Source: Hyphococcus luteus (lineage in GTDB: Bacteria > Pseudomonadota > Alphaproteobacteria > Caulobacterales > Parvularculaceae). Taken from it: a DNA stretch of 64,000 nt. Under the pieces are notes generated by a model that was given only the letters and a program-made list of their open reading frames with translations, was not told where the DNA came from and made no database searches. Location: contig NZ_PJCH01000005.1 in NCBI RefSeq assembly GCF_002943565.1, forward strand, positions 1 through 64,000. Direction: 5' to 3'. Positions 1 to 64,000 of the stretch are shown here, one piece after another. Within the stretch, counting starts at the first letter, position 1. Every line of letters starts with the position of its first letter. A program made the position numbers and the translations under genes.

Positions 1-22
1 GTAAGCGACGCCCGGACCCCAC
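1..22 (+). repeat. IS66 left terminal inverted repeat
   Basis: The repeat reads GTAAGCGACGCCCGGACCCC followed by AC. It matches the reverse complement of the right end at 19 of 22 positions, differing only in the A/C/C of the middle part. Confidence 0.9.
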
Positions 23-75
23 CTGTTCTTGACGGTCGGCGTGGGCCATCATTGTCTCATTGATGAATTTCCGCT

Positions 76-372
76 TTGAGGCATTTGATTTTGACCAGTG
101 ATAGAACGCATTCCGACCATGAGCGGAATCCCGAACGTGACCATCGCCGCCGCGCGCGGCGTGAAGATTTTGTTGAGGTCGTTGTGGATGATGACGCCGG
201 CGACCAGCCGCGGGGCGAAGATCGTTATCGTTCGGGGCGTGCGCGCCGTTTTGACCGTGATAACAGCTCGCCGATTGAGATAGAGGTCGGCGGGGCGACG
301 GTGCGGGTTCTCCCGCGGACGGACCGGGTGCTGTTGAATATCGTGCTCGATGCGCTGCGCGGGCGGCGCTGA
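76..372 (+). CDS. IS66 TnpA-like protein (only C-terminal similarity)
   Basis: 98 codons just inside the left end of the IS66 element and ending 8 bp before tnpB. The last 30 residues (IEIEVGGATVRVL, then a leucine-rich tail ending LDALRG) resemble the C-terminal beta-strand/helix end of IS66 TnpA proteins. The first two thirds are Arg/Asp-rich and lack the helix-turn-helix that TnpA normally carries at its N terminus. Position and tail support the tnpA assignment; the missing HTH suggests either a decayed gene, a frameshift near 100-260, or a divergent TnpA. No good ribosome-binding site is visible. What is inferred is the identity; what is seen is the tail and the location. Confidence 0.5.
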   Translation: MRHLILTSDRTHSDHERNPERDHRRRARREDFVEVVVDDDAGDQPRGEDRYRSGRARRFDRDNSSPIEIEVGGATVRVLPRTDRVLLNIVLDALRGRR

Positions 373-379
373 CCAGCCC

Positions 380-736
380 ATGATCAACGGACATGCGCCG
401 AAGCGCTTTTATCTCTATGCGAAGCCGGTCGACTTCCGCAAAGGCCATCAGGGCCTGTCGGTGATCGTCCAGGAAATCACCAAGATTGATCTGTTCTCCG
501 GCGCGGCGTTCATCTTCCGGCCGAAAAACGCACACGCGGTGAAGATTTTGACCTGGGACAGCTCCGGGCTCGTGCTTGTGCATAAAAAGATCGAAGACCG
601 GTCGTTTCGCTGGCCGCCGATTAATGACGGCGTGATGTCGCTGTCGCCGGTTCAGTTCAGCGCGCTTGTGGAAGGCATTGACTGGAGAAAAGTGCATACG
701 GCGCGCCGAACGAGAAAGCCTAAAATTATCGCTTGA
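380..736 (+). CDS. tnpB: IS66 family accessory protein TnpB
   Basis: 118 residues, a normal length for the IS66 Orf2/TnpB family (PF05717 type), a small protein required with TnpC for IS66 transposition but of unclear biochemical role. Family hallmarks are visible: an early VDFRKGHQGL segment (family consensus resembles DMRKGFDGL), a central FRPKN and LTWDSSGLVLVHKK block, and a C-terminal region ending in FSALVEGIDW. ATG 380 is chosen over the in-frame ATG 350 because the family starts only a few residues before the FYLY strand. The gene ends about 45 bp before tnpC and lies in the same direction, as in intact IS66 elements. Confidence 0.9.
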   Translation: MINGHAPKRFYLYAKPVDFRKGHQGLSVIVQEITKIDLFSGAAFIFRPKNAHAVKILTWDSSGLVLVHKKIEDRSFRWPPINDGVMSLSPVQFSALVEGIDWRKVHTARRTRKPKIIA

Positions 737-782
737 GTTTATCAAAAACTTGTTGGGAAAGAAAGCGAAACAGCGCACATTA

Positions 783-2423
783 ATGTGCATGGATTTTCGC
801 CTTGATCAGCTTCCTGACGATGCAGATGCGCTGAAGGCGATCATCGCTGCGCTGACGGTCGAAGCGCAGGCCGAAAAGGAAAAACTCACATCGGAAATCG
901 CCGATCGCGACTGCAGCCTTGCGGAACGCGACGAAGAGATCGCCGGCCTGAAACATCGCGTCCAGTCACTGCAGGAATTAAACGACCGGCTCGACCATCA
1001 TGTGCGGGTCCTCAATCGCGCCCAATATGGACGGCGTTCCGAAAAGCTCGACGCCGATCAGCTGGCGCTGCTGCTTGAAGACACCGCACAGGCGATCGGC
1101 GAAATCCAACAGGCGCAGGAAGCGTTTGAGCCGGCGCTCGCCGAAAAGCGGGCGCGCAAGGCCAATCTCGGCGCCTTGCCGGCGAGCCTGCCTCGTGAAG
1201 ACCAGGTCATCGAGCCGGTAGCGAACGTCTGCGCCGATTGCGGCTGCGCCCTGCACGTCATCGGCGAAGACGTCTCCGAGCGGCTCGACATCGTGCCGCA
1301 AAGGCTGCGAGTGATCCGCACCCGCCGCCCGCGCTATGGCTGCCGCAAATGCGAGAACGCGCTGGTCCAGGCGCCGGCGGCGCCGCATATCATCAGAAGC
1401 GGCCTGCCGACGGAGCGGTTGATCGCTAATGTGGTGGTCTCAAAGTTCGGCGATTATCTTCCCGCCTACAGGCAAGCCGATATTTTTGCGAGGAGCGGCG
1501 TCGATCTTGACCGGTCGACGCTGTGCAACTGGATCGGGCGCGCGGCTTATGAAGTGCAGCCCGTCTATGATCGCCTCGTTATGGACATCAAGCAGTCCGA
1601 GCCGCTCTTTTGCGACGAAACGCCGATGCCGGTGCTTGCGCCCGGCAATGGCGAGGTGAAGAAAGGCCAGCTTTGGGCGCTGGCGCGCGATCCGCGGCCT
1701 TACGCTGGCGATGAGCCGCCTGCAGTCGCCTATTTTTATAAGCCGGGCCGCTGCAAGGGGAGCGCGGCTGAAGTGCTCGAAGGCGTGAGCGGCGCCGTGC
1801 AGGTCGACGGGCTTAGTTCTTACAAGGCGGTCGCCAACGACACTCAAAAGAACAGCCCTATCGCGCTGTCATTTTGCATGGCGCATTTGCGCCGCCGGTT
1901 CTTCGACGAGATCAAGGACGGATACGGATCGATCGCCAAGGAAGCGGTCCAGAAAATAGCCAGGATCTATGAGGTCGAAGACCCGATACGCGGCAAGCCG
2001 CCAAATCACCGGCGCGATGTGCGACAGGAAAAGGCCAAGCCCCTGATGGAAGAGTTCCATAAATGGCTGAAGGCGCAAAGCGAGATTCTGTCCCAGCGTT
2101 CAACGCTGATGGAGGATATCAATTACGCCTTCAATCATTGGGAAGGCCTGATGCGCTATCTCGATGACGGCAGGCTCGAAATCGACTCGAATTTTGTCGA
2201 GCGTTCGATTCGTCCGATTGCAATATTGCGCAAAAACAGCCTGTTCGCCGGCAACGCCGAGGGCGCTCACAGCTGGGCCCGGTTCGCCTCGCTCCTGACA
2301 ACGTGCAAACTCAATGATGTCAATCCGGAAGACTATCTCACCGACATCTTCACCAAAATCGCCAACGGCTGGCCGCAGGCCCGCATCGACGAACTCTTGC
2401 CGTTCGCATACGCTGCAAAATAA
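783..2423 (+). CDS. tnpC: IS66 family transposase TnpC
   Basis: 546-547 residue DDE transposase of the IS66 family. Visible in order: a leucine-zipper-like coiled coil (about residues 25-80), a CXXC...CXXC zinc-binding segment (CADCGC then GCRKC, about residues 150-190), then the catalytic core with DETPMPVL, VQVDGLSSY and the Glu in EIDSNFVERSIRP, followed by KNSLFAG, the usual signature at the end of the core. Start ATG 783 (or 789, two codons on) gives a protein of family length; the frame is open further upstream but that part overlaps tnpB. No stops or frameshifts interrupt it. It acts on the ends marked by the 22-bp inverted repeats. Confidence 0.93.
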   Translation: MCMDFRLDQLPDDADALKAIIAALTVEAQAEKEKLTSEIADRDCSLAERDEEIAGLKHRVQSLQELNDRLDHHVRVLNRAQYGRRSEKLDADQLALLLEDTAQAIGEIQQAQEAFEPALAEKRARKANLGALPASLPREDQVIEPVANVCADCGCALHVIGEDVSERLDIVPQRLRVIRTRRPRYGCRKCENALVQAPAAPHIIRSGLPTERLIANVVVSKFGDYLPAYRQADIFARSGVDLDRSTLCNWIGRAAYEVQPVYDRLVMDIKQSEPLFCDETPMPVLAPGNGEVKKGQLWALARDPRPYAGDEPPAVAYFYKPGRCKGSAAEVLEGVSGAVQVDGLSSYKAVANDTQKNSPIALSFCMAHLRRRFFDEIKDGYGSIAKEAVQKIARIYEVEDPIRGKPPNHRRDVRQEKAKPLMEEFHKWLKAQSEILSQRSTLMEDINYAFNHWEGLMRYLDDGRLEIDSNFVERSIRPIAILRKNSLFAGNAEGAHSWARFASLLTTCKLNDVNPEDYLTDIFTKIANGWPQARIDELLPFAYAAK

Positions 2424-2482
2424 TTTACAATGTCAAAGAGCCAAGCGCGCAGATCATAGCACGCGTCAATCACCGCGTAAAC

Positions 2483-2504
2483 GTGGGGTCCGCGCACCGC
2501 TTAC
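2483..2504 (-). repeat. IS66 right terminal inverted repeat
   Basis: Read on the minus strand this is GTAAGCGGTGCGCGGACCCC followed by AC, the partner of the repeat at 1-22. Confidence 0.9.
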
Positions 2505-2588
2505 TGTGCAATGAGAAATCCCGAACCCGAATATGGACCCGATTATCGGCCCCGGTATCAAAGGATCAAGGCGGCCCTCGGCGTAGGC

Positions 2589-2861
2589 TTACGGGCCTGG
2601 AGGCGCGACCCCGGCAATCGCGAGACAGGCGCTGACCGCCTCGACGATTGTTTTTCCGCCTTCTCCCGATAACGCAGCTTCTGCGGCGGCCGAAACGGAG
2701 GTTTTGATATCCGTCGCTTTGAACGGACGAAGCTCCAGATGACCGAGCGCCTGCCAATGATGTTCAAGCATCGTCTCTTTACGCTCAGCATACTGCGTAT
2801 AATGCTCAGTACAGACACCAAGTTGTCCTGCGACATGAGCGATAAATGCAGCTTTTCGACC
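2589..2861 (-). pseudogene. Tn3-family transposase N-terminal fragment (DUF4158-like)
   Basis: Reading leftward from 2861 an open frame of about 90 codons has no proper start and shows KAAFIAHVAGQLGV, then YAERKET, then GHLELRPF. This order matches the N-terminal DUF4158 domain of Tn3-type transposases, where 'AEQLGVDP..F..YARR.ET..EHL..L....GLRPF' is the conserved pattern. The frame stops at 2591 after about 90 residues, so more than 800 residues of a normal Tn3 transposase are missing. It is a scrap left between the IS66 element and the catabolic operon. The assignment rests on recall of the family pattern only. Confidence 0.55.
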
Positions 2862-2961
2862 TCAAAACGCCCGTTTCCTGCGTTTATTACTCCGTACAAC
2901 TCATAAATTCCGATTCAATTTCACCGCTTCGGTGTTTTTCACAAGCAACTAAAAAGGCCCC

Positions 2962-5900
2962 CTAAAAACACCGCTTTCCCTCCAACAGACGCCAGCGAAT
3001 CTTCGCTTTGCGAACGCTCTCCGCCTTGACATGACCGAAGCCTGCGATGTCATCGGGAAGGCTGGCGATTTCGATAGCGTGCGGAACGCGAGCCGGGGTG
3101 AGGTCCTGCAAAAGCCGGCCGATCGAGTCCATGTAGTCGAGGATCAATTGGCGTTCGGTTCGCCGCTCGGCGGTGTAACCGAATGGATCGAACGGAGTGC
3201 CGCGCAAGCGACGCATTCGTGCCAAGGCGGCGAACATCTTGAAGGCCCAGGGTCCGAAGGCCATCTTTCGCGGTATGCCGGTTGTCGGATCCTTCCTGGC
3301 GAAGAGCGGCGGCGCAAGATGGACGGACAATCGGCCACCATCGACGAAGGTTTCCGACAGCATCTCGCGGAAGGCTTTACCGGAGTAGAGGCGCGCGACC
3401 TCATACTCATCCTTATAGGCCATCAACTTGAAGAGCCCGCGCGCAACGGCTTCAGAAAAAGAGCCTTCCCTCCCCATGACCTCGACCTCGCGCGCCCTGA
3501 CCTTTGTGAGGAACGACTCGTAGCGCTGTGCGTACCACTTGGCCTGATAGTCGGTCAGGAACGCCACTCGCCGCGAGATGGTCTCCTCAATCGATGTGGA
3601 TGGTGCGCGGTGATCGATTGCCGCGAGGCCAGGCTGCTGTGCGTCGACTTGCTTAAAAAGGTCGGGCCTCTGAGCCGCGAGTCGCCCGAGCCGGAAAGCG
3701 GTGGTGTTCATCTCGACCGCAACACGATTGAGTTTGATCGCGGTTTGGATGGAACCTTCCTCAACGGGGATCAGACCACGCTGGAAGGCATAGCCCACCA
3801 AGAAAAGATTGGCCCCGATGGAATCGCCGAGGAGCTTCTCGGCGATCTTGGTCGCCGCAACGAGATCGACCTTACCGGCGCCGGCGGTCGCGCTAACCGC
3901 ACCCACGAGACGATCGGCAGGGACGTTGAAGTTGCGATCGCGGATGAAGTCGGCCGTGATCGTCTGCTGCTGGTTCAGCACGACATGGGTAGTGCCCTTA
4001 TTGATTACGTCGAGAGCTTCCCTGCTAGTCGTGACGACGAGGTCGCCCCCGATCAGCAGATCAGCGGCCCCTGTGGCGATTCGAGAAGCATGAATGTCCT
4101 CTGGGCTGGCCGCGAGGCGGATGTGCGAGGTCACGGGACCGCCCTTCTGCGCCATGCCTGTCATGTCGAGGGTGGTGCAGCCCTTGCCCTCGATATGGGC
4201 GGCCATTGTGACGATCGCACCGATCGTGATGATCCCCGTGCCGCCGACCCCGGTGATCAGAATGTTCCAAGGTTGATCGAGGCGCCTTATCTGTGGCTGA
4301 TGAAGATCGACGGCAAGCAGGCTTTCCAGATCGGTCGCCTCCGGCTTGCGTAAGGAAGCACCCTCAACCCCTACAAATGACGGACAAAAGCCTTCTAGAC
4401 AGGAGAAGTCCGTATTGCAGGTGGACTGGTCGATCCGGCGCTTGCGACCATACTCGGTATCGATGGGCGTCACCGACAGACAGTTCGATTTCTTGGAGCA
4501 GTCGCCGCACCCCTCGCAGACCAGCTCGTTGATGAACAAGTGGCGATTAGTAACAGGCTTCGCGGCCGAGCGCTTGCCGCGGCGACGTTTTTCCGCGGCG
4601 CAGACCTGATCGTAGATCAGGACGGAGACGCCGCGATGCTCGCGTAGTTCACGCTGAACGGCGTCAAGTTCGCTGCGATGATGGATCGACACGTTGCCAA
4701 CGAATGCCGGCTGGTCGGCGTATTTTTGGATATCGTCGGAGACGATCGCGATCCGTTCGACGCCCTCGGCGCGAACTTGGTGGCTGATGCGCTGCGGGCT
4801 GATCTGGCCGTCATGCGCCTGACCTCCTGTCATCGCGACCGCATCGTTGAAGAGGATCTTGTATGTGATGTTCACCTTGGCCGCGACTGCCGCGCGAATG
4901 GCGAGCAAGCCGGAGTGGAAGTACGTGCCGTCGCCGAGATTCTGAAAGACATGCTCTGTGGGCACATAGGGGGCTTGGCCGATCCAGTTGGCGCCCTCGC
5001 CACCCATGTGGGTGAAGGTCGCCGTGTCGCGGTCCATCCTCAGTACAAGATAATGGCAGCCGATGCCGGCGAGAGCGCGGCTGCCGGTCGGCACCTTGGT
5101 CGACGAGTTATGGGGGCAGCCTGAGCAGAAATATGGTGTGCGTTCGACGAGTGGTGCGGACTGCGATAGTGCCGCCGCCGAAGCAATCGCCTGCCGGGCG
5201 CGCTTCGCAAACTCGGTGTCCTGAAGCCAGGGCATGAATCGCTCGGCGATAACCTTCGCGATGAGCGACGATGAGAGATCGTCATGCGCGGGCAGCACGA
5301 TACGCCCATGCTCGTCCTTCTTGCCGAACACGCGCGGTCGCTGGTCTGCGGGCAGACCGAACAGGATATCCTTGATCTGGCTTTCCAGAAGCGGTCGCTT
5401 CTCCTCGATCACGAGCAGGTCCTGAAGACCGGTCGCGAAGGTCTTGATGCCCTCGGGCTCGAGCGGCCAGACCATACCCACCTTGTATATCGAAAGGCCA
5501 AGTTCAGCGGCCCGCTGCTGGTCTATTCCAAGCGCCTCAAGCGCTTGCAGGACGTCGAGATAGGATTTTCCCGTGGTCACGATACCCAATTGGCGGCGCA
5601 CGCCGCCAAGGGTGACGCGATCAAGGCGATTTGCTCGCGCGAATGCCAAAGCGGCCGGAATTTTGAAATTGTGGAGTCGCCGCTCCATCTCCTGAGGTGT
5701 ATCCGGCCAACGAATGCTCAGGCCGCCAGAAGGCATGTCGAAATCAACCGATAAGCCGACCGCTATGCGCGAATCAGAAACCTGGACAGAGGCGGAGGAA
5801 TCCATCGTGTCGGCCACCAGCTTCATAGCAGCCCAGGTGCCGGCGTAGCGGGACAAAGCCCAACCGAACAGCCCAAAGTCGAGGATATCCTGAACGCCGG

Positions 5901-6420
5901 CCGGATTGAGGATTGGTATCATTGCATCCATCAGGGCATATTCGCTCTGATGCGATGTCGTCGACGACTTGCATGTATGGTCGTCGCCGGCGAGGATCAG
6001 CACGCCTCCGTGATGCGCAGAGCCAGCGAGATTGCCGTGACGGAAGGCGTCGCCAGACCGATCGACGCCAGGACCTTTCCCATACCAGATCGAGAAGACG
6101 CCCTGCTTCTTCGCGGTCTCGTGTAGGTTAATTTGTTGGGTGCCAAGCACGGAAGTCGCGGCGAGATCTTCGTTCACGCCCGGGTGGAAGCGAATGTCGG
6201 CGTCATCGGCGAACTTCTTTGCCCGGGCGAACGCCTGATCGACGCTTCCCAACGGCGATCCTCTGTACCCGGTCACAAAGCCTGCCGTGTTGAGACTGGC
6301 AGCCTCATCCCGCCAGCGCTGCATGAGCGCGAGGCGCACGAGAGCTTGGGTGCCGGTGACGAAAACACGGCCCTCCCTCAGGGTATACTTATCCTCAAGA
6401 CTGATTGCCGCGTTTTTCAA
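2962..6420 (-). CDS. Indolepyruvate ferredoxin oxidoreductase (fused alpha/beta form)
   Basis: 1152-residue cytoplasmic enzyme of the 2-oxoacid:ferredoxin oxidoreductase family, which oxidatively decarboxylates aryl-pyruvates to aryl-acyl-CoA with ferredoxin as electron acceptor. N-terminal half: pyrimidine-binding domain (GFVTGYRGSPLGSVD) and TPP-binding region with CSGCPHNSSTKVP and FTHMGGEGANWIGQAP. Middle: [4Fe-4S] ferredoxin-like motif CEGCGDCSKKSNC. C-terminal third: the gamma-type domain starting GVGGTGIITIGAIV with MAQKGGPVTSH. Length matches the long fused form common in Proteobacteria. TTG 6420 is chosen as start because AGGAGG lies 9 bp before it (6430-6435); the in-frame ATG 6447 has no such site. 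It is the last gene of the leftward operon, 292 bp after the MFS gene; that gap holds a decayed copy of this gene's own 5' end (6661-6712). Confidence 0.92.
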   Translation of the reverse strand: MKNAAISLEDKYTLREGRVFVTGTQALVRLALMQRWRDEAASLNTAGFVTGYRGSPLGSVDQAFARAKKFADDADIRFHPGVNEDLAATSVLGTQQINLHETAKKQGVFSIWYGKGPGVDRSGDAFRHGNLAGSAHHGGVLILAGDDHTCKSSTTSHQSEYALMDAMIPILNPAGVQDILDFGLFGWALSRYAGTWAAMKLVADTMDSSASVQVSDSRIAVGLSVDFDMPSGGLSIRWPDTPQEMERRLHNFKIPAALAFARANRLDRVTLGGVRRQLGIVTTGKSYLDVLQALEALGIDQQRAAELGLSIYKVGMVWPLEPEGIKTFATGLQDLLVIEEKRPLLESQIKDILFGLPADQRPRVFGKKDEHGRIVLPAHDDLSSSLIAKVIAERFMPWLQDTEFAKRARQAIASAAALSQSAPLVERTPYFCSGCPHNSSTKVPTGSRALAGIGCHYLVLRMDRDTATFTHMGGEGANWIGQAPYVPTEHVFQNLGDGTYFHSGLLAIRAAVAAKVNITYKILFNDAVAMTGGQAHDGQISPQRISHQVRAEGVERIAIVSDDIQKYADQPAFVGNVSIHHRSELDAVQRELREHRGVSVLIYDQVCAAEKRRRGKRSAAKPVTNRHLFINELVCEGCGDCSKKSNCLSVTPIDTEYGRKRRIDQSTCNTDFSCLEGFCPSFVGVEGASLRKPEATDLESLLAVDLHQPQIRRLDQPWNILITGVGGTGIITIGAIVTMAAHIEGKGCTTLDMTGMAQKGGPVTSHIRLAASPEDIHASRIATGAADLLIGGDLVVTTSREALDVINKGTTHVVLNQQQTITADFIRDRNFNVPADRLVGAVSATAGAGKVDLVAATKIAEKLLGDSIGANLFLVGYAFQRGLIPVEEGSIQTAIKLNRVAVEMNTTAFRLGRLAAQRPDLFKQVDAQQPGLAAIDHRAPSTSIEETISRRVAFLTDYQAKWYAQRYESFLTKVRAREVEVMGREGSFSEAVARGLFKLMAYKDEYEVARLYSGKAFREMLSETFVDGGRLSVHLAPPLFARKDPTTGIPRKMAFGPWAFKMFAALARMRRLRGTPFDPFGYTAERRTERQLILDYMDSIGRLLQDLTPARVPHAIEIASLPDDIAGFGHVKAESVRKAKIRWRLLEGKRCF

Positions 6421-6660
6421 CTTTTTGTTCCTCCTATGCGACCACACGCCAGAAGATCATTGAAGCGGAGGCGGTATCCGGCGTTTTAGGTTCAGATTTC
6501 CCGAAGACTTGGCTAAAGCTAGCGCGTTGCCGTGATGACGCGCATTTTTCTATGTCGCGATATCGCTTGATGCCTTCTCTCCAATAACCTTTGGCCAATG
6601 CGGGGGATGATCGTATCAGCGTGACGGACTTGCGCGGGTGCGTCGTGCTGTCGCCGCCGT

Positions 6661-6712
6661 CTTGGGTTTGCCGGTGACGAAAACGCGGGCCCTCTTCAGG
6701 AATATTTTCTCA
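6661..6712 (-). pseudogene. Decayed duplicate of the oxidoreductase 5' end
   Basis: Positions 6661-6712 resemble 6345-6400, the start of the indolepyruvate oxidoreductase gene, sharing cttgggt, gccggtgacgaaaac and a following gccctc..tcagg..ta stretch. Translated leftward it gives FLKRARVFVTGK against TLREGRVFVTGT in the real gene. It begins directly after the stop of the MFS gene. It looks like a leftover of a second copy or of an earlier junction. Confidence 0.45.
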
Positions 6713-8005
6713 TCACGCCCGTCGTTGCGCGGCAATTATGCTGGCGATCGGCGCCAACATCAAGATTCCGGTACAAGTGACAGAATACAATAATGCAAAC
6801 CGCAATGAATGAATCCCATGCTCATGCGCCAGTAAATCACTTAACACTCCTATCAACAATGGACCTAGTCCAAGACCCAACATCGACGCCACCATCATTG
6901 CGAACGCCGAACCTGTCGCACGGAAGCGATCCGGAGCTGCATCTTGTATGCTGGCCCACAACGCGCCGCTTGGAAGCGCCGTCAAAAGCGTCGCCAATGC
7001 AATGAAAATAGACGCCATTTTCATAGTTGAAACCAGAAAAACACTGACCGCCAGCGGCGCGGCTGCAACCAACGTCGCCGCGATAAAATAGTTACGCAAT
7101 TTTGGATTGCGTATCATAAGCCAGTCAGAAAAAAGTCCTCCTGCTACAACGCCGATAATCATTCCAATACCCTGCGTCAAAGCAAGCGTGAGCCCAAGAT
7201 CAGCTCGCGTTGCGCCAAAACTTCTCTCGAAGTACGCTGGTATCCATTGAGCTTGACCGAAAGCAAAAAAAACGAGCGCGCTAAGTAGTAAATTGATGCT
7301 GATAAATGACGGCGTCCGAAAAAGACTCTTTATCGCCGCCCAGTTTCCGCCCGAAGATTCCGTGGGCTGTGCGCCCAAACCGCGGTCGGGAATGAGTTTG
7401 ATATATCTAAGTATAACGGCTGCAAGAATAAGACCCGGCAAACTCATTATCAGAAACGTCCAACGCCACCCGATTAAATTCTCCAGGTAACCGCTGGTCA
7501 ATAAAGCGAATACGATGCCCGCCGGTCCACCGGCGCTAAAAACCGCTAGCGGAAGACTGCGGCGATCCCGCGGAAACATCCGGGCAAGGGTGGCATGCGC
7601 AGCAGGGGCAACGCCTGCTTCGCCGGCACCAACGCCAAACCGCACCAAAAGCATTTGAATAAAATTTTGCGCTGCTCCGCACAAGGCTGTCATTAAGCTC
7701 CAAAATACGAGCGAAGCGATAATAACCCGCCGCACGCCGTATGAGTCTGAAATCCGTGCAATGAGCAAACCAAACAACGCATAAAACGCCGAGAATGCAA
7801 ATCCGGTAATAAAACCAATCTTGGAATCGGAGAATCCAAGGTCCTTTTTTATCGGCTCAATCAGCATGGCCAAGACGTAGCGATCAGCAAAGCTGATTGC
7901 CATGGCCGTGGTCAGCAGGGCCAGCACGAGCCATGCCTCTTGGCTGACTCTTGAAGTTTGATGAACGCTTTCTACATCGCTTTTCAAAATAATAATCCCG
8001 TACAA
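6713..8005 (-). CDS. MFS transporter, spinster-like
   Basis: 430 residues with about 12 hydrophobic segments, an inner-membrane carrier of the major facilitator superfamily. The N-terminal part (FADRYVLAMLIEPIKKDLGFSD, given here in shortened form as FADRYVLAML..LGFSDSKIG) and the loop after TM2 (ARISDSYGVRR) match the spinster/hexuronate-like group often used for aromatic acid or other organic anion uptake. The 8005 start is TTG with a weak AGG three bases upstream; no better start is obvious, so the first residues are uncertain. It lies 86 bp after the FAH gene in the Rieske operon, so uptake of the pathway's substrate or an intermediate is the likely job. Base composition is visibly more AT-rich than at 45-64 kb. 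Confidence 0.87.
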   Translation of the reverse strand: MYGIIILKSDVESVHQTSRVSQEAWLVLALLTTAMAISFADRYVLAMLIEPIKKDLGFSDSKIGFITGFAFSAFYALFGLLIARISDSYGVRRVIIASLVFWSLMTALCGAAQNFIQMLLVRFGVGAGEAGVAPAAHATLARMFPRDRRSLPLAVFSAGGPAGIVFALLTSGYLENLIGWRWTFLIMSLPGLILAAVILRYIKLIPDRGLGAQPTESSGGNWAAIKSLFRTPSFISINLLLSALVFFAFGQAQWIPAYFERSFGATRADLGLTLALTQGIGMIIGVVAGGLFSDWLMIRNPKLRNYFIAATLVAAAPLAVSVFLVSTMKMASIFIALATLLTALPSGALWASIQDAAPDRFRATGSAFAMMVASMLGLGLGPLLIGVLSDLLAHEHGIHSLRFALLYSVTCTGILMLAPIASIIAAQRRA

Positions 8006-8091
8006 ATGCCTACAAACAGTTTCAACAACAGGCTTGCATATGAAAGGCCAATGAAGCTCTGGTTTTCACTGAAAGTCTTAGCTCGCCACAA

Positions 8092-9057
8092 TCAAACCGA
8101 AGCCACAACAGTGTTACCAAGCGTACCCACCTGATCTGCGAAGACTTCTATTCTGTCACCCGGGGACAGGAAAATTTTGGGATCTTGCGCATAGCCGACA
8201 CCGGCGGGCGAGCCCGTTGAAAGCACGTCCCCAGGCATAAACTCATACCAGCGGGAAAAATAAGCGATGCTATGCGCAATTGGGAAGACGAGATCCCGTG
8301 TATTCGCAGATTGCATTACCCGTCCGTTCAATCGCGTTCCAACATTGATATCTTGAAAGTCGACGATTTCATCCGCCGTGGTCACGACGGGTCCTATCGG
8401 GCAGAATGTTCGAAATTGTTTTCCCCGGATAATACGGTGGAAAAAGTTCATCGCGCCCAGAGCATCTCCCGCCGCGGCCGCGCTTTCCCATTCCGGCAAG
8501 CCCTCACGCGACCCGACATCATTGATCATAGTGATGCCGCCAATATAGGAAAGCGCCTCGTTGACGGCAACATTGCTGCATCTCTTGCCAAAGACCACCG
8601 AAAGTTCACACTCGAAATCGACCATGCCCGGCTCATGTGCCGGCAAAACAATCTCATCTTCCGGACCAATTACGCAGCTTGATAGCTTGATAAATGCATC
8701 CGGCGTTTTCGGCAAACTTGTGACATCCATTTCGTCGAGATGGTCTTTATATCCCATGGCGCCGCAAAGGATGAGACGCGGCCTCAATGGAGGTGAAAGG
8801 TGGACTTCGTCAGCATCAAACAGCAATTGACGCCGACGGAGCTTATTTTTGATTCCGTCTCCACCCAGAAGCTTATCGACAAGCTGCCGAGCCGCCTGCT
8901 GTTCAGCACTCTCTGCCGCAATATACGGTATGATGCTGTTAGAAGGCGGCTCACCTTTATATCCTAGTTCGGCAAGCGCAGCCACATCGACAATCTCATT
9001 ACCCAGAACAATGCAAGCCCGATTTTCGCTGTCTGACTTGTACATGCCGAGTTTCAT
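8092..9057 (-). CDS. Fumarylacetoacetate hydrolase (FAH) family protein
   Basis: 321-residue cytoplasmic enzyme of the FAH superfamily, metal-dependent hydrolases, decarboxylases or isomerases that usually act late in aromatic ring degradation. The family metal site is visible in MVDFECELSVVFGK (Glu-x-Glu) with the following Asp in ITMINDVGSRE; the C terminus has the usual MPGDVLSTGSPAGVG and GDRIEV stretches. ATG 9057 is preceded by AAGGAGG with good spacing; a TTG one codon earlier is less likely. It sits between the TonB receptor and the MFS gene in one leftward operon, which supports cleavage of a ring-fission product made after the Rieske oxygenase step. The exact substrate cannot be read from the sequence. 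Confidence 0.88.
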   Translation of the reverse strand: MKLGMYKSDSENRACIVLGNEIVDVAALAELGYKGEPPSNSIIPYIAAESAEQQAARQLVDKLLGGDGIKNKLRRRQLLFDADEVHLSPPLRPRLILCGAMGYKDHLDEMDVTSLPKTPDAFIKLSSCVIGPEDEIVLPAHEPGMVDFECELSVVFGKRCSNVAVNEALSYIGGITMINDVGSREGLPEWESAAAAGDALGAMNFFHRIIRGKQFRTFCPIGPVVTTADEIVDFQDINVGTRLNGRVMQSANTRDLVFPIAHSIAYFSRWYEFMPGDVLSTGSPAGVGYAQDPKIFLSPGDRIEVFADQVGTLGNTVVASV

Positions 9058-9244
9058 CAAAGCCCTCCTTGCACGTTACCGCTCCCACCGAGCCAACACG
9101 CAAACTCAGCTGCCGCTAAAATGCGCTTTACCTTTGTTCCCGGCCACGACCAGAAAACACAATTTTATGTTTCGCGTTCGTCACTCAACACAGATCGCCA
9201 CCGCCAACATGCTAGTTTTTCGGAGCAAGAAAAGTCGAAAATAC

Positions 9245-11581
9245 TCAGATACTGTAGGAAAACCGGAGCCAAAGTTCGCGCCCCCTGGAGATCACGGCAT
9301 TTACGTCAGACAGTGTGCCTGCGCTCGTTCCCGTGCCGCTTCCTGTTATAATCGTGTCGCCAGCTCGAACCATGTAATATTCATCGCCGAGGTTGCGCCC
9401 AATGAATTCAATCTGAATGCCGTTTTCGGCATCCCGCAACCGGACGCCCGCGTCCACCAACCAGTATTCGTCCTGAAGGCTTCGCGGCTGAAGTGTCGCG
9501 TCGGCAAAATACTTGGAACTGTAGCTGGCGTTACTGTTCAGGCCCAATACAAATCGGGAGCTTAACGACCGCTCGAATGAAAAGCCGCCGTCGAAATTAA
9601 CCTCCGGCCCCCTGTGCAATGGGCTACCGGAAAGATCCTGGGCTGTAAACACACCCATCCCGTTCGGCTGCAGATTACAGCCAAGAGAAATCGTCTGTCC
9701 ACCATAACACGTGGTCACAAATTCATCGTATTCAGCGTCGTTGTAAGTAAAAGCTCCAAGCAAGCTAAGACCTTCTATGGGGGTCACCCAGTTGAAGTCT
9801 GCTTCCACACCTTTCACGGTCGCCGCACCGGCGTTAGTGACGAATTGATCAAGTCCGGCTTGCGTCAATATTTGCAAACCATCCAGATCATAAGTGTACG
9901 CCGCAACGTTAAACGCCAGCGTTCCATCAAGGAGTATCGATTTCACGCCGCCCTCCCATCCCTTAATGGTTTGTTCGTCAAAGGACCGGTCCAGCGTCAA
10001 ATTACCAGAACCCGCGTTAAATCCGCCCGAGAGAAAACTTTCTTTATACGAGCCAAACAGCGTGAGATTCGCGGTTGGCCGCCAGGTGATCGTCGCTTCA
10101 GGAGAAAAATTATCCCAGTCTAATTTGGGCACGGCCGTCATTGCGGGAACGCCCGCCAGTGCAATTGAAAAATCTTTCTCTTCGTAAGAATATCGACCGC
10201 CACCCGCTAATTCCAATGTGTCTGTAATATCTATAGTCGCTTGCGCAAAAACTGAATAAGCGTCGCCTTTTTGCTTCGCGGAGTCATTGAACAACATGAT
10301 CGGCGCGTTCGCTCGAAAGGCGACTTTGAACACCCGGTCAAAATCTGTATGCTGGTAATATCCGCCTAAGAGAAAATTGACGGGACTGTCAAAATCAGTC
10401 CGCAGTCTCAATTCCTGCGAAAACTCAGTCACATCAAGGTTTTGAAAGGACGGCACCATAAACTGAGCGGCAGTTGCATTGTTTACGTTATCCATTATCT
10501 CAGAATAAGAATCGAATATACTGCTCACTGATGTTAAAGTCAGCGTATCCGAAATCTCTAAATTGGCCGTGAGCGTTCCGAGAAATTGCTGTTGCTCGAA
10601 ATATGGCACGTCGCCAAAATCAGAATCCAGAATTTTAAAATTCGGCCCAAGATCGGATCGCTCAACTTTATCATCAATTCGACAGGGAGCCCCAACACCA
10701 TCAACAGCGCCGCCGACCTGCGACACTCCAAAAGGACATGACACCAACTGTTGCCCGGCGGCAGTACCGGCGCTTTCCACATCTTGGTAATTCAGCTTAA
10801 GAACCGCATCGAACCGATCGCTGGGATCGAAAGTCAAAGTCAATCGGGAAGCAAGCTCGCGATGGTCCGGTAGATCCCGGTCGCTCGGCCCGACAAGGGG
10901 GTCGTCCGGCGCCGTGTTATCAAAATAACCGTCCAATCCCGATCCATAAACAGCGAACCTTGCGCCGACAGTATCCGACAGCGGACCGGAAATATAACCC
11001 TCGCCCCGAATCTCTGAACCGACGAACTCGTATCCGAGGCTTGCCCCGACCTCGAATTCGTCGGTTGGGTTCGCGCTCTGTATATCGACAACGCCGGCAT
11101 AGGCGTTCTTGCCGAAAAAGAGGGCTTGTGGCCCTTTGTAAACAAGCACCTGCTCCAGGTCCATCAGCGCCATTCGCTGAACGCTAGCGCGCGAAATTAC
11201 GGCACCGTCGAAATTAAATGTTACAGCCTGGTCGTTGAAATGGTTCTGTTCGCCACTTGTGATTCCCCGTAGCGAAATCGCACCACCGGACACACTAGAC
11301 GCGTCACCGATGACAAGCTGAGGAACGACCCGGGCGATATCCGTTAAGCCCTTCAGTCCTCGTTCATTTATCACATTGCGCGACACTCCCGAAACCACGA
11401 CCGGCGCTTCGAGCGCACTCTCATCTCGTTTACGGGCCTGGACGACAATCAAGTCTACGGTGGAGGCTTTCGCGCTTTGTTCGCCATATGACTGCGCCAC
11501 AGCGTGGCCGGCCGGCACAGCAACCGTAAGACACGTCGACGCCATCAAGACTTTGATTTTCTTGTTCACTAACTCTTTCAT
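9245..11581 (-). CDS. TonB-dependent outer-membrane receptor
   Basis: 778 residues. N-terminal signal peptide (MKELVNKKIKVLMASTCLTV then AVPAGHAVAQ), then a TonB box-like DLIVVQARKRDE, a plug domain (ALEAPVVVSGVSR, VPQLVIGDAS, ISLRGITSG, VLVYKGPQALFFGKNAYAG) and a long beta-barrel ending in the aromatic residue pattern of outer-membrane proteins (LWLRFSYSI). This type imports substrates across the outer membrane using TonB energy. ATG 11581 has GGGAGGG six bases upstream. It is the second gene of the operon, 32 bp after the Rieske gene, so the transported molecule is probably the aromatic or polycyclic substrate of that oxygenase. Confidence 0.92.
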   Translation of the reverse strand: MKELVNKKIKVLMASTCLTVAVPAGHAVAQSYGEQSAKASTVDLIVVQARKRDESALEAPVVVSGVSRNVINERGLKGLTDIARVVPQLVIGDASSVSGGAISLRGITSGEQNHFNDQAVTFNFDGAVISRASVQRMALMDLEQVLVYKGPQALFFGKNAYAGVVDIQSANPTDEFEVGASLGYEFVGSEIRGEGYISGPLSDTVGARFAVYGSGLDGYFDNTAPDDPLVGPSDRDLPDHRELASRLTLTFDPSDRFDAVLKLNYQDVESAGTAAGQQLVSCPFGVSQVGGAVDGVGAPCRIDDKVERSDLGPNFKILDSDFGDVPYFEQQQFLGTLTANLEISDTLTLTSVSSIFDSYSEIMDNVNNATAAQFMVPSFQNLDVTEFSQELRLRTDFDSPVNFLLGGYYQHTDFDRVFKVAFRANAPIMLFNDSAKQKGDAYSVFAQATIDITDTLELAGGGRYSYEEKDFSIALAGVPAMTAVPKLDWDNFSPEATITWRPTANLTLFGSYKESFLSGGFNAGSGNLTLDRSFDEQTIKGWEGGVKSILLDGTLAFNVAAYTYDLDGLQILTQAGLDQFVTNAGAATVKGVEADFNWVTPIEGLSLLGAFTYNDAEYDEFVTTCYGGQTISLGCNLQPNGMGVFTAQDLSGSPLHRGPEVNFDGGFSFERSLSSRFVLGLNSNASYSSKYFADATLQPRSLQDEYWLVDAGVRLRDAENGIQIEFIGRNLGDEYYMVRAGDTIITGSGTGTSAGTLSDVNAVISRGRELWLRFSYSI

Positions 11582-11613
11582 TGTTCCCTCCCGAGGATTT
11601 GCAGCTTCTTTTG

Positions 11614-12843
11614 TTAGGCGGCTTGAGTTTTAACCTTGAATTCCGCCTCCACGCCGCTCAGATCCAGATCACGTCCTATTGGCGGCTTTCCCGACTGGTA
11701 GGCCTCAATAGCATCGAGAACGGTTTGCCGCCCCTCGATCAATGCTTTGTCTACCGGTGCGAGCAACTCCTTCGAGCGGTCCAAACGCCCTTGACTTTCG
11801 ATGCATCCAACATCCTCAAGGAAAATTGTCTCGAGTATTGTGTTGCCTTTGAACCCAGAAAAGCTTTCGCCTTTTTCCATCGCTTCCCTGTCCTGACCCC
11901 AACGATTCTCGGCGGTCCGAACAGGAAATTCGCTTAGAAAGTTATTCAAGTCAGGCAAGCTGCCGAAGCCCTGCATCGCAAAACCATTTGGCTGTAACGG
12001 GCCATACCGGTTGTAAAAAATCATCCATAGCAACGTATGATCGTCGTCAATCGGCACACTGATTTGTAGCGCTTTGTCATCGCGAATGCCGGGCGTTACC
12101 GTATGATGCTGGATAAACGGCATTATAAAATGGAAATGCGTTTCTTTTGCTGCATCGCTATTGACATGCGTAAACCCATACTCTGTACGCTCAACCGTCA
12201 GTTCGGGATAATTGAAGGGGATGTCGCCCGCCATTCGGGTTTCGTTGGCAGAAAAATATGCTCCCGCCCGCACCGAGCGTCGGTTCGTCTGATTATGAAG
12301 AATTTGCGCGTGAAACACGTCCCACAACGTTTCCAGAGGATGCAGCCAGTTGCAGTTAATCACCGCCGTAGCCGCTAGCACATGGTCGTCCGGAAGGTCT
12401 GTGAATGCCAGCGGCCGAAATTCGGCAGGTTGGCCTTTCCCGAGCCAGGCCCAAACTATCCCTTGGCGTTCGATTGCCGGTCGTACGCCGGTTCTCATTC
12501 GATTCAACGGCGCGCTTTCAGGATGCGTAGGCGCTTCCAGAAGTTCGCCGTCCGGCGCGAATTTCCAGCCATGGTAAATGCATCGCAATCCACATTTTTC
12601 ATTTCTCGCCAGCGCCATCGACGCCCCGCGATGCGGACAGGCTTCATTCATAAATCCGACAGCTCCGTCAGGGCTGCGAAAACCAACAAATTTTTCGCCG
12701 AGGATTTTGATCCGAGTTGGAGCCGCACCCGCGACAAGCTGCGCCGAACGCGCGACCGGCACCCAATACTCCCTCATCAACGCCCCAAGCGGCGTTCCCG
12801 GACCAGTTTGGATCAACAGGTCATTATCGCGCGTACTGAGCAT
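11614..12843 (-). CDS. Rieske non-heme iron aromatic ring-hydroxylating oxygenase, alpha subunit
   Basis: 409-residue oxygenase of the phthalate-dioxygenase-like group, which inserts oxygen into, or demethylates, aromatic or polycyclic substrates with electrons from a separate reductase. The Rieske [2Fe-2S] ligands are C69/H71 (ACPHRG) and C88/H91 (CIYHGW). The catalytic iron site follows the family pattern D-x2-H-x4-H: D175, H178, H183 in ETLWDVFHAQILH. ATG 12843 has GGGAGAGGAAG just upstream. It is the first gene of the leftward five-gene operon; no reductase or ferredoxin gene is present in the window, so electrons must come from elsewhere, possibly from a shared chromosomal reductase. The substrate is unknown. 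Confidence 0.9.
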   Translation of the reverse strand: MLSTRDNDLLIQTGPGTPLGALMREYWVPVARSAQLVAGAAPTRIKILGEKFVGFRSPDGAVGFMNEACPHRGASMALARNEKCGLRCIYHGWKFAPDGELLEAPTHPESAPLNRMRTGVRPAIERQGIVWAWLGKGQPAEFRPLAFTDLPDDHVLAATAVINCNWLHPLETLWDVFHAQILHNQTNRRSVRAGAYFSANETRMAGDIPFNYPELTVERTEYGFTHVNSDAAKETHFHFIMPFIQHHTVTPGIRDDKALQISVPIDDDHTLLWMIFYNRYGPLQPNGFAMQGFGSLPDLNNFLSEFPVRTAENRWGQDREAMEKGESFSGFKGNTILETIFLEDVGCIESQGRLDRSKELLAPVDKALIEGRQTVLDAIEAYQSGKPPIGRDLDLSGVEAEFKVKTQAA

Positions 12844-13041
12844 TTGCTTCCTCTCCCGGCACCTATCGAGTCGAGCCTGCTTTAGCCCAAGCTCACAGTT
12901 AATTCAGATTCTTAACCGCCGCAGGATTCAATTTTCTTGGGGTAGCCTGCCTACTAAATCAGCAGATCAGACTCCGAATTCCTTTCTGGACCGCTCCTTG
13001 CTGGCTCGCTCGTTCGCTCGCGAACCCCCACCACAGCGTCC
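12844..13041. promoter_or_regulatory. Upstream region of the Rieske operon
   Basis: About 200 bp without a recognised gene between the Rieske start and a remnant reading frame. It contains the AT-rich run gatatatatataatgc (13062-13077) that could hold a leftward or rightward -10 element, but no clear sigma-70 pair was found. No copy of the TGTCAATWATTGACA palindrome of the 19-40 kb island is present, only a half-like agtcaat at 13091. Confidence 0.3.
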
Positions 13042-13284
13042 TTACGCCGTGGCAACTTTGATTGATATATATATAATGCATATCTCATTAGTCAATACCG
13101 TGGAGGGGTCGCCGGCCTTTATGTTTCGCTCAATCCACCATCGACGCTGTCCGTCGCACAATGCATTAAGGCTGCGCCCCTCGGCGAGCACGATGCGAAA
13201 CATGCGGATCGCGTCGGAATCCTCCGCGACTGGCAATCCGACCGACGTCACCGCAGTCTCGTAAATATCCGAGATCAGGCGTTC
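13042..13284 (-). pseudogene. Remnant of a regulator-like gene (possible TetR C-terminal part)
   Basis: An open leftward frame of about 80 residues ends at 13042 and contains DSDAIRMFRIVLAEGRSL, reminiscent of the '.LYRLVIAEA..FPEL' region in C-terminal domains of TetR regulators. On its N-terminal side the frame runs straight into sequence that is antisense to an IS5-type transposase, so the DNA-binding half would have been cut off by that element. It lies 200 bp upstream of, and in line with, the Rieske operon, where a regulator would be expected. The resemblance is weak; it may be an unrelated open frame. Confidence 0.28.
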
Positions 13285-14127
13285 TTTCGACACTTTCCGG
13301 CCGACGACGTCCCAGGCCGCGGCGATAAGAGGGCGCTGATCATGTCGCAGCGTTATGCGCATGCAAAGCAGTTCCGCAGGCATAAGCGCGAGGTGAAGTT
13401 CCTGAATATCCGCTTGGGACGGGTGATTCGGGACATCCGGCGCAAGATCAAAGGCACCGCGTATCTGGAAAGTGCGTTTGCGGATGAATTGTCGATGGCC
13501 ATTACTTTGCGCCATCAAAAGAAACGCCAGCGCGGCCGGAAGATCTATTCGCTGCATGCGCCGGAAACGGAATGCATCGGCAAAGGCAAGGCGAAGCAGC
13601 CTTATGAGTTTTGCTGCAAGGTGTCGATCGCCACAACAAACGACAAGGCTCGAGGCGGGATGTTCGTCGTTCATGCGAAGGCGTTCCACGGAAATCCGTA
13701 TGACGGTCACACTTTAAAAACGGTCATTGAGGAATTGACCGACTGGATCGGGACTGAGCCTGAGCGGGCCTATGCCGAGAAAGGCTATAGGGGTCATGAG
13801 GCGCCGAAGCCGCTTCGGGTCTTTCTCTCCGGACAGAAGCGCGGCGTGCATGGCGACATCAAAAGAGAGCTGCGGCGACGCAGCGCTGTCGAGCCGATCA
13901 TCGGCCACGTCAAGAACGACCACCGGATGGGCCGGAATTACCTCAAGGGCAAGGAAGGCGATTGCATCAACGCCGTCCTCGCCGCCGCCGGCTACAACTT
14001 CAAACGTATCGCCGCGTGGCTGAAGGCTTTTTTGCGTCGAATTTTGGCAGCTGTTTTGGGCGTCATTGGCGCCCTGATTGATCTCATCCGCTCGGCGTCG
14101 CAGCCGGCCATCGTGAGGGAGGCCTGA
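13276..14127 (+). pseudogene. IS5-family transposase, N-terminally truncated
   Basis: About 280 codons representing the C-terminal 60 percent of an IS5-family DDE transposase. Visible are GDKRALIMSQRYAHAKQF, GRVIRDIRRK, the catalytic-core stretches FHGNPYDGHTL and YAEKGYRGH, and VEPIIGHVKNDHRMGRNYL with YNFKRIAAWL at the end, typical of this family. The first in-frame ATG is at 13342 but family-like sequence begins before it without a start, and the 150-200 N-terminal residues are missing. No matching terminal inverted repeats were found, so the element has lost at least its left end. It abuts the regulator-like remnant upstream of the Rieske operon. Confidence 0.8.
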
Positions 14128-14214
14128 ATGACCGAAACCCTTCACAAAGACCGAAATGTTCACGAGGGACGGATTATGGTCCAAAAGCGTACCAATCCGA
14201 TTCGAATTTCCCTC

Positions 14215-14862
14215 CTACGCATCGTATATGATGGCTTTTCTGGGATTCTTAATCGTAGCGGCAAGAATATTTATTCCTTCAGTAAGGTGTTCTATTCCGA
14301 CAACGTATTGTTCGGGATTTCGTTTCTCTAATCGAAAATCGCTGAGGGCGTTAGAAAGCTGTTGATAACAAAGAGCAACAATGTGCTTACGGCCACGTAG
14401 ATTCTGAATCTCACTGTCGTCACGGATGAAGTTCTTCATAAAGCCCTGCGTAAATGTGAAATCAGCCAAGTCGAATGCAAAAGCAACACTTTCAGGGGAA
14501 ACTTCATCGACGAGTATCGGAATCGAGATTACAGGCGTCTGTTTTGCATATCGTTCAGTCTCAATATATATGCGAACGCCAGTAGCGTGTGCCTGCATAA
14601 TCACTTCTTTTGTTACAAGTTCTGTGGGCGCTACTATTTGAAGGATTTTATTGACTACGTCGTCAGCATCCGATTCCTCATAAGGGCTGATTACCGCGCC
14701 GAAGGCTGCATACCGGATTAGTTCTGCTAGCGGAGACGTGTATGATTCCGATAAGGATTCAACTCTTAGATACCGCTGGTCTGGCGCAAAATGTTTTAGG
14801 AGTTCCGGCTTCACGGCGGACCGCCCTCCGGGCTGCTCTGAGGCGCTTGTTGGTCTCGGCAT
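14215..14862 (-). CDS. Hypothetical protein, unrecognised
   Basis: 215 residues with no signal peptide and no transmembrane segment. The sequence has a mixed alpha/beta look (AELIRYAAFGAVISPYEES, VRIYIETERYAKQ, PVISIPILVDEVS) and no motif that I recognise. Base composition is clearly more AT-rich than the surrounding transposase sequence, a sign of foreign origin. ATG 14862 directly follows the TAA of the upstream chimeric frame, so the two were probably cotranscribed and translationally coupled. The C-terminal third of that upstream frame may be the rest of the same acquired gene pair. Function cannot be inferred. Confidence 0.6.
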   Translation of the reverse strand: MPRPTSASEQPGGRSAVKPELLKHFAPDQRYLRVESLSESYTSPLAELIRYAAFGAVISPYEESDADDVVNKILQIVAPTELVTKEVIMQAHATGVRIYIETERYAKQTPVISIPILVDEVSPESVAFAFDLADFTFTQGFMKNFIRDDSEIQNLRGRKHIVALCYQQLSNALSDFRLEKRNPEQYVVGIEHLTEGINILAATIKNPRKAIIYDA

Positions 14863-16032
14863 TTATTTGACAGCAAATGCTACTACGCTGGAATGGTAAA
14901 ACGGAATAACGTTACCTGACAAGATATCTTTGGCAGTGGCGTCCCAGTGATGGTGTGGGTGTGGGAGGGCGATGACTGCCATCGCTTTCGAATCTTGAGA
15001 GGATGCTACGGCCGGATCAAACGGCGGTAGGCTGGCGGTCTTCTCGTCAAGCACTACTACGAAGGACAGCGCTGCTTCGGATTGGACGCCCTCCCCTTCG
15101 AAAATGACGCGAGTGCCATCGAAAGCCGCCATTGCCACTATCAAAAACTCGATGATGCGCTTACGGAAAAACGGCGAGTGCATCGGCAAAGCCGGTGCAA
15201 TTAACCGCTTCCGCCCGATCATCTCGCCGAACAAGCTTTCGCCATCGGCGAACTGCTTCGCTTGCAACGCCGGCTGAAACGCCGGCGACGCCAGTCCGGC
15301 GTCGCCGCATATCCGCATTCCGGCCCGCTTTCTACTATACGGGCGATGATTGAATGGCGACGCCTGCCCCAAATCAAATTCGCGCGAAGACCGCGCTGGA
15401 ACCGGGCGCGCCGCAGGACCCAACGCGCCCGTGAGCCGGGCGCGAAATCTCAGTACGCCTCGCTGACCGCGCCGAACAAATCTACCGCGTCTATCTTTCA
15501 AACGGACGCCGGTCCGGCGCTTCGCCTTTTCATGCAGCTCGACGAAGGCGAATTTGCTCGTCCGGTCGATGGCGACAAACATGTAAAGCTTGCCTTCTTC
15601 GGTGCGCACTTCCGCAATATCGATGTGAAAGTAGCCGATCGGATAGGCCTTGAACTTCTTTCGGCAGGGCTGATCCCCGTCGGTCTCCGGCAGGCGCGAG
15701 ATGGCATGGCGCTGGAACAGCCGGTGCAGGGACGAACGCGTCAGATGCGGAACCGTCGCCTGCAGCGCGTAGAGGCAGTCGTCCAGCGGCAACAGCGTGT
15801 GCTTGCGAAACGCGACGCAGAGCGCTTCTTCTTCCGGCGAGAGCACCGTCGAGCGCGGCTCCTTCGGCCCCATCGGCAGGTCTTCGACGCCCTCGCGCCC
15901 GCGCCACTTCATCACCGTCTTCGGGTTGACGCCGTGCTTCTCGGCAAGCTCCGCGACTGTAGCGTTCGATCGCTGTATTGCCGCTCGGGCGGCGTGAGTG
16001 GTCGTGGCGCAGCCGTGAAGTACCTGTCCCAT
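14863..16032 (-). pseudogene. IS481-type transposase N-terminal part fused in frame to an unknown C-terminal segment
   Basis: The first 170 residues are a good IS481-family transposase start: an HTH region (VAELAEKHGVNPKTVMKW), the stretch FRKHTLLPLDDCLYALQ, LTRSSLHRLFQRH and the first catalytic strand GYFHIDIAEVRTEEGKLYMF. From about 15520 leftward the sequence ceases to be transposase and passes through an Arg-rich low-quality stretch. The last ~120 residues (from about LFGEMIGRKRL to SSVVAFAVK) look like a genuine but unrecognised protein end encoded by more AT-rich DNA. The rest of the integrase core (second Asp, Glu) is missing. I infer that the IS truncated an older gene and happened to leave one open frame. 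Expression as a fusion is possible but unproven. Confidence 0.65.
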
Positions 16033-16099
16033 AAATCCTCCCGGAATGAAGAAGAATCAGCTACCGTGATTCTATCTCTCTCCGGGACTGAACATCTAA

Positions 16100-16118
16100 C
16101 AGGCTGCTGAAAAAGTCA
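16100..16118 (+). repeat. IS5-family left inverted repeat
   Basis: CAGGCTGCTGAAAAAGTCA, a perfect inverted partner of 17607-17625; preceded by the target duplication ctaa. Confidence 0.92.
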
Positions 16119-16171
16119 CTCGTTTGATACCGCAAAGCATAATTCCATGAGGTATTTCATGGAGGCACCTC

Positions 16172-17286
16172 ATGCGTGGCGACGATCAGCAGAGCGGTCA
16201 GCTCTTTTCCTATGTGAACATTGAGGAGCGCGTTGCAGCGGATCACCCGCTGTGTGCGATTAAGGGACTGGTCAATGAAGCGCTTGAGGCGTTGGATAGT
16301 GAGTTTGCCGCAATCTATGCAAGCCGTATGGGTCGGCCGTCGATTGCGCCTGAACGGTTGCTGCGGGCGGTGCTGTTGCAGGCGATTTATCCGATCCGGT
16401 CTGAACGCCAGTTAATGGAGAGGCTTGAGTTTGATCTTCTCTTTCGCTGGTTTGTCGGCCTGTCTTCGGATGAGCCTGCATAGGATGCGTCGAGCTTTTC
16501 AAAGAACCGCGAACGATTGCTTGAAGGCGAGATCGCGCGCAAGTTTCTTGTGGCTGTTCTCGCCAACCGCCGCGTCAAGCGGCTTTTGTCAAACGATCAC
16601 TTCAGCGTCGATGGCACACTGATTGAAGCTTGGGCGGGAACGAAAAGCTTCCGGCCGAAAGAGATCGATGACGATGATAAGGGTTCAGGCGCCGGCGGCC
16701 GGAACAAGGAGCGGAACTTTCATGGAGAGAAGTGGTCAAACAGTTTATTGGGAACGGGACCCAATAAATGCATGCATCGACCACGGACCCGGATGCAAGG
16801 CTATATCGCAAAGGACGCGGCAAGCCGGCGCGGCTTTGCTATATGAGCCATGTGTTGATGGAAACCAGTCATGGCCTCGCGGTGGCGGCGCACTTAACCT
16901 ACGCGAACGGCACTGCCGAACGCGAGGCGGCGCTGGCGATGGTTTCGCGTTTGCCTCTCAAAGACGGCGCAACGCTCGGCGCGGACAAGGCCTATAACGC
17001 CTAGACATTTAAACGCGACCTGCAATCGCATGGCGTCGTCCCGCACATTGCGTTCAGATCGGAAACCGGCTGGGGCGGCGCAAAGATTATCCCGCCCGAC
17101 GGCTACGACATATCGCAACGCATCCGTAAGCGGATCGAAGAGATTTTCGGCTGGATCAAGACCACTGGCGGCTGCGCTAAAACCAAGTTCCGCGGTCTGC
17201 GGCGCGTGGCGCAAGGCTTTGACCTTGCCGTCGCCGCTTACAATCTCGTGCTCCTGCCGAAACTTCTGACGGACGCCGCCCCATGA
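16172..17286 (+). pseudogene. IS5-family transposase, broken by two TAG codons and a frameshift
   Basis: Starting at ATG 16172 the translation begins MRGDDQQSGQLFSYVNIEER and continues with AIYPIRSERQLMERL and LLFRWFVGLS, typical of IS5-family transposases. A TAG at 16481-16483 stands where the family has Trp (EPx-W-D). The same frame then continues through NDHFSVDGTLIEAWA (first catalytic Asp) to about 16740. There a short indel containing the palindrome TTTATTGGG/CCCAATAAA shifts the frame. The next frame runs TTDPDARLYRKG, GADKAYNA and hits a second TAG at 17002-17004 (expected Gln), then resumes to IEEIFGWIKT (catalytic Glu) and ends at TGA 17286. The protein cannot be made without suppression and frameshifting. 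Confidence 0.9.
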
Positions 17287-17609
17287 CGGCGCCGATGGGC
17301 TGCAAGCTGCTCGGCCGCTGGCGCATAGTTGAGTCTGACCTGTGGGACCGCGATCATCTCGACCTGTGCGGTCCCGCCTCGATTGTCGTCAACGCCGACG
17401 GATACGGCAAAATCTGCTTAGGCGCATTGCAGGCCGGCCTCACGCTTGAATACGCCAAAGACTCCGTCTGGTTCGAATGGGACGGCTTTGACGAAATGGA
17501 CGAAGTCTGCGGATCAGGATCGGCGCATTTGCAAAACAACGGCGGCCTCGAAATCGAATTTGCCTACCGATACGGCGACGAAGCCTTATTGAAAGCCGAA
17601 AGATGCTGA
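17283..17609 (+). CDS. Small passenger protein of the IS5-family element
   Basis: 108 residues, starting in a 4-bp ATGA overlap with the transposase end and stopping inside the right inverted repeat. It contains LLGRWRIVESDLWDRDHLDL and a later GFDEMDEVCGSGSAHL, a compact beta-rich protein of a family I recall as frequent beside transposases and as stand-alone hypothetical proteins ('LxGxWxIxExDxWDxDxLDL', then 'W.G.DEMD.VSGSG'). No enzymatic motif is visible. Unlike the transposase before it, it has no stop or frameshift, which hints at selection or simply shorter exposure. The function is unknown; no nuclease, methylase or toxin motif was seen. Confidence 0.75.
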   Translation: MTAPMGCKLLGRWRIVESDLWDRDHLDLCGPASIVVNADGYGKICLGALQAGLTLEYAKDSVWFEWDGFDEMDEVCGSGSAHLQNNGGLEIEFAYRYGDEALLKAERC

Positions 17610-17625
17610 CTTTTTCAGCAGCCTG
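17607..17625 (-). repeat. IS5-family right inverted repeat
   Basis: TGACTTTTTCAGCAGCCTG on the plus strand, the exact reverse complement of 16100-16118; followed by the target duplication ctaa. Confidence 0.92.
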
Positions 17626-17883
17626 CTAATGAAGCCTGGGCGGCGATTGAACCGCATCTTCCTCATGACCGGCCGTGCAGAACGCATCGTGACGACCTGC
17701 GCATTATCAGCGGCATTCTGCATGTGCTTAAGACAGGCTGCCAGTGGAAGCGCCGTCCTTCAGAGTACGGAGGACATACAACCGTTATAATCGCTGGCCC
17801 GGGTGCGGGATATGGCAAAGGATATTTGAGAAAATGGCGGCCGACGGTTCGATTCCCAAAGAATTGTCATTGGACAGCTTCGC
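17626..17883 (+). pseudogene. Second IS5/IS427-type transposase fragment
   Basis: Immediately right of the target duplication the plus strand reads NEAWAAIEPHLPHDRP, then RIISGILHVLKTGCQWKR, the N-terminal DUF4096-like part of IS427-group IS5 transposases. After GGHTTV the frame is shifted, and pieces such as FEKMAADGSIPKELSLDSFA appear in another frame. It ends abruptly at about 17883 where TauD-like sequence on the other strand begins. It is therefore an older element truncated at its right side and interrupted at its left by the element at 16100-17625. Confidence 0.8.
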
Positions 17884-18201
17884 CGTTCGCCCGTGAAGAG
17901 TTCTCGTCGGCGCCGATAATCATCACTTCCGGTTAGCCGAGTTCGCTCGGCGCGGCCGGATGCGTGTGAAGCGCGCCGAAACCCCTGCCGAACGCCACAT
18001 GCTGCGCGGGCATCATTTTGGAGAAAAGCGCGGCGAATTTCTTCAAGCACATCGTGCGAAAGCGGCTGGCTTAAATCAATGCCGGCGATCTCCGCACCGA
18101 TGATCGGCGTTTGCTTTCTGACAGTGATATGCCGATTAGCCCTCGGCCTCCACTTTTCCGACGGCGGGCGCAGCTAGCGGTATTTGTTTAAGTTGTGCCA
18201 T
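17884..18201 (-). pseudogene. TauD/TfdA-family dioxygenase, 5' fragment
   Basis: Reading leftward: MAQLKQIPLAAPAVG, a frameshift, HITVRKQTPIIGAEIAGIDL, SHDVLEEIRRAF, an internal deletion, HVAFGRGFGALHTHPAAPSE, a stop, then EVMIIGADENSSRANGE, where it is cut by the transposon fragment. Every block has a counterpart in the intact dioxygenase at 38423-39301 (MTNLKEKPLSAAAVG, RLTPVIGAEIGGVDI, NEDVLEEIHQAF, AAFGRLFGELHTHPAAPSE, IMIIAADENSARANGE). The copies are clearly diverged, roughly three quarters identical by eye, so this is an old paralogue and not a fresh duplication. The Fe(II)-binding HxD motif lies beyond the truncation. Confidence 0.88.
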
Positions 18202-18253
18202 AGGCATTGTCTTTTCATCACTCGCAGATATTTCATGCTGGCTTCAAGCGGCG

Positions 18254-19549
18254 CTATGCGTCGGCGCGCCCCCAAAATCGCCCGGACAGGTAAAACGCGG
18301 CGGCGGACGGAATGTTCAGCAAAAATACGCATGCAATCGCGATCCCGAGCGCGCTCACGCCGAATGACGGCGTCAGCGCATCGCTGATAAGGCCGATCAG
18401 AAGCGGTCCCAGACCGAGGCCCGCTAAGTTCTGTATAAAGATCATAAGCGCTGCAGCGCTGGCGCGCTCGCGCGGATCGGCAATGCCTTGAACCAGCGCA
18501 TAGGACGCCGGCTGGTAAAGCGTGCCAAAAAAAACAGCCGCAACGGCGCCGATGAGCGCGAAGATAAGCCCCGGCGTCAAAAACGCCGGAACGCCGATAA
18601 AAGTCGCCGCAAAAACGGTCAACGCCGGCCACCAGGCGAGCCAGCGGCGATCGCGCTTGGCGAGAAAATCGCCGGCCGCGCCGCCGATAACGCTGCCGAC
18701 GGCTCCAGCGACGGCCGCCGCCGAGCCCAAAATCACCGCCGCTTCGCTGACCGACATTTCATGGGCGCGGACGAAATAAGCAATGCCGAAGGCGGCGAGC
18801 CCGTAGGACACCATCAAATGAAAGGCCGATCCCGTCACGCACAACAGGAAGGCCGGCGACTTCATCAGCGCGCCGAAGACATTGGCCGCGCTGCGCGGCG
18901 GCGCGGCGGCGCCAAGGCGCGGGGGCTCCTTCAACGTAAAATAGGTCAAAGCGGAAACAACAAGCCCCGGAGCGCCGAGCGCCAGGAATGCTGCGCGCCA
19001 GCCATAGTTCTCGGCGACAAGCCCGCCGATGATCGAGGCGACGAGACCACCCGCCGATATGCCCAAGACAATAACGGAGAACGCCGTCGCCCGCCGCGCC
19101 GGTGAAACGGAATCCGCAATCAGGGAATGCGTGCATGGCGCGTAGCCCGCCTCGCCGACCGCGACGCCGGTGCGCGCCGCCGCCAGAAACCAGAAGCCCG
19201 GCGCGACGCCGCACAACATCGTCATGGCGCTCCACAGCGCCAGACACGCAGCCAGAATATTGCGGCGATTAAGCCGGTCGGCGATACGCGCAATGACGAG
19301 TCCCAGGGTCGGATAGACCAGCGCGAACGCCGTGCCGCCTACTAGGCCGAGCATCGTGTCTGAAAGGCCGAATTCATTTTTGACGGGCTCGGCGACGATG
19401 CCGATGATCTGCCGGTCCGCCATATTCAGCGTCGACACCAGAAACATCATCAGGAGGAAATACGGCAAGGACGTTCCGGCGGCCTTGCCTTGCCTTGCCT
19501 TGCCTTGCGTCGCGATTGCGCTGGGCTGCGGAACGCCGCTCGCCGTCAT
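18254..19549 (-). CDS. MFS transporter, spinster-like
   Basis: 431-residue inner-membrane carrier with about 12 hydrophobic segments. N-terminal signature LNMADRQIIGIVAEPVKNEF, loop ARIADRLNRRN, and the charged GVAVGEAGYAPC stretch in TM4-5 are typical of spinster-like MFS proteins. ATG 19549 is chosen because GGAGAGGAAACG precedes it; a longer frame to 19591 has no such site. Codons 14-22 contain five copies of the pentamer CCTTG (plus strand), so slippage would frameshift the gene near its start. An imperfect copy of the island palindrome (19661-19675) lies 112 bp upstream. The gene opens the leftward side of the catabolic island, and uptake of the island's substrate or product is the likely task. 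Confidence 0.9.
   Translation of the reverse strand: MTASGVPQPSAIATQGKARQGKAAGTSLPYFLLMMFLVSTLNMADRQIIGIVAEPVKNEFGLSDTMLGLVGGTAFALVYPTLGLVIARIADRLNRRNILAACLALWSAMTMLCGVAPGFWFLAAARTGVAVGEAGYAPCTHSLIADSVSPARRATAFSVIVLGISAGGLVASIIGGLVAENYGWRAAFLALGAPGLVVSALTYFTLKEPPRLGAAAPPRSAANVFGALMKSPAFLLCVTGSAFHLMVSYGLAAFGIAYFVRAHEMSVSEAAVILGSAAAVAGAVGSVIGGAAGDFLAKRDRRWLAWWPALTVFAATFIGVPAFLTPGLIFALIGAVAAVFFGTLYQPASYALVQGIADPRERASAAALMIFIQNLAGLGLGPLLIGLISDALTPSFGVSALGIAIACVFLLNIPSAAAFYLSGRFWGRADA
19483..19507 (+). repeat. Pentanucleotide tandem repeat (CCTTG)5 inside the MFS gene
   Basis: Five uninterrupted CCTTG units, 25 bp, inside codons about 14-22 of the MFS carrier, encoding a Gly-Lys-Ala-Arg-Gln-type repeat. 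Gain or loss of one unit would shift the frame. Confidence 0.95.
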
Positions 19550-19660
19550 GTCGTTTCCTCTCCTGCCTGCATGGCCGCCGTTCTTTAGCATTGCGGCGGT
19601 CCCGGCTTTTTTTGGACTACGGCTGTTTCGCCCGCGCGCTGCAGCGTCGCGATAGCCTTA

Positions 19661-19675
19661 TGTCAATAATCGGCA
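19661..19675. promoter_or_regulatory. GntR-type operator candidate A
   Basis: TGTCAATAATCGGCA, 13 of 15 matches to the palindrome TGTCAATWATTGACA. It lies upstream of the MFS gene starting at 19549 and downstream-facing from the GntR pair. Its shared use with six other promoters of the island supports a common regulator. Confidence 0.7.
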
Positions 19676-19765
19676 ATATATCATTCAGCGAGCCTTTGGA
19701 AGGGACGAAAGGACAAATAAGCAGCGCGGGCGCGCCTCCTTTTGAGCAGCCGCGTCAGCCCGATA

Positions 19766-20533
19766 TCATTCGCCGGCTTCCGCCAGCGCATCAAGCGGCA
19801 GAGGACTGTCGCCCGCCTCAGCCCGGCGGCGAATTTCAGCGAGACTGTCGAGCACTAGATCCCGGGCGAGCCGCTCGGCCTCGCCGACACGCCGGTTCTC
19901 GATGGCTTTACAAAGGGCGTTCCATCGCGCCGCCGAGCGCCGGCGGCGTTCGGGGCTGAGAATGCTCGCCCACAAAACCGCCACCTCCCGTTCGAACGCG
20001 CCCGACATGCGCCCGAGATAGTTGGCGCCCGATATGCTGGTAATCAGTACAGACACGGCGCGGCGCACGGTGATGTAGTGTCCGACAGTGGCGTCTTCCG
20101 TTGCCGCCAGGCGCATCAGCAGGGCCGCGCCGTCGGCGATGGCGCCGAGCGCGGCGGCGCTGGGTTCGGAAGCGGACGCCGCAAGACCGGCCTGAGCGGC
20201 GAAAAGCTCGGCGCGAATGTGAAACAGGCCTTCGAGCTCCTCATCCGTCAGCTTACGCACGATTGCGCCTTTGCGGCCGCGAAGCGCCACAAGACCGTCC
20301 CGGTCGAGCAAGCGCAACGCTTCACGCACCGGCCCGCGGCTGACATCGAAATGATCAGCCACCGCCAGCTCCCGGATCGATTCACCCGGCTTGAAATCGC
20401 CGAACTGAATCCGGTCGGCGATCCAAGCGGCGATATGGCCCGGCAGGGTCGGCGGCGGTGGTTGCGCGACGCCTGCGATCGTCTCCGCACGCGCGACAAA
20501 AGCCCGAATATCCGGCTCAAGCTCCGTTGTCAT
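19766..20533 (-). CDS. GntR family transcriptional regulator (FadR-like)
   Basis: 255 residues. An N-terminal winged helix-turn-helix (about residues 30-95: LPGHIAAWIADRIQFGDFKP, IRELAVADHFDVSRGPVREA, LRLLDRDGLVALRGRKGAIV) is followed by an all-helical FCD-type ligand domain starting ELEGLFHIRAEL. Such regulators bind short palindromes as dimers and release DNA on binding an organic acid. The start ATG overlaps the stop of the preceding GntR gene by 4 bp (ATGA), so the two proteins are probably made together in fixed ratio. Target: most likely the TGTCAATWATTGACA sites around it, including the one at 21135. The likely FCD metal-binding residues could not be placed with certainty. Confidence 0.93.
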   Translation of the reverse strand: MTTELEPDIRAFVARAETIAGVAQPPPPTLPGHIAAWIADRIQFGDFKPGESIRELAVADHFDVSRGPVREALRLLDRDGLVALRGRKGAIVRKLTDEELEGLFHIRAELFAAQAGLAASASEPSAAALGAIADGAALLMRLAATEDATVGHYITVRRAVSVLITSISGANYLGRMSGAFEREVAVLWASILSPERRRRSAARWNALCKAIENRRVGEAERLARDLVLDSLAEIRRRAEAGDSPLPLDALAEAGE

Positions 20534-21153
20534 CGGCTTAGACTTTCTTCAATTTCAACGAGGCGCTCCGGCGCAACGATCGCTACATGCAGCGCGATGC
20601 GCGCCATCGCACGAACGAGACGTATGTTTCCGGACGATGCGCCGAGCCTTTCCAATTGGGCTTCAATCTGTTTCAGCCGGTCTGACGGTTGCTTTTTTGA
20701 TTTGCCCTCAGGCAATGACGGTTGGATAGAGGCGTCGTGACGGCGAAGCTCTTCTCCCAGCAACCACCGCAAACGATCCCACACGATAAAAAGCTCCTCA
20801 GGCGGCGCGTAAGCCTCGGCAATCACGCGCGCCCCGCGCCGCGCCGAAACAATGATCGCGCCCTGTTTTTCCAGAAGATGAAACGCCTCCCGCGTGGTCG
20901 CCGACGTGCAGTCGAAGCGCTCCGTCACCGCGCGTTCCGTGATGCGCGCGCCCGCCTTGAATGATCCGTCCACGATCAATGCGCGCAACTCGTCCGCGAC
21001 GACCGCAGGGCCGGCGCCGCTTTTGCTTGACGCATCGGAAGGTTTTGTCGTTTGGTGCTGGGTCCTGGCTTTTGTTGTTTTTCTTGTCACGTTCCTGAAG
21101 ATCGTCCGCCGGTTGCTGATTAAGGGCTTGCATTCGTAAATAATTGACTTCAT
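20530..21153 (-). CDS. GntR family regulator with short C-terminal domain
   Basis: Up to 207 residues. A winged HTH (VVADELRALIVDGSFKAGAR, ITERAVTERFDCTSATTREA, FHLLEKQGAIIVSARRGARV) follows a polar 45-residue N-terminal extension. The C-terminal part (LFIVWDRLRWLLGEELRRHD onward) is only about 90 residues, much shorter than a full FCD domain of about 130. The ATG at 21153 lies on top of operator candidate B; GTG 21090 would give 187 residues and leave the operator in the promoter, so the start is uncertain. It overlaps the second GntR gene by 4 bp. I infer a heteromeric or mutually regulating pair; only the gene arrangement is seen. Confidence 0.88.
   Translation of the reverse strand: MKSIIYECKPLISNRRTIFRNVTRKTTKARTQHQTTKPSDASSKSGAGPAVVADELRALIVDGSFKAGARITERAVTERFDCTSATTREAFHLLEKQGAIIVSARRGARVIAEAYAPPEELFIVWDRLRWLLGEELRRHDASIQPSLPEGKSKKQPSDRLKQIEAQLERLGASSGNIRLVRAMARIALHVAIVAPERLVEIEESLSR
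21135..21149. promoter_or_regulatory. GntR-type operator candidate B (autoregulatory position)
   Basis: CGTAAATAATTGACT, 12 of 15 matches to TGTCAATWATTGACA. It lies between the divergent GntR pair and the MaoC-like gene, or over the first codons of the GntR gene if ATG 21153 is used. This is where autorepression would be expected. Confidence 0.55.
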
Positions 21154-21180
21154 AGGGGTTAGGCAACCGTTTTATAGATT

Positions 21181-22041
21181 TTGCAAGCTCCGCCATTGCC
21201 CTTGCCTTCCGACATAGCCGGGCGCCGCTTCGGCCCGCTCTCATGGACCGCCACGCTGCGGCGTATTCTCGCTTATCGCGCCGCGCTTCGCCCGTCGGAT
21301 GCGCAGTCGCTGAACGATGACAATGGAGGCGCGTTCCGCGCCTTGCCGTTTCACGTTTCGACGCCCGAATGGCTGCTTTCCTGTGAAATGATCAAATCAT
21401 TTGAAGGCCTGGCGCCCGAAGAAGCCGAACGGGGCGTGGTGATTGGGCAAGACACGTCGTTTTTTCAACCGATCATCGCCGGGGCCGATATTAATGTTGA
21501 GGCGACGATAACCGGGCTGCGGCCCGCCCGTTCCGGCGCGATCCTTGCGGCGACGTTTGAAACCCGCAGCGCCGACGGCGCCGTCCTGCACGCCCGGACA
21601 AAAGCGACAACGATGTATCGAAACGTCGTCTGTGAGACGACAGGCGATACGCCGTCGCCCGTGTCAATTGCGCCGCCTGGAACGGGCGCGGTTGAGAGGG
21701 AATTACGCCTTTCTTTCGGCTTCGCCCATGTCTTTTCCGAATGCGCCGAAATCTGGAACCCGATCCATACGGAGTATCGCGTTGCAAGACGCGCCGGACT
21801 TGAAGAGCCCATCGTACACGGCGCTGCGTTGTGGGCGCAGGCCGGTCTTTTGATCGCAGATGTCTGCGCCGACGGTGAGCCCGGCCGCCTGAAGCGTCTA
21901 AGCGCACGTTTTCTGGCGCCGGCGCCGAACGGCGCGCCATTATCCTTTTCCTGCGAGCATGAAGACGGCGCGGCGCGATACGCTTTGCGCCTTGCCGATG
22001 GCGCGCTCGCTGTCGCAGGTGAGGCGGTTTACGCGCGCTAG
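21181..22041 (+). CDS. MaoC-like / FAS1-type dehydratase (double hotdog) protein
   Basis: 286 residues with two hotdog halves. The second half carries the hydratase-2-like stretch AEIWNPIHTEYRVARRAGLE followed by EPIVHGAALWAQ. Enzymes of this group hydrate or dehydrate 3-hydroxyacyl-CoA thioesters. The usual catalytic Asp of the D-x-N-P-(L/I)-H motif is Ile here (I-W-N-P-I-H), as in some FAS1-like or mesaconyl-CoA-hydratase-like relatives, so ordinary enoyl-CoA hydratase chemistry is doubtful. The start is uncertain: 21181 is TTG with no good ribosome-binding site, and another TTG follows at 21196. It is transcribed divergently from the GntR pair, sharing operator B, and likely acts on a CoA intermediate of the island's pathway. 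Confidence 0.75.
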   Translation: MQAPPLPLPSDIAGRRFGPLSWTATLRRILAYRAALRPSDAQSLNDDNGGAFRALPFHVSTPEWLLSCEMIKSFEGLAPEEAERGVVIGQDTSFFQPIIAGADINVEATITGLRPARSGAILAATFETRSADGAVLHARTKATTMYRNVVCETTGDTPSPVSIAPPGTGAVERELRLSFGFAHVFSECAEIWNPIHTEYRVARRAGLEEPIVHGAALWAQAGLLIADVCADGEPGRLKRLSARFLAPAPNGAPLSFSCEHEDGAARYALRLADGALAVAGEAVYAR

Positions 22042-22097
22042 ACAAACGCCGAACGCCGGCGCAATGAACTTCGCCGGCATTCGAATTCGCTTGGCGC

Positions 22098-23360
22098 TTA
22101 TGGGTTTGCGTCCACCTGATCGTCGATCAGCTCGGCGAGCCCCATGGGATTGATGATAAGCTCCACCGCGTCCTGATAACCGGACAGCAGGTGATCATCG
22201 AGATGGATATAGGCGGCCCAGTCTCTTTCAGGCGAATAGAAAGTGACCGCGCCCCATGCGCCGACGCCCATATAGATCGTTGAATGGCTCAAATCCTCAG
22301 GCGCAAACACCCACTGGCCGCGCGCATAGTCAATACTGAGTTTCTGCGCCGGACTGCTCACTACTGGAACAGGCTCACAATTGCCCACGCCGTCGCACCG
22401 GCCAGACTGGAGCGGTACCATGACCTCGGTCATGTCTGCGCGGGACGTCGCGTTCAAAAGCGCATGGCTGGAGCCGCACTGCCCACTCAAAAGGGCTTGC
22501 GCAAATGCTCCGCCATCGAACAAATCCGTTTCAAAGCCGCCCGCCGGCCATTCATTGCCGCTCCGCGTGACGGTCGTGTTCGGAAAGTTGCACACGCCGG
22601 AGCCGGTCAAATAGTTTTCGACGAGATCCGTGAAGCTGTAATTCGTCGAATAAGCGTGGTTGACCGCGTTCACCAGAACAAGGCCTAAAATCTGCCAGGA
22701 CATGGGCCCATAAGAGAAGGCGTCGCCCGGCGCATAAACGCGAACGGCGTGATCTGGATCGTCGGCAATGTCGGCCGCTACCATTTCCTCGCCGCAATCT
22801 TCAAACGATACAAAGGGGTTGTTGATGCACGAGAACACATTCGCCGGCCAGGCGCTGACGCTTTCATGCCCTGTCGTCATGGTGATGAGATCGTCAATCG
22901 TCATATGGTCATACACGAGCCGCGGGGTTCCGCTGTCGTCGAACGCGCTTGAATTCAGCGACGTCGCATTGGGGATGTAATCTTTCACAAGATCATTGAG
23001 CGAAAGACCGACGTGCTGATCCTCAATAACAGCGAAGGCCAACGCCGCCGTATAGGTTTTGGACAATGACGCGACATTGAAATTGTGGTTGTCGACGAAC
23101 GTCTCGCAATCCTGTCCGTCCCACCAGCCAAAACCGCTCCAATAAACGACCTGCCCCTTATGATAGACGATCAAGCCGCCGCTCTGGAACGGCGAATCTT
23201 CCAGCGCATCCTTAACGGCCGTCCAGTCATATCCAGAGGGCAACGTCGCCGGCGGGCAGTTTTCGTAAGACGCCGCGGCGGCCTTCCCAGCCAAAGTCAT
23301 GGCAAGGAACGCCCCAAGCAGCGCGCCCGCTCTTCCCAGATGTTTGCTCATATGCCTCAC
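22098..23360 (-). CDS. Secreted serine hydrolase of the beta-lactamase/DD-peptidase fold
   Basis: About 420 residues with a cleavable signal peptide (GALLGAFLAMTLAGKAAAA). The nucleophile motif S-x-x-K is ASLSKTYTAALA, and the second motif region may be YGPMSWQILG. Members of this fold include class C beta-lactamases, DD-peptidases, esterases and amide hydrolases such as EstB and NylB. Several Cys pairs in the mature part suggest disulfides and a periplasmic location. GTG 23360 follows AGGAGG by 5 bp; ATG 23351, three codons on, is the alternative. Operator candidate C lies 124 bp upstream. In this island I infer hydrolysis of an ester or amide substrate in the periplasm and not resistance. 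Confidence 0.85.
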   Translation of the reverse strand: MRHMSKHLGRAGALLGAFLAMTLAGKAAAASYENCPPATLPSGYDWTAVKDALEDSPFQSGGLIVYHKGQVVYWSGFGWWDGQDCETFVDNHNFNVASLSKTYTAALAFAVIEDQHVGLSLNDLVKDYIPNATSLNSSAFDDSGTPRLVYDHMTIDDLITMTTGHESVSAWPANVFSCINNPFVSFEDCGEEMVAADIADDPDHAVRVYAPGDAFSYGPMSWQILGLVLVNAVNHAYSTNYSFTDLVENYLTGSGVCNFPNTTVTRSGNEWPAGGFETDLFDGGAFAQALLSGQCGSSHALLNATSRADMTEVMVPLQSGRCDGVGNCEPVPVVSSPAQKLSIDYARGQWVFAPEDLSHSTIYMGVGAWGAVTFYSPERDWAAYIHLDDHLLSGYQDAVELIINPMGLAELIDDQVDANP

Positions 23361-23483
23361 TGTTTCCTCCTTGATTGACAGCGTTTCGCCGCCGCCAGGC
23401 GACTGGCGGCGCGAACGCATAGTTTTTGCCGGCCTACAAGGCGCAACAGTTGGGTCGGCTTTGTGACCGGAGCGCCGCCATAT

Positions 23484-23498
23484 TGTCAATAATTGTCA
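23484..23498. promoter_or_regulatory. GntR-type operator candidate C
   Basis: TGTCAATAATTGTCA, 14 of 15 matches to TGTCAATWATTGACA, followed by two more tcaa half-like repeats. It lies upstream of the leftward serine hydrolase and in the divergent promoter region it shares with the rightward one. Confidence 0.8.
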
Positions 23499-23564
23499 AA
23501 TGGTCAAGAAATCAGTGGATGTCTGGGCCGTAATCGGCTAATTTTCTCTAAAAAACCACGTTAT

Positions 23565-23579
23565 TGAAATTTATTGACA
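23565..23579. promoter_or_regulatory. GntR-type operator candidate D
   Basis: TGAAATTTATTGACA, 12 of 15 matches to TGTCAATWATTGACA. It ends 16 bp before the TTG start of the rightward serine hydrolase at 23596, a position that would block transcription initiation or early elongation. Confidence 0.65.
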
Positions 23580-23595
23580 ATTATGGGAGGGAAAA

Positions 23596-24906
23596 TTGAC
23601 CGAGGCCTTCACCCGCCGCAGCGCGCTTGCCGCCGCCATCGCCGCGCCGCTCTCAACCCTCGCCCTGCCCGCCTGCAGCGCCAAGGCTCCCGCCGCTCCC
23701 TCCTTCAACAAGAGCCGGCTCAAAGAAGCCGGCGCGCTTATCGACGACCTTATCGACAAAAGACGCATTCCCGGCGCAGGCATGCGCATCTCGCGCCATG
23801 GCGAGCTTCTTTTCGAGCATTACGCAGGCGACGCGGATATGGCTTCAGGCAAATCCATTGCTCCGGATACGATCTACCGGGCTTATTCCATGACCAAGCC
23901 GGTGACGGTCGCAGCCGTCATGATCCTGATCGACGAAGGCATGGTTTCCCTTGACGCGCCCGTTGCATATTATGTTCCTGAGTTTTCCGACCTCGCCGTT
24001 TTCGTGTCGAACGATGGCGACGCCGTTAAGACTGAACCCGCCGAGACGATGCGCGTTCTTCATCTCCTGACGCACACGTCCGGCATCAGCAATAGCTGGA
24101 ACCCCGGGCCTATTTCCGCCCTTTACCGCAAAGCCGGGCTTGTCTCGGCCCAATACGCCTACAATCCGGAAATCAACGCCGGTCTTCCGGAATTCGCCGC
24201 GCGCCTCGCTAAGATTCCGCTGGAGTTTCAGCCCGGCTCGCGATGGCTTTACAGCTTTTCTCCCGATATCGCGGGCCTGATTGTCGAGCGCGTAACGGAA
24301 GAGAGTTTCGGCACCTTCCTGAAAAAACGCATTTTCGATCCTCTCGGCATGAAGGACGCCGATTTCCTCGTTCCCGCCGACAAGGCGGAGCGCCTTGCAA
24401 ACATGTACTCTTTGAAGGACGAAGAGCTCGTCCTGGCGGAGGCCGCAGCCGAATCGCCCTTCCTGCAAAAACCTTATGTCGAATCGGGATCCGCTGGACT
24501 TTTATGCACGCTGGCCGACTACGACCGCTTCGCCGATATGCTTGCAGGGCTCGGCGAAAGCGGGGGCGTGCGTATTATGAGCGAGGATAGCGCCCGCACC
24601 ATGATGTCGCCCCATATCGGCCCCGATATTCTGGGCGACGTCTTCAAACAATTCATGGGATTTGCGTCCGGCGGCTCTGGCCTTGGCATGGAGATGGCGC
24701 TTGGCGGCGCCGTCTTGACCGATCCCGCCATCGCCGAAACGCCGGGCCTTAAGGGCGAATATAGCTGGGGCGGCGCCGCCAGCACGACCTTTTTCTCGGT
24801 TCCCGACGCCGGTCTGTCGGCGACACTGATGACGCAGCTTTTTCCGTCGGGAACGCTGCCCTTGCGCGACATGCTGAAAACCGCCGTTTACAAGGCCCTT
24901 GATTAA
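23596..24906 (+). CDS. Serine hydrolase (beta-lactamase family), predicted lipoprotein
   Basis: 436 residues. A twin-arginine-like, lipoprotein-type leader (TRRSALAAAIAAPLS, then LPAC lipobox) indicates export and membrane anchoring. The catalytic S-x-x-K is YSMTKPVTVAAVM, followed by HLLTHTSGIS and a YSFSPDIAGLIVERV segment holding the Tyr of the second motif, as in EstB-type esterases and 6-aminohexanoate-dimer hydrolases. The TTG start at 23596 is supported by GGGAGGG nine bases upstream. It is followed after 40 bp by the DUF3089 lipoprotein gene, probably one transcript controlled by operator D. A second, unrelated-sequence member of the same fold is divergent at 22098. Confidence 0.88.
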   Translation: MTEAFTRRSALAAAIAAPLSTLALPACSAKAPAAPSFNKSRLKEAGALIDDLIDKRRIPGAGMRISRHGELLFEHYAGDADMASGKSIAPDTIYRAYSMTKPVTVAAVMILIDEGMVSLDAPVAYYVPEFSDLAVFVSNDGDAVKTEPAETMRVLHLLTHTSGISNSWNPGPISALYRKAGLVSAQYAYNPEINAGLPEFAARLAKIPLEFQPGSRWLYSFSPDIAGLIVERVTEESFGTFLKKRIFDPLGMKDADFLVPADKAERLANMYSLKDEELVLAEAAAESPFLQKPYVESGSAGLLCTLADYDRFADMLAGLGESGGVRIMSEDSARTMMSPHIGPDILGDVFKQFMGFASGGSGLGMEMALGGAVLTDPAIAETPGLKGEYSWGGAASTTFFSVPDAGLSATLMTQLFPSGTLPLRDMLKTAVYKALD

Positions 24907-24946
24907 ACCGCTCCTGAGCGTATCCGCGCCCTGTAGGAAACACCCA

Positions 24947-26062
24947 ATGAAAAAGACAATATCGGTTTTGTTCGCAGCGCTGATGACGGCCGCTTGTTCC
25001 TTGAAAAACGAGGACGACACGGGACTCGCCCGAAGGCTGTTGCTCAAGCCGGATCACGATTTTTCGCCGGATCTCGCGCCGCCCGCCCCTGACTATGCGA
25101 ACGACGATGCGTGGGCCGCTCTGCCCGGCCGCGAAGACAACGCCGATCAGACGCCGGAAGGCGTGGAGAACGGCGAAGAAACCGCGCGCGCCGACGTTTT
25201 CTTCATTCATCCCACCACCTATTTCAAAAAGGACGGCTGGAACGCGCCTTATGACGATTCCGGCGAAGCCCGCATGAGCGTCGAAAATGGAACTCTGCGC
25301 GGCCAGGCGAGCGTTTTCAACGGCTGTTGTCGCGTTTTCGCGCCGCGCTATCGCCAGGCGACGCTTTACACGTTCTTTGCATTCAACGAAAATAGCAAAG
25401 GAGCGCTCGATCTCGCCTATCGGGATGTCGCCGCGGCGTTCGATAATTTTGTCCATGAAAGAAACGATGGACGGCCTTTCATCATCGCCAGCCACAGCCA
25501 GGGCAGTTATCACGCCATGCGCCTTCTTGAAGAGCGCGTCATGGGCGCAGACCTTATGGACAGGCTCGTCGCCGTTTACGCGGTCGGGGGGCCTGTGCCG
25601 GAGGCTTTTGCGCCGGACCGCCTGCCGCCTTGCAGCGACGCCCGGCAGACCCGCTGCATCGTCGGCTGGAACACGGTTAGCAAAAACGCCGAACCCGATC
25701 CGCGCCGTGACGAACACGCCCTCATCTGGCTCGACGGCGAATACCAGCCGATCGCCATGCGCCCTCTGCTATGCGTCAATCCGCTGAACTGGAAAGCAGG
25801 CGGCGCCGCACCCGCGAGCGACAATCTCGGCGCGCTTTCGGGCAAACAGGAGCCCGACGCCTTATCGGCGCCCCTGCCTCGCCTCACCGGCGCGAGATGC
25901 GAAAACGGATATCTGGTTATCGATTTCGATAAGGACATAGACGGATTTAAAAGCCGGCTCACGAAGAACGGTTCTTATCACGTTTTCGACTACAATCTCT
26001 TCTATATGAATATCCGCGCAAATGCGATCGATCGGGTCGACGCCTTTCTTGAAGAGCAATGA
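24947..26062 (+). CDS. DUF3089 family lipoprotein, alpha/beta-hydrolase-like
   Basis: 371 residues with a short signal peptide and lipobox (MKKTISVLFAALMTAAC). Typical DUF3089 (PF11288) features are seen: DVFFIHPTTYFKKDGWN near residue 85, a nucleophile-elbow-like IIASHSQGSYHAMRLL near 185, and YAVGGPVPE after it. The serine in SHSQG suggests hydrolase activity. ATG 24947 follows TAGGAAAC and the signal peptide fixes the start. It lies 40 bp after a serine hydrolase lipoprotein gene, and both are expected at the cell envelope. I infer that the two act in sequence or as alternatives on an ester-containing substrate. Confidence 0.85.
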   Translation: MKKTISVLFAALMTAACSLKNEDDTGLARRLLLKPDHDFSPDLAPPAPDYANDDAWAALPGREDNADQTPEGVENGEETARADVFFIHPTTYFKKDGWNAPYDDSGEARMSVENGTLRGQASVFNGCCRVFAPRYRQATLYTFFAFNENSKGALDLAYRDVAAAFDNFVHERNDGRPFIIASHSQGSYHAMRLLEERVMGADLMDRLVAVYAVGGPVPEAFAPDRLPPCSDARQTRCIVGWNTVSKNAEPDPRRDEHALIWLDGEYQPIAMRPLLCVNPLNWKAGGAAPASDNLGALSGKQEPDALSAPLPRLTGARCENGYLVIDFDKDIDGFKSRLTKNGSYHVFDYNLFYMNIRANAIDRVDAFLEEQ

Positions 26063-26082
26063 GGCTGATGATCGCAAGAATA

Positions 26083-26118
26083 TCCCCCGGAAAGTGAGTC
26101 GGGGAACATTTTTAAGCT
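26083..26118 (+). terminator. Probable rho-independent terminator
   Basis: A C-rich arm (tcccccg) and a matching cgggga arm around a 10-nt loop, followed by attttt and tttttt runs, 20 bp after the DUF3089 stop. One bulged base makes it imperfect. Confidence 0.5.
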
Positions 26119-26156
26119 TTTTTGTTTTGCGCGCGTTCGGCGCTTCGCGCCTCACT

Positions 26157-26197
26157 ATCCGAAAACCGGTTCCCGTTTTTTGGAAGGCGCTCTAATT
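26157..26197. repeat. Alphaproteobacterial intergenic palindromic repeat-like element
   Basis: The string ccgaaaaccggttcccgttt, followed by tttggaa and ending in gctcta, strongly resembles the 'CCGAAAACCGGTTCCCACTTTTCGGGATCATGCTCTA'-like intergenic elements (quoted here only as a family type) scattered in many alphaproteobacterial genomes. Only one copy was noticed in this window. Confidence 0.45.
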
Positions 26198-27671
26198 AAT
26201 CGCTGCAAAGTTTCTGTGCATGCCGCACCCAGTCTTGCATGGAGCGCGCGTTTTTCAGGCTCATGCAGTGTGCCCGCAAATCCGCTTTTCGCCTTTCATT
26301 CAGACGCGATCCGGCAAGCGCGTTGAATTTATTCACGCGCTGCTCTGCATTGAGTGGGGCAGGCGCCTGACGGTCCGGATCCTGCGCAACGGCGAGAATT
26401 CTTTCTCCGTTGCGAAGCACGATTTCGATGGAAAGATGATCGCTATCATTCACTTCAAACGATCCGGACCGCGCAAGCGAAATGATTTCCGGATCCTGGA
26501 ACGTCTCTTGCGTGTAATCGCCGGGCAGAACCGAACGGCGCGCCAGCCACATGGCGACGACAAAGCTGAAATTGAGCGCCGCCCCGATCCGCGATGACGG
26601 CGGCTCGAAATCATTGATCTTGCGCGCCACAATGCGGCTCCAGGCGGCGTTGCCGCGAACGATGAAGCTTTCAACCGACGCCGGATCGAGATCGGGCGGC
26701 GCGGCGCTTTGCAGACCGTCAAGGGTCGGAATAATTGAATGCGACGCCGCGAAGAATTTGGGCCGCAAATAGAGCGGCCCTTCCAGCCGGCCAAGGTCGT
26801 CCGTGAATGTCTCGCACGCCGGCGCGTTCGTTCCCGCAAAGAGCCGGTAAAGTCCGGCACGCCCTTCGAGGAAGCGCTCGGCCCCGCGTTCGCCGAGGCC
26901 GGCGAGATCGACGCTTTCGATCGCCGCGCGCGCCGCCCGCGCGACGATGATGCGCTTTTCATCGCTCTGATCGAAATAATACTGAAAGACGCCGCCCGCC
27001 GCCGAGCCGGCAAGCGACACCGCTGCGGCGATTTCTGCGGGCGGGCGCTTGCGCAAAAGCGCGACCGCCGCCGCCGCCGCGGGCGGTCCCCAGACGCCGG
27101 AGGCCATCCAGCCCCGCCCCTGAATGGGCCCCACAGACTGGACCAACCGCCCCTGCAGCGTGTATCCGAGCCCCGCGGCCCGCAGGAATGCAGCGCCGGT
27201 TGTGTCTGCAGCCTGCGCTGCGGCGAGACACGCCGGCATGATGACCGCGGATGCGCGCAACTCGCCCCGCGGATCGCTGTCGTCGATTTCCGCAGCGTGA
27301 AGCAGATACGCCATCGCCGCCGCGGCGCCGGTTTGCGACGATGACAAATCCGCCGTTAAAACATCCGCCTCCTCGCCCGGCGCGCTTGCCGCAAAATACC
27401 GCGCCGCCGCCACGGGCCGACGAAGCGAGCCCGCATAAAGCATGGATCCGACGTTATCGATCAGCGTCCATGCGAGCCGTTCTTCGACTTGTGGCGGCGC
27501 GCGCTCAGGTAGGGCGCTCGCGGCCTCTGCAATCGCTATGGCGTAACTATCCCGCAAGGCTTTGCTCTTTCTGGCCAATGTTTGTTCAGCGAGCGCCCGC
27601 GCCGGCAGAGCGCCGGCCAGCGCGACGGCGGCGCCAAACAAAGTCCGGCGCGTGATGTTGTGCCTTTGCAG
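26196..27671 (-). CDS. MmgE/PrpD family protein with twin-arginine signal
   Basis: About 490 residues of the MmgE/PrpD fold, whose best known members are 2-methylcitrate dehydratase and cis-aconitate decarboxylase. Family-like stretches are the all-helical N-terminal domain with LAWTLIDNVGSMLYAG, AMAYLLHAAEIDDSD, and the central PAAAAAVALLRKRPP and LYLRPKFFAASHS regions (Lys/His of the active-site area). Unusually it begins with a Tat-type leader, NITRRTLFGAAVALAGALPA followed by RALA, implying export to the periplasm; family members are normally cytoplasmic. No ATG, GTG or TTG lies between the preceding receptor's stop (27691) and the leader, so CTG 27671 is given tentatively. The reading frame itself extends to 27917. 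It appears cotranscribed with the receptor at 27691-29931. Confidence 0.75.
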   Translation of the reverse strand: MQRHNITRRTLFGAAVALAGALPARALAEQTLARKSKALRDSYAIAIAEAASALPERAPPQVEERLAWTLIDNVGSMLYAGSLRRPVAAARYFAASAPGEEADVLTADLSSSQTGAAAAMAYLLHAAEIDDSDPRGELRASAVIMPACLAAAQAADTTGAAFLRAAGLGYTLQGRLVQSVGPIQGRGWMASGVWGPPAAAAAVALLRKRPPAEIAAAVSLAGSAAGGVFQYYFDQSDEKRIIVARAARAAIESVDLAGLGERGAERFLEGRAGLYRLFAGTNAPACETFTDDLGRLEGPLYLRPKFFAASHSIIPTLDGLQSAAPPDLDPASVESFIVRGNAAWSRIVARKINDFEPPSSRIGAALNFSFVVAMWLARRSVLPGDYTQETFQDPEIISLARSGSFEVNDSDHLSIEIVLRNGERILAVAQDPDRQAPAPLNAEQRVNKFNALAGSRLNERRKADLRAHCMSLKNARSMQDWVRHAQKLCSD

Positions 27672-27690
27672 CGGCGAACATGCGCCTTGC

Positions 27691-29931
27691 TCAAAAGCTG
27701 TAGCGCACTTCGACGCCCGTTGTTCTCGGCGTGCCGAACCGTTGCGTCGTCGCCTCCTGGAAGGTGAGATATTGCTCGTCGAACACATTGTTGATGAATC
27801 CTGCGAATTCGATCCCGTCATAAGCCACGCCGAAACGAAGATTGACGATCTGATAGTTGTCAAGCGGCGGCGACGGGATTGTAAGCTCCTGGGTTCCGCC
27901 CCATTGTCCGTAAACAAACAAGTTGGCGAAAACGCCTATTCTATCGTTGAGCTGACGGCGATAATGAAGATTTGACGACGCAAGCCAGTCCGGCGTCTGC
28001 GCCGTTGGCGTGCCGGCGAGAGGACCGTCCGTCACTTCCCCATCCTGACGCGAGGCCGCCACGGTCGCTGTCAGCGTTCCAGCTCCAATGTCGAACGCAC
28101 CGGAAATTTCGGCTTCGACGCCCCAATTGCGCGCCTCGCCCGCATTATCCAGAAAGCTTATCGGCGCCACCGGACATTCCGGCAGCGTCACGCTGCATCC
28201 ATTGTCGCGCTGCACGATGAGATCATCGGCTTCCGCAACATAGCCGGCGATGGCGACATAAAGATCGCCGAGCTGACCTTTGACGCCGCCTTCATACTCG
28301 CGCGTCGTCTCATCATCATAGGCGGCCGGAATGGGAACCGGCTGCATGGGAATGCCGAGGTTGGAATTGAATCCCCCCGCCCGGTAGCTGCTGCCGACGC
28401 TGCCGTAGATCTGCCAGTCTTCCGCAAAGCGATAGGCAAGCGTCGTCTTGTAGGAGACGTTGTCGGACGAACGGTCCGTATCGAAATTGAAAGCATCCCC
28501 TCCGGTCGGAAGGCCGGTGAAATCGTCGACGAGCGTCGAGACTTCTGACCGGTCGTCGTTCGTGTAACGCAACTCCCCCGAGATATTGAGGCGCTCTGTA
28601 AGATCGAAGCCAAGCGACCCGAAAAACGCATAGGAATCGTATTCCGCATCGACGTCCGCCAGCGTCCTTGTGAATACGCCGGCCACCTGGTTCGTCTGAG
28701 TGAGCCGGACGCTGTCGCTGTCTTGCGTCAGATATTCAAATCCAAGGAGCCAGTTCGCGCGTTCGTCAACGAAATCGCCGGTCAAATAGGCGACTTCGGC
28801 GATGGTTTGCGTTTCGTCCTCCACGGAGGCGAAACTCGCCCCGCCGAGCGGAAAGATGACGAGCCCGTCGAGGAAGGCCTGAAGCGCGAACTCCGGCGTA
28901 ATGCCGTCAGCGTCAAAGGTATATTCGGAATTGCGTTGACGGATCAGCGTATTCGAATGGAACGTCGCCCAGCCGAAATCATATTCGATTGAAAGGCCGC
29001 CGGCGGTGATTTCCTGATGCGCGAACGGCGCCGTGCTGTGATCGTATTCAAAGGGCGGCTGAACAAACCCGAGTGGAAAGATCGGTCCCGGCGCTATGAC
29101 GACGCGATATGTAATCGCAGGGACGTCAAGGTCCTGGCGCTCGCCGAGCAGCGTGACGTCCAGCCGGTCGTTTTTATATCGTATCTGCCCGCGATAGTCC
29201 GCCCCCTCCTGCCGGTCGAAATAAACGTCATTGCTCGGATCATAGAAAAAGCCTTCGTTCTGATGCACGCCGTCGACGCCGACGCGAAACGCCCACTCAT
29301 CGGAGGGCGAAGCGTTCAACACGAGCTGGCCCTCCTTGCCCTTCGTCTGTGTCGTGTAGCGCAGGTCGAGATAACCGCTGTTTTCAAACTGCGGTTTGGT
29401 CGTAATCAGATTGACGGCCCCGCCGACGGCGTTGCGCCCGTAAAGCGCGCCCTGAACGCCGCGCAGGATTTCAACGCGCTCCGCATCGAAAATGTCGACG
29501 CGCGCGAAGCTGCGCCCGCCGACGGCTCCGCCGCCGATATAAACGCCGTCCCGATAAAGCCCGACGCTCGGATCGGCGTCCGTCGCCCGCGCGGTCGATG
29601 AGCCGCGAATGGAGACCTCGGAATTGACGGGCGACGTCGTATCGAAAAATCGCACGCCCGCCTGACCGGCCAAGAGGTCTTCAGCGGAGCGCGGGCCGCC
29701 TCTTTCTCGAAGATAATCATCCGATAAGACCGCCGCAGACGCGGGCAGGTCCGTCAGGCTTTCTTGGCGGCGGCGCGCAGTCACGACGATCAGGTCCCTT
29801 TGGCCTGCGCGCGTTCCCCGATCGTCATCGCCGCCGTCGCTGGAGGGTTCATCCTGCGCCGCCGCGCTGCCAAGTGCCGAGAACAACCCGACCAACGCGG
29901 CGCCCGCCGCCCAAACGCCTTTTGACTTCAT
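27691..29931 (-). CDS. TonB-dependent outer-membrane receptor
   Basis: 746 residues. A signal peptide (MKSKGVWAAGAALVGLFSAL, then GSAAAQ) is followed by RDLIVVTARRRQESLTDLPA, a typical TonB-box/plug start, then AEDLLAGQAGVR, SIRGSSTARATD, and VEILRGVQGALYGRNAVGGA in the plug. The beta-barrel ends GVEVRYSF with the terminal Phe. Proteobacterial receptors of this FecA/FepA-like class often serve catabolic loci. ATG 29931 has GAGGGAGG upstream. Operator candidate E (30013-30027) lies 82 bp before the start. Gene order receptor then MmgE/PrpD suggests import of a substrate handled in the periplasm. Confidence 0.92.
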   Translation of the reverse strand: MKSKGVWAAGAALVGLFSALGSAAAQDEPSSDGGDDDRGTRAGQRDLIVVTARRRQESLTDLPASAAVLSDDYLRERGGPRSAEDLLAGQAGVRFFDTTSPVNSEVSIRGSSTARATDADPSVGLYRDGVYIGGGAVGGRSFARVDIFDAERVEILRGVQGALYGRNAVGGAVNLITTKPQFENSGYLDLRYTTQTKGKEGQLVLNASPSDEWAFRVGVDGVHQNEGFFYDPSNDVYFDRQEGADYRGQIRYKNDRLDVTLLGERQDLDVPAITYRVVIAPGPIFPLGFVQPPFEYDHSTAPFAHQEITAGGLSIEYDFGWATFHSNTLIRQRNSEYTFDADGITPEFALQAFLDGLVIFPLGGASFASVEDETQTIAEVAYLTGDFVDERANWLLGFEYLTQDSDSVRLTQTNQVAGVFTRTLADVDAEYDSYAFFGSLGFDLTERLNISGELRYTNDDRSEVSTLVDDFTGLPTGGDAFNFDTDRSSDNVSYKTTLAYRFAEDWQIYGSVGSSYRAGGFNSNLGIPMQPVPIPAAYDDETTREYEGGVKGQLGDLYVAIAGYVAEADDLIVQRDNGCSVTLPECPVAPISFLDNAGEARNWGVEAEISGAFDIGAGTLTATVAASRQDGEVTDGPLAGTPTAQTPDWLASSNLHYRRQLNDRIGVFANLFVYGQWGGTQELTIPSPPLDNYQIVNLRFGVAYDGIEFAGFINNVFDEQYLTFQEATTQRFGTPRTTGVEVRYSF

Positions 29932-30012
29932 ACTCGCCTCCCTCGCCCGACGCCGTCGGGTCTGCAACGGCTCGTTTGCCGCCCTTATCTGTATTGTTGC
30001 GATCTCATAATA

Positions 30013-30027
30013 TGTCAATTATTCACA
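30013..30027. promoter_or_regulatory. GntR-type operator candidate E
   Basis: TGTCAATTATTCACA, 14 of 15 matches to TGTCAATWATTGACA, 82 bp upstream of the leftward TonB receptor. Confidence 0.8.
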
Positions 30028-30283
30028 AATTGGAAGCCAGCATCTTATTAATGCGCCTAGCCGAGCATCCGGCGCTCTTCAATAAAAAGACGTTGCGAGA
30101 TGCCTGAAGCAAGTTCGCACTCAGGCCTTTAGGCTTGCCAAGATCCTTTTTTTCCGATGGTTCCTGGCATAGCAGATGACGGAACATCGCACTCGAAACC
30201 GGCGTCACACGGGTCGCCTCAAAACCCGAAATGCAAGTCTAGAGGCGCCGGTGCATTTTCTTGTTGCCATCTGGATCGCAATA

Positions 30284-30298
30284 AGTCAATAATCGACA
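30284..30298. promoter_or_regulatory. GntR-type operator candidate F
   Basis: AGTCAATAATCGACA, 13 of 15 matches to TGTCAATWATTGACA, 95 bp upstream of the rightward TonB receptor at 30393. Between sites E and F (30028-30283) no gene was recognised; a 61-residue leftward open frame there resembles nothing known. Confidence 0.75.
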
Positions 30299-30392
30299 TT
30301 GTACAACGCACATACAGCGCCCGTTCAAAAAGCCGGCAAGAAGCGCAAAGGCGGGCGGCGCCTCGAAAGAATTCAGGCGCAAGGGAGGGAAA

Positions 30393-32642
30393 ATGCATAA
30401 ACGCATCCTGGCGGCTTCCGCCTGCATCGCGGCGCTTGCAGCGAACGCCGCAGCTCAAGAAAAAAGCGCGGCCTCCGGCGACGACTTGATTGTCGTGACA
30501 GCGCAAAAGCGCGAGCAGAACATTCTCGACGTCGGCGCAACCGTCACCGCCATCGGCGGCGACACCTTGCGCGAGGCGCGCATTCTCGACATGCGCGACA
30601 TCGCGGGTTACGTGCCCAATCTCGACATCCGCGAGCAGGCACCCGGGGTTTTGCCCGTCATCACCATTCGTGGCGTCGGCCTCAACGACTTCAGCAGCAC
30701 CAACAATCCGACGGCCGGCGTCTATATCGACGAGGTCTATCTTTCCTCGCTCGGGCTCCTGACTTTCGATTTCTTCGACCTTGAAAGGATAGAGGTCCTG
30801 AAAGGCCCGCAAGGAACGCTTTACGGCCGCAACTCCACCGCCGGCGCCGTCAATTTCATCACCGCGAAACCGGATTTCGGCGAAGCGACGAAGCGGTTGT
30901 CAGTGAGTTACGGCAATTTCAGCACGCTCGAAGTCGAGGGCGTTGCGAATTTGCCGGTCAGCGACACGTTCGCCGTTCGCCTCGGCGCAAAGACCATAAG
31001 GCAGTGGGAAGGTTACTATTTCAACCGGACGATCGACGACGATATCGGCGAACGCAACATCGTTCTCGGCCGCGCGCAGATGCGCTGGGCGCCGAGCGAA
31101 GCGGCCGACATCATTCTCAAGGTAGACGGCTATTCCAACAATTCCGGCATCGGCCAGGGCGCCTTCTTCGGAGGATTTGATTTCACGAATCCGCCGACAT
31201 TCCGCTGCGCCGCTACAGCGATGGGCATGGTCGACCCGGCCTGCACCAGTCCCTTCGGCTACAGCGACCAGGACGGAGATCCGTTCACCGGCGACTGGTC
31301 GGCGATGCAGTTTTACGACGCCCGGCAGGTCGGCGCGACGCTGCGCGGCGTCTTCGATCTCGGCGGCGTCGAACTGACAAGCGTCACCGGCTTTATCGAT
31401 CACTACCGCGAGGCCTTCAACGATATCGACGCATCCCCGGCGGTCGCGTTCGAATTCATTCCGACGACCGACGTTCGCCAGTATTCGCAGGAATTGCGTC
31501 TCGCCGGCGCGTCGGGGCGTTTCGACTGGCTCCTCGGCGGCTTCTGGTCGCGAGATCATATCGTGGTCGGCTCGACGGGACTTGCGGACGACTTTTTCAG
31601 AACCCGGACGAGCGGCTTCGGCGATCAGGAAACCGATTCCGTCGCGGGTTTCGTCCATGGCGAGTATCAGCTTACCGATGCGCTGTCGCTGATCGGCGGC
31701 TTGCGGCTCACCTGGGAAGAGAAGACCTATACGGCCCGCGTCTTCGACGACAACCCGTTCGGCACGAGCTGCCTCATCAGCCTTACGTGCTCGCCGGGCG
31801 CGACGCCGCCGGTCACGCTTGCGGCGGCGGACAATCTTAAAGCCGAAGACACCAACCTTTCCTGGAAGGCGGGGCTCGACTGGAAGCCGTTCGAGTCGAC
31901 GCTGTTCTATCTGAGCGCGTCGCGCGGCGTGAAATCGGGCGGCTTTTTCTTCGGCTTCACGACGAACAGCGCTTCGTTCCTGCCGTTCGAGCCGGAAAGT
32001 CTTATTTCCTACGAAGCCGGCGTCAAGCATCAGACCGCCGACGGCGCGCTGCGCTTCTCCGCCAGCGGCTTTTATTACGACTACAAGGACATCCAGTCCT
32101 TCGTTCGCGATCAGGCGAGCGCCATTCCGTTCCAGCGCCTCGGCAATGTCGACGAGGCGAGGCTCTTCGGCGCTGATCTCGAAGCGACCTTCACGCCGCC
32201 GCAGATCGAAGGCTTCACGCTGAGCGCGGGCCTCGGCCTTCTCGATTCGGAGCTCGGCGAGTACGTCGCGCTTTCTGGCCCGGTGCCGGAAGGCAACGAG
32301 TTCCCAAACGCGCCGGACGTGACCGTCAACATGCTGGTGCGCTATGAGCGGCCAATCGCGGCGGGCGTCAACGGCGTCATCCAGATCGACGGCCGCTATT
32401 CCGACGCCACCTTCAAGGACGCTCTCAACACCGAACTCATCGCCGCGGACAGCTTCTCCTTATGGAACGGCCGCCTCGCCGCCGCATCCGACGACGGCGT
32501 GTGGGAGGTCGCCTTTTGGGCCAAGAACATATTCGATAAGGTTTACAAGGTTCAGGGAGTCGATCTCACCAGCCTCGGCTTCGGTTATGAAAACTACAAC
32601 CCGCCACGCACTTTCGGAGGCACGGTCACCGTTCAGTTCTAG
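30393..32642 (+). CDS. TonB-dependent outer-membrane receptor
   Basis: 749 residues. A signal peptide (MHKRILAASACIAALAANAA, then AQ) leads into DDLIVVTAQKREQNILDVGA, the standard start of this receptor class, then plug motifs IAGYVPNLDIRE, TIRGVGLNDFSS, and VLKGPQGTLYGRNSTAGAVN. The barrel ends in FGGTVTVQF with terminal Phe. ATG 30393 follows AAGGGAGGGAAA. It is divergent from the other receptor, with operators E and F between them, and is followed 150 bp later by an acyl-CoA ligase in the same direction. Two receptors in one regulon suggest two related substrates or a large one with partner-specific uptake. Confidence 0.92.
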   Translation: MHKRILAASACIAALAANAAAQEKSAASGDDLIVVTAQKREQNILDVGATVTAIGGDTLREARILDMRDIAGYVPNLDIREQAPGVLPVITIRGVGLNDFSSTNNPTAGVYIDEVYLSSLGLLTFDFFDLERIEVLKGPQGTLYGRNSTAGAVNFITAKPDFGEATKRLSVSYGNFSTLEVEGVANLPVSDTFAVRLGAKTIRQWEGYYFNRTIDDDIGERNIVLGRAQMRWAPSEAADIILKVDGYSNNSGIGQGAFFGGFDFTNPPTFRCAATAMGMVDPACTSPFGYSDQDGDPFTGDWSAMQFYDARQVGATLRGVFDLGGVELTSVTGFIDHYREAFNDIDASPAVAFEFIPTTDVRQYSQELRLAGASGRFDWLLGGFWSRDHIVVGSTGLADDFFRTRTSGFGDQETDSVAGFVHGEYQLTDALSLIGGLRLTWEEKTYTARVFDDNPFGTSCLISLTCSPGATPPVTLAAADNLKAEDTNLSWKAGLDWKPFESTLFYLSASRGVKSGGFFFGFTTNSASFLPFEPESLISYEAGVKHQTADGALRFSASGFYYDYKDIQSFVRDQASAIPFQRLGNVDEARLFGADLEATFTPPQIEGFTLSAGLGLLDSELGEYVALSGPVPEGNEFPNAPDVTVNMLVRYERPIAAGVNGVIQIDGRYSDATFKDALNTELIAADSFSLWNGRLAAASDDGVWEVAFWAKNIFDKVYKVQGVDLTSLGFGYENYNPPRTFGGTVTVQF

Positions 32643-32794
32643 CCAGGACCTGAACGGGCCCCGGCGTGGGCGGCGAAATCCTCCCTTTCTCCGCTCACGT
32701 CACTCTTGCTCAGAACGCGCAGGGCGCCCAACCTCATCGTCGCCTTCCGCACAATCTGATATGTATCTAAATGCATTTGAGACGGGAGGCGAAC

Positions 32795-34411
32795 GTGCTT
32801 CAGGGATTGATGCAGCGATCGCCGCTGTTGATCAGCGGTGTTCTGGATTACGCCGCCAGCGCCCATTGCGACCGGGAAATTGTTTCGAGGCTCGTCGATG
32901 AACCATTATGGCGTTACGATTACGTAGGGCTTCGCAGGCGCGCCGCTCAATGCGCGCGAATGTTGCAAGTGCTCGGGGTTGCGCCAGGCGATCGCGTAAC
33001 TTCGCTCGCCTGGAACACGCACCGGCATCTGGAGCTCTTTTACGCAGCACCGGGCGCCGGCGCCGTCCTGCACACGGCCAATCCGCGTTTTTCCGAGCAG
33101 CAGCTCGTCTACACGATCAATCACGCCGGCAGCCGCGTCCTGTTATTCGACCGGTCCTTAATTGATCTCGTCGCGCGCCTGCGGCCGCAGCTTCCCTCAA
33201 TCGACACATACATTCTGCTGGCGGAAAACCCGGACGGCGCGCCCGAAGAATTAAAAGCAGCAGGTTACGAGGACCTGATCGCCAAAGAGGATGAAGACAT
33301 TGAATGGCCGGTGTTCGATGAAAACGCCGGCGCCTTTCTGTGCTACACGTCGGGGACGACCGGCGATCCCAAGGGCGTTCTTTACAGCCACCGTTCGGTC
33401 GTCCTTCACGCGCTCGCCGCCGGCCTGCCGGGCGCTTTCGATTTCTCCGCGTTCGACTGCATCATGCCCTGCCCCTCGCTCTATCACGCAACTGCCTGGG
33501 GCCTTCCTTTCGCGGCGGCGATCAACGGCTGCAAGATCGTTTTGCCTTGCGACAAAATGGACGGCGCCAGCCTTCAGGAGCTCATCAAGGACGAGGGCGT
33601 GACTTTTTCCGGCGGCGTGCCGACGGTGTGGACCATGTATCTCGACCATCTGGCGCGCTCGGGCGAGACGGCCGAACCGCTCAAACGCATCATCATCGGC
33701 GGCTCCGCCGTGCCGCGCGCCATGGCGGAGACGTTTCAGAAGAAATACGGCGTCGCGGTCCGCCAGATCTGGGGAATGACCGAAACCAGCCCGCTCGGCG
33801 TCGTGGCGACGCCGACGCCGAAAGTCGCCGCACGCGGGAAAACCGAAATGAACGACGCGATCTGGACCCGTCAGGGACGGCTCCAATTCGGCATAGAACT
33901 GAAGATCGTCGATGCCGATGGGAACGCGCTGCCGCATGACGGAAAATCGTCCGGCGCGCTTCTCGTTCGCGGCCCATGGACGATCGAGCGATATTTCCGT
34001 GCGGAAAACTCCGCGCTTGACGCCGAGGGCTGGTTCGACACGGGCGATATCGCCACCATCGATCCTGATGGCTTCATGCGCATTACAGACCGGAGCAAGG
34101 ACGTCATCAAATCCGGCGGCGAATGGATCAGCTCAATCGACATAGAGAATGCGGCCGTGTCGCATCCGGCTGTTCGCATCGCCGCCGTCGTCGGCGTCGC
34201 GCATCCGAAATGGGAAGAGCGCCCCATTCTCATTGTCGAGCTTCTCGACGGCGTGACGATGTCGGCGCAGGCCGTCCTCGATCATGTCGCGCCGCATGTT
34301 GCGAAATGGTGGCTTCCGGACGCCGTCATCTTCGCAAAAGTGCCGCTTACGGCGACGGGCAAGATCGACAAGAAGAAGCTGCGCGATCAGTACCGCGCCT
34401 ATCTGTTATAG
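32795..34411 (+). CDS. Acyl-CoA synthetase (AMP-forming), medium/long-chain type
   Basis: 538-residue cytoplasmic member of the ANL superfamily that activates a carboxylic acid to its CoA thioester through an acyl-AMP. Visible motifs: P-loop-like [22 protein letters not shown]-site [26 protein letters not shown] with [17 protein letters not shown], and the C-terminal catalytic Lys in [14 protein letters not shown]. The closest known types by pattern are AlkK-like fatty-acid and methylmercaptopropionate-CoA ligases. GTG 32795 is preferred because GGGAGG lies 6 bp upstream; an in-frame ATG 32771 has no such site. It probably shares the transcript of the upstream TonB receptor controlled by operator F. 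Confidence 0.9.
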
Positions 34412-34573
34412 GAGCGAAGCGAGCTACGCCGGCCGCCTGCTGGCGCCATCCGGTTTCCACGAGCTTTCCTGCCTTTGCGCCGGAATCCTATTTCGGCTGG
34501 CCGACGCCGCGTTCGGCAGGCTCGCCGTCAAGCGGGACTATCTTTAGATTGCCGTTTGCCTCCGGCGCGCCGG

Positions 34574-36292
34574 TTAAACGCTTGCGCCATCGGCAATCCG
34601 CGCGAGGCGGAGCTGCCTGACTTTTCGCCGGTCGATTTTACCGCTTGCGAGGCGCGGCAATGAGGACGCCTGAAAATCGATCCGTTCGGGAATCTTGAAC
34701 CTGGCCAGCCTTGGCGCCAGAAAATCCCGGACCGCCTCGGCCGTCAGATTCGCGCCGGCCCTTGGCATGATCGAAGCGGCCACGATTTCGCCGAGGCGTT
34801 CATCGGGCTCGCCGTAAATGCAGGCTTCTTCGATGTCGGGATGCTCGAAAAGCAGGGCTTCGATTTCATTGCAGCTTACATTTTCACCGCCGCGAATGAT
34901 GATTTCCTTGATGCGGCCCACGATATAGAGGCAGCCATCTTCGTCAAAACGCCCGAGATCGCCGCTGCGCAGCCAGCCGTCCTGAAAAATCTCCCGCGTC
35001 GCTTCCGGCTTATTCCAGTAACCCGACATATTGGCGATCGATTTGATCCAGATCTCCCCTTCCGCGCCCGGCGGAGCGTCGTGTCCGTTCTTGTCCGCCA
35101 GGCGAATCTCCACAATCGGCGCATTCGGCAGGCCGACGCTGTCGGGTTTGGCCTGATATTCGTCGGCGAAAATCAGCGCGCCCAAGCCGCAGGTTTCGGT
35201 CATGCCGTAACTGGCTTGCGGAAAGACTTGCGGCAGGTTTTCCGCAATGTAGCGAATGCGGGCGGGCGGCGTCGCGGCGCCCGAACCTGTGATTTCAACG
35301 AGGCTATCCAGAGTCTTGCCAGCGCGCGACGATGCGTAGAGGAGATCCATGACCATGGCGGGCGCTCCGTTGAAGTGGCTGATCTTTTCCTCCTCGATCA
35401 GGCGCAGCGCCTCGGCCGCGTCCCATTTATTCATCATGACAATGCGCCGCCCTGAAATCAGGGACAACAGAAAGCAGGCGTAACAGCCCGCGACGTGAAA
35501 CAGCGGCATATTCAAAAGCAGCGCCCTGTTTTCGGCGGACGGCAAAATATCGAAAAGCTGCTCGACCGCCGCGCCGAGATTGAGCCAGAACCAAAGCGCC
35601 TGAACCAACCCGCGATTCGTCGCCACGACGCCCTTCGGCGCGCCCGTTGAGCCGGATGTGTACATGATGCAAACGGCGTCATCGCCGGCGATCGAGACTC
35701 CCGGCCAGTCGCTCGCATTGCCCGCATTGCACAGATCGTCAAATGTCAGGCAGGACTTCGTGGCGGGCGTCGTCCTGCGCGCCAGGATGGCGCGGACGCC
35801 ATCCCGCTCAAGATAATGCCGCAACCGCGCGAGACGCTGTTCATCCGAGAAAACGAGTTTCGCGCCGCTATCGCCCATAGCGTAGCTGAGTTCATCAGCC
35901 TCCCACCAGGAATTCAAAGGAACGACGATGCCGCCGCAGGCGGCGATCGCCAGAAAGGCGATCATCCATTCGGGACAATTGCGCATGGCGATTGCGACGC
36001 GATCGCCTTTCTTCACGCCCAGCTCATTGACAAGCCGGCCAGCCAGGGTTGCGGCGCGGTCGAGCAATTCGTCAAAGCTCAGCCTTTCATCGCCATAGCG
36101 CAAAAATTCCTGCGCGCCAAAATGACGGCCGCGCGCGATGAAGACGTCCCGCAAGATTTCGGGCGCATGGCTGTAGATTTGATACGCAACGCCGTCGAAC
36201 TCCTTGCGTTCGGTTTTAAATGGTCCGTCCTCCCGGTTCAGGCCGTAAGCTTTCGCATGAATCTGGCGATAGATGCTGGGCTCTTGTGTCAT
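34574..36292 (-). CDS. AMP-dependent synthetase/ligase (acyl-CoA ligase)
   Basis: 572 residues, ANL superfamily. Motifs: IMYTSGSTGAPKGVVATNRG, YGMTETCGLGAL, WLRSGDLGRFDEDGCLYIVG with GRIKEIIIRGGENVSC, and LPRLASGKIDRRKVR holding the catalytic Lys near the end. It differs clearly from the ligase at 32795, so the two probably activate different intermediates or act in sequence. It is the distal gene of a leftward unit TauD, small gene, DmdC-like dehydrogenase, ligase, with 79 bp to the dehydrogenase. The transcript would start near operator G. A dioxygenase, CoA ligase and acyl-CoA dehydrogenase together fit stepwise oxidation of a carboxylic acid. Confidence 0.9.
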   Translation of the reverse strand: MTQEPSIYRQIHAKAYGLNREDGPFKTERKEFDGVAYQIYSHAPEILRDVFIARGRHFGAQEFLRYGDERLSFDELLDRAATLAGRLVNELGVKKGDRVAIAMRNCPEWMIAFLAIAACGGIVVPLNSWWEADELSYAMGDSGAKLVFSDEQRLARLRHYLERDGVRAILARRTTPATKSCLTFDDLCNAGNASDWPGVSIAGDDAVCIMYTSGSTGAPKGVVATNRGLVQALWFWLNLGAAVEQLFDILPSAENRALLLNMPLFHVAGCYACFLLSLISGRRIVMMNKWDAAEALRLIEEEKISHFNGAPAMVMDLLYASSRAGKTLDSLVEITGSGAATPPARIRYIAENLPQVFPQASYGMTETCGLGALIFADEYQAKPDSVGLPNAPIVEIRLADKNGHDAPPGAEGEIWIKSIANMSGYWNKPEATREIFQDGWLRSGDLGRFDEDGCLYIVGRIKEIIIRGGENVSCNEIEALLFEHPDIEEACIYGEPDERLGEIVAASIMPRAGANLTAEAVRDFLAPRLARFKIPERIDFQASSLPRLASGKIDRRKVRQLRLARIADGASV

Positions 36293-36371
36293 GGCTGGTC
36301 TGTCCTTGCGATAAGTCCGTCTTTTTGTATGAAAATGGGAGGAGCCGCGGCGCGCATGGCCGCGCCAATGA

Positions 36372-38171
36372 TCATTCGCCGATAAAGGATTCTGGTGTTA
36401 CGGTGAGGCACGTATCGTCCAGCGATCCCACCAACCGGAAAACATGCTCTGTCTTGGGCAGCTCATAGTTGAAGAAAAAGCGGCAGGCGGCGATCTTCCC
36501 CCGATAAAAATCCTTATCCGCCTCTTTTCCGCTTTCCAGCCCGTTAATCGCGGCAATCGCCAGTCTGAGCCACATCCACCCGATGACCACATGGCCGAAG
36601 GCGTCCAGAAACGGTGTTGCATTGGCGAGCGCCCGGTTGACGTCGCTGCATTGGCTGATGCGCATGATCGTGGAATGGCATTGGTCCAGCGCTTCTTTCA
36701 GCGTGCGCGCTTCGCCCTCCCGTCCGACGGTCGTCGAGGCGGCGGCGAGCGTCTTCTCGATTTCCGCGGTAAGCAATTTTAAAGCGGCGCCGTCATGTAT
36801 GCGGACCTTGCGGCCCAACAGATCGAGGCCCTGAATGCCGTGCGTTCCTTCATGAATGGCATTGATCCGATTGTCGCGATAATGGCGCTCCACCGGATAG
36901 TCCCGCGTATAGCCATATCCGCCAAGCACTTGGATGGCGTGTTTGTTCGCCTCAAGGCAGAATTCGGACGGCCAGGATTTCGCGACCGGCGTCAAGATGT
37001 CGAGTAAAAGTTTCAGCTCCCACCGCTCGTCATCGTCGGTTGAAAGGCGCTGACGGTCTACAAGCGTAGCGCAATAATAGAGAAGCGCAAGCGCCCCTTC
37101 CACATAGGCCTTCTGCGTCATGAGCAGGCGTTTCACATCCGCATGCTCGATAATCGCAATCTGCGGGCTCGCCGGATCCTTGTCTCCGGGATGGCGTCCC
37201 TGCAGACGCTCGCGCGCATATTGCAGCGAATAGAGATAGCCGCCGAGCGCGCTCATCGTTGCGCCGGCGCCGACGGCGAGGCGCGCCTCGTTCATCATGT
37301 TGAACATATATTTGAGGCCCTGATGCGGCTCGCCCACCAAATAGCCGCGGCACTCGCCCGCTTCGCCGAAATTCAGCGCGCAATTGGTCGTGCCGCGATA
37401 GCCCATTTTGTGGTTGAGCCCGATGAGGGAAACATTGTTTTTCTCGCCGACGGAGCCGTCGAGGTTCACGCGGTATTTCGGAACGATGAAAAGCGAAATG
37501 CCCTTCACTCCGGGCGGGCCGCCCGGAATTTTCGCCAGCACCATATGGACGATATTTTCGGAAATCTCCTGTTCTCCGCCGGAAATCCACATCTTGCTGC
37601 CGGTGATGCGATAATGGCCGTCATCGGTGGGCGTCGCCATTGTCTTGATATCCGACAGCGACGAGCCCGCCTGCGGTTCGGAGAGGCACATGGTCCCGAA
37701 CCATTTGCCTTCCAGCATCTTCGGCAAGAACATCGCCTTTTGTTCGGCGTCGCCACATTCGTTCAACAGGTTCGCGGCGGCGACGGTCAGGAACGAATAG
37801 CCCGCGACGCTGAGATTGGCGCAGGCGAACATGCCCTGCACGGCCTGGCACACCACCGAAGGCAGTCCCAGGCCGCCGATCTCCTGATCGAAACCGGCGG
37901 CGAAAAAGCCGGCCTCGGCGAAAGCGTAAAGCGCTTCGCCTACCTGCGGCATCATCGACACTTTTTCGCCGTCGAAGGCCGGCTCATTCGCGTCGAGTGC
38001 GCCGGCGAACGGCAGAAATGCTCTCTCCGCCATGTTCTGCGCAAGATCGAGCACTGCGTCGATGCTGCCGCGGTCGAACTCCGTATAGGAACCATTTCGC
38101 AAAATCTCATCGAGATCGCCGACTTCATAGAAAAGGAAATCGATATCCCTGCGATTAACGATTAATGACAT
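36372..38171 (-). CDS. Acyl-CoA dehydrogenase, DmdC-like
   Basis: 599-residue FAD enzyme of the enlarged acyl-CoA dehydrogenase group typified by 3-methylmercaptopropionyl-CoA dehydrogenase (DmdC). It has the short N-terminal extension (VNRRDIDFLFYEVGDLDEIL), the FAD/substrate motifs MCLSEPQAGSSLSDIKT and ITGSKMWISGGEQEIS, the middle part NHKMGYRGTTNCALNFGEAG, QVLGGYGYTRDYPVERHYRD and the EGTHGIQGLDLLGRK end of the core, then the extra C-terminal helical domain. A second member of the same group is at 46319. The ATG overlaps or closely follows the small gene after TauD. Substrate: an acyl-CoA made by one of the two adjacent ligases, by inference only. Confidence 0.92.
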   Translation of the reverse strand: MSLIVNRRDIDFLFYEVGDLDEILRNGSYTEFDRGSIDAVLDLAQNMAERAFLPFAGALDANEPAFDGEKVSMMPQVGEALYAFAEAGFFAAGFDQEIGGLGLPSVVCQAVQGMFACANLSVAGYSFLTVAAANLLNECGDAEQKAMFLPKMLEGKWFGTMCLSEPQAGSSLSDIKTMATPTDDGHYRITGSKMWISGGEQEISENIVHMVLAKIPGGPPGVKGISLFIVPKYRVNLDGSVGEKNNVSLIGLNHKMGYRGTTNCALNFGEAGECRGYLVGEPHQGLKYMFNMMNEARLAVGAGATMSALGGYLYSLQYARERLQGRHPGDKDPASPQIAIIEHADVKRLLMTQKAYVEGALALLYYCATLVDRQRLSTDDDERWELKLLLDILTPVAKSWPSEFCLEANKHAIQVLGGYGYTRDYPVERHYRDNRINAIHEGTHGIQGLDLLGRKVRIHDGAALKLLTAEIEKTLAAASTTVGREGEARTLKEALDQCHSTIMRISQCSDVNRALANATPFLDAFGHVVIGWMWLRLAIAAINGLESGKEADKDFYRGKIAACRFFFNYELPKTEHVFRLVGSLDDTCLTVTPESFIGE

Positions 38172-38189
38172 AAGACGAACTGAACTCCC

Positions 38190-38423
38190 TCATATTTGCG
38201 AAACGACGTCATGGGACCGTCTTTCACGAAGTGGTAGGCAGACAGCAAAACGCCGGTCACGATGACTACCAGCAAGAGAAGCGTCTGCAATCTGCAGCAC
38301 AAAGAACAGGCCCGGACCGATCTTCACGAATTCCTTAAGCGAAGTACATACGCCAAACCCCGCGAACGCGACGACCTGCGCCGACTTCGACAACTCGGCA
38401 ATCGCGACGAAGACGGTTTCCAT
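38190..38423 (-). CDS. Small hydrophobic protein between TauD and the dehydrogenase, possibly frameshifted
   Basis: A 77-codon frame starts in a TGATG overlap with the TauD stop: METVFVAIAELSKSAQVVAF then AGFGVCTSLKEF and KIGPGLFFVLQIAD. The first 50 residues look like a genuine membrane protein piece. From about 38285 the frame turns Arg/Asp-rich, while the neighbouring frame becomes strongly hydrophobic (LLLVVIVTGVLLSAYHFVKD and MTSFRKYEGVQ) and runs into the start of the dehydrogenase. This suggests one frameshift in an originally longer, two-helix membrane protein. I do not recognise the family. The position in the operon suggests a role, such as transport or anchoring, in the same pathway. 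Confidence 0.4.
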   Translation of the reverse strand: METVFVAIAELSKSAQVVAFAGFGVCTSLKEFVKIGPGLFFVLQIADASLAGSHRDRRFAVCLPLRERRSHDVVSQI

Positions 38424-39301
38424 CAAAAGGGTTTTTCGCCTTTGATCGTGACGCGATTGCCGTAACGGCGGTTGGGCCAGTAATCCCAAATGGCGTGATG
38501 CTGCACGCAGCGGTTGTCCCAGAAGGCAAGAGAGCCCGGAGTCCAGCGAAAACGGCATTGAAAAGCGGGATGCGCCGCATGCTGAAAGAGAAAACGCAAG
38601 ATCGCATCGCTCTCGCAAGGGGATACGCCGTCAATCGAAACAGTGAAGCCGGAATTCACATAAAGGCATTTCTTGCCGGTTACAGGATGGGTGCGCAGGA
38701 TGGGATGGCTGGACCTCGGATAAGACGGCTTGTCTTCGACGCCAAGATTGGCGTAAAGCCCGCGATAAACATGCTCGCCGTCATGGGTGGCTGTCATCCC
38801 TTCCAGGTAGGTTTTCATCCGTGACGAAAGCGCCTCATAGGCGGCGTACATGTTGGCGAAAAGCGTATCGCCGCCTTCCGGGGGCGTTTCCTTAATATAA
38901 AGCATGCTGCCGAGCGGCGGCTCGGCGTCGCAGGAAACATCCGTATGCCATATTTCACCATTCGCCCTGGCCGAATTCTCATCGGCCGCAATAATCATGA
39001 TTTCCGGATGACCCGGCTCGCTCGGCGCGGCGGGATGCGTATGAAGCTCGCCGAAGAGACGGCCAAAGGCCGCATGCTGTTCAAGGGTCAAGGACTGACC
39101 ACGGAAGAAGATGACGAGATTTTCCGTGAACGCCTGATGAATCTCTTCGAGCACATCCTCATTGACGCCGGCGGCGATATCGACGCCTCCGATTTCAGCG
39201 CCGATGACAGGCGTAAGCCTGTTCACCTTGATCTTCCGATAAGCGGCGGAAGGCGCGCCCACGGCGGCAGCGCTTAACGGTTTTTCTTTCAAATTCGTCA
39301 T
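38423..39301 (-). CDS. TauD/TfdA family Fe(II)/2-oxoglutarate dioxygenase
   Basis: 292 residues. N-terminal RLTPVIGAEIGGVDIAAG, then VIFFRGQSLTLEQHAAFGRL; the iron ligands are the HxD of EIWHTDVSCDAEPPLGSML and the distal His of FWDNRCVQHHAIWDYWPN, with the 2-oxoglutarate Arg in GNRVTIKG. Family members hydroxylate sulfonates, aryloxy-acids, alkyl sulfates and similar compounds, often releasing part of the substrate. ATG 39301 is chosen because the paralogous fragment at 18201 starts at the same residue; a longer frame to 39406 is low-complexity. It heads a leftward unit with a perfect operator G 315 bp upstream. A decayed paralogue lies at the opposite edge of the island. Confidence 0.92.
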   Translation of the reverse strand: MTNLKEKPLSAAAVGAPSAAYRKIKVNRLTPVIGAEIGGVDIAAGVNEDVLEEIHQAFTENLVIFFRGQSLTLEQHAAFGRLFGELHTHPAAPSEPGHPEIMIIAADENSARANGEIWHTDVSCDAEPPLGSMLYIKETPPEGGDTLFANMYAAYEALSSRMKTYLEGMTATHDGEHVYRGLYANLGVEDKPSYPRSSHPILRTHPVTGKKCLYVNSGFTVSIDGVSPCESDAILRFLFQHAAHPAFQCRFRWTPGSLAFWDNRCVQHHAIWDYWPNRRYGNRVTIKGEKPF

Positions 39302-39615
39302 AGGTGAGATCCGATTTGAGCTTTCGGCATAAGGGCGGCGCCGACGCACGGCTTTCTTGCGCGCGTCCTGCGTTCGGTCTGCGGCGAAAACGGGCGAAAG
39401 GCGCACGGCGCGGAAACCGCCGCGCCGAGGATAGACGCAAATCGCGCGGCGCGATCAGCGCTGGCCCGGGCCGCCAAACAAGCGACAAGTTCAGGGCGCG
39501 TCCTTTGGCTTCGGTCACTTCTGTCCCCTTTGTTGCGTTGCGGCATGATTTCAGTCGAGCATGCCGTACCGGTTTCCTTCCGCCGACGACTTATGGAACG
39601 CCAATTCATCATTAT

Positions 39616-39630
39616 TGTCAATAATTGACA
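39616..39630. promoter_or_regulatory. GntR-type operator candidate G (perfect palindrome)
   Basis: TGTCAATAATTGACA, a perfect match to the proposed consensus. It is the only copy without mismatches and lies upstream of the TauD, dehydrogenase and ligase unit. The surrounding stretch 39302-40130 holds no recognised gene; short frames there look like chance. Confidence 0.85.
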
Positions 39631-40130
39631 TTAGATTTCGCCAATTTATATTGTCGCCACAAGCCATCGGCGATTCGCTATCCGGCCATGAACGTCGATG
39701 TAAGGGAGCGGCGTCATTATTTCTCTTGGGGGCCGTTTGCTTTTTTTCACATTCTTTCCTATCGGCGGCCGGAAATTCGGCCCGTTCCCATGGGAAGCTG
39801 ACGAGCACCGCATGCGAAACGCAGGGAAAGACCGGCCTGACGCTTCGTATTGGCCGAAATCTTCAAGGAAACTACGGGCCGACTTGGATTCGCCCCAGTC
39901 TCGCCGGTGCCGGATATTATCGCACCATCGACAGGTGGCGGTCATGCGCCGTTAGATGCGGCCTGTCTCGGCCCTAATGGAAAACAATCAAGCGGTCGTC
40001 GCCATAGCGGGCGAGGAAGTCGTTCCGTAATAGTAAATTGTGAACGCATTGGACGAAACCGAAATCGATGAGGCCGGATGCAGAACGCTCCCCTCCACGT
40101 CGCCCGCACGGTTCCCAGCTTCTCGGCGGA

Positions 40131-40736
40131 TCAAGGCTTGCTGCGGCGGAACAGATTCTCGACAACTTCCTTCACGATGCTGACGACGGCGGGGAGATCG
40201 AGCTTCGGGTTGATGATGTTGCGGATGCCGATCCCCTGAATCAGGGCGATGAAAATTTCAAGACGGGTTGCGAGCTCTTCCTGATCGCTGCCCTCGCCGA
40301 GACAGGTGAACAGGCGCGCCTTCATTTCGGCGTCCGCGGTGCGCAATATGTCCGCAATTTTGGGATTGCGCATGGCTTCGGCGGTCATTTCGAGCGTGAG
40401 CGCCGACCAGAACGGATTGGCGCTCGAATCGACGCTCTCTTCAAGATTGTCGACCATGAGATCCACAACCTGATCGCCCGCCCGCTCCAACCGCCCGAAG
40501 ATCGACTCCTTTTCCTCGATATGGCCGCGGACCATCTCGGCGATGATCTGCTCCTTGCTGTCGAAGTAATGGTAAATGTGGCCTGTGCTCATCTGCGCTT
40601 CGGCGGCGATCTGGGCCATGCGGGCGCCGCGAAATCCACTTTTAACGAAGCAGCGCGCGGCCGCAGTCAGAAGCCGATTACGCTGGTCTTTCGTTTGGGG
40701 GGCGGCCGCGGTCATGATTTTCGTCACCCTTTCCAT
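40131..40736 (-). CDS. TetR family transcriptional regulator
   Basis: 201 residues. The N-terminal HTH is clear: RNRLLTAAARCFVKSGFRGA, RMAQIAAEAQMSTGHIYHYF, DSKEQIIAEMV. The C-terminal ligand domain contains FWSALTLEMTAEAMRNP and ends LFRRSKP. ATG 40736 or ATG 40715 (seven codons on) may be the start; neither has a strong ribosome-binding site. It is divergent from a destroyed membrane-fusion-protein gene starting at 40862, the classic layout of a TetR repressor next to the RND efflux pump it controls. With the pump gone, the regulator is probably an orphan. A TTGACA in the intergenic region (cttgacatga, 40779-40788) may belong to the shared promoter. Confidence 0.9.
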   Translation of the reverse strand: MERVTKIMTAAAPQTKDQRNRLLTAAARCFVKSGFRGARMAQIAAEAQMSTGHIYHYFDSKEQIIAEMVRGHIEEKESIFGRLERAGDQVVDLMVDNLEESVDSSANPFWSALTLEMTAEAMRNPKIADILRTADAEMKARLFTCLGEGSDQEELATRLEIFIALIQGIGIRNIINPKLDLPAVVSIVKEVVENLFRRSKP

Positions 40737-40861
40737 CTCTTTTTACTTTTGCGATGGATGATCGCCCGGACGTGCTTGACATGATCCCACAGGGGTTAGA
40801 ACAAACGTTCGCTCTAATCAAGGACCACCGCCGGGTGGCAACGTGCAATCTGGGAGTCGTC

Positions 40862-41020
40862 ATGTTGCGGTTTGAAGGGAGGCATGTGCGCATCGCCGCC
40901 GCCTTTGCGTTATTGGCGGCGTCGTCGTACGGCGGCGCCTCGCGCGAAGCGGCGGGCCCGCCGCCCGTGCCAGAAGTTCTGGTTTAGACGGTCAAGACGG
41001 AGCCGATCACCGTCAGCGTC
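40862..41020 (+). pseudogene. RND efflux membrane-fusion protein, 5' fragment
   Basis: ATG 40862 starts an export leader (VRIAAAFALLAASSYGGASR) followed by PPPVPEVLV, a TAG stop at 40985-40987, and [11 protein letters not shown]. This is the N terminus of an AcrA/MexA-type periplasmic adaptor ('[17 protein letters not shown]' in the family). The lipobox Cys expected after the leader is absent (SSYGG instead of a GCG-like end), and one codon has become amber. After V41020 the sequence changes, in frame, to an IstB ATPase. The remainder of the adaptor and the pump and channel genes are missing from the window. Confidence 0.75.
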
Positions 41021-41437
41021 ACGGGAACCGGCAAGACGCATCTGGCCATCGCCATCGCGCGGTCCTTCATCCGAACCGGCAAGCGCGGCCGCTTCTTCAA
41101 TGTCGTCGATCTCGTCAACAAGCTGGAGGCGGAAGCCCGCGCCGGCCGGCAGGGCCGCATCGCCGATCATCTGACGCGCCTCGACTTCGTCGTCCTCGAC
41201 GAACTCGGCTATCTGCCGTTCGCACTCTCCGGCGGCCAGCTCCTGTTCCATGTCGTCAGCCGGCTTTACGAACAGACCTCGGTGATTGTGACGACGAACC
41301 TCGCCTTCGGCGAATGGCCGAGCGTCTTCTCCGATCCGAAAATGACGGCGGCGCTCCTCGACCGGCTCACCCATCACTGCGACATCATCGAGACCGGCAA
41401 CGACTCCTGGCGGTTCAAGAACCGCGAAGCAGCCTGA
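41021..41437 (+). pseudogene. IS21-family istB fragment (ATPase helper)
   Basis: 139 codons of an IstB/DnaC-like ATPase, entered at the Walker A motif ([20 protein letters not shown]) and continuing through [20 protein letters not shown], the Walker [13 protein letters not shown], and [17 protein letters not shown] to [20 protein letters not shown] and a stop. The N-terminal 100 residues, istA and the element ends are absent. The right edge cuts the end of the SWIM-domain gene on the other strand. So an IS21 element or a deletion between two copies joined an efflux gene to an unrelated neighbour. Confidence 0.85.
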
Positions 41438-42392
41438 CCGAAATATCCCCGGCTTCCACAGGCCCGATCATCAAACCGCGGCGTTCGCCCGTTCGCATCG
41501 GAAGCTTCTCCCATGCTTCCATGGCGAGATGGCGATATTCGGCGAGCCCTTCCTCGCCCAGCACATCGGCGTAAAGCGCGGCGGCGCCGGAGAACGTATC
41601 GTAGTCCTCCTCCATTTCGCGGGCGAAGAGTTCCCCAGCGAACGCGACCGGATCAGGCCGCGCCGCCCGCGCCGCGTCGAGGTGAATGTCGCGCGCGCGG
41701 TGCAGCAGCCAACTGCAATGGCCGTCGGAATCGTCGATATGTTCAATGGCGCGCTCTATCCCGTCGATGGCGCGCTCAGCGAGTTTCAGCGCCAAAGCCC
41801 CCTGACCCGCCGCCGGCAGGCCGGCGAGCGCGTCAAGCGCGGCATCGACATTGGCGGCCCAGTCGGGCGCTCGGGCGTAGTCGATAAACCCGCGCGTGCG
41901 GGTCGCCTCGTCGATCGCCTTGCGGTAGCGCTTTTCCAGCGTTTCTTCGTCTTCGCATTCGACGGCGGCGGCCATGTCGAGCCTGCGCAGGAGGGCCGGA
42001 TCGTGTTCGGCCATTTCAATGATCATGTCGACAAGCGCGTCGACGCCTCTCGCCTTCAAATGAACGCGAATGCGGGCAAGGAGGCCCCCGCCTTCCGGCT
42101 CTTCGCCGCCGGCGGCCGCATTGGCCGCAAGCGCCGTCGCAACCATGTGCTTGCAGAATCCCCGCTCAAAGGCCGGGCAGGAACATTCTCCGTCGATGTC
42201 CTCCCCGCGCCCTTCAAGAACGACGCGATAATCTTCCGTCCCGGCGACCTGCGCCAGCACGCGCTTCGTTTCATAGCTTAGAATTTCAACATGTCCGTCG
42301 CGATGATAGGCCGCGCCGCGCGCGAAGACTTTTTCTCCCGCAAGATCGCGCAGGATGTCGGTGTCGAAACGAATAGCGCCTTTCGTCTTCAT
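41415..42392 (-). CDS. SWIM zinc-finger protein, C-terminally truncated
   Basis: 325 residues. The SWIM motif (C-x-C...C-x-H) is seen at about residues 62-80: [20 protein letters not shown]. The rest is a helical, repeat-like domain with Asp/Glu-rich surface ([16 protein letters not shown] before it; [20 protein letters not shown] after it), similar to the DUF6880-type SWIM proteins of alphaproteobacteria. SWIM domains bind nucleic acid or protein; no enzyme motif is present. ATG 42392 overlaps the stop of the preceding gene by 4 bp. The last residues (VRLLRGS) are read from the antisense of the istB fragment, so the natural C terminus has been lost and the length is shorter than expected. 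Confidence 0.75.
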
Positions 42393-42799
42393 ATAGGCGG
42401 CTGCAGCATGCCGTCGGTCTCGATCAACCGCAACACCTCCTCCAGCGTGACGGCGGCATGCAGGCGAAACCACTGCCCGGTATGTCTATGCCACATGACA
42501 TCGAAGCGGGTTTCTTTCAGGTATTCTTCCACATGATCGAGGCGCGTGAACGCCGAATTGAACTCCTCGCCGAGATTGTCGGAAAAGCCAGACCGGTAGC
42601 GCGTGATGAAGCTGTATTTATTCCCGCGCCATTTGCCGAAAATATCGACGGGATAGTTGAACTCTGTCGGGCGAATCTCGGGCAGGAAGCGGGGTTTTAG
42701 CGTTTCGGCGATGAAATTGTCGCAACTGGCTGCGATCGCAGCTTTTTCGCCGCTTGTCAGCGTTTTGACCCATATCCGCCGTCCTTTTCGATTCGGCAT
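42389..42799 (-). CDS. DUF3024-like small protein
   Basis: 136 residues: a basic start (MPNRKGRRIWVKTLTSGEKA), KPRFLPEIRPTEFNYPVDIF in the middle, and RFDVMWHRHTGQWFRLHAAV followed by TLEEVLRLIETDG near the end. The last part resembles DUF3024 ('.WHRY.P......LEE.L..I..D'). ATG 42799 has GAGG 7 bp upstream. It is translationally coupled (ATGA) to the SWIM protein, suggesting a functional pair. The function is unknown; the assignment to DUF3024 is from memory of the pattern only. Confidence 0.6.
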   Translation of the reverse strand: MPNRKGRRIWVKTLTSGEKAAIAASCDNFIAETLKPRFLPEIRPTEFNYPVDIFGKWRGNKYSFITRYRSGFSDNLGEEFNSAFTRLDHVEEYLKETRFDVMWHRHTGQWFRLHAAVTLEEVLRLIETDGMLQPPI

Positions 42800-42833
42800 C
42801 AAGCAACCTCATGTGGATTGATACAAGCATCAA

Positions 42834-42995
42834 TCATGTGACGTCCGCCGTCCACGGATTGATAATATCTACGCCGGTATTGCGAAACTCGCTTTCGTTG
42901 CGGGTGAGGACTTTGAAGTTCCGGTTCCGCGCCATGCCGGCGAGAAAAGCGTCGGGCAAATGATCGTCGAGCGGCTCACCGCGGCTTTCCGGAGA
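42834..42995 (-). pseudogene. VapC-type PIN-domain toxin, 3' fragment
   Basis: The leftward frame reads DDHLPDAFLAGMARNRNFKV, LTRNESEFRNTGVDIINPW and ends TADVT. The C-terminal PIN pattern 'D..IAA.A..N...LVTRN..DF...GV.. .NPW' is clear, including the conserved TRN-x3-F and NPW. About 80 N-terminal residues with the first acidic catalytic residues are missing, and no VapB partner is present. It is cut off just before the AbiE palindrome, so the AbiE module probably replaced part of the locus. Confidence 0.75.
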
Positions 42996-43018
42996 CGTTG
43001 ACGGGAGCCTGACTCGCT

Positions 43019-43065
43019 GTTACTATTCATCGGAGTAAATCTGTATTTATCCGATGAATAGTAAC
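43019..43065. promoter_or_regulatory. 16-bp perfect inverted repeat at the abiE promoter and start codon
   Basis: GTTACTATTCATCGGA (43019-43034) and TCCGATGAATAGTAAC (43050-43065) are perfect inverted arms around a 15-bp spacer that itself has TAAAT/ATTTA arms. The start codon ATG 43054 lies inside the right arm. AbiEi antitoxins are known to bind inverted repeats in their own promoter, so this is the probable autoregulatory operator. It could also form an mRNA hairpin that hides the start. Confidence 0.85.
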
Positions 43066-43692
43066 ATAGCCGCCCGGACCAACCAGTCTCAACGCAGCCG
43101 CCTCGTCGAGTTTCTTCGGCGCAGGAGCCTCGCGCGCGCCGCTGAAATCCGTGAAGCCGGCGTGGATGCGACGACGATCGCAAGAGCGCTTGCGGATGGC
43201 GTCATCGTTCGGCTTTCGAGAGGACTTTACCAGCTTCCCGGGAGCGCCGACGATGCGAACCAGGCTCTTGCCGAAGCCGCAAAACGCACGCCGAAGGGCG
43301 TCATCTGCATGACCTCGGCGCTGGCGTTTCATGGGCTAACCGACCAGATGCCGAGAAAAGTCTGGATCGCGATCGGTCCGAAAGACTGGAAACCGTCCGA
43401 GACGGGATATCCCCCGCTTCGCGTCGTGCGCTTCACCGAGCCCTACCTGTCAATGGGGATCGAGCGCCACAAGATCGCAGGGGTCGACACGCGTGTTTAC
43501 AGCGCGACGAAAACCATTGCCGACATCTTCAGGAACCCTAAACTGGTCGACCGCTCAATCGCCGTCGAAGCGATGCGGTCCGCCCTCAAGGATCGGATCG
43601 CAACGCCCGCCGAAATCGCCGAAGCCGCACGCGAGGGCCGCATCTGGAACAAGGTCCGCCCCTATCTCGAAGCGCTGACATCCGATGGCTAA
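43054..43692 (+). CDS. abiEi: AbiEi-type antitoxin / transcriptional autorepressor
   Basis: 212 residues. The N-terminal winged HTH (SRLVEFLRRRSLARAAEIRE, TIARALADGVIVRLSRGLYQ) and the C-terminal domain with ALAFHGLTDQMPRKVWIAIG, YSATKTIADIFRN and MRSALKDRIATPAEIAEAAR fit the AbiEi/DUF6088 family. It represses the operon and, as the type IV antitoxin, counteracts AbiEii without binding it. The ATG lies within the palindrome and no Shine-Dalgarno sequence precedes it, so a leaderless transcript is possible. It overlaps abiEii by 8 bp. Such pairs give abortive protection against phage and stabilise mobile DNA. Confidence 0.9.
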   Translation: MNSNIAARTNQSQRSRLVEFLRRRSLARAAEIREAGVDATTIARALADGVIVRLSRGLYQLPGSADDANQALAEAAKRTPKGVICMTSALAFHGLTDQMPRKVWIAIGPKDWKPSETGYPPLRVVRFTEPYLSMGIERHKIAGVDTRVYSATKTIADIFRNPKLVDRSIAVEAMRSALKDRIATPAEIAEAAREGRIWNKVRPYLEALTSDG

Positions 43693-44548
43693 ACCACCCG
43701 ACAATATCGCCGTCTCCGTGAAAGCGCGCCTCGCCAACATATCTCGCGCGACGCAGACGCCGTTCGACATCCTGCTCATCCAATATGTTCTCGAACGCAT
43801 CCTCTATCGCCTTTCGATATCCTCCCACCGTAAAAACTTCATCCTCAAGGGCGGCATGCTGCTGGCCGTCTGGATTCCAAATGATGCGCGCGTCACACGC
43901 GATCTCGACCTGCTCGGCCACGGCGACGCCTCTGAGGAAGCGGTCCGCCGGATATTCGAAAATCTGCTTTCGATAGAGATGAACGACGGCATTGTCTTCG
44001 ACAAGAATGCTCTTCGGATCGCACCGATCCGGGAAGAAATTGAATATGGCGGCCTCCGCGTAAAAACCACGGCCTTCCTGGAACGCACGCGCGTCCCGGT
44101 CGTGATCGATATCGGTTATGGCGACGTCGTCACGCCGGAGGCGCGCGACATCGACTATCCGGTTCTCCTCGATTTGCCGTCGCCGAATATTCGCGCCTAT
44201 CCGATCGAGACTGTCATCGCTGAAAAGTTTCATGCGATCGTCGCCCTCGGCATGGCGAATAGCCGGATGAAAGACTATTACGATCTCTGGACGCTCGGTC
44301 GCGTGATCGCCCATGCCCCCTCTGCTTTGGCGCCCGCCATTGCGGCGACCTTCGCGCGCAGAGGCGCGGAAATCCCAACAGCGCGCGCCGTCGGTCTTTC
44401 GCAAACCTTCGCGAGCGACGAGGTGAAAATTCGTCAATGGCGGCTGTATTTGGAGAGCCTGGGGGTCGAAGAGGCCTCTCTGAGCACCGTTGTCGACTTG
44501 ATATCGGCGTATCTGATGCCGGCTTCGATCGCGGCGACGAAGCGCTGA
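43685..44548 (+). CDS. abiEii: AbiEii-type nucleotidyltransferase toxin
   Basis: 287 residues of the AbiEii/AbiGii family of nucleotidyltransferases. The catalytic region is NFILKGGMLLAVWI followed by TRDLDLLG, that is the hG[GS]...DxD pattern, and a second motif VIAEKFHAIVALGMANSRMK with DYYDLWTL, conserved in the family. The toxin modifies cellular nucleic acid (tRNA in studied members) and halts growth. Its start overlaps abiEi by 8 bp, giving coupled translation. No frameshift or missing catalytic residue was seen, so the pair appears functional. Neighbours are transposon and toxin remnants and a tRNA fragment, which fits a mobile defence islet. Confidence 0.9.
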   Translation: MAKPPDNIAVSVKARLANISRATQTPFDILLIQYVLERILYRLSISSHRKNFILKGGMLLAVWIPNDARVTRDLDLLGHGDASEEAVRRIFENLLSIEMNDGIVFDKNALRIAPIREEIEYGGLRVKTTAFLERTRVPVVIDIGYGDVVTPEARDIDYPVLLDLPSPNIRAYPIETVIAEKFHAIVALGMANSRMKDYYDLWTLGRVIAHAPSALAPAIAATFARRGAEIPTARAVGLSQTFASDEVKIRQWRLYLESLGVEEASLSTVVDLISAYLMPASIAATKR

Positions 44549-45258
44549 GCGTGCCGACGAATTGAGGTGTGAACCATTGCTTGAATCAGGCAGAAGCGAT
44601 CGGAGAATTTCTGGAGCGGTCTTTAAGACGGCGCTCGATAGTTTGGAACGAAACTCGCGCACGCAGTGAAAAAGTTCCGAGTTGCTCACAAGCAAGGACC
44701 GAGATTACACAGATTCACTGTTGGGAGGGCGAACCGCTGAATGACGGTGGCCCGCCTGACGGTTGTAAAATCCGCTCCCGGATTTTCTGGCCCTCTAAGC
44801 GGACTTGGAGAATGAACGCGCGAATTTCGATGATTTTACCTTTGCACATATCGCCAATTCCACCTCAAACGAACCCCAAACCAATCACAACAAACAAATT
44901 TTGAGTGTGCGTAGCTACATGGTTGATTTTATGGAGGATGCGATTGGCGCGATCCAGCATGGCATCCTTGCGAGAAGGATGATGAAGCAGCATCGCCCAA
45001 GCAAACCTTGCGTGGCTCGACTTCGCTCATACGGGAGACAGGGTTCACTGGAGCAGCACCAATCGCGGCAAGAAAGCCGCCGCCATATTGAGGCACGACT
45101 AAACGGATTTCTCGCCGCCGATTTTGCCGGATATTGCCCGAACGAACTTCAAGCGACCCACAAACCAACCCCAAACGAAAAATTCAGTTGATCGATGCGC
45201 GGAAGCTAACTGGTTGAATTCGTGCTGTTTTTAGAGTTCAATTTTGGCAAAATGGTTG
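44549..45258. other. Gene-free stretch right of the AbiE pair
   Basis: About 700 bp with no convincing reading frame. It contains two loosely similar stretches, near 44867 (caaaccaatcacaacaaac) and 45160 (caaaccaaccccaaacgaa), each followed about 30-40 bp later by ggttga. They could be decayed direct repeats. Composition is mixed, AT-richer than the flanking genes. I see no promoter or RNA gene that I can support. Confidence 0.5.
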
Positions 45259-45305
45259 AATTCGGGAGGCAGGGGCCGCGTGTTCGAATCACGCCACTCC
45301 GACCA
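45259..45305 (+). tRNA. 3' half of a proline tRNA (CGG-type), possible attachment-site remnant
   Basis: The sequence from ttcgggag (anticodon-loop-like) through a full T arm, GCGTG-TTCGAAT-CACGC, to CACTCCGACCA matches the 3' half of a tRNA-Pro(CGG). The acceptor strand would pair with 5'-CGGAGTG, but no matching 5' half (D arm, 5' acceptor) precedes it. Instead an unrelated AT-rich sequence does. tRNA 3' halves are the usual attachment sites of integrative elements, so this is probably an att scar next to the AbiE islet. It is not a functional tRNA gene. Confidence 0.6.
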
Positions 45306-45364
45306 TTTCTTTCATCATGCAAGCGTGTCAGGAATAGCGCGCGACGATATGGGGGAAATGAAAA

Positions 45365-46276
45365 ATGGCGGCAAAATTCATCATTTTACTTACAGCATTG
45401 GCGGCGGCGCTGGCGCCCGCTCATGCGTTTGTCCGCAAACAGAATGCTGCAATCTCGAAATCGGGTCAGGTGCTCGTCTGCTCCGGCGGTCTCGGGCGCG
45501 AATGGTCGTATAGGTATAATCGCCTGATCGTGAGCCCGAGCGAGACCTCCTATCCGGCGAAAGTGAAAGAAGTTCGCTATCTCGACCCCTTTCACGAATG
45601 CAAAAACAAGCAGACGCAGAAAAAACGCCTGATTGAAGGCGAATATGCTTTGACGGACAAGGCCGACATGCGCGTGATCGGCGATCTTTGCGCCGCAGAA
45701 CCCACCATTGTCATTCACCGCCTTTACGCCAACCCAAAGCTGACGCCGGAAAATATTTCAGCGCTGAAAAACCAGCGGCGTTCTCCCTATGATTTTTATG
45801 TTCGCTCCCAAACAGGCCTTGCCACAGGGATGCGCGTTGAAGCGATGCTGAAAGCTTATAAACTCCTTGCTAAGCAACAATGCGGACAATTGCCGCAAAC
45901 CGTTCGAATACTCGGCCGCACAAAATTCAACGACGCCTACAGAATTGAAGGGTCCGCTTATCGCGGCAAACAAAAACGCAACGATTACGCCTTCGAACAG
46001 TTTTATTCCGGCACTTACTATCCCCAGAGCGCCGAATTCCGGCTTGTGCATGACGACGAAGAGCAGTCCATTTTATACCGCGTTCTGGAAGGCGAGTTTC
46101 GCAACTACCTCGCAAAACAGTATCGTTACGATCCCAATCGCGCCGCGCTCGGCCTCAGCGTCATTGCAAGCTGGGCGCTGGCGACGCAGACCAAGGGCGG
46201 CGTGGCGGCCGATCCCCTATGTTTCGATTATACGATCCCCGCCGCTGAGCGCGCAGCCCTTGGCTGTCCATTTTAG
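45365..46276 (+). CDS. Secreted protein of unknown function
   Basis: 303 residues with a clear signal peptide (MAAKFIILLTALAAALAPAH, then AFVRK). The mature part is rich in Tyr and basic residues, contains several Cys (VLVCSGG, DPFHECKN, IGDLCAAEP, KQQCGQLP, DPLCFDY, ALGCPF) that could form disulfides, and has no motif I recognise. GGGGGAAATGAAAA precedes the ATG. It stands alone between the tRNA fragment and a convergent acyl-CoA dehydrogenase. It may be a periplasmic or cell-surface protein; no function is proposed. Confidence 0.7.
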   Translation: MAAKFIILLTALAAALAPAHAFVRKQNAAISKSGQVLVCSGGLGREWSYRYNRLIVSPSETSYPAKVKEVRYLDPFHECKNKQTQKKRLIEGEYALTDKADMRVIGDLCAAEPTIVIHRLYANPKLTPENISALKNQRRSPYDFYVRSQTGLATGMRVEAMLKAYKLLAKQQCGQLPQTVRILGRTKFNDAYRIEGSAYRGKQKRNDYAFEQFYSGTYYPQSAEFRLVHDDEEQSILYRVLEGEFRNYLAKQYRYDPNRAALGLSVIASWALATQTKGGVAADPLCFDYTIPAAERAALGCPF

Positions 46277-46318
46277 TGAGAGGCGGAGGCGAAACGCCCC
46301 TCCCCGCAGGACAGCGTT

Positions 46319-48115
46319 TTAAGCGCTCAGCAAATCAGGATCGAGGCGCGCGACGCCGCCGGCGCCGGCCATGATCGCGTCTGTGAGGCCGATCGCTTCG
46401 GTCAGGTAATTGTCGGCGAAAAAGCGCGCCATGGCGATCTTGGTTTCGTGATAGGCGGGATCGCGGTTCTCGTGAATTTCGAGCGCCGCGGCGATGGCCG
46501 CTTTGGACAGATAATAGCCGCCCGCGACATTGCCGAACTGTTTGAGATAAGGCGTCGCCCCGGCGAGCGCGTGCTCGGGATTTTCCTGCGCCTTTTCCAG
46601 AAGCCAGTCGGTGGAGGCGTGCAGCGCGTCGGCGGCGGCGAGCAGGCGCTCGCCCACATGATGCAGCTCTTCACGCTTCGCGGCTTTCAGGACCTTCGCT
46701 TCGTTCTTGATTTCGGCGATGAATTTCTTCGCCGCCGCGCCGCCGTCGCCTTGCAGCTTGCGGCCCACAAGATCCATCGCCTGAATGCCGTTGGTGCCTT
46801 CATAGATGGCAGCGATGCGCGCGTCGCGCATATGCTGCGCGGCGCCGGTCTCTTCGACATAGCCCATGCCGCCATGCACCTGCACGCCGAGCGACGTCAC
46901 GTCGTTGGCGCGGTCTGTGGACCACGCCTTTGAAATCGGCGTTAAGAGCTCTTCCATGGCTTTGGCTTCGGCGCGGGTTTTTTCGTCCGGCGCATGACGC
47001 GCGAGATCGTAAGCGACGGCGTTGGCGTAACAGACAGCGCGCGAGGCTTCGACCAGCGCTTTCATGGAATAAAGCATGCGGCGCACGTCGGGATGTTCGT
47101 AGATCGCGACCATCTCGCCGGATTTCACACCGGCGCCCCGGCCCTGCTTTCTGTCCTGCGCATAGGCGAGCGCGCGCTGGTATGCGCGCTCTGCGACGCC
47201 GACGCCTTGCATCCCCACATCGAGACGCGCGGCGTTCATCATCACGAACATGTTTTTAAGGCCCTTGTTCTCCTCGCCGAGAAGCGTGCCGTAACATTCG
47301 CCTTTGTCGCCGTAAGACATGACGCAGGTGGGGCTGCCGTGAAGCCCCATCTTTTCCTCCAGCTTGATGCACTGGACGTCGTTGCGTTCGCCGAGCGCGC
47401 CGTCCTCCTTCACATGGATCTTCGGCACGATGAACATGGAGATGCCGGCGGTGCCGGCGGGCGCGTCGGGCAGGCGCGCGAGCACGAGATGGACGATGTT
47501 GTCCGTCATGTCGTGATCGCCGTAAGTGATGAAAATCTTCTGCCCACTGATCTTGTAGCGGCCGTCCCCGACCGGTTCGGCCTTGGTGCGGATCGCGGAC
47601 AAATCCGACCCGGCCTGCGGCTCGGTCAGGTTCATGGTGCCGGTCCATTCGCCCGACACCATCTTTTCAAGATAAAGCGCCTTTTGCTCGTCCGTCGCCG
47701 CAGGCAGGATCGCCTTCACCGCGCCCGTCGTCAGCGTCGTGCCGATGGCGAAGGACATGCAGGCGCCGTTCAAGGCGTCGACGAGCGCGACGGCGAGCGT
47801 CGACGGCAGGCCCTGACCGCCCGCCTCTTCCGGAAATGCGAGCGAAGACCAGCCGGCCTCCACATATTGCTTGTAGGCTTCCTTGAAGCCGGGGCTCGTC
47901 CTGACGACGCCGTTTTCGAGCGCCGCGCCGTTATGGTCGCTTGTCTCGTTCAAGGGGGCGACGACGCCGTCGCAGAATTTCCCCATTTCCTCGAGGATCG
48001 CCGCTGTCAGGTCCTCCGACAGCTCGGGATACGCGCCGGACTGTTCGAGCGCGCCGAAACCGGCCGCATGGTCCAGAATGAAACGCATGTCGCGGATGGG
48101 GGTCGTGAAAGTCAT
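46319..48115 (-). CDS. Acyl-CoA dehydrogenase, DmdC-like
   Basis: 598-residue flavoprotein of the enlarged acyl-CoA dehydrogenase group. It starts MTFTTPIRDMRFILDHAAGF, then shows MNLTEPQAGSDLSAIRTKAE, ISGQKIFITYGDHDMTDNIV, EKMGLHGSPTCVMSYGDKGE, VQVHGGMGYVEETGAAQHMR and EGTNGIQAMDLVGRKL, ending with the extra C-terminal helical domain. The ATG has GGAG upstream (ggagccgccatg). It is monocistronic as far as seen. It resembles the island enzyme at 36372, but its GC-rich codon use and housekeeping neighbourhood suggest the resident beta-oxidation copy. Confidence 0.92.
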   Translation of the reverse strand: MTFTTPIRDMRFILDHAAGFGALEQSGAYPELSEDLTAAILEEMGKFCDGVVAPLNETSDHNGAALENGVVRTSPGFKEAYKQYVEAGWSSLAFPEEAGGQGLPSTLAVALVDALNGACMSFAIGTTLTTGAVKAILPAATDEQKALYLEKMVSGEWTGTMNLTEPQAGSDLSAIRTKAEPVGDGRYKISGQKIFITYGDHDMTDNIVHLVLARLPDAPAGTAGISMFIVPKIHVKEDGALGERNDVQCIKLEEKMGLHGSPTCVMSYGDKGECYGTLLGEENKGLKNMFVMMNAARLDVGMQGVGVAERAYQRALAYAQDRKQGRGAGVKSGEMVAIYEHPDVRRMLYSMKALVEASRAVCYANAVAYDLARHAPDEKTRAEAKAMEELLTPISKAWSTDRANDVTSLGVQVHGGMGYVEETGAAQHMRDARIAAIYEGTNGIQAMDLVGRKLQGDGGAAAKKFIAEIKNEAKVLKAAKREELHHVGERLLAAADALHASTDWLLEKAQENPEHALAGATPYLKQFGNVAGGYYLSKAAIAAALEIHENRDPAYHETKIAMARFFADNYLTEAIGLTDAIMAGAGGVARLDPDLLSA

Positions 48116-48236
48116 GGCGGCTCCAAACGAGGTCTTCGACGCTTAGATATGCGGCGAAAGGGCCGGACGCCAGTGCGGGGCGCAGTGAAATTTTAAAAGC
48201 TTTTTAGGCGGGCGCGCCGCCTGCTATAGGGCGGCC

Positions 48237-49187
48237 ATGACGGTCCTCGATCACAAAGACATAAAAGACGCCGCGGCGATCCTCCGCGCCGGCGGGCTTG
48301 TCGCCATGCCGACGGAGACGGTCTACGGCCTCGCCGCGGATGCGACGAACGATCAGGCGGTCGCGAAAATTTTCGAGGCCAAGGGCCGGCCGCAATTCAA
48401 TCCGCTGATCGTGCATGTGGCGGGCCCCGCCATGGCGAAGCGTTATGTCGCGGTCCCGCCCCTCGCCGAAAAGCTGATGGCCGAATTCTGGCCCGGCCCT
48501 TTGACCCTCGTCCTGCCGCGCAAGGAAGACGGCAAGATTTCCCTGCTCGTCTCCGCCGGACTGGACACCATCGGCGTCAGGGCGCCGAAGCATGACCTGG
48601 CGCAGGCGCTCATTCAATCCGTCGACCGCGCGCTGGCGGCGCCGAGCGCCAACCGGTCGGGAACCATCAGCCCGACGCGGGCGGACCATGTGAAAGACTC
48701 GCTCGGCGACAGGGTCGACATGATCCTCGACGGCGGCCCCTCGCCCGTCGGCGTTGAATCGACCATCGTCAAGATCGACGGAGAGACAGTGACGCTGCTG
48801 CGCCCCGGCGGGATCGCGCGCGCGGATATCGAGCGCGTCATTGGCTGTCCGCTTTCATCCGCCAGCGGAACAATCGAGGCGCCGGGCATGATGACGAGCC
48901 ATTACGCGCCAGACGCCAATATGCGCCTCGATGCGCGCGAGCAAAAAGACGGCGAAGCGTTTCTCGGTTTCGGCGCGGTCAAAGGCGACGGCCCCGCCGC
49001 GCTTAATTTAAGCGAAAGCAGCGATCTCGCCGAAGCCGCCGCCAATCTTTTCGCTTACTTGCGCGAGGCGGACCGGCTGGCCAAAACAAACGGGCTCAAA
49101 ACCATCGCCGTCGCAAACGTGCCCATGGAAGGGCTCGGCGAAGCCATCAACGACCGCCTGAAACGCGCCGCCGCGCCGAAAGCCTGA
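48237..49187 (+). CDS. tsaC: L-threonylcarbamoyladenylate synthase (TsaC/Sua5 type)
   Basis: 316 residues; makes threonylcarbamoyl-AMP from threonine, bicarbonate and ATP for the t6A37 modification of tRNAs reading ANN codons. The YrdC/Sua5 catalytic domain covers about residues 10-195 with GLVAMPTETVYGLAADATND, KIFEAKGRPQFNPLIVHVAG, FWPGPLTLVLP and APSANRSGTISPTRADHV. The C-terminal Sua5 extension begins near PGMMTSHYAPD, so it is the longer Sua5 form. The stop codon lies in a terminator hairpin shared with the convergent methyltransferase gene, with no intergenic base between the two stops. Confidence 0.94.
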   Translation: MTVLDHKDIKDAAAILRAGGLVAMPTETVYGLAADATNDQAVAKIFEAKGRPQFNPLIVHVAGPAMAKRYVAVPPLAEKLMAEFWPGPLTLVLPRKEDGKISLLVSAGLDTIGVRAPKHDLAQALIQSVDRALAAPSANRSGTISPTRADHVKDSLGDRVDMILDGGPSPVGVESTIVKIDGETVTLLRPGGIARADIERVIGCPLSSASGTIEAPGMMTSHYAPDANMRLDAREQKDGEAFLGFGAVKGDGPAALNLSESSDLAEAAANLFAYLREADRLAKTNGLKTIAVANVPMEGLGEAINDRLKRAAAPKA

Positions 49188-49204
49188 TCACTCAGGCTTT
49201 TTAT
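49179..49204. terminator. Bidirectional terminator overlapping two stop codons
   Basis: AAAGCCTGA (49179-49187), loop tcac, TCAGGCTTT (49192-49200) followed by tt. The 9-bp perfect stem contains the stop codons of both convergent genes, so it should terminate both transcripts. Confidence 0.85.
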
Positions 49205-49982
49205 ATTTATAGAGAACCCGGTCGGTCATGCGGCGGACTTTCGGATCGAAGACATTGGCCAGATAATCGTCGTCGCCATGGCGCAGGACATTGCTTTCGC
49301 CGGTCATGACAAACCCGGCTTCCGCCGCAAGCTGACGAATGAGCGCCGGATCGATGCGGTGAATGACGCCGCCGGTCGATCTCGGCGAGCCGGGCGCGGC
49401 CACATGATCGAGCACGATGAACGTCCCGCCCGGTTTCAGGATGCGCATGATTTCGGCGAAGGCCCCTGCATCGTCGCCGAGATAGGCGCCGCCCGGTGAA
49501 TAATAAAGATCGTGGGGGCCCAGGATCCAGGTGACGATGTCCATGGAGGCGTCTTCAGCCTCGAGCTTGTCGAAGGGGCTTTTTGAAATGCGCACATTCT
49601 CAAGCCGCCCCTCGACGCGGGCCGTCACAATGTCTTTTACGAAGGCGTCGAAGCTCGGCGGGTTCTGCATGATCACAGCCCCGTCCGGCCCGACCATGTA
49701 AGACAAAAGCTCGGTGTAATAGCCGGCGCCGCCCTCCATCTCGAAGACACGATCGCCCGGCCCCACTTCCATGAAGGCGAGCACATTGGCGGGCTTTCTG
49801 AGGGCGTCGTCGGCGCGGTCTTCCCCGGAGCGGGCGGGATTGGCGACGGCCTCGGCGGCGCGGGCGGCGTTCTCGTCGGCCTCAATCTCGGTCTCGGTCG
49901 GCGCGTTCTCTCGGACGCAGGCAGCGAGCCCCGTCGCCAGCGCGCCCAGAAGCACGGCCGCTTTCCAGCCCGGCGTTCTCAT
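49188..49982 (-). CDS. Predicted SAM-dependent methyltransferase, lipoprotein-like
   Basis: 264 residues. A lipoprotein signal with lipobox (VLLGALATGLAAC) is followed by a Glu/Ala-rich linker and a class I methyltransferase-like fold: motif I-like VGPGDRVFEMEGGAGYYTEL, MDIVTWILGPHDLYY, and IMRILKPGGTFIVLDHVAAP. The glycine-rich motif reads E-x-GGAG, close to E-x-GxGxG. A periplasmic location without SAM supply would be odd for a methyltransferase; related exported 'predicted methyltransferases' exist in proteobacteria with no known activity. It is convergent with tsaC and its stop abuts the tsaC stop. Confidence 0.85.
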   Translation of the reverse strand: MRTPGWKAAVLLGALATGLAACVRENAPTETEIEADENAARAAEAVANPARSGEDRADDALRKPANVLAFMEVGPGDRVFEMEGGAGYYTELLSYMVGPDGAVIMQNPPSFDAFVKDIVTARVEGRLENVRISKSPFDKLEAEDASMDIVTWILGPHDLYYSPGGAYLGDDAGAFAEIMRILKPGGTFIVLDHVAAPGSPRSTGGVIHRIDPALIRQLAAEAGFVMTGESNVLRHGDDDYLANVFDPKVRRMTDRVLYKYKKPE

Positions 49983-50195
49983 CGCGTTTTTCTCCCCGGC
50001 TGCGGCGTTTCCGCCGCTCCCTTGCGGGCGAAAGTGATAAGCCTCTTTTGAGGGGAAAGCAAAGAAACGTCGCAGACGGCTTGGGGCCCGTCATTTCATT
50101 TTAAACTGGCTATCATGCCGCCTTATGGACGCTCTTGATGGCCCGGCGGCGCCTCACTACACAGGGAGGCTCCCAGCAAAACCGGATTAACGCTC

Positions 50196-51614
50196 ATGAC
50201 CGCCGCCGCCCTCACAACGCCGTCCCCGGACAAGCTCGACGCCATCCGCGCCCTTGTCGGGCCCAAAGGAATATTCGAAGGCGAGGACGCCGCGCCCTTC
50301 CTTTCAGAATGGAGGAGCCGCTGGCCCGGCAAGGCGGCGCTGATCGTCGCCCCCGCTTCTACGGAAGAAGTCGCCGCGGTCGTCAAATATTGCAGCGAGA
50401 ACGGCATCGCCATCACCCCCCAGGGCGGCAATACCGGCCTTGTGGGCGGACAGATTCCGCAAGGCCATGAAATCCTCCTGTCATTGAAACGCATGCGGAA
50501 GGTCCGCGCCGTCGAGCCTCTCAACAATACGATGACCGTCGACGCCGGCGTGACGCTCGCCGACGCGCAGGAAGCCGCTGAGGAAGCCGGACGGCTGTTC
50601 CCGCTTTCCATTGGGTCGGAAGGAAGCTGTCAGATCGGCGGCGTGATCTCGACCAACGCCGGCGGCGTCAATGTTTTGCGCTACGGCAACACCCGCGATC
50701 TCGTTTTGGGCATTGAAGCCGTGACGCCGTCGGGCGAAATCTGGAACGGGCTGAAACGTCTCAGGAAAGACAATACAGGCTACGATCTGAAACAGCTTTT
50801 CATCGGCGGCGAAGGCACGCTCGGGATCGTCACCGGCGCGGTGCTGAAACTTTTCCCGCAGCCGGCGGAGAAGGTCACGGTCTGCGCCGGCCTCGACAGC
50901 GCCGAAGACGCTGTCGCGCTTCTTTCGCTGACGCAGACCGCCACCGGCGGGCAGGTATCGAGTTTCGAACTGATGGCGCGCATCTGCATCGACATCACCT
51001 TGAAAAACATCCCCCAGACCCGCGACCCGCTGGCGGCGGCGCATCCCTTTTATGTGCTGACGGAGTTTTCATCGGCGCAAAGAGGCTTGCGCGAAGTCGT
51101 CGAAGAGGTGCTCGGCGAAGCGATGGAACAGGGCCTCATCAAGGATGCGGTGATCGCCGAGAACGAAACCCAGGCGCATGATTTCTGGCGCATCCGCCAT
51201 TCGCTCTCCGAAGCGATCAATGGCGAGGGCCTTGGCGCGCGCCATGACGTGTCCGTGGCGACGAGCGACATACCCGCTTTTCTCGAAAAGGCCGGCGCGG
51301 CGGTGAAAAAGATCGCGCCCGATGCGCGTATCGTCCCCTTCGGCCATATCGGCGACGGCAATGTGCATTACGACATTATCGGCCCCGAAGGCTCGGCCAA
51401 GGACGTGCTCGAACCCGTGCGGCCCGACATCGAATCCGCCGTCTATGACGTGATCGGGTCTTTCTCCGGCTCGATCTCCGCCGAGCACGGCGTCGGGCGC
51501 CACCGCCGCGACTCGATCGCCAAGCGCAAGAGCGCCGTGGAGATGGAGATGATGCGCGCGATCAAACAGGCGCTCGACCCGAAAGGCATTATGAATCCGG
51601 GCAAGATGCTTTAA
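50196..51614 (+). CDS. FAD-binding oxidoreductase, D-2-hydroxyacid dehydrogenase type
   Basis: 472 residues. The PCMH-type FAD domain has YCSENGIAITPQGGNTGLVG, EGSCQIGGVISTNAGGVNVL and LKQLFIGGEGTLGIVTGAVL. The C-terminal FAD-oxidase domain has PFGHIGDGNVHYDI and GSISAEHGVGRHRRDSIAKR and ends MNPGKML. Members oxidise D-2-hydroxyglutarate or D-lactate and pass electrons to the respiratory chain. The ATG at 50196 has only a distant GGGAGG (50161). It appears monocistronic, followed after 130 bp by a cytochrome b561 gene. The pattern fits D-2-hydroxyglutarate dehydrogenase best, but substrate choice is not certain. Confidence 0.9.
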   Translation: MTAAALTTPSPDKLDAIRALVGPKGIFEGEDAAPFLSEWRSRWPGKAALIVAPASTEEVAAVVKYCSENGIAITPQGGNTGLVGGQIPQGHEILLSLKRMRKVRAVEPLNNTMTVDAGVTLADAQEAAEEAGRLFPLSIGSEGSCQIGGVISTNAGGVNVLRYGNTRDLVLGIEAVTPSGEIWNGLKRLRKDNTGYDLKQLFIGGEGTLGIVTGAVLKLFPQPAEKVTVCAGLDSAEDAVALLSLTQTATGGQVSSFELMARICIDITLKNIPQTRDPLAAAHPFYVLTEFSSAQRGLREVVEEVLGEAMEQGLIKDAVIAENETQAHDFWRIRHSLSEAINGEGLGARHDVSVATSDIPAFLEKAGAAVKKIAPDARIVPFGHIGDGNVHYDIIGPEGSAKDVLEPVRPDIESAVYDVIGSFSGSISAEHGVGRHRRDSIAKRKSAVEMEMMRAIKQALDPKGIMNPGKML

Positions 51615-51747
51615 CCTTTCAAAGCAATTAAGAACCAATCGCACGCCCAAAGCCGGCGCAAGTCAGCTTTCTCTCAGCTAGCGCGGCTATCGTTTTTGCT
51701 GAAAGAGTTTGCAATATTCATTGCAGGCATTCTCAGGAGAAACAGAC

Positions 51748-52449
51748 ATGGCCGAAATGACTCCCGTCCGCGTGTGGGACGCGCCCACCCGGATCTTTCA
51801 CTGGCTGCTCGTCGTTCTTATCGGCGTCTGCTGGTTCACGGGCGAAGAAGAAGGCCTCGCCACGCTGGTCCACCGGCTGAGCGGCGAAGCCATTATAGGG
51901 CTTCTCGTTTTCCGGTTTCTGTGGGGCTTCCAGGGCGGCGAATATGCGCGCTTTTCGACATTCTTCGCGCCGCCGCGGGAGATTTTCGCCCATATTAAGG
52001 AGCTGATGCGGTTTCGCGCGTCGCAGACGCTTGGCCATAATTCCCTCGGCGCGCTTGCCAGCATCGTCCTGATGCTGATCGTCGCGCTGACCGCCGTCAG
52101 CGGCCTTCTCAGCGCCGACGACGACCGGACGGGTCCGTTGTCGCTGATCTTCAATGTCAATCTCAAGGAGCTGCACGAAGTTTCCTTCCGCTTGTTGCAG
52201 GCGATGGTGGTCGTGCATTTGCTGGGCGTCGCCGTCACCAGTTTCGCCAGCCGCGAAAATCTCGCCCGCGCCATGGTGACCGGCGCCAAGAAACGCCCCG
52301 CAGACAGCGGCGCAAGAGATGCGAAACCCGGCTCGTCGCGCGCGCTCATCGCCGCCGCCGGGGCCGCCCTCCTGACGGCGGGCGGGCTGATGCTTTTGCC
52401 GCATCCGCCGCAGGAAACCGAGCATGGCGAAGAACATGACGATCACTGA
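51748..52449 (+). CDS. Cytochrome b561-type membrane protein
   Basis: 233 residues with four central transmembrane segments and one C-terminal hydrophobic segment. Starting VRVWDAPTRIFHWLLVVLIG, it carries the His pattern of the Ni/Fe-hydrogenase b-type cytochrome family: H in IFHWLL, LVHRLSGEAIIGLLVFRFLW, LGHNSLGALASIVLML and VVHLLGVAVTS, four candidates for two haem b groups. The protein ends with a His/Glu/Asp-rich tail (ETEHGEEHDDH). ATG 51748 follows AGGAGAAACAG. It probably moves electrons in the inner membrane to a soluble c-type haem partner not present here. Confidence 0.88.
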   Translation: MAEMTPVRVWDAPTRIFHWLLVVLIGVCWFTGEEEGLATLVHRLSGEAIIGLLVFRFLWGFQGGEYARFSTFFAPPREIFAHIKELMRFRASQTLGHNSLGALASIVLMLIVALTAVSGLLSADDDRTGPLSLIFNVNLKELHEVSFRLLQAMVVVHLLGVAVTSFASRENLARAMVTGAKKRPADSGARDAKPGSSRALIAAAGAALLTAGGLMLLPHPPQETEHGEEHDDH

Positions 52450-52633
52450 TCCGGCCGGAGCCCGCATCATGAGAACGACTTGCGGCCAAGGCGTTTCGCG
52501 CCGGGCATTCTTACAAATTCGTCATCAGTGACTGCGACGGCCATCCGTCAGCTTTATCTCAGTTAACGCCCTTATCTCTGCGCCCATCACCCATTGCCTC
52601 TGCTTATCGCAGCAACCCGCAGGAGGACTTGGC

Positions 52634-53272
52634 ATGCGGAATTCACTTCTAAAATTTACGGCTGTCGCCGGTTCGGCTTTTCTTCTTTCCCTGTCCCCCG
52701 CCTTTGCGCAGGGCGGCCATGGCGGAGGCGGCGGCGGCGCTGGCGGCGCAGCCCTGCGCAGCACGCCAACCATGTCGCAACCCGACCGCGACCGGATGAA
52801 AGATCAGGACCGCGACAAGGATTTCGACCGCGACATGGACCGGGATCGGGATCGCGACCGCCTGAAAGACATGGACCGGGACCGTCTCTATCTCGGCGCA
52901 AAGGACCGAATCCGGCTCCACGACCATGACGGCGATAAAAAGCTCAACCAGAGCGAATTCAACGAATGGCGCGCCGGCGCCTTCGACGCCATCGCGCCTG
53001 ACGGAAAGGGCTTTACGCTGCAGCAATATCAGGCCGTGCGCCTTGGCCCCGGACCGCAGGGCTCTTCCAACACGGCGCGCCGCCAGCAGATGCAAGAACG
53101 CGCTGATCTGCGCAAGACCGAGCGTTTCCGCGTCATGGACGGAAACGGCGACGGCGTCGTCACCCGCAACGAGTTCATGAAGTTCGGCAATCTTTATTAT
53201 CTCGAAGCCGACCGCAATGACGACGGCATGGTGAGCGAAAAAGAACTGAACCAATACCATCGCGGCATGTAA
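52634..53272 (+). CDS. Secreted EF-hand protein with Asp/Arg-rich linker
   Basis: 212 residues. A signal peptide (FTAVAGSAFLLSLSPAFAQ) is followed by a glycine-rich patch (GGHGGGGGGAGG), then an alternating Asp/Arg/Met/Lys region of about 35 residues. Three EF-hand loops follow: DHDGDKKLNQSE, DGNGDGVVTRNE and DRNDDGMVSEKE, each with acidic residues at positions 1, 3, 5 and 12. This is a periplasmic or surface calcium-binding protein. The ATG follows AGGAGGACTTGGC. The Asp/Arg stretch is encoded by imperfect 6-9 bp DNA repeats (gaccgcgac/gaccgggat) that may vary in number. Confidence 0.85.
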   Translation: MRNSLLKFTAVAGSAFLLSLSPAFAQGGHGGGGGGAGGAALRSTPTMSQPDRDRMKDQDRDKDFDRDMDRDRDRDRLKDMDRDRLYLGAKDRIRLHDHDGDKKLNQSEFNEWRAGAFDAIAPDGKGFTLQQYQAVRLGPGPQGSSNTARRQQMQERADLRKTERFRVMDGNGDGVVTRNEFMKFGNLYYLEADRNDDGMVSEKELNQYHRGM

Positions 53273-53372
53273 CGTGCCGCCGCGCGGGAGCGGCCCTCTC
53301 TCCCCCATCCGCTTCCGCGCACCCCTCCTCCCACATGTTGAATTTTGAGCATGAGCGTGTATTTGCGTTCCC

Positions 53373-54197
53373 ATGCTGATCCTTCTCTCCCCCGCCAAGA
53401 ACATGAATTTCGACCCCGCCGCCGGCGCGCCGCGCGCGACGAAGCCTTTATTCCTGAAAGACGCGGGCGCGCTTTCCGAAACCACCAAGAAACTGACCCG
53501 CGGCAAGATCAAGTCGCTGATGGGGATTTCCGAAAAACTCGCGGATCTCAATTACGAGCGCTTTCAGGCCTTCGATGCGGACGGCAAGTCTGAAAGTTCG
53601 AAACAGGCGGCGCTCGCCTTTAACGGCGACGTCTATCTCGGGCTCGAGGCGGAAAGCCTGTCGAAAGAGGATCTGAAATTCGCGCAGGATCATCTGCGCA
53701 TTCTTTCGGGACTTTACGGGCTCCTGCGCCCGCTCGACGCGATCCAGCCTTATCGCCTGGAAATGGGCTCGAAGCTGAAAAATCCGCGCGGGAGCAATCT
53801 CTATGAGTTCTGGGGCGACAAGATTTCAAAGGAAATCGACAAGGCGCTGAAAGGCCACGAAGACCCCACGGTGGTGAACCTCGCCTCCAACGAATATTTC
53901 AGCGCGGTCGACAAAAAGGCGCTGAAAGCCCCGGTCGTCACCCCGGTCTTCCGGGAGGTGAAAGACGGCCAGGCCAAGACCGTGATGTTCTACGCCAAGC
54001 GCGCCCGGGGCATGATGGCCCGCTGGGCGGCGCAGAACCGGCTCGAGCGCGCCGAGGACCTCAAAAAGTTCGACGTCGAGGGCTACAAATTCCAGCCCGG
54101 CGACAGCACGGCGGATCAATGGGTCTTCACCCGGCCCCAGCCAACGCCGAAAAAGCCCGCGACGAAGAAGAAAGCGCCGGCGAAAGCCAGGGCCTGA
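53373..54197 (+). CDS. yaaA: Peroxide stress protein YaaA (DUF328/UPF0246)
   Basis: 274 residues. It has the family start MLILLSPAKNMNFD, then LMGISEKLADLNYERFQAFD, FNGDVYLGLEAESLS, LRILSGLYGLLRPLDAIQPY with RLEMGSKL, VNLASNEYFSAVD, and VMFYAKRARGMMARW. YaaA lowers intracellular free iron and oxidative DNA damage during peroxide stress. The C terminus has a Lys/Ala/Pro-rich tail (PTPKKPATKKKAPAKARA) not needed for the fold. The ATG is fixed by the family start. No OxyR-like site was recognised upstream. Confidence 0.93.
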   Translation: MLILLSPAKNMNFDPAAGAPRATKPLFLKDAGALSETTKKLTRGKIKSLMGISEKLADLNYERFQAFDADGKSESSKQAALAFNGDVYLGLEAESLSKEDLKFAQDHLRILSGLYGLLRPLDAIQPYRLEMGSKLKNPRGSNLYEFWGDKISKEIDKALKGHEDPTVVNLASNEYFSAVDKKALKAPVVTPVFREVKDGQAKTVMFYAKRARGMMARWAAQNRLERAEDLKKFDVEGYKFQPGDSTADQWVFTRPQPTPKKPATKKKAPAKARA

Positions 54198-54289
54198 AGA
54201 CGCCGCACATTGCCAAAACCGGCCCAGGGGACCCTTTCGCGGCCCCGGCCCGTCGCAAACAGGCCGTTACAGAACAGGCCGCCAGCCCG

Positions 54290-54370
54290 TCACATATTAA
54301 TGTGACCCCCCCTGGAAATGGCGGAATCACTGGGCTTGCGGGCCCTCATTTTATTACATTAATATGACAA
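54290..54370. promoter_or_regulatory. Two inverted palindromic boxes upstream of a small membrane gene
   Basis: TCACATATTAATGTGA (54290-54305) has perfect 6-bp arms. About 45 bp on, TTACATTAATATGACA (54354-54369) is the same box inverted with 3 mismatches. They lie 25-105 bp upstream of the promoter of the 49-residue membrane protein. They could be regulator sites; the factor is unknown. Confidence 0.4.
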
Positions 54371-54394
54371 AAGCGCAGTATTTGCGCTTCGCTC

Positions 54395-54423
54395 TTGACT
54401 TTGCGCACCCGGTGCGCCATATT
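54395..54423 (+). promoter_or_regulatory. Sigma-70-like promoter with internal palindrome
   Basis: TTGACT (54395-54400), a 17-bp spacer and CATATT (54418-54423). The spacer is occupied by GCGCACC-C-GGTGCGC (54403-54417), a perfect 7-bp inverted repeat, a position typical for a repressor or a spacer-binding activator. It drives the small gene at 54501. Confidence 0.65.
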
Positions 54424-54500
54424 CATGACAGTTTTATGACGGGCCCTAAAACAAGAAAGGCGATCTCGCCCAGAACATGCGGCCCGGAGGAGTATTAGGT

Positions 54501-54650
54501 ATGGCGATTACATCGACCCCAGCGGATTACGCCGCCCCCGAAGTGAAGCTCGGCCCGAAAGTGGCGCTCGCCGCATTTTACATTCTGATCGGCATCGTCG
54601 CGATGGCCGTGGCCGTCCCGGCCGCGTTCGCCACATTCGGCGCGTCCTGA
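54501..54650 (+). CDS. 49-residue membrane protein
   Basis: MAITSTPADYAAPEVKLGPK is followed by a single strong hydrophobic segment (VALAAFYILIGIVAMAVAV) and PAAFATFGAS. GGAGGAGTATTAGGT precedes the ATG with good spacing. The gene has its own promoter (54395-54423) and terminator (54699-54728), so it is a well-bounded unit that automatic gene finders may miss. I recognise no family. A single-pass inner-membrane peptide, such as a small regulator or stabiliser of a larger membrane complex, is the simplest view; no toxin-like features or antisense RNA were identified. Confidence 0.75.
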   Translation: MAITSTPADYAAPEVKLGPKVALAAFYILIGIVAMAVAVPAAFATFGAS

Positions 54651-54698
54651 TCGGCAAAGCCCGGGCGCGATGATCCGCGCCTTGAAAAAACAGACCAA

Positions 54699-54728
54699 AA
54701 AAGGCCCGCCAAAATGGCGGGCCTTTTT
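54699..54728. terminator. Bidirectional rho-independent terminator
   Basis: GGCCCGCC (54703-54710), loop aaaat, GGCGGGCC (54716-54723) flanked by A-run and T-run. It serves both the 49-residue membrane gene and the convergent dipeptidase. Confidence 0.92.
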
Positions 54729-54741
54729 CGTCAGGAAGCGC

Positions 54742-55893
54742 CTATTGCGCCGGGAGATTTTCCAGAAAGAACCGCACGGCGTTTTCGCCCATGACGGCGC
54801 GGATGGTTTCATTGTCTAGGCCGGCGTCCATCAGCGCCTGCGTAATCGCGGCGAGCTCCGACGCATCCAAAGCCGTCGTCACGGCGCCGTCGAAATCGGA
54901 GCCGAGCGCCACATGATCAGCGCCGAGAAGCCCGACCCCGTATAGGATTTCGGCCGCGATCCCTTCCGGACTGGTGGCGCAGGCCGCCGCCTCCCAATAG
55001 CCGACGCCGACAAGCCCGCCATGATCGGCGATCGCCTTCATGAGATCGTCGGGAATATTGCGCGCCGTGTCACAATGGCCCTTGAGCCCTGTATGGGAAA
55101 CGATCACAGGCTTGCTGCTGCGCGCGAGCACGTCGCGCACCACCGCCTCGGACGCATGGGCGAGGTCGATGACGACGCCTTGCGCGACCGCCGCATCTAC
55201 CGCTTGTTCGCCAAACTCGGTGAGCCCGGCGCCGGATTGTCCGTGGAGCGAACCGCCGAGCTCGTTGTCGAAGAAATGCTGCAACCCCATGACGCGCACG
55301 CCCTGATCGTAAAGCCTGGCGATATTCGCAAGATCGCCTTCGAGGGGGTGGGCGCCTTCGATGCCGTAAATCCCGGCGAGCTTGTCTTCATCAAGGGCGC
55401 GTTGAAGATCGGCGCTGCTCCGTACAAAGATGAATCGGTCCGGCGCATCTTTTTCGAGCTTAGCAAGACGCCCGGCCTGATACGCGGCGCGTTCGTAAAT
55501 CGAAAACCAGGTGCGGGGCGGCCAGGCTTGCGCCGCCATCAGCAAGGTGAGCTGATCGCTGTCGGCCGCATTCTCGTCTAGGTTCATGTTTTTCGGAACT
55601 TTGGTCACCGCCGTGAAGACCTGAAGCGCAACGCCGCCTTCGCGAAGACGCACGAGATCGGTCTGGCCGCGCGACTGGCGTTTCGCCGGATCGCGTTTCC
55701 AGAGCAGCGTGTCGGCGTGAAGATCGGCGATGGGAATGGTTTTATGCAGCGCGCGCGCCGCGGCGCTCACTTTATAAGCTCCGTGCGGCAGGACCACATT
55801 GGTCTTCGCATCGAAGCGCCCCGGCAGAACGCCGAAGAAAACATAAGCGCCTGCGGCCAGCAGCGCCGCCAGAACCAGACCGACCCATTTCAT
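54742..55893 (-). CDS. Membrane dipeptidase (renal dipeptidase, M19 family)
   Basis: 383 residues. An N-terminal membrane anchor or signal (MKWVGLVLAALLAAGAYVFF) is followed by a zinc amidohydrolase of the M19 type: IADLHADTLLWKR (first metal site HxD), GIYGIEGAHPLEGD (Glu ligand), VVIDLAHASEAVVRDV and VIVSHTGLKGHCDTARNIPD (His ligands), and HVALGSDFDGAV (Asp). It cleaves dipeptides with broad side-chain tolerance in the periplasm. ATG 55893 has GGGGGAGAGG upstream and the leader fixes it; an open frame to 55998 is not needed. It ends at the bidirectional terminator. Confidence 0.93.
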   Translation of the reverse strand: MKWVGLVLAALLAAGAYVFFGVLPGRFDAKTNVVLPHGAYKVSAAARALHKTIPIADLHADTLLWKRDPAKRQSRGQTDLVRLREGGVALQVFTAVTKVPKNMNLDENAADSDQLTLLMAAQAWPPRTWFSIYERAAYQAGRLAKLEKDAPDRFIFVRSSADLQRALDEDKLAGIYGIEGAHPLEGDLANIARLYDQGVRVMGLQHFFDNELGGSLHGQSGAGLTEFGEQAVDAAVAQGVVIDLAHASEAVVRDVLARSSKPVIVSHTGLKGHCDTARNIPDDLMKAIADHGGLVGVGYWEAAACATSPEGIAAEILYGVGLLGADHVALGSDFDGAVTTALDASELAAITQALMDAGLDNETIRAVMGENAVRFFLENLPAQ

Positions 55894-56081
55894 GACGCCT
55901 CTCCCCCTTTTTTGGAAAGGAGAATGACGCGGCCCAAACGCACGGTCAATAATGAGACGCAGGTAAAATAATCCCCCTCCGAACCATTCCCTTCTCAAGG
56001 GGGAGGCATAGCGAAGCAGCCACCTTCACCTCCCCTTGCAAAAGGGAGGTCGGAAATCGCCGCACAATTTCCGGGTGGGGA

Positions 56082-56684
56082 TCACGCAGACGAAAATAGC
56101 GACAGTGATTTCATATCCGCCGCCTCGTCCACATCGCGCAAGGTTTCGAGCATCGCCGCGTCGAACGAGGCCGGCAGGGTTTTCAGCGTGTCCGCGAGCG
56201 CGTGTTTCGTGGACCAGCGCACGCCGTTGAAGAGATCCGGCGAAGACCTGCGGCGGTTGAGGCCGACAAGCCAGTAACCGCCGTCTTCCGCCGGGCCGAA
56301 GACCGCATCGGCGCCGTTGAGCGCCCTGAATGCGCCCCGCAAATGCCGCGCGCGCAGGCCCGGCGCGTCGGCGCCGATGATCACCGCCGGACCTGGCGGC
56401 GCTTTTTCGAAGGCGCGGGCCATGCGGGCGCCGAGATCGCCCGGTCCCTGGGCCATGCGCGGCATATGCGCAGGCCAGAATCGCGCGGTTATATGCACGG
56501 CGCCCGGCGGATCGACAGCGAGCATCGCATCCCATTCGCCTTTCAGGCTTTCGGCGATGGTTCGCTGCGTTAAGACGCGAAAGAGCGCCGCAGCCCTTCC
56601 ATAGCCGATCTCCGCGCCAAGACGGGTTTTCACCCGTCCCGCAACCGGCGCCTTGACGAAGACGATGACGGTCCCGCGCCTCAC
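56082..56684 (-). CDS. TIGR04282-type glycosyltransferase (DUF2064)
   Basis: 200 residues of the small CofC/glycosyltransferase-A-like group: VIVFVKAPVAGRVKTRLGAE at the start, AVIIGADAPGLRARHLRGAF and GADAVFGPAEDGGYWLVGLN in the middle. In databases this group is named for arsenosugar biosynthesis, but most members are found without arsenic genes. It is the second gene of a two-gene unit and overlaps the TIGR04283-type gene by 4 bp (ATGA), the usual pairing. Cytoplasmic, nucleotide-sugar dependent; the product is unknown. Confidence 0.88.
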   Translation of the reverse strand: MRRGTVIVFVKAPVAGRVKTRLGAEIGYGRAAALFRVLTQRTIAESLKGEWDAMLAVDPPGAVHITARFWPAHMPRMAQGPGDLGARMARAFEKAPPGPAVIIGADAPGLRARHLRGAFRALNGADAVFGPAEDGGYWLVGLNRRRSSPDLFNGVRWSTKHALADTLKTLPASFDAAMLETLRDVDEAADMKSLSLFSSA

Positions 56685-57367
56685 CGGTAAGCCTTCGCCA
56701 GCGCTTCCGGCGACGCGCCGAGAAAATAGCGCGTCAGGATCGTCAGGTTCTTGATAACCCGCCGGAGATAGCCGTCGCGCTCATAACGCTCGGCGGAGGT
56801 GACGGCCTTCGCCTTCAGGACAATGAGCGCGCCGCCGCCTTTTGCTTTCGTCAGCTGACGGATGAATTCCACATCCTCCATCAGCGGCATGTCGGCGTAA
56901 CCGCCAAGCGCCTCATAAAGCGCTTTCGAAACAAGCAAGCCCTGATCGCCGTAAGGCGTTTTCAAAACCCTTGTGCGCGCCATGGCGCCGGCGGCGACGA
57001 GCGCGGGCGCGAAGCCTTTGGCGTCGAAGCAAAGCGTGAATACCGCCGCGCCTTCCGGGTTATCCTTGATGAACGCCGCCGCCTCTGCGGCCCAGCCCTC
57101 CTCCAGCACCGTATCGGCGTGAAGAAAGAGCAGCCAGTCGCCCTTAGCCGCCGCCGCGCCCGCCTTCAACTGCCCGCCCCGGCCCGGCGGCGCGGTCATA
57201 AGCTTCGCGCCGAACCCGTCCGCAATCTCGCCTGTTTTATCCGACGAGCCGCCGTCGACGACGATCACTTCTTTCACGAGCCCGTCGAGCGCCGGCGCCA
57301 CCAGCGCGTCGAGACAGGGCGCCAGGCGGGCTTCAGCATTCAAAGCAGGAATAACGACGGAGATCAT
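56681..57367 (-). CDS. TIGR04283-type family 2 glycosyltransferase
   Basis: 228 residues: ISVVIPALNAEARLAPCLDA at the start, VKEVIVVDGGSSDKTGEIAD (nucleotide-sugar pocket), GDWLLFLHADTVLEEGWAAE (DxD-like HAD), then TPYGDQGLLVSKALYEALGG and PLMEDVEFIRQLTKAKGGGA. A typical GT-A enzyme, paired with the DUF2064 protein through a 4-bp overlap. The pair is widespread in proteobacteria and presumed to build a small sugar derivative. No arsenic methylation gene is visible nearby, so an arsenosugar role cannot be claimed. Confidence 0.9.
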   Translation of the reverse strand: MISVVIPALNAEARLAPCLDALVAPALDGLVKEVIVVDGGSSDKTGEIADGFGAKLMTAPPGRGGQLKAGAAAAKGDWLLFLHADTVLEEGWAAEAAAFIKDNPEGAAVFTLCFDAKGFAPALVAAGAMARTRVLKTPYGDQGLLVSKALYEALGGYADMPLMEDVEFIRQLTKAKGGGALIVLKAKAVTSAERYERDGYLRRVIKNLTILTRYFLGASPEALAKAYR

Positions 57368-57437
57368 GGGGCTTGGCTATAGCGGCGCGTGAGCGGCCTG
57401 TCGCGCCCCCGCCTCATCGAAATCGTGTGAGCCGCGC

Positions 57438-57587
57438 CTAACAGCCGCGGCGCGGGGAGCGCCCGCCAAGGGCGATGAACACCGCAACGCCGAGCGCAAA
57501 AGCGACGGCGAAATCATTCAGCGCGGCCGCCATTCCCAGCATGACGGCGGCGGACAACAGGCCGGCGATGATACGCGGGATTTTCAT
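57438..57587 (-). CDS. 49-residue hydrophobic protein
   Basis: MKIPRIIAGLLSAAVMLGMA, ALNDFAVAFALGVAVFIALG and a basic end GGRSPRRGC: two short hydrophobic stretches likely forming a hairpin in the membrane. AGAGGAGAAACGC precedes the ATG. It is the last gene of the leftward XRE operon, 28 bp after the 57-residue gene. The length and strong ribosome-binding site support a real gene; no family is known to me. Confidence 0.7.
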   Translation of the reverse strand: MKIPRIIAGLLSAAVMLGMAAALNDFAVAFALGVAVFIALGGRSPRRGC

Positions 57588-57615
57588 GCGTTTCTCCTCT
57601 TTAAAATGAATCCTG

Positions 57616-57789
57616 TCAGAGCCCGGGCGCCCGGAAAAACAGCGGCAGGCGCGGATCGAGCTTGCCGCCTTCGATAAGCGCCGAGGGCTCCTCCAGACCG
57701 AGCCGGTCGAGGCGCGTCAGGGCCGACGCTGCGGCGGCGGCGAGCACGGCCGCGACGAGACAGGCGGCGACGGACAAAAGGGTTTTCAT
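57616..57789 (-). CDS. 57-residue secreted or anchored peptide
   Basis: MKTLLSVAACLVAAVLAAAA followed by SALTRLDRLGLEEPSALIEG and KLDPRLPLFFRAPGL: a signal/anchor helix with a 35-residue exported tail. Its ATG overlaps the stop of the XRE regulator by 4 bp (ATGA), so it is translationally coupled to it. I recognise no family. Coupling to a regulator and a membrane protein suggests a role in the same small signalling unit. Confidence 0.68.
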   Translation of the reverse strand: MKTLLSVAACLVAAVLAAAAASALTRLDRLGLEEPSALIEGGKLDPRLPLFFRAPGL

Positions 57790-57992
57790 TCAGTCTCTCC
57801 CGTTCCGGGCGTGAAAATATTTTCGATGGCGAGGCCGAAGACGCGCGCGATCTTGAAAGCGAGCGGCAAGGAAGGATCGTATTTGCCGCGCTCCAGCGAG
57901 TTCACGGTCTGGCGCGAGACGTCGAGCTTTTCCGCAAGGTCGGCCTGGGACCAGCGCCTTTCCATACGGAGCTCTTTCAGGCGGTTCTCCAT
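57786..57992 (-). CDS. XRE-family helix-turn-helix regulator, short form
   Basis: 68 residues, almost only a Cro/C1-type HTH: MENRLKELRMERRWSQADLA, EKLDVSRQTVNSLERGKYDP and SLPLAFKIARVFGLAIENIF. The form resembles YozG/YvaO-like short regulators that accompany a membrane protein. ATG 57992 immediately follows the upstream gene's TGA (1 bp between), while longer frames have no start signal. It is probably translated with the upstream membrane protein and autoregulates the operon from the promoter at 58456-58484. Confidence 0.9.
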   Translation of the reverse strand: MENRLKELRMERRWSQADLAEKLDVSRQTVNSLERGKYDPSLPLAFKIARVFGLAIENIFTPGTGETE

Positions 57993-57993
57993 C

Positions 57994-58392
57994 TCAGCAG
58001 TCCCGCCCGCCGAGTGCATAGCGGACGCCGCCCCAAATCCCGATGAGAACCGGGCCAAGCCACATCATGTCGTCTTCGAAATTCATAACGCCGAAGCGCC
58101 GCAGGAAACCGAGCGTAATGGCGAGCAAAATCCCGATGACCAGAGTCAGCGCGGCCGCATTCGCCGTCACGCGCCGCTGCATTTCGTCCATGTTCCGGTA
58201 AAAGCGGAAAAAGGCGGCGGCCGCGAGCAGGATCGGCGCAACCGGCGCGAGCGCCAGCGCGATCAGCAGCGGACCGGGCGGCAATGTTTTTGCAAGCGTC
58301 AGCGCCCCGAAAAGAACAATGACGTAAAGCGCCATGGCGGCGAACAACTCAATCGTATAGCGGCGCTTTGCTTTTCTGATGCGTTCCGACAT
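57994..58392 (-). CDS. Integral membrane protein cotranscribed with an XRE regulator
   Basis: 132 residues with four hydrophobic segments (YTIELFAAMALYVIVLFGAL, LLIALALAPVAPILLAAAAF, NAAALTLVIGILLAITLGFL and WLGPVLIGIWGGVRYAL) and a central charged loop FRFYRNMDEMQRRV. This topology, with 'MDE..R.' after TM2, matches the small membrane proteins found upstream of short XRE regulators in many proteobacteria. AAAAAGGAGCGCTTCC precedes ATG 58392. The biological signal is unknown. Confidence 0.8.
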   Translation of the reverse strand: MSERIRKAKRRYTIELFAAMALYVIVLFGALTLAKTLPPGPLLIALALAPVAPILLAAAAFFRFYRNMDEMQRRVTANAAALTLVIGILLAITLGFLRRFGVMNFEDDMMWLGPVLIGIWGGVRYALGGRDC

Positions 58393-58455
58393 GGAAGCGC
58401 TCCTTTTTATCTTTACACGAATGATTTGCGTCATCGTTGCCTGTCAAACAAGCTG

Positions 58456-58484
58456 GACATATCCGGGCGCGCCGCCCCTGTCAA
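58456..58484 (-). promoter_or_regulatory. Promoter of the XRE operon
   Basis: On the minus strand TTGACA (58484-58479), 17-bp spacer, TATGTC (58461-58456), 64 bp before the membrane-protein start. A second TTGACA-like copy and the imperfect inverted repeat gtcaag...cttgtc (58480-58495) overlap it, and may be the XRE operator. Confidence 0.6.
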
Positions 58485-58567
58485 GCACACTTGTCTTTTC
58501 CGGCGCCTCCGGCGCTTGGGCAAAAAATGTTCTTGATTTGTTCTAATTCGCTGGCTAGCGTCAAGCC

Positions 58568-59746
58568 ATGGCCCGCGCCGCGCACCTTTCCTTCCGCCCT
58601 TCCCGCCCCTCCGCCGCCTCCGGAGAAAGGGGGGACGCCGTCTCCGGTTCCGCCGCCAACCCCGGAGCGCAACACACAAGGGCGACCGCCCAGGGGAAAG
58701 GGCGCGGCGCGCGGTCCAATGACAGCGGGCGTTACGAAAAGGACCGGCGCGAAGAGCTTTATGACGGCTGGGACCTCGAGGAAGAGCTGCCGCCTTTCAA
58801 AACGGAAGTAACGCTCGAGACGCCGCGCAAGATCGTCACTTTCAACAATTCGCCCTATGTGGGCTTCGACCGCTCGATCAATCCCTATCGCGGCTGCGAG
58901 CATGGCTGCATCTATTGTTTCGCGCGGCCGACCCACGCCTATATGGGCCTGTCGCCCGGGCTCGACTTCGAAACCAAGCTCTACGCGAAACCCTCCGCTC
59001 CCAAACTATTGGAGAAGGAGCTCTCCAATCCGCGCTACCGGCCCATGCCCATCGCCATGGGCACCAACACAGACCCCTATCAGCCGGTGGAGCGCAGGAT
59101 GCAGATCATGCGCGGGATTCTGACCGTCTTTGCGAAGTTCAACCATCCGGTGACGATCCTGACGAAGTCGCAGCTCATCACCCGCGATCTCGATATCCTG
59201 GCGCCCATGGCGGAAAAGAACCTGACCCGCGCCATGATTTCGATCACCACGGAAGACAAGGCGCTCGCCCGCTCCATGGAGCCGCGCGCCTCGGCGCCGA
59301 AATGGCGCTTCGAGGCGATCCGCAAGCTGAGCGAAACGGGAATCGTCACCGGGATCATGACCGGGCCGATGATCCCCGGCCTTAATGATGACGAGATGGA
59401 GACGATCATGGAAAAGGCGGCGTCGCTCGGCGCGACATTCTCCGCCTTTACGATCCTGCGCCTGCCGCTTGAGGTCTCGCCGCTCTTCCAGGAATGGCTC
59501 GAAGCCTATGCGCCGAACCGCGCCAAACGCATCATGCGCCATATCCGCGAAATGAACGGAGGCAAGGATTACGATCCGCAATGGTCGCGCGAGCGCGAAA
59601 TCAAGACGCCCTACGCCCAGCTCATCGCGCAGCGCAACCGCGCCGCCCGCGCGCGCCTCGGTTTCAACCGCGAGCGCGCGTCCCTCGACCTTTCGCGTTT
59701 CCGCGTGCCCGAAACGGTGTCCGGACAAATGGATTTATTCGGATGA
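58568..59746 (+). CDS. PA0069-family radical SAM protein
   Basis: 392 residues. An Arg/Gly/Ser-rich, probably disordered N terminus (first 55 residues) precedes NPYRGCEHGCIYCFARPTHA, which holds the three-Cys [4Fe-4S] motif C-x3-C-x2-C in the CEHGCIYC form. Then come GLDFETKLYAK, MPIAMGTNTDPYQPVERRMQ, ILTKSQLITRDLDIL and GPMIPGLNDDEME, all typical of the PA0069/SplB-related group. SAM is cleaved to a 5'-deoxyadenosyl radical; the substrate of this group is unknown, with nucleic-acid related roles suspected because of the SplB likeness. It is followed by a strong terminator and appears monocistronic. Confidence 0.92.
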   Translation: MARAAHLSFRPSRPSAASGERGDAVSGSAANPGAQHTRATAQGKGRGARSNDSGRYEKDRREELYDGWDLEEELPPFKTEVTLETPRKIVTFNNSPYVGFDRSINPYRGCEHGCIYCFARPTHAYMGLSPGLDFETKLYAKPSAPKLLEKELSNPRYRPMPIAMGTNTDPYQPVERRMQIMRGILTVFAKFNHPVTILTKSQLITRDLDILAPMAEKNLTRAMISITTEDKALARSMEPRASAPKWRFEAIRKLSETGIVTGIMTGPMIPGLNDDEMETIMEKAASLGATFSAFTILRLPLEVSPLFQEWLEAYAPNRAKRIMRHIREMNGGKDYDPQWSREREIKTPYAQLIAQRNRAARARLGFNRERASLDLSRFRVPETVSGQMDLFG

Positions 59747-59838
59747 TGCTCGGGTAGCGTCTAAGTTTGATTTGAGAAGCTTTTCCTGGGGGTTCGCAAA
59801 TGCAAAACCGCCTTCCCCTTATGGGGGAAAATTTAACA

Positions 59839-59868
59839 CGCCGGCTGACTTCTCAGTCGGCGTTTTTT
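59839..59868 (+). terminator. Rho-independent terminator
   Basis: CGCCGGCTGA, short loop, TCAGTCGGCG and seven T residues. One G-T pair in the stem. It ends the radical SAM transcript, or a short RNA of about 100 nt starting after 59750 (see findings). Confidence 0.88.
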
Positions 59869-59884
59869 TGTTGAAGCTTACCCG

Positions 59885-59921
59885 AGGACGGCGGTGATTC
59901 GCTTAATCACACCGCCGTCCA
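59885..59921. repeat. Long imperfect hairpin
   Basis: GGACGGCGGTGATT, loop cgctt, AATCACACCGCCGTCC with one 2-nt bulge, followed by aaaaa. It could act as a terminator on the minus strand (T-run is absent on the plus strand) or as an RNA structural element. Confidence 0.5.
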
Positions 59922-60067
59922 AAAATGACCCGAATATCGTTCTTGGCAGTCCGCAAACGGGTCACTGGGTAAAGGAAGGATGTATCATCCCCTGAACAGG
60001 AAAACGGTACTCTCCCGACGGACTCCCGGCAAGTGCGGACTGCCGCATTTAAAAGGAAGTCTTCCAC

Positions 60068-60292
60068 ATGAAGGAAGTGAAGCCTATCCGCCACATCCGG
60101 CGGCATTCCCCGCCTGTCACACCGGAAATGGCCGCGCAAATGCGGACCATGGTCACCAAACTGGGAATGATGCAACACGATGTCGCCGCGTACTTTGGCG
60201 TCAATCCAGGTCGCGTTAGCGAAGTAGTTAACGGGCATACGTTTGTTGACGTACCACCCGCACCACTTTCGCGGTTGACCTATCTACAATAA
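60068..60292 (+). CDS. Small helix-turn-helix protein
   Basis: 74 residues: MKEVKPIRHIRRHSPPVTPE, then an HTH, MAAQMRTMVTKLGMMQHDVA with AYFGVNPGRVSEVVNGHTF, and a short tail. The helix pattern 'Q.DVA..FGVN.GRVSEV..G' is that of small DNA-binding proteins related to XRE/Cro and of HTH domains in alphaproteobacterial and phage proteins. AAAAGGAAGTC precedes ATG 60068. A terminator follows at 60300, so it is a single-gene unit. The partner and target are unknown; it may be a phage or plasmid leftover. Confidence 0.7.
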   Translation: MKEVKPIRHIRRHSPPVTPEMAAQMRTMVTKLGMMQHDVAAYFGVNPGRVSEVVNGHTFVDVPPAPLSRLTYLQ

Positions 60293-60299
60293 CCCAGTT

Positions 60300-60332
60300 G
60301 CCCCGGTCGTTTCTTGGCCGGGGCTTCTTTTC
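60300..60332 (+). terminator. Rho-independent terminator
   Basis: GCCCCGGTC, loop, GGCCGGGGC and ttctttt, 8 bp after the small HTH gene. Confidence 0.85.
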
Positions 60333-60475
60333 TCGCTTCGTGATAGACATCGGTCATTGCCAAGAGGGCTGTTACATCACACAACGCATCTGTAATGCTC
60401 GCCCCTCGTTGAAAAGACATGCGGCTTCGCCGTACCCTCGCCGGAACGGAAACAACTATTGCGAGGGGTAAGTCC

Positions 60476-61393
60476 GTGAAAAACATCGTCATCATCGGGG
60501 CCGGCGCCATGGGCTGTCTGTTCGCCGCGCGCATGAGCGAGGCCGGCGCGCATGTCACGCTGATCGATGTGGACCGCGCGCGCCTCGATCTCCTGGCGCA
60601 GGGCGGCGTCGAGCTCATCGACGACAAGGGCCGGCGCACGGTCCGGGTCGAGGCGTCGCTCGCCGAAAACTTCGACGGGCCCGCCGATCTCGTCATGCTC
60701 TTCACCAAGGGCGCTCACTCGGCCGCCGCTGTCGCCTCGGTGAAACATCTGGCGGCGCAAAAGCCCGCCGCGCTGACCCTGCAGAACGGCATCGGCAACG
60801 CCGAACGGCTCGCTGAAATCTTCGGCGCCGACCGGGTGCTCATGGGCACGGCGCATATACCCGCGGATCTCACAGGACCGAAAAGCGTCGAAACCCATGG
60901 CTTTGCGCATTTGCATATTGGCGGCTTCACCGGGGCCGCGCATGAATACGCGGCGCCGGCGGCGGCGCTGCTCGAGAAAAGCGGCTTTGAAACCCATGTC
61001 ACGGCGGAGATCGAAAGCGCCGTCTGGGAAAAACTCGCCTTCAATGCGGCGCTCAACGCCGTCGCCATGATCTGCGAAGCGCCGAACGGCGCCATGAACA
61101 ATCCGGCGGGCCGGCGCATCGCCGACGCCGTCACGGCGGAAACCGTCGCCGTCGCATCGGCCAGAGGCCTTACGCTCGACCATGAGGGCGTTCGCGACAA
61201 CATCGCCCGCGCCCTTGCCGATCATCCCGGCCACAAGGCGTCCATGCTGCAGGACCGGGAGGCGGGACGCGCCACGGAAATCGAAACCATCAACGGCGCC
61301 CTCGCGCAAGAGGGCGAACGCCTTAACGTGCCGACGCCGGTGACCCAAACCCTCGCCGACCTCGTCCGGGTCATCGAAGCGAAATCCCATTAA
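60476..61393 (+). CDS. Ketopantoate reductase (PanE/ApbA) family protein
   Basis: 305 residues. An N-terminal Rossmann fold (NIVIIGAGAMGCLFAARMSE, GAHVTLIDVDRARLDLL) is followed by VMLFTKGAHSAAAV, ALTLQNGIGNAERL, the catalytic Lys region ESAVWEKLAFNAALNAVAMI, and the C-terminal helical domain with HKASMLQDREAGRATEIETI, the usual S-M-x-Q-D-x-x-x-x-x-x-E-(I/L) signature. It reduces ketopantoate or a related 2-keto acid with NADPH. GTG 60476 is preferred because GAGGGGTAAG precedes it; ATG 60419 is too far out. Several paralogues usually exist, so panE itself is not claimed. Confidence 0.88.
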   Translation: MKNIVIIGAGAMGCLFAARMSEAGAHVTLIDVDRARLDLLAQGGVELIDDKGRRTVRVEASLAENFDGPADLVMLFTKGAHSAAAVASVKHLAAQKPAALTLQNGIGNAERLAEIFGADRVLMGTAHIPADLTGPKSVETHGFAHLHIGGFTGAAHEYAAPAAALLEKSGFETHVTAEIESAVWEKLAFNAALNAVAMICEAPNGAMNNPAGRRIADAVTAETVAVASARGLTLDHEGVRDNIARALADHPGHKASMLQDREAGRATEIETINGALAQEGERLNVPTPVTQTLADLVRVIEAKSH

Positions 61394-61431
61394 AAGATGA
61401 CGGGCGCGCCCGACTCGCGCCAGGAAAGACC

Positions 61432-62049
61432 ATGGCCGTCATCAAACCCACATACGATCTCGAGACCGCTCACGCTCATGCCGGCCCTGTCGCCGGCATC
61501 GACGAGGCGGGGCGCGGGCCCTGGGCGGGCCCCGTGGTCGCCGCGGCGGTGATCCTCGATCCTGACGACATTCCGGACGGCCTCGCCGATTCGAAAAAAC
61601 TGAGCGAGACGCGGCGCGAAAAGATCGCGCTTTCCATACGCGAGCGCGCGCTGGTCAGCGTCGGCGTGGCGAGCGTCGAGGAAATCGACGAGATCAACAT
61701 TTTGCAGGCGACCTTTCTCGCCATGGCGCGCGCCGAAGAGGGACTTGCCGACCGCCCCGCGACCTGCATCGTCGACGGTTCGCAAAAACCGAAGCTGAAA
61801 GCGGCAACGCAGATGGTGGTGAAAGGCGACGCAACCTCGCTGTCCATCGCCGCCGCGTCGATCATCGCCAAAACCGTGCGCGATGACATGATGCGCGCGC
61901 TGGCGCTCGATCATCCTTTTTACGCCTGGGAAAAGAACAAGGGTTACGGCGCGCCGGCCCATCGCGAAGGCCTCGCGCGCTACGGCGTCACACCACATCA
62001 TCGCAAAAGCTTTGCACCGATCCACAAGATATTGTGCGAAAACGCGTAA
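61432..62049 (+). CDS. rnhB: Ribonuclease HII
   Basis: 205 residues; removes ribonucleotides misincorporated in DNA and RNA primers. The motif set is complete: AGIDEAGRGPWAGPVVAAAV (DEAGRG), LADSKKLSETRREKI, ATCIVDGSQKP, and SLSIAAASIIAKTVRDDMMR with the second Asp. The start ATG follows CCAGGAAAGACC. Placement directly before ccrM is common in alphaproteobacteria, but a separate regulated promoter lies in between. Confidence 0.95.
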   Translation: MAVIKPTYDLETAHAHAGPVAGIDEAGRGPWAGPVVAAAVILDPDDIPDGLADSKKLSETRREKIALSIRERALVSVGVASVEEIDEINILQATFLAMARAEEGLADRPATCIVDGSQKPKLKAATQMVVKGDATSLSIAAASIIAKTVRDDMMRALALDHPFYAWEKNKGYGAPAHREGLARYGVTPHHRKSFAPIHKILCENA

Positions 62050-62072
62050 GCCATGTGCGCCGTTAATTTTTC

Positions 62073-62146
62073 TTACTAACCTGTTAACTTTTTGAATCCG
62101 CTCTAAAAATTCCGCCCGACTCTTGACGGGGACTCGCCCCCGACTC
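62073..62146 (+). promoter_or_regulatory. ccrM upstream region: CtrA-like box and four GANTC sites
   Basis: TTACTAACCTGTTAAC (62073-62088) matches the CtrA box TTAA-N7-TTAAC except for one base. GANTC sites stand at 62094 (GAATC), 62118, 62131 and 62142 (GACTC), four within 53 bp. A TTGACG (62123-62128) could be a -35. In Caulobacter, CtrA and promoter methylation of GANTC sites time ccrM expression, so the same circuit is likely here. Confidence 0.8.
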
Positions 62147-62166
62147 AAAGTGCCGCTCCTTGTTGA

Positions 62167-63339
<1,173 letters not shown>

Positions 63340-63460
63340 GCCTCCCGCCCTCAAAAGCACCGATTCGCGTAAAAAGCGGCGTGACCTTCCGCCGTTTTTG
63401 TCCCTATAGTAGCCCGCGCTTGCGCGCCGGCCTTCCCGCGCGCCGCCAGGGGGCTGAAAG

Positions 63461-64000
63461 ATGAGCTATAAGAAAGTCGAGAACCTCGCCGCCAAGCTGG
63501 GCGTCTATGGGGGCGCCGTTAGCTTTCTCGTGCTGGTCTTCGGCGGCGGCGCCTTTGTCGTCCAGAAGATTCGATCCGCAGGCGAAGTCAGCTTGCCCGC
63601 AACTTACGCAAGCGAAAGCTGGCGGCCGGCAAAGTGGGATCAATATGCCTGGCTCGCGCATCGCTGGTGCTATCCGACTTTGCCGAATTTCCAGACCGAA
63701 TACCGTCTCGCCGGCCGCACGCTGCAGCACCGCAATGTCGGCGCGAGCCCTGATGTGGACACCGGCTGGATCGATACAAAGGTCTATGTCAACCAGAACG
63801 ACCTGATCCGGATATGGCATGACGACGGGGCCCTGCCCGGCGCCTATATCCGACCCGCCGCCGACGACAAGCTTTCCTTCTATGAAAACGACAGATCGAC
63901 GGCGGACAGCGGCCAGATTTTTGACGGTGACCGGTTTCTGGCGCTGAGTTGCACCCGCTGTCGCATATCGAGTGACGGCCTCACCTATTCCTGCAAATAG
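63461..64000 (+). CDS. Hypothetical membrane-anchored protein
   Basis: 179 residues ending exactly at the window end (TAG 63998-64000). One N-terminal transmembrane helix (GVYGGAVSFLVLVFGGGAFV) anchors a polar domain with many aromatic residues (WRPAKWDQYAWLAHRWCYPT, then DVDTGWIDTKVYVNQNDLIR) and Cys pairs near the end (LALSCTRCRISSDGLTYSCK). The Cys-x-x-Cys and the last Cys might bind metal or form disulfides. No family is recognised. ATG 63461 is preceded by AGGGGGCTGAAAG. Confidence 0.7.
   Translation: MSYKKVENLAAKLGVYGGAVSFLVLVFGGGAFVVQKIRSAGEVSLPATYASESWRPAKWDQYAWLAHRWCYPTLPNFQTEYRLAGRTLQHRNVGASPDVDTGWIDTKVYVNQNDLIRIWHDDGALPGAYIRPAADDKLSFYENDRSTADSGQIFDGDRFLALSCTRCRISSDGLTYSCK

Follow-up and report, generated by a model that had tools for sequence, protein, structure and literature searches.

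A 15-bp element as the predicted operator of a GntR1-GntR2 regulon in catabolic islands of Hyphococcus luteus and other genera

Described GntR systems and the present pair

In E. coli, ExuR and UxuR are paralogous regulators of the GntR family with cross-regulated targets, for which a heterodimer has been reported (PMC9369180, PMC12842492). The second source describes UxuR as active in homo- or heterodimeric form (PMC12842492). The locus of Hyphococcus luteus considered here likewise has two GntR regulators in a putative catabolic regulon. Unlike in ExuR/UxuR, one partner is shortened, the two genes overlap here whereas Sphingopyxis has them fused, and the predicted operator is a lopsided GT-N9-AC element. 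A second comparison is with the FadR/FCD subfamily, for instance VanR Atu1419, which GntR2 resembles by its GntR winged helix followed by a weakly matched FCD-type helical domain. However, the operators of this subfamily typically have GT and AC 2-3 nt apart (PMC4494728), whereas the distance is 9 nt in the present aligned sites, and GntR1 has no Pfam FCD match. In the YtrA subfamily, the same source places GT and AC far from the operator centre and ascribes this to short C-terminal domains (PMC4494728). The shortened C-terminal domain of GntR1 and the wide GT/AC spacing recall that arrangement, but GntR2 carries a weakly matched FCD domain, and by its domains the pair does not belong to the YtrA group.

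Both proteins pass the curated cut-off of the GntR winged helix (PF00392; 51.5 and 41.1 bits, against 27). For FCD (PF07729), GntR2 gives a weak match (26.9 against 24.3 bits). The SRGPVR[ED]AL motif is kept in GntR2 in 8/8 aligned sequences, and the Arg of the SR pair is replaced in GntR1, again in 8/8. The AlphaFold model of GntR1 shows a winged helix and four further helices, that is a shortened helical C-terminal domain. In the Sphingopyxis fusion, two stretches are matched by the GntR winged-helix profile, and the best fold match of its model by E-value is VanR Atu1419 of Agrobacterium fabrum. These models are weak (mean pLDDT 73.7 and pTM 0.52 for GntR1, 64.9 and 0.55 for the fusion) and uninformative on the interface.

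We consider it rather probable that the 15-bp element serves as operator in a GntR1-GntR2 regulon, the pair most likely forming a heterodimer and most likely repressing. The positions and conservation of the sites, their co-occurrence with the pair, their asymmetry and the gene fusion were obtained by computation. A literature search for the motif strings, which covered few subscription papers, found no paper.

Predicted operators and genes of two islands

The window, i.e. the whole 64-kb stretch of DNA analysed, contains seven copies of the palindrome at the positions given in the earlier note (Table 1), each with 0-3 mismatches to TGTCAATWATTGACA. They are its sole matches with at most 3 mismatches; the claim of none elsewhere holds for the 64-kb window only. 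Dinucleotide shuffles of the window gave 0.52 sites on average and 3 at most, and 0/100 reached seven. Every site precedes a gene start, as claimed. Three of them (21135, 23484 and 30013) overlap the longest reading of GntR1, serine hydrolase 1 and TonB receptor 1, respectively; they lie upstream of the starts that match homologues or have a ribosome-binding site. Pfam confirms the gene types previously assigned: MFS, two GntR, two beta-lactamase-family serine hydrolases, two TonB receptors and TauD. The site ahead of the GntR pair suggests that the pair is autoregulated. The operator includes a TTGACA, but candidate -10 boxes behind it have at most 4/6 matches and none is convincing; an overlap of the operator with a -35 box is therefore not claimed.

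Table 1. Predicted operators and genes of the island (mismatches counted against TGTCAATWATTGACA; C2, contig of the second island)
Feature	Position	Strand	Remarks
MFS carrier	18254..19549	-	Pfam MFS_1 6.9e-46; start chosen by scoring; 61% identical homologue in Sphingopyxis behind the same operator
Predicted operator TGTCAATAATCGGCA	19661..19675		Before MFS carrier; 2 mismatches; 14/15 bases shared in register with the C2 counterpart, against 52% in the flanks
GntR2	19766..20533	-	Pfam GntR 7.9e-14, weak FCD 7.2e-6
GntR1	20530..21090	-	Pfam GntR 1.4e-10, no FCD; 4-base overlap with GntR2
Predicted operator CGTAAATAATTGACT	21135..21149		Before GntR pair; 3 mismatches; counterparts AGTCAATTATTTTCT (C2) and AGAAAATAATTGACT (genome G001)
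MaoC-like dehydratase	21181..22041	+	Pfam MaoC 4.2e-10; no counterpart in C2 island
Serine hydrolase 1 (beta-lactamase family)	22098..23360	-	Pfam PF00144 3.9e-18; start inferred
Predicted operator TGTCAATAATTGTCA	23484..23498		Before serine hydrolase 1; 1 mismatch; C2 counterpart compared
Predicted operator TGAAATTTATTGACA	23565..23579		16 bp before TTG start of serine hydrolase 2, adjoining its ribosome-binding site; 3 mismatches; 15/15 identical in C2
Serine hydrolase 2 (beta-lactamase family, esterase-like)	23596..24906	+	Pfam PF00144 1.9e-58; top PDB matches are esterases and carboxylesterases
DUF3089 protein	24899..26062	+	Pfam 1.3e-67
MmgE/PrpD family protein	26196..27917 (longest frame)	-	Pfam 6e-37; true start further in, because the 5' part overlaps the TonB receptor 1 frame
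TonB receptor 1	27691..29931	-	Pfam; start chosen by scoring; homologue in every GntR-pair locus examined
Predicted operator TGTCAATTATTCACA	30013..30027		Before TonB receptor 1 and MmgE/PrpD; 1 mismatch; C2 counterpart compared
Predicted operator AGTCAATAATCGACA	30284..30298		Before TonB receptor 2 and CoA ligase 1; 2 mismatches; 15/15 identical in C2
TonB receptor 2	30393..32642	+	Pfam
Acyl-CoA ligase 1	32771..34411	+	Pfam AMP-binding; 69% identical homologue in Brevundimonas locus
Acyl-CoA ligase 2	34574..36292	-	Pfam AMP-binding
Acyl-CoA dehydrogenase (ACAD)	36372..38171	-	Pfam; TauD-ACAD in same order behind an operator in Brevundimonas
TauD/TfdA-type dioxygenase	38423..39301	-	Pfam TauD 7.1e-71; belongs to the TauD/TfdA Pfam family, below the NCBIfam taurine dioxygenase cut-off (281.3 vs 313 bits)
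Predicted operator TGTCAATAATTGACA	39616..39630		Perfect (0 mismatches); before TauD-ACAD-CoA ligase 2, about 310 bp upstream of the TauD start inferred from homologues

Contrary to what had been proposed, the regulon is not bounded by these 20 kb, since a second, homologous island of the same genome (contig C2, 160-170 kb; 74-81% identical) also carries sites. Six equivalent operators are found there and, over the six sites compared, 13-15 of 15 bases are identical in register, against 47-71% in the flanks. In the whole genome, a pattern search allowing up to 3 mismatches returned 38 places, against 11 for the reversed pattern used as control; the weight-matrix scan covered the retrieved stretches. 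Equally good matches are not scattered through the genome: at no more than 2 mismatches there are 11 places, five in this island, four in the C2 island and two elsewhere (C10:344571 and C12:1093593). The first of these two is a close AT-rich match, TGTTAATTATTTACA, of 23.2 bits. The two islands probably share one cross-reacting regulon.

Co-occurrence of the element with the GntR pair

Across the order, the exact motif TGTCRATWATYGACA is found in 5/5 genomes having the GntR pair, where 9/9 exact sites lie inside the pair islands, and in 3/391 other genomes (Fisher 7e-10). These figures come from 398 genomes searched for the pair, pairs more diverged than E 1e-25 being missed, and 396 searched for the motif. 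In the three pairless genomes, all four sites are of the fully symmetric GAT/ATC form and lie inside long open frames. One-mismatch matches outside pair loci occur in G778 (one), G779 (two) and the pairless G782 (one).

The same picture is given by 80 loci encoding homologues of TonB receptor 1. Sites scoring 24 bits or higher occur in five of them, which are those with the pair or the fusion in the region, and in 0/75 others, where absence of the pair was judged within stretches of 3-22 kb; three of these 75 have matches of 17-23 bits. The loci are not fully independent, L077 being identical to L078 in sequence, and L071 is apparently on the same contig as G091, so that the TonB receptor 1 set and the order-wide motif set overlap there. 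Palindromes upstream of the receptor were listed in 30 of the homologue loci.

In the Brevundimonas variabilis genus group, the exact motif occurs in 2/131 genomes. The second of these, G976, was chosen on the motif alone and then found to encode GntR1-GntR2; a further motif stands on another of its contigs, before a serine hydrolase gene. In the Sphingopyxis group, GntR1 and GntR2 are fused in one 466-aa frame in 4/80 genomes, and all four have the exact motif. A GntR2 search of a first set of named genomes gave no match, and in a plasmid collection (381 records) all matches were below 60% identity. Besides the own genome, a class-wide GntR1 search (385 genomes) found six genomes with weak matches, the best at E 2e-16. 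Among the eight loci of that search, the two of the own genome have the operators described above, and in the other six no site exceeds 15.7 bits.

That the palindrome marks a GntR-pair regulon, as the earlier note held, is strongly supported in silico: pair and site co-occur across genera, each predicting the other. It may still be imagined that a regulator encoded elsewhere uses the palindrome, the GntR pair being a passenger. The GT-N9-AC spacing, which differs from that of FadR-type GntR operators, would fit such a view. However, the motif tracks the pair through the order, the fusion genomes and the blind-predicted G976, and among the annotated genes, which cover part of the flanks, no other DNA-binding gene is common to all loci. 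We regard this alternative as very unlikely. The idea of chance or repeat-derived matches is already contradicted and keeps next to no probability. AT-rich palindromes do arise randomly, as the two places outside the islands may illustrate, but the shuffles, the conservation in C2, the order-wide co-occurrence, the fusion genomes and the prediction in G976 all stand against it.

Operator asymmetry and a candidate heterodimeric repressor

The element had been taken for a palindrome of the kind bound by GntR regulators. The general NyGTNxACNy form is indeed observed, with GT on the strong side in 37/37 sites and, on the partner side, C in 37/37 and A in 27/37. The usual FadR-type shape is not, the spacing lying outside 2-3 nt and the site being asymmetric. 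Exactly one perfect GTCAAT half is found in 33 of the 37 sites, two in two sites and none in two; among the five Brevundimonas sites, two are without a perfect half. The exact excess test gives p 2e-6 (all 37) and weakens to 0.009 for the 21 non-orthologous sites, or to 0.015 for these without SPX 52609, with the caveat that a site imperfect in both halves might have gone undetected. In sites combining GTCAAT and CGAT, the centre is A in 18/18, SPX 52609 included; the 10/10 entry of this centre test was tallied by hand from the 37-site list. The list retains SPX 52609 though doubtful, and leaves out C2:178116 (without a GTCAAT half or a clear target gene), G001:325822 (within a TonB receptor frame) and window position 38156 (15.2 bits). 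Also outside it are G779, a duplicate of G778, as well as G809, G821 and G976, which were read later.

The lopsided site and its recurrence with a GntR pair that is fused in some species suggest that the two regulators jointly read unequal halves. The fusion argument has its limit, for it shows linkage, not a heterodimer, and the fused chain could dimerise with itself. Homodimeric repressors too can have asymmetric operators. In another model, a GntR2 homodimer alone would bind, GntR1 would be a non-binding partner, an anti-repressor or a sensor, and the asymmetry would only tune affinity. The canonical recognition helix and the sole FCD match belong to GntR2, the operator is close to palindromic, and GntR regulators usually bind two-fold symmetric sites as dimers (PMC4494728). 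Against this model, GntR1 retains its winged helix and is present with GntR2 in every site-bearing locus read, the same deviation (CGAT, centre A) recurs across several genera, and in the TonB receptor 1-homologue loci with single GntR genes only, no site reaches 24 bits. Binding by GntR2 alone thus appears unlikely, though worth keeping in mind.

As for the direction of control, the strong half may lie in either orientation with respect to the gene, and in 33/38 site-gene rows the distance to the best-scoring start, chosen automatically, is 16-126 bp; both features fit a repressor. Activation by a complex bound upstream of weak promoters would agree with the sites placed 80-126 bp, and in one case about 310 bp, ahead of the start codon. 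It is nevertheless improbable, because several sites lie 16-50 bp before start codons, one of them beside the ribosome-binding site, and because of the variable orientation.

For the heterodimeric repressor, we infer the following as to binding, dimer formation, assignment of half-sites to subunits, repression, inducer and pathway. One subunit of a GntR1-GntR2 heterodimer would read the nearly invariant GTCAAT, and the other the variable half, mostly TGTCGAT, the preferred site being TGTCAATAATCGACA. The complex would repress its own genes, the TonB receptors, the MFS carrier, the serine hydrolases and the TauD-ACAD-CoA ligase operon by sitting over their promoters or leaders. It may be released once the FCD-like domain of GntR2 has bound an ester or acid that was imported, or else a CoA intermediate. 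The regulon would in this way control uptake and breakdown of the ester or acid. A stricter form of this proposal, to which we give even weight for and against, would be an obligate GntR1:GntR2 heterodimeric repressor on an asymmetric operator of composite make-up (TGTCAAT-A-ATCGACA), whose spacing departs from the one seen with FCD regulators. The shortened partner would have diverged towards the second half-site, the Sphingopyxis protein would be a single-chain pseudo-dimer, and the system would travel with mobile catabolic islands for an ester-type nutrient.

If true, this would be a natural bacterial repressor with two unequal subunits on two unequal half-sites. As overlapping separate genes and the fusion both exist in living species, it could then be tested directly how heterodimeric DNA recognition evolved within the GntR family. 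The operator is also a genome-scale tag, and it can help to delimit a catabolic pathway, since it revealed a probable target gene that is unlinked and a further species having the pair.

Putative operators and presumed transcription units of the two islands

The earlier note had described seven 15-bp palindromes in the 20-kb catabolic island of the window (window island). All seven lie at the described places, where 0.52 would be expected and seven were reached by none of 100 shuffles; the rest of the window holds no further match at up to three mismatches, and the gene types that had been claimed are borne out by Pfam. One of these putative operators heads each presumed transcription unit, as deduced from gene order: MFS; GntR1-GntR2; serine hydrolase 1; serine hydrolase 2-DUF3089; TonB receptor 1 (TonB1)-MmgE/PrpD; TonB receptor 2-CoA ligase 1; and TauD-acyl-CoA dehydrogenase (ACAD)-CoA ligase 2. 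If transcribed on its own, a MaoC-like gene would likewise have a site nearby, since its frame begins about 31 bp away from the one that precedes the GntR pair.

A pattern search of the 4.92-Mb H. luteus genome returned 38 places at up to three mismatches, versus 11 for a reversed control pattern. At up to two mismatches, nine of 11 places fall within the window island or at 160-170 kb of contig C2. The C2 region (C2 island) carries most of the window-island genes in inverted order, with a DNA identity of 74-81%, and six putative operators at equivalent places; comparison of the islands gave no close counterpart of CoA ligase 2 and ACAD there. In the six sites common to both islands, 13-15 of the 15 bases agree in register; in their flanks, compared over up to 100 bp, identity is 47-71%. 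TauD has its own site in the window island and lies behind the MFS gene in C2, so that it is placed under an operator in both arrangements. A third copy, in another species of the genus, is 96.5% identical to the C2 island over 17 kb and has six equivalent sites. The C2 island is flanked by two tyrosine-integrase genes, the first of them adjoining a tRNA-Phe gene, and thus is probably mobile and was integrated at this place.

Features of the islands and of related loci
Feature	Location	Remark
GntR2	window 19766-20533	FCD match weak
GntR1	window 20530-21090	
MaoC-like gene	window 21181-22041	between GntR1 and serine hydrolase 1; absent from C2 island
Weaker operator-like match	window 38156-38170	15.2 bits; at 5' end of ACAD frame
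Transposase-like frames	window 14863-16483	HTH_Tnp_1/rve, DUF772; close to island edge
Site before C2 GntR pair	C2:168345	not caught by pattern search
Integrase/tRNA-Phe features of C2 island (G000, H. luteus)	L005:3501-3576, L005:3703-5058, L006:8658-9920	
DUF1254/DUF1214 protein gene	G091 C31:237834-239150	after TonB1 in compact Phenylobacterium-type locus
Extra site	G976 C12:6752-6766	before serine hydrolase gene; second partial site just downstream

Co-occurrence of the motif and the GntR pair

With GntR2 as query and a limit of E 1e-20, matches occur in two of 62 genomes from the family; at E 1e-25, five of 398 genomes from the order match. In a separate search of 396 order genomes, the exact degenerate motif TGTCRATWATYGACA was found in eight: all five GntR2-matching genomes and three others (Fisher 7e-10 for motif against GntR pair). 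Every one of the nine exact sites in the five genomes is inside a GntR-pair island. In the three others, all four sites are completely symmetric (GAT/ATC) and fall within open frames. These frames span 192-734 aa, and visual inspection identified a TonB receptor and a histidine kinase among them. In genomes G091 and G311, GntR2 is 43-45% and GntR1 30-35% identical to the window proteins and the DNA has 66-67% G+C; nevertheless, the sites are nearly unchanged.

A site of at least 24 bits was found in five of 80 named loci with a TonB1 homologue: two from Phenylobacterium, of which one seems to be the G091 contig, two from Sphingopyxis, identical to each other, and one from Brevundimonas variabilis, where the GntR pair is about 13 kb from the TonB receptor. 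All five have the GntR pair or a fusion of the two regulators. The remaining 75 loci, many with a single GntR gene, hold no site of at least 24 bits; three show weaker matches of 17-23 bits. In two single-GntR loci (L086 and L090), a different palindrome, AATTATCGATAATT, precedes the TonB1 match by about 165-175 bp and is possibly the operator of these single-GntR relatives.

The exact motif occurs in two of 131 genomes of the Brevundimonas variabilis genus group. The second one, G976, was chosen by the motif and then read: GntR1 and GntR2 adjoin the sites, with matches of 109 and 240 bits. On another contig, an extra site precedes the gene of a serine hydrolase distantly related to hydrolase 1 (29% identity). 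This unlinked hydrolase, found by its operator alone, is probably controlled in trans by the GntR pair.

An asymmetric site and two proposed unequal subunits

For alignment, 37 sites from nine regions were oriented so that the better half stands first. Of these, 33 contain just one perfect GTCAAT half, 2 contain two and 2 contain none; TGTCGAT forms the partner half in 17, and the rest vary. By an exact test for heterozygote excess, p is 2e-6 with all 37 sites and 0.009 with the 21 from the window, genome G265, G091, Sphingopyxis and Brevundimonas. Where CGAT is the partner of a perfect GTCAAT, the GTCAAT strand has A at the centre in 18/18 sites. The excess of single perfect halves and this fixed centre argue that the preferred site, as judged from the alignment, is TGTCAATAATCGACA and not a true palindrome.

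The regulators differ as well. GntR2 keeps SRGPVR[ED]AL in 8/8 sequences; in GntR1, the arginine of the SR pair is replaced in 8/8 and the C-terminal domain is shortened. Furthermore, Sphingopyxis has one 466-aa frame that matches both: residues 23-161 correspond to GntR1 and 228-452 to GntR2 (stop-to-stop frame numbering). Its gene comes last in a presumed operon (MFS-carboxylesterase-enoyl-CoA hydratase-fusion) that has the operator at its head; in this region, an operator also precedes a TauD gene 75% identical to that of the window. Among 80 genomes of the Sphingopyxis group, the fusion frame is open in four and the exact motif is present in five, including these four; in the remaining one, G845, the motif is symmetric (GAT/ATC) and falls within a 637-aa frame, and the 5.6-kb contig holds no GntR pair. 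Taken together, the asymmetric site, the divergence of GntR1 and GntR2 and their fusion suggest that two unequal subunits would read two unequal halves. The usual metal-binding histidines seem to be absent from GntR2; with the weak FCD match, this suggests that its ligand may bind in a different way.

The GT-AC distance in the present sites is 9 nt, whereas PMC4494728 gives 2-3 nt for FadR-type and 4 nt for most HutC-type operators. According to the same paper, the GT and AC of YtrA-type operators stand well away from the centre, and the regulators that read them have short C-terminal domains. Since GntR heterodimers are reported for ExuR/UxuR in PMC9369180 and PMC12842492, the general idea of such heterodimers is not new. 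The literature search returned no paper for the motif strings and, judging by titles and the beginnings of abstracts, none on a tandem or fused GntR protein.

Regulation and the presumed pathway

For 33 of 38 site-gene rows, the best-scoring start codon, as chosen automatically, follows the site at a distance of 16-126 bp; for the window TauD, the start fitting the homologues is about 310 bp from the site. Several sites are in the leader or adjoin the ribosome-binding site, and the strong half has no fixed orientation relative to the gene. This placement, and the presence of a site ahead of the regulator genes themselves, would fit autoregulated repression.

The nature of the controlled genes suggests a pathway in which a substrate would be taken up through the outer membrane, an ester would be hydrolysed by the serine hydrolases, and import across the inner membrane would be followed by oxidation by the TauD/TfdA-type enzyme, CoA activation and then acyl-CoA oxidation. 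Serine hydrolase 2 is similar to esterases of known structure. The window dioxygenase is near taurine and (R)-phenoxypropionate dioxygenases, and below the taurine dioxygenase cut-off.
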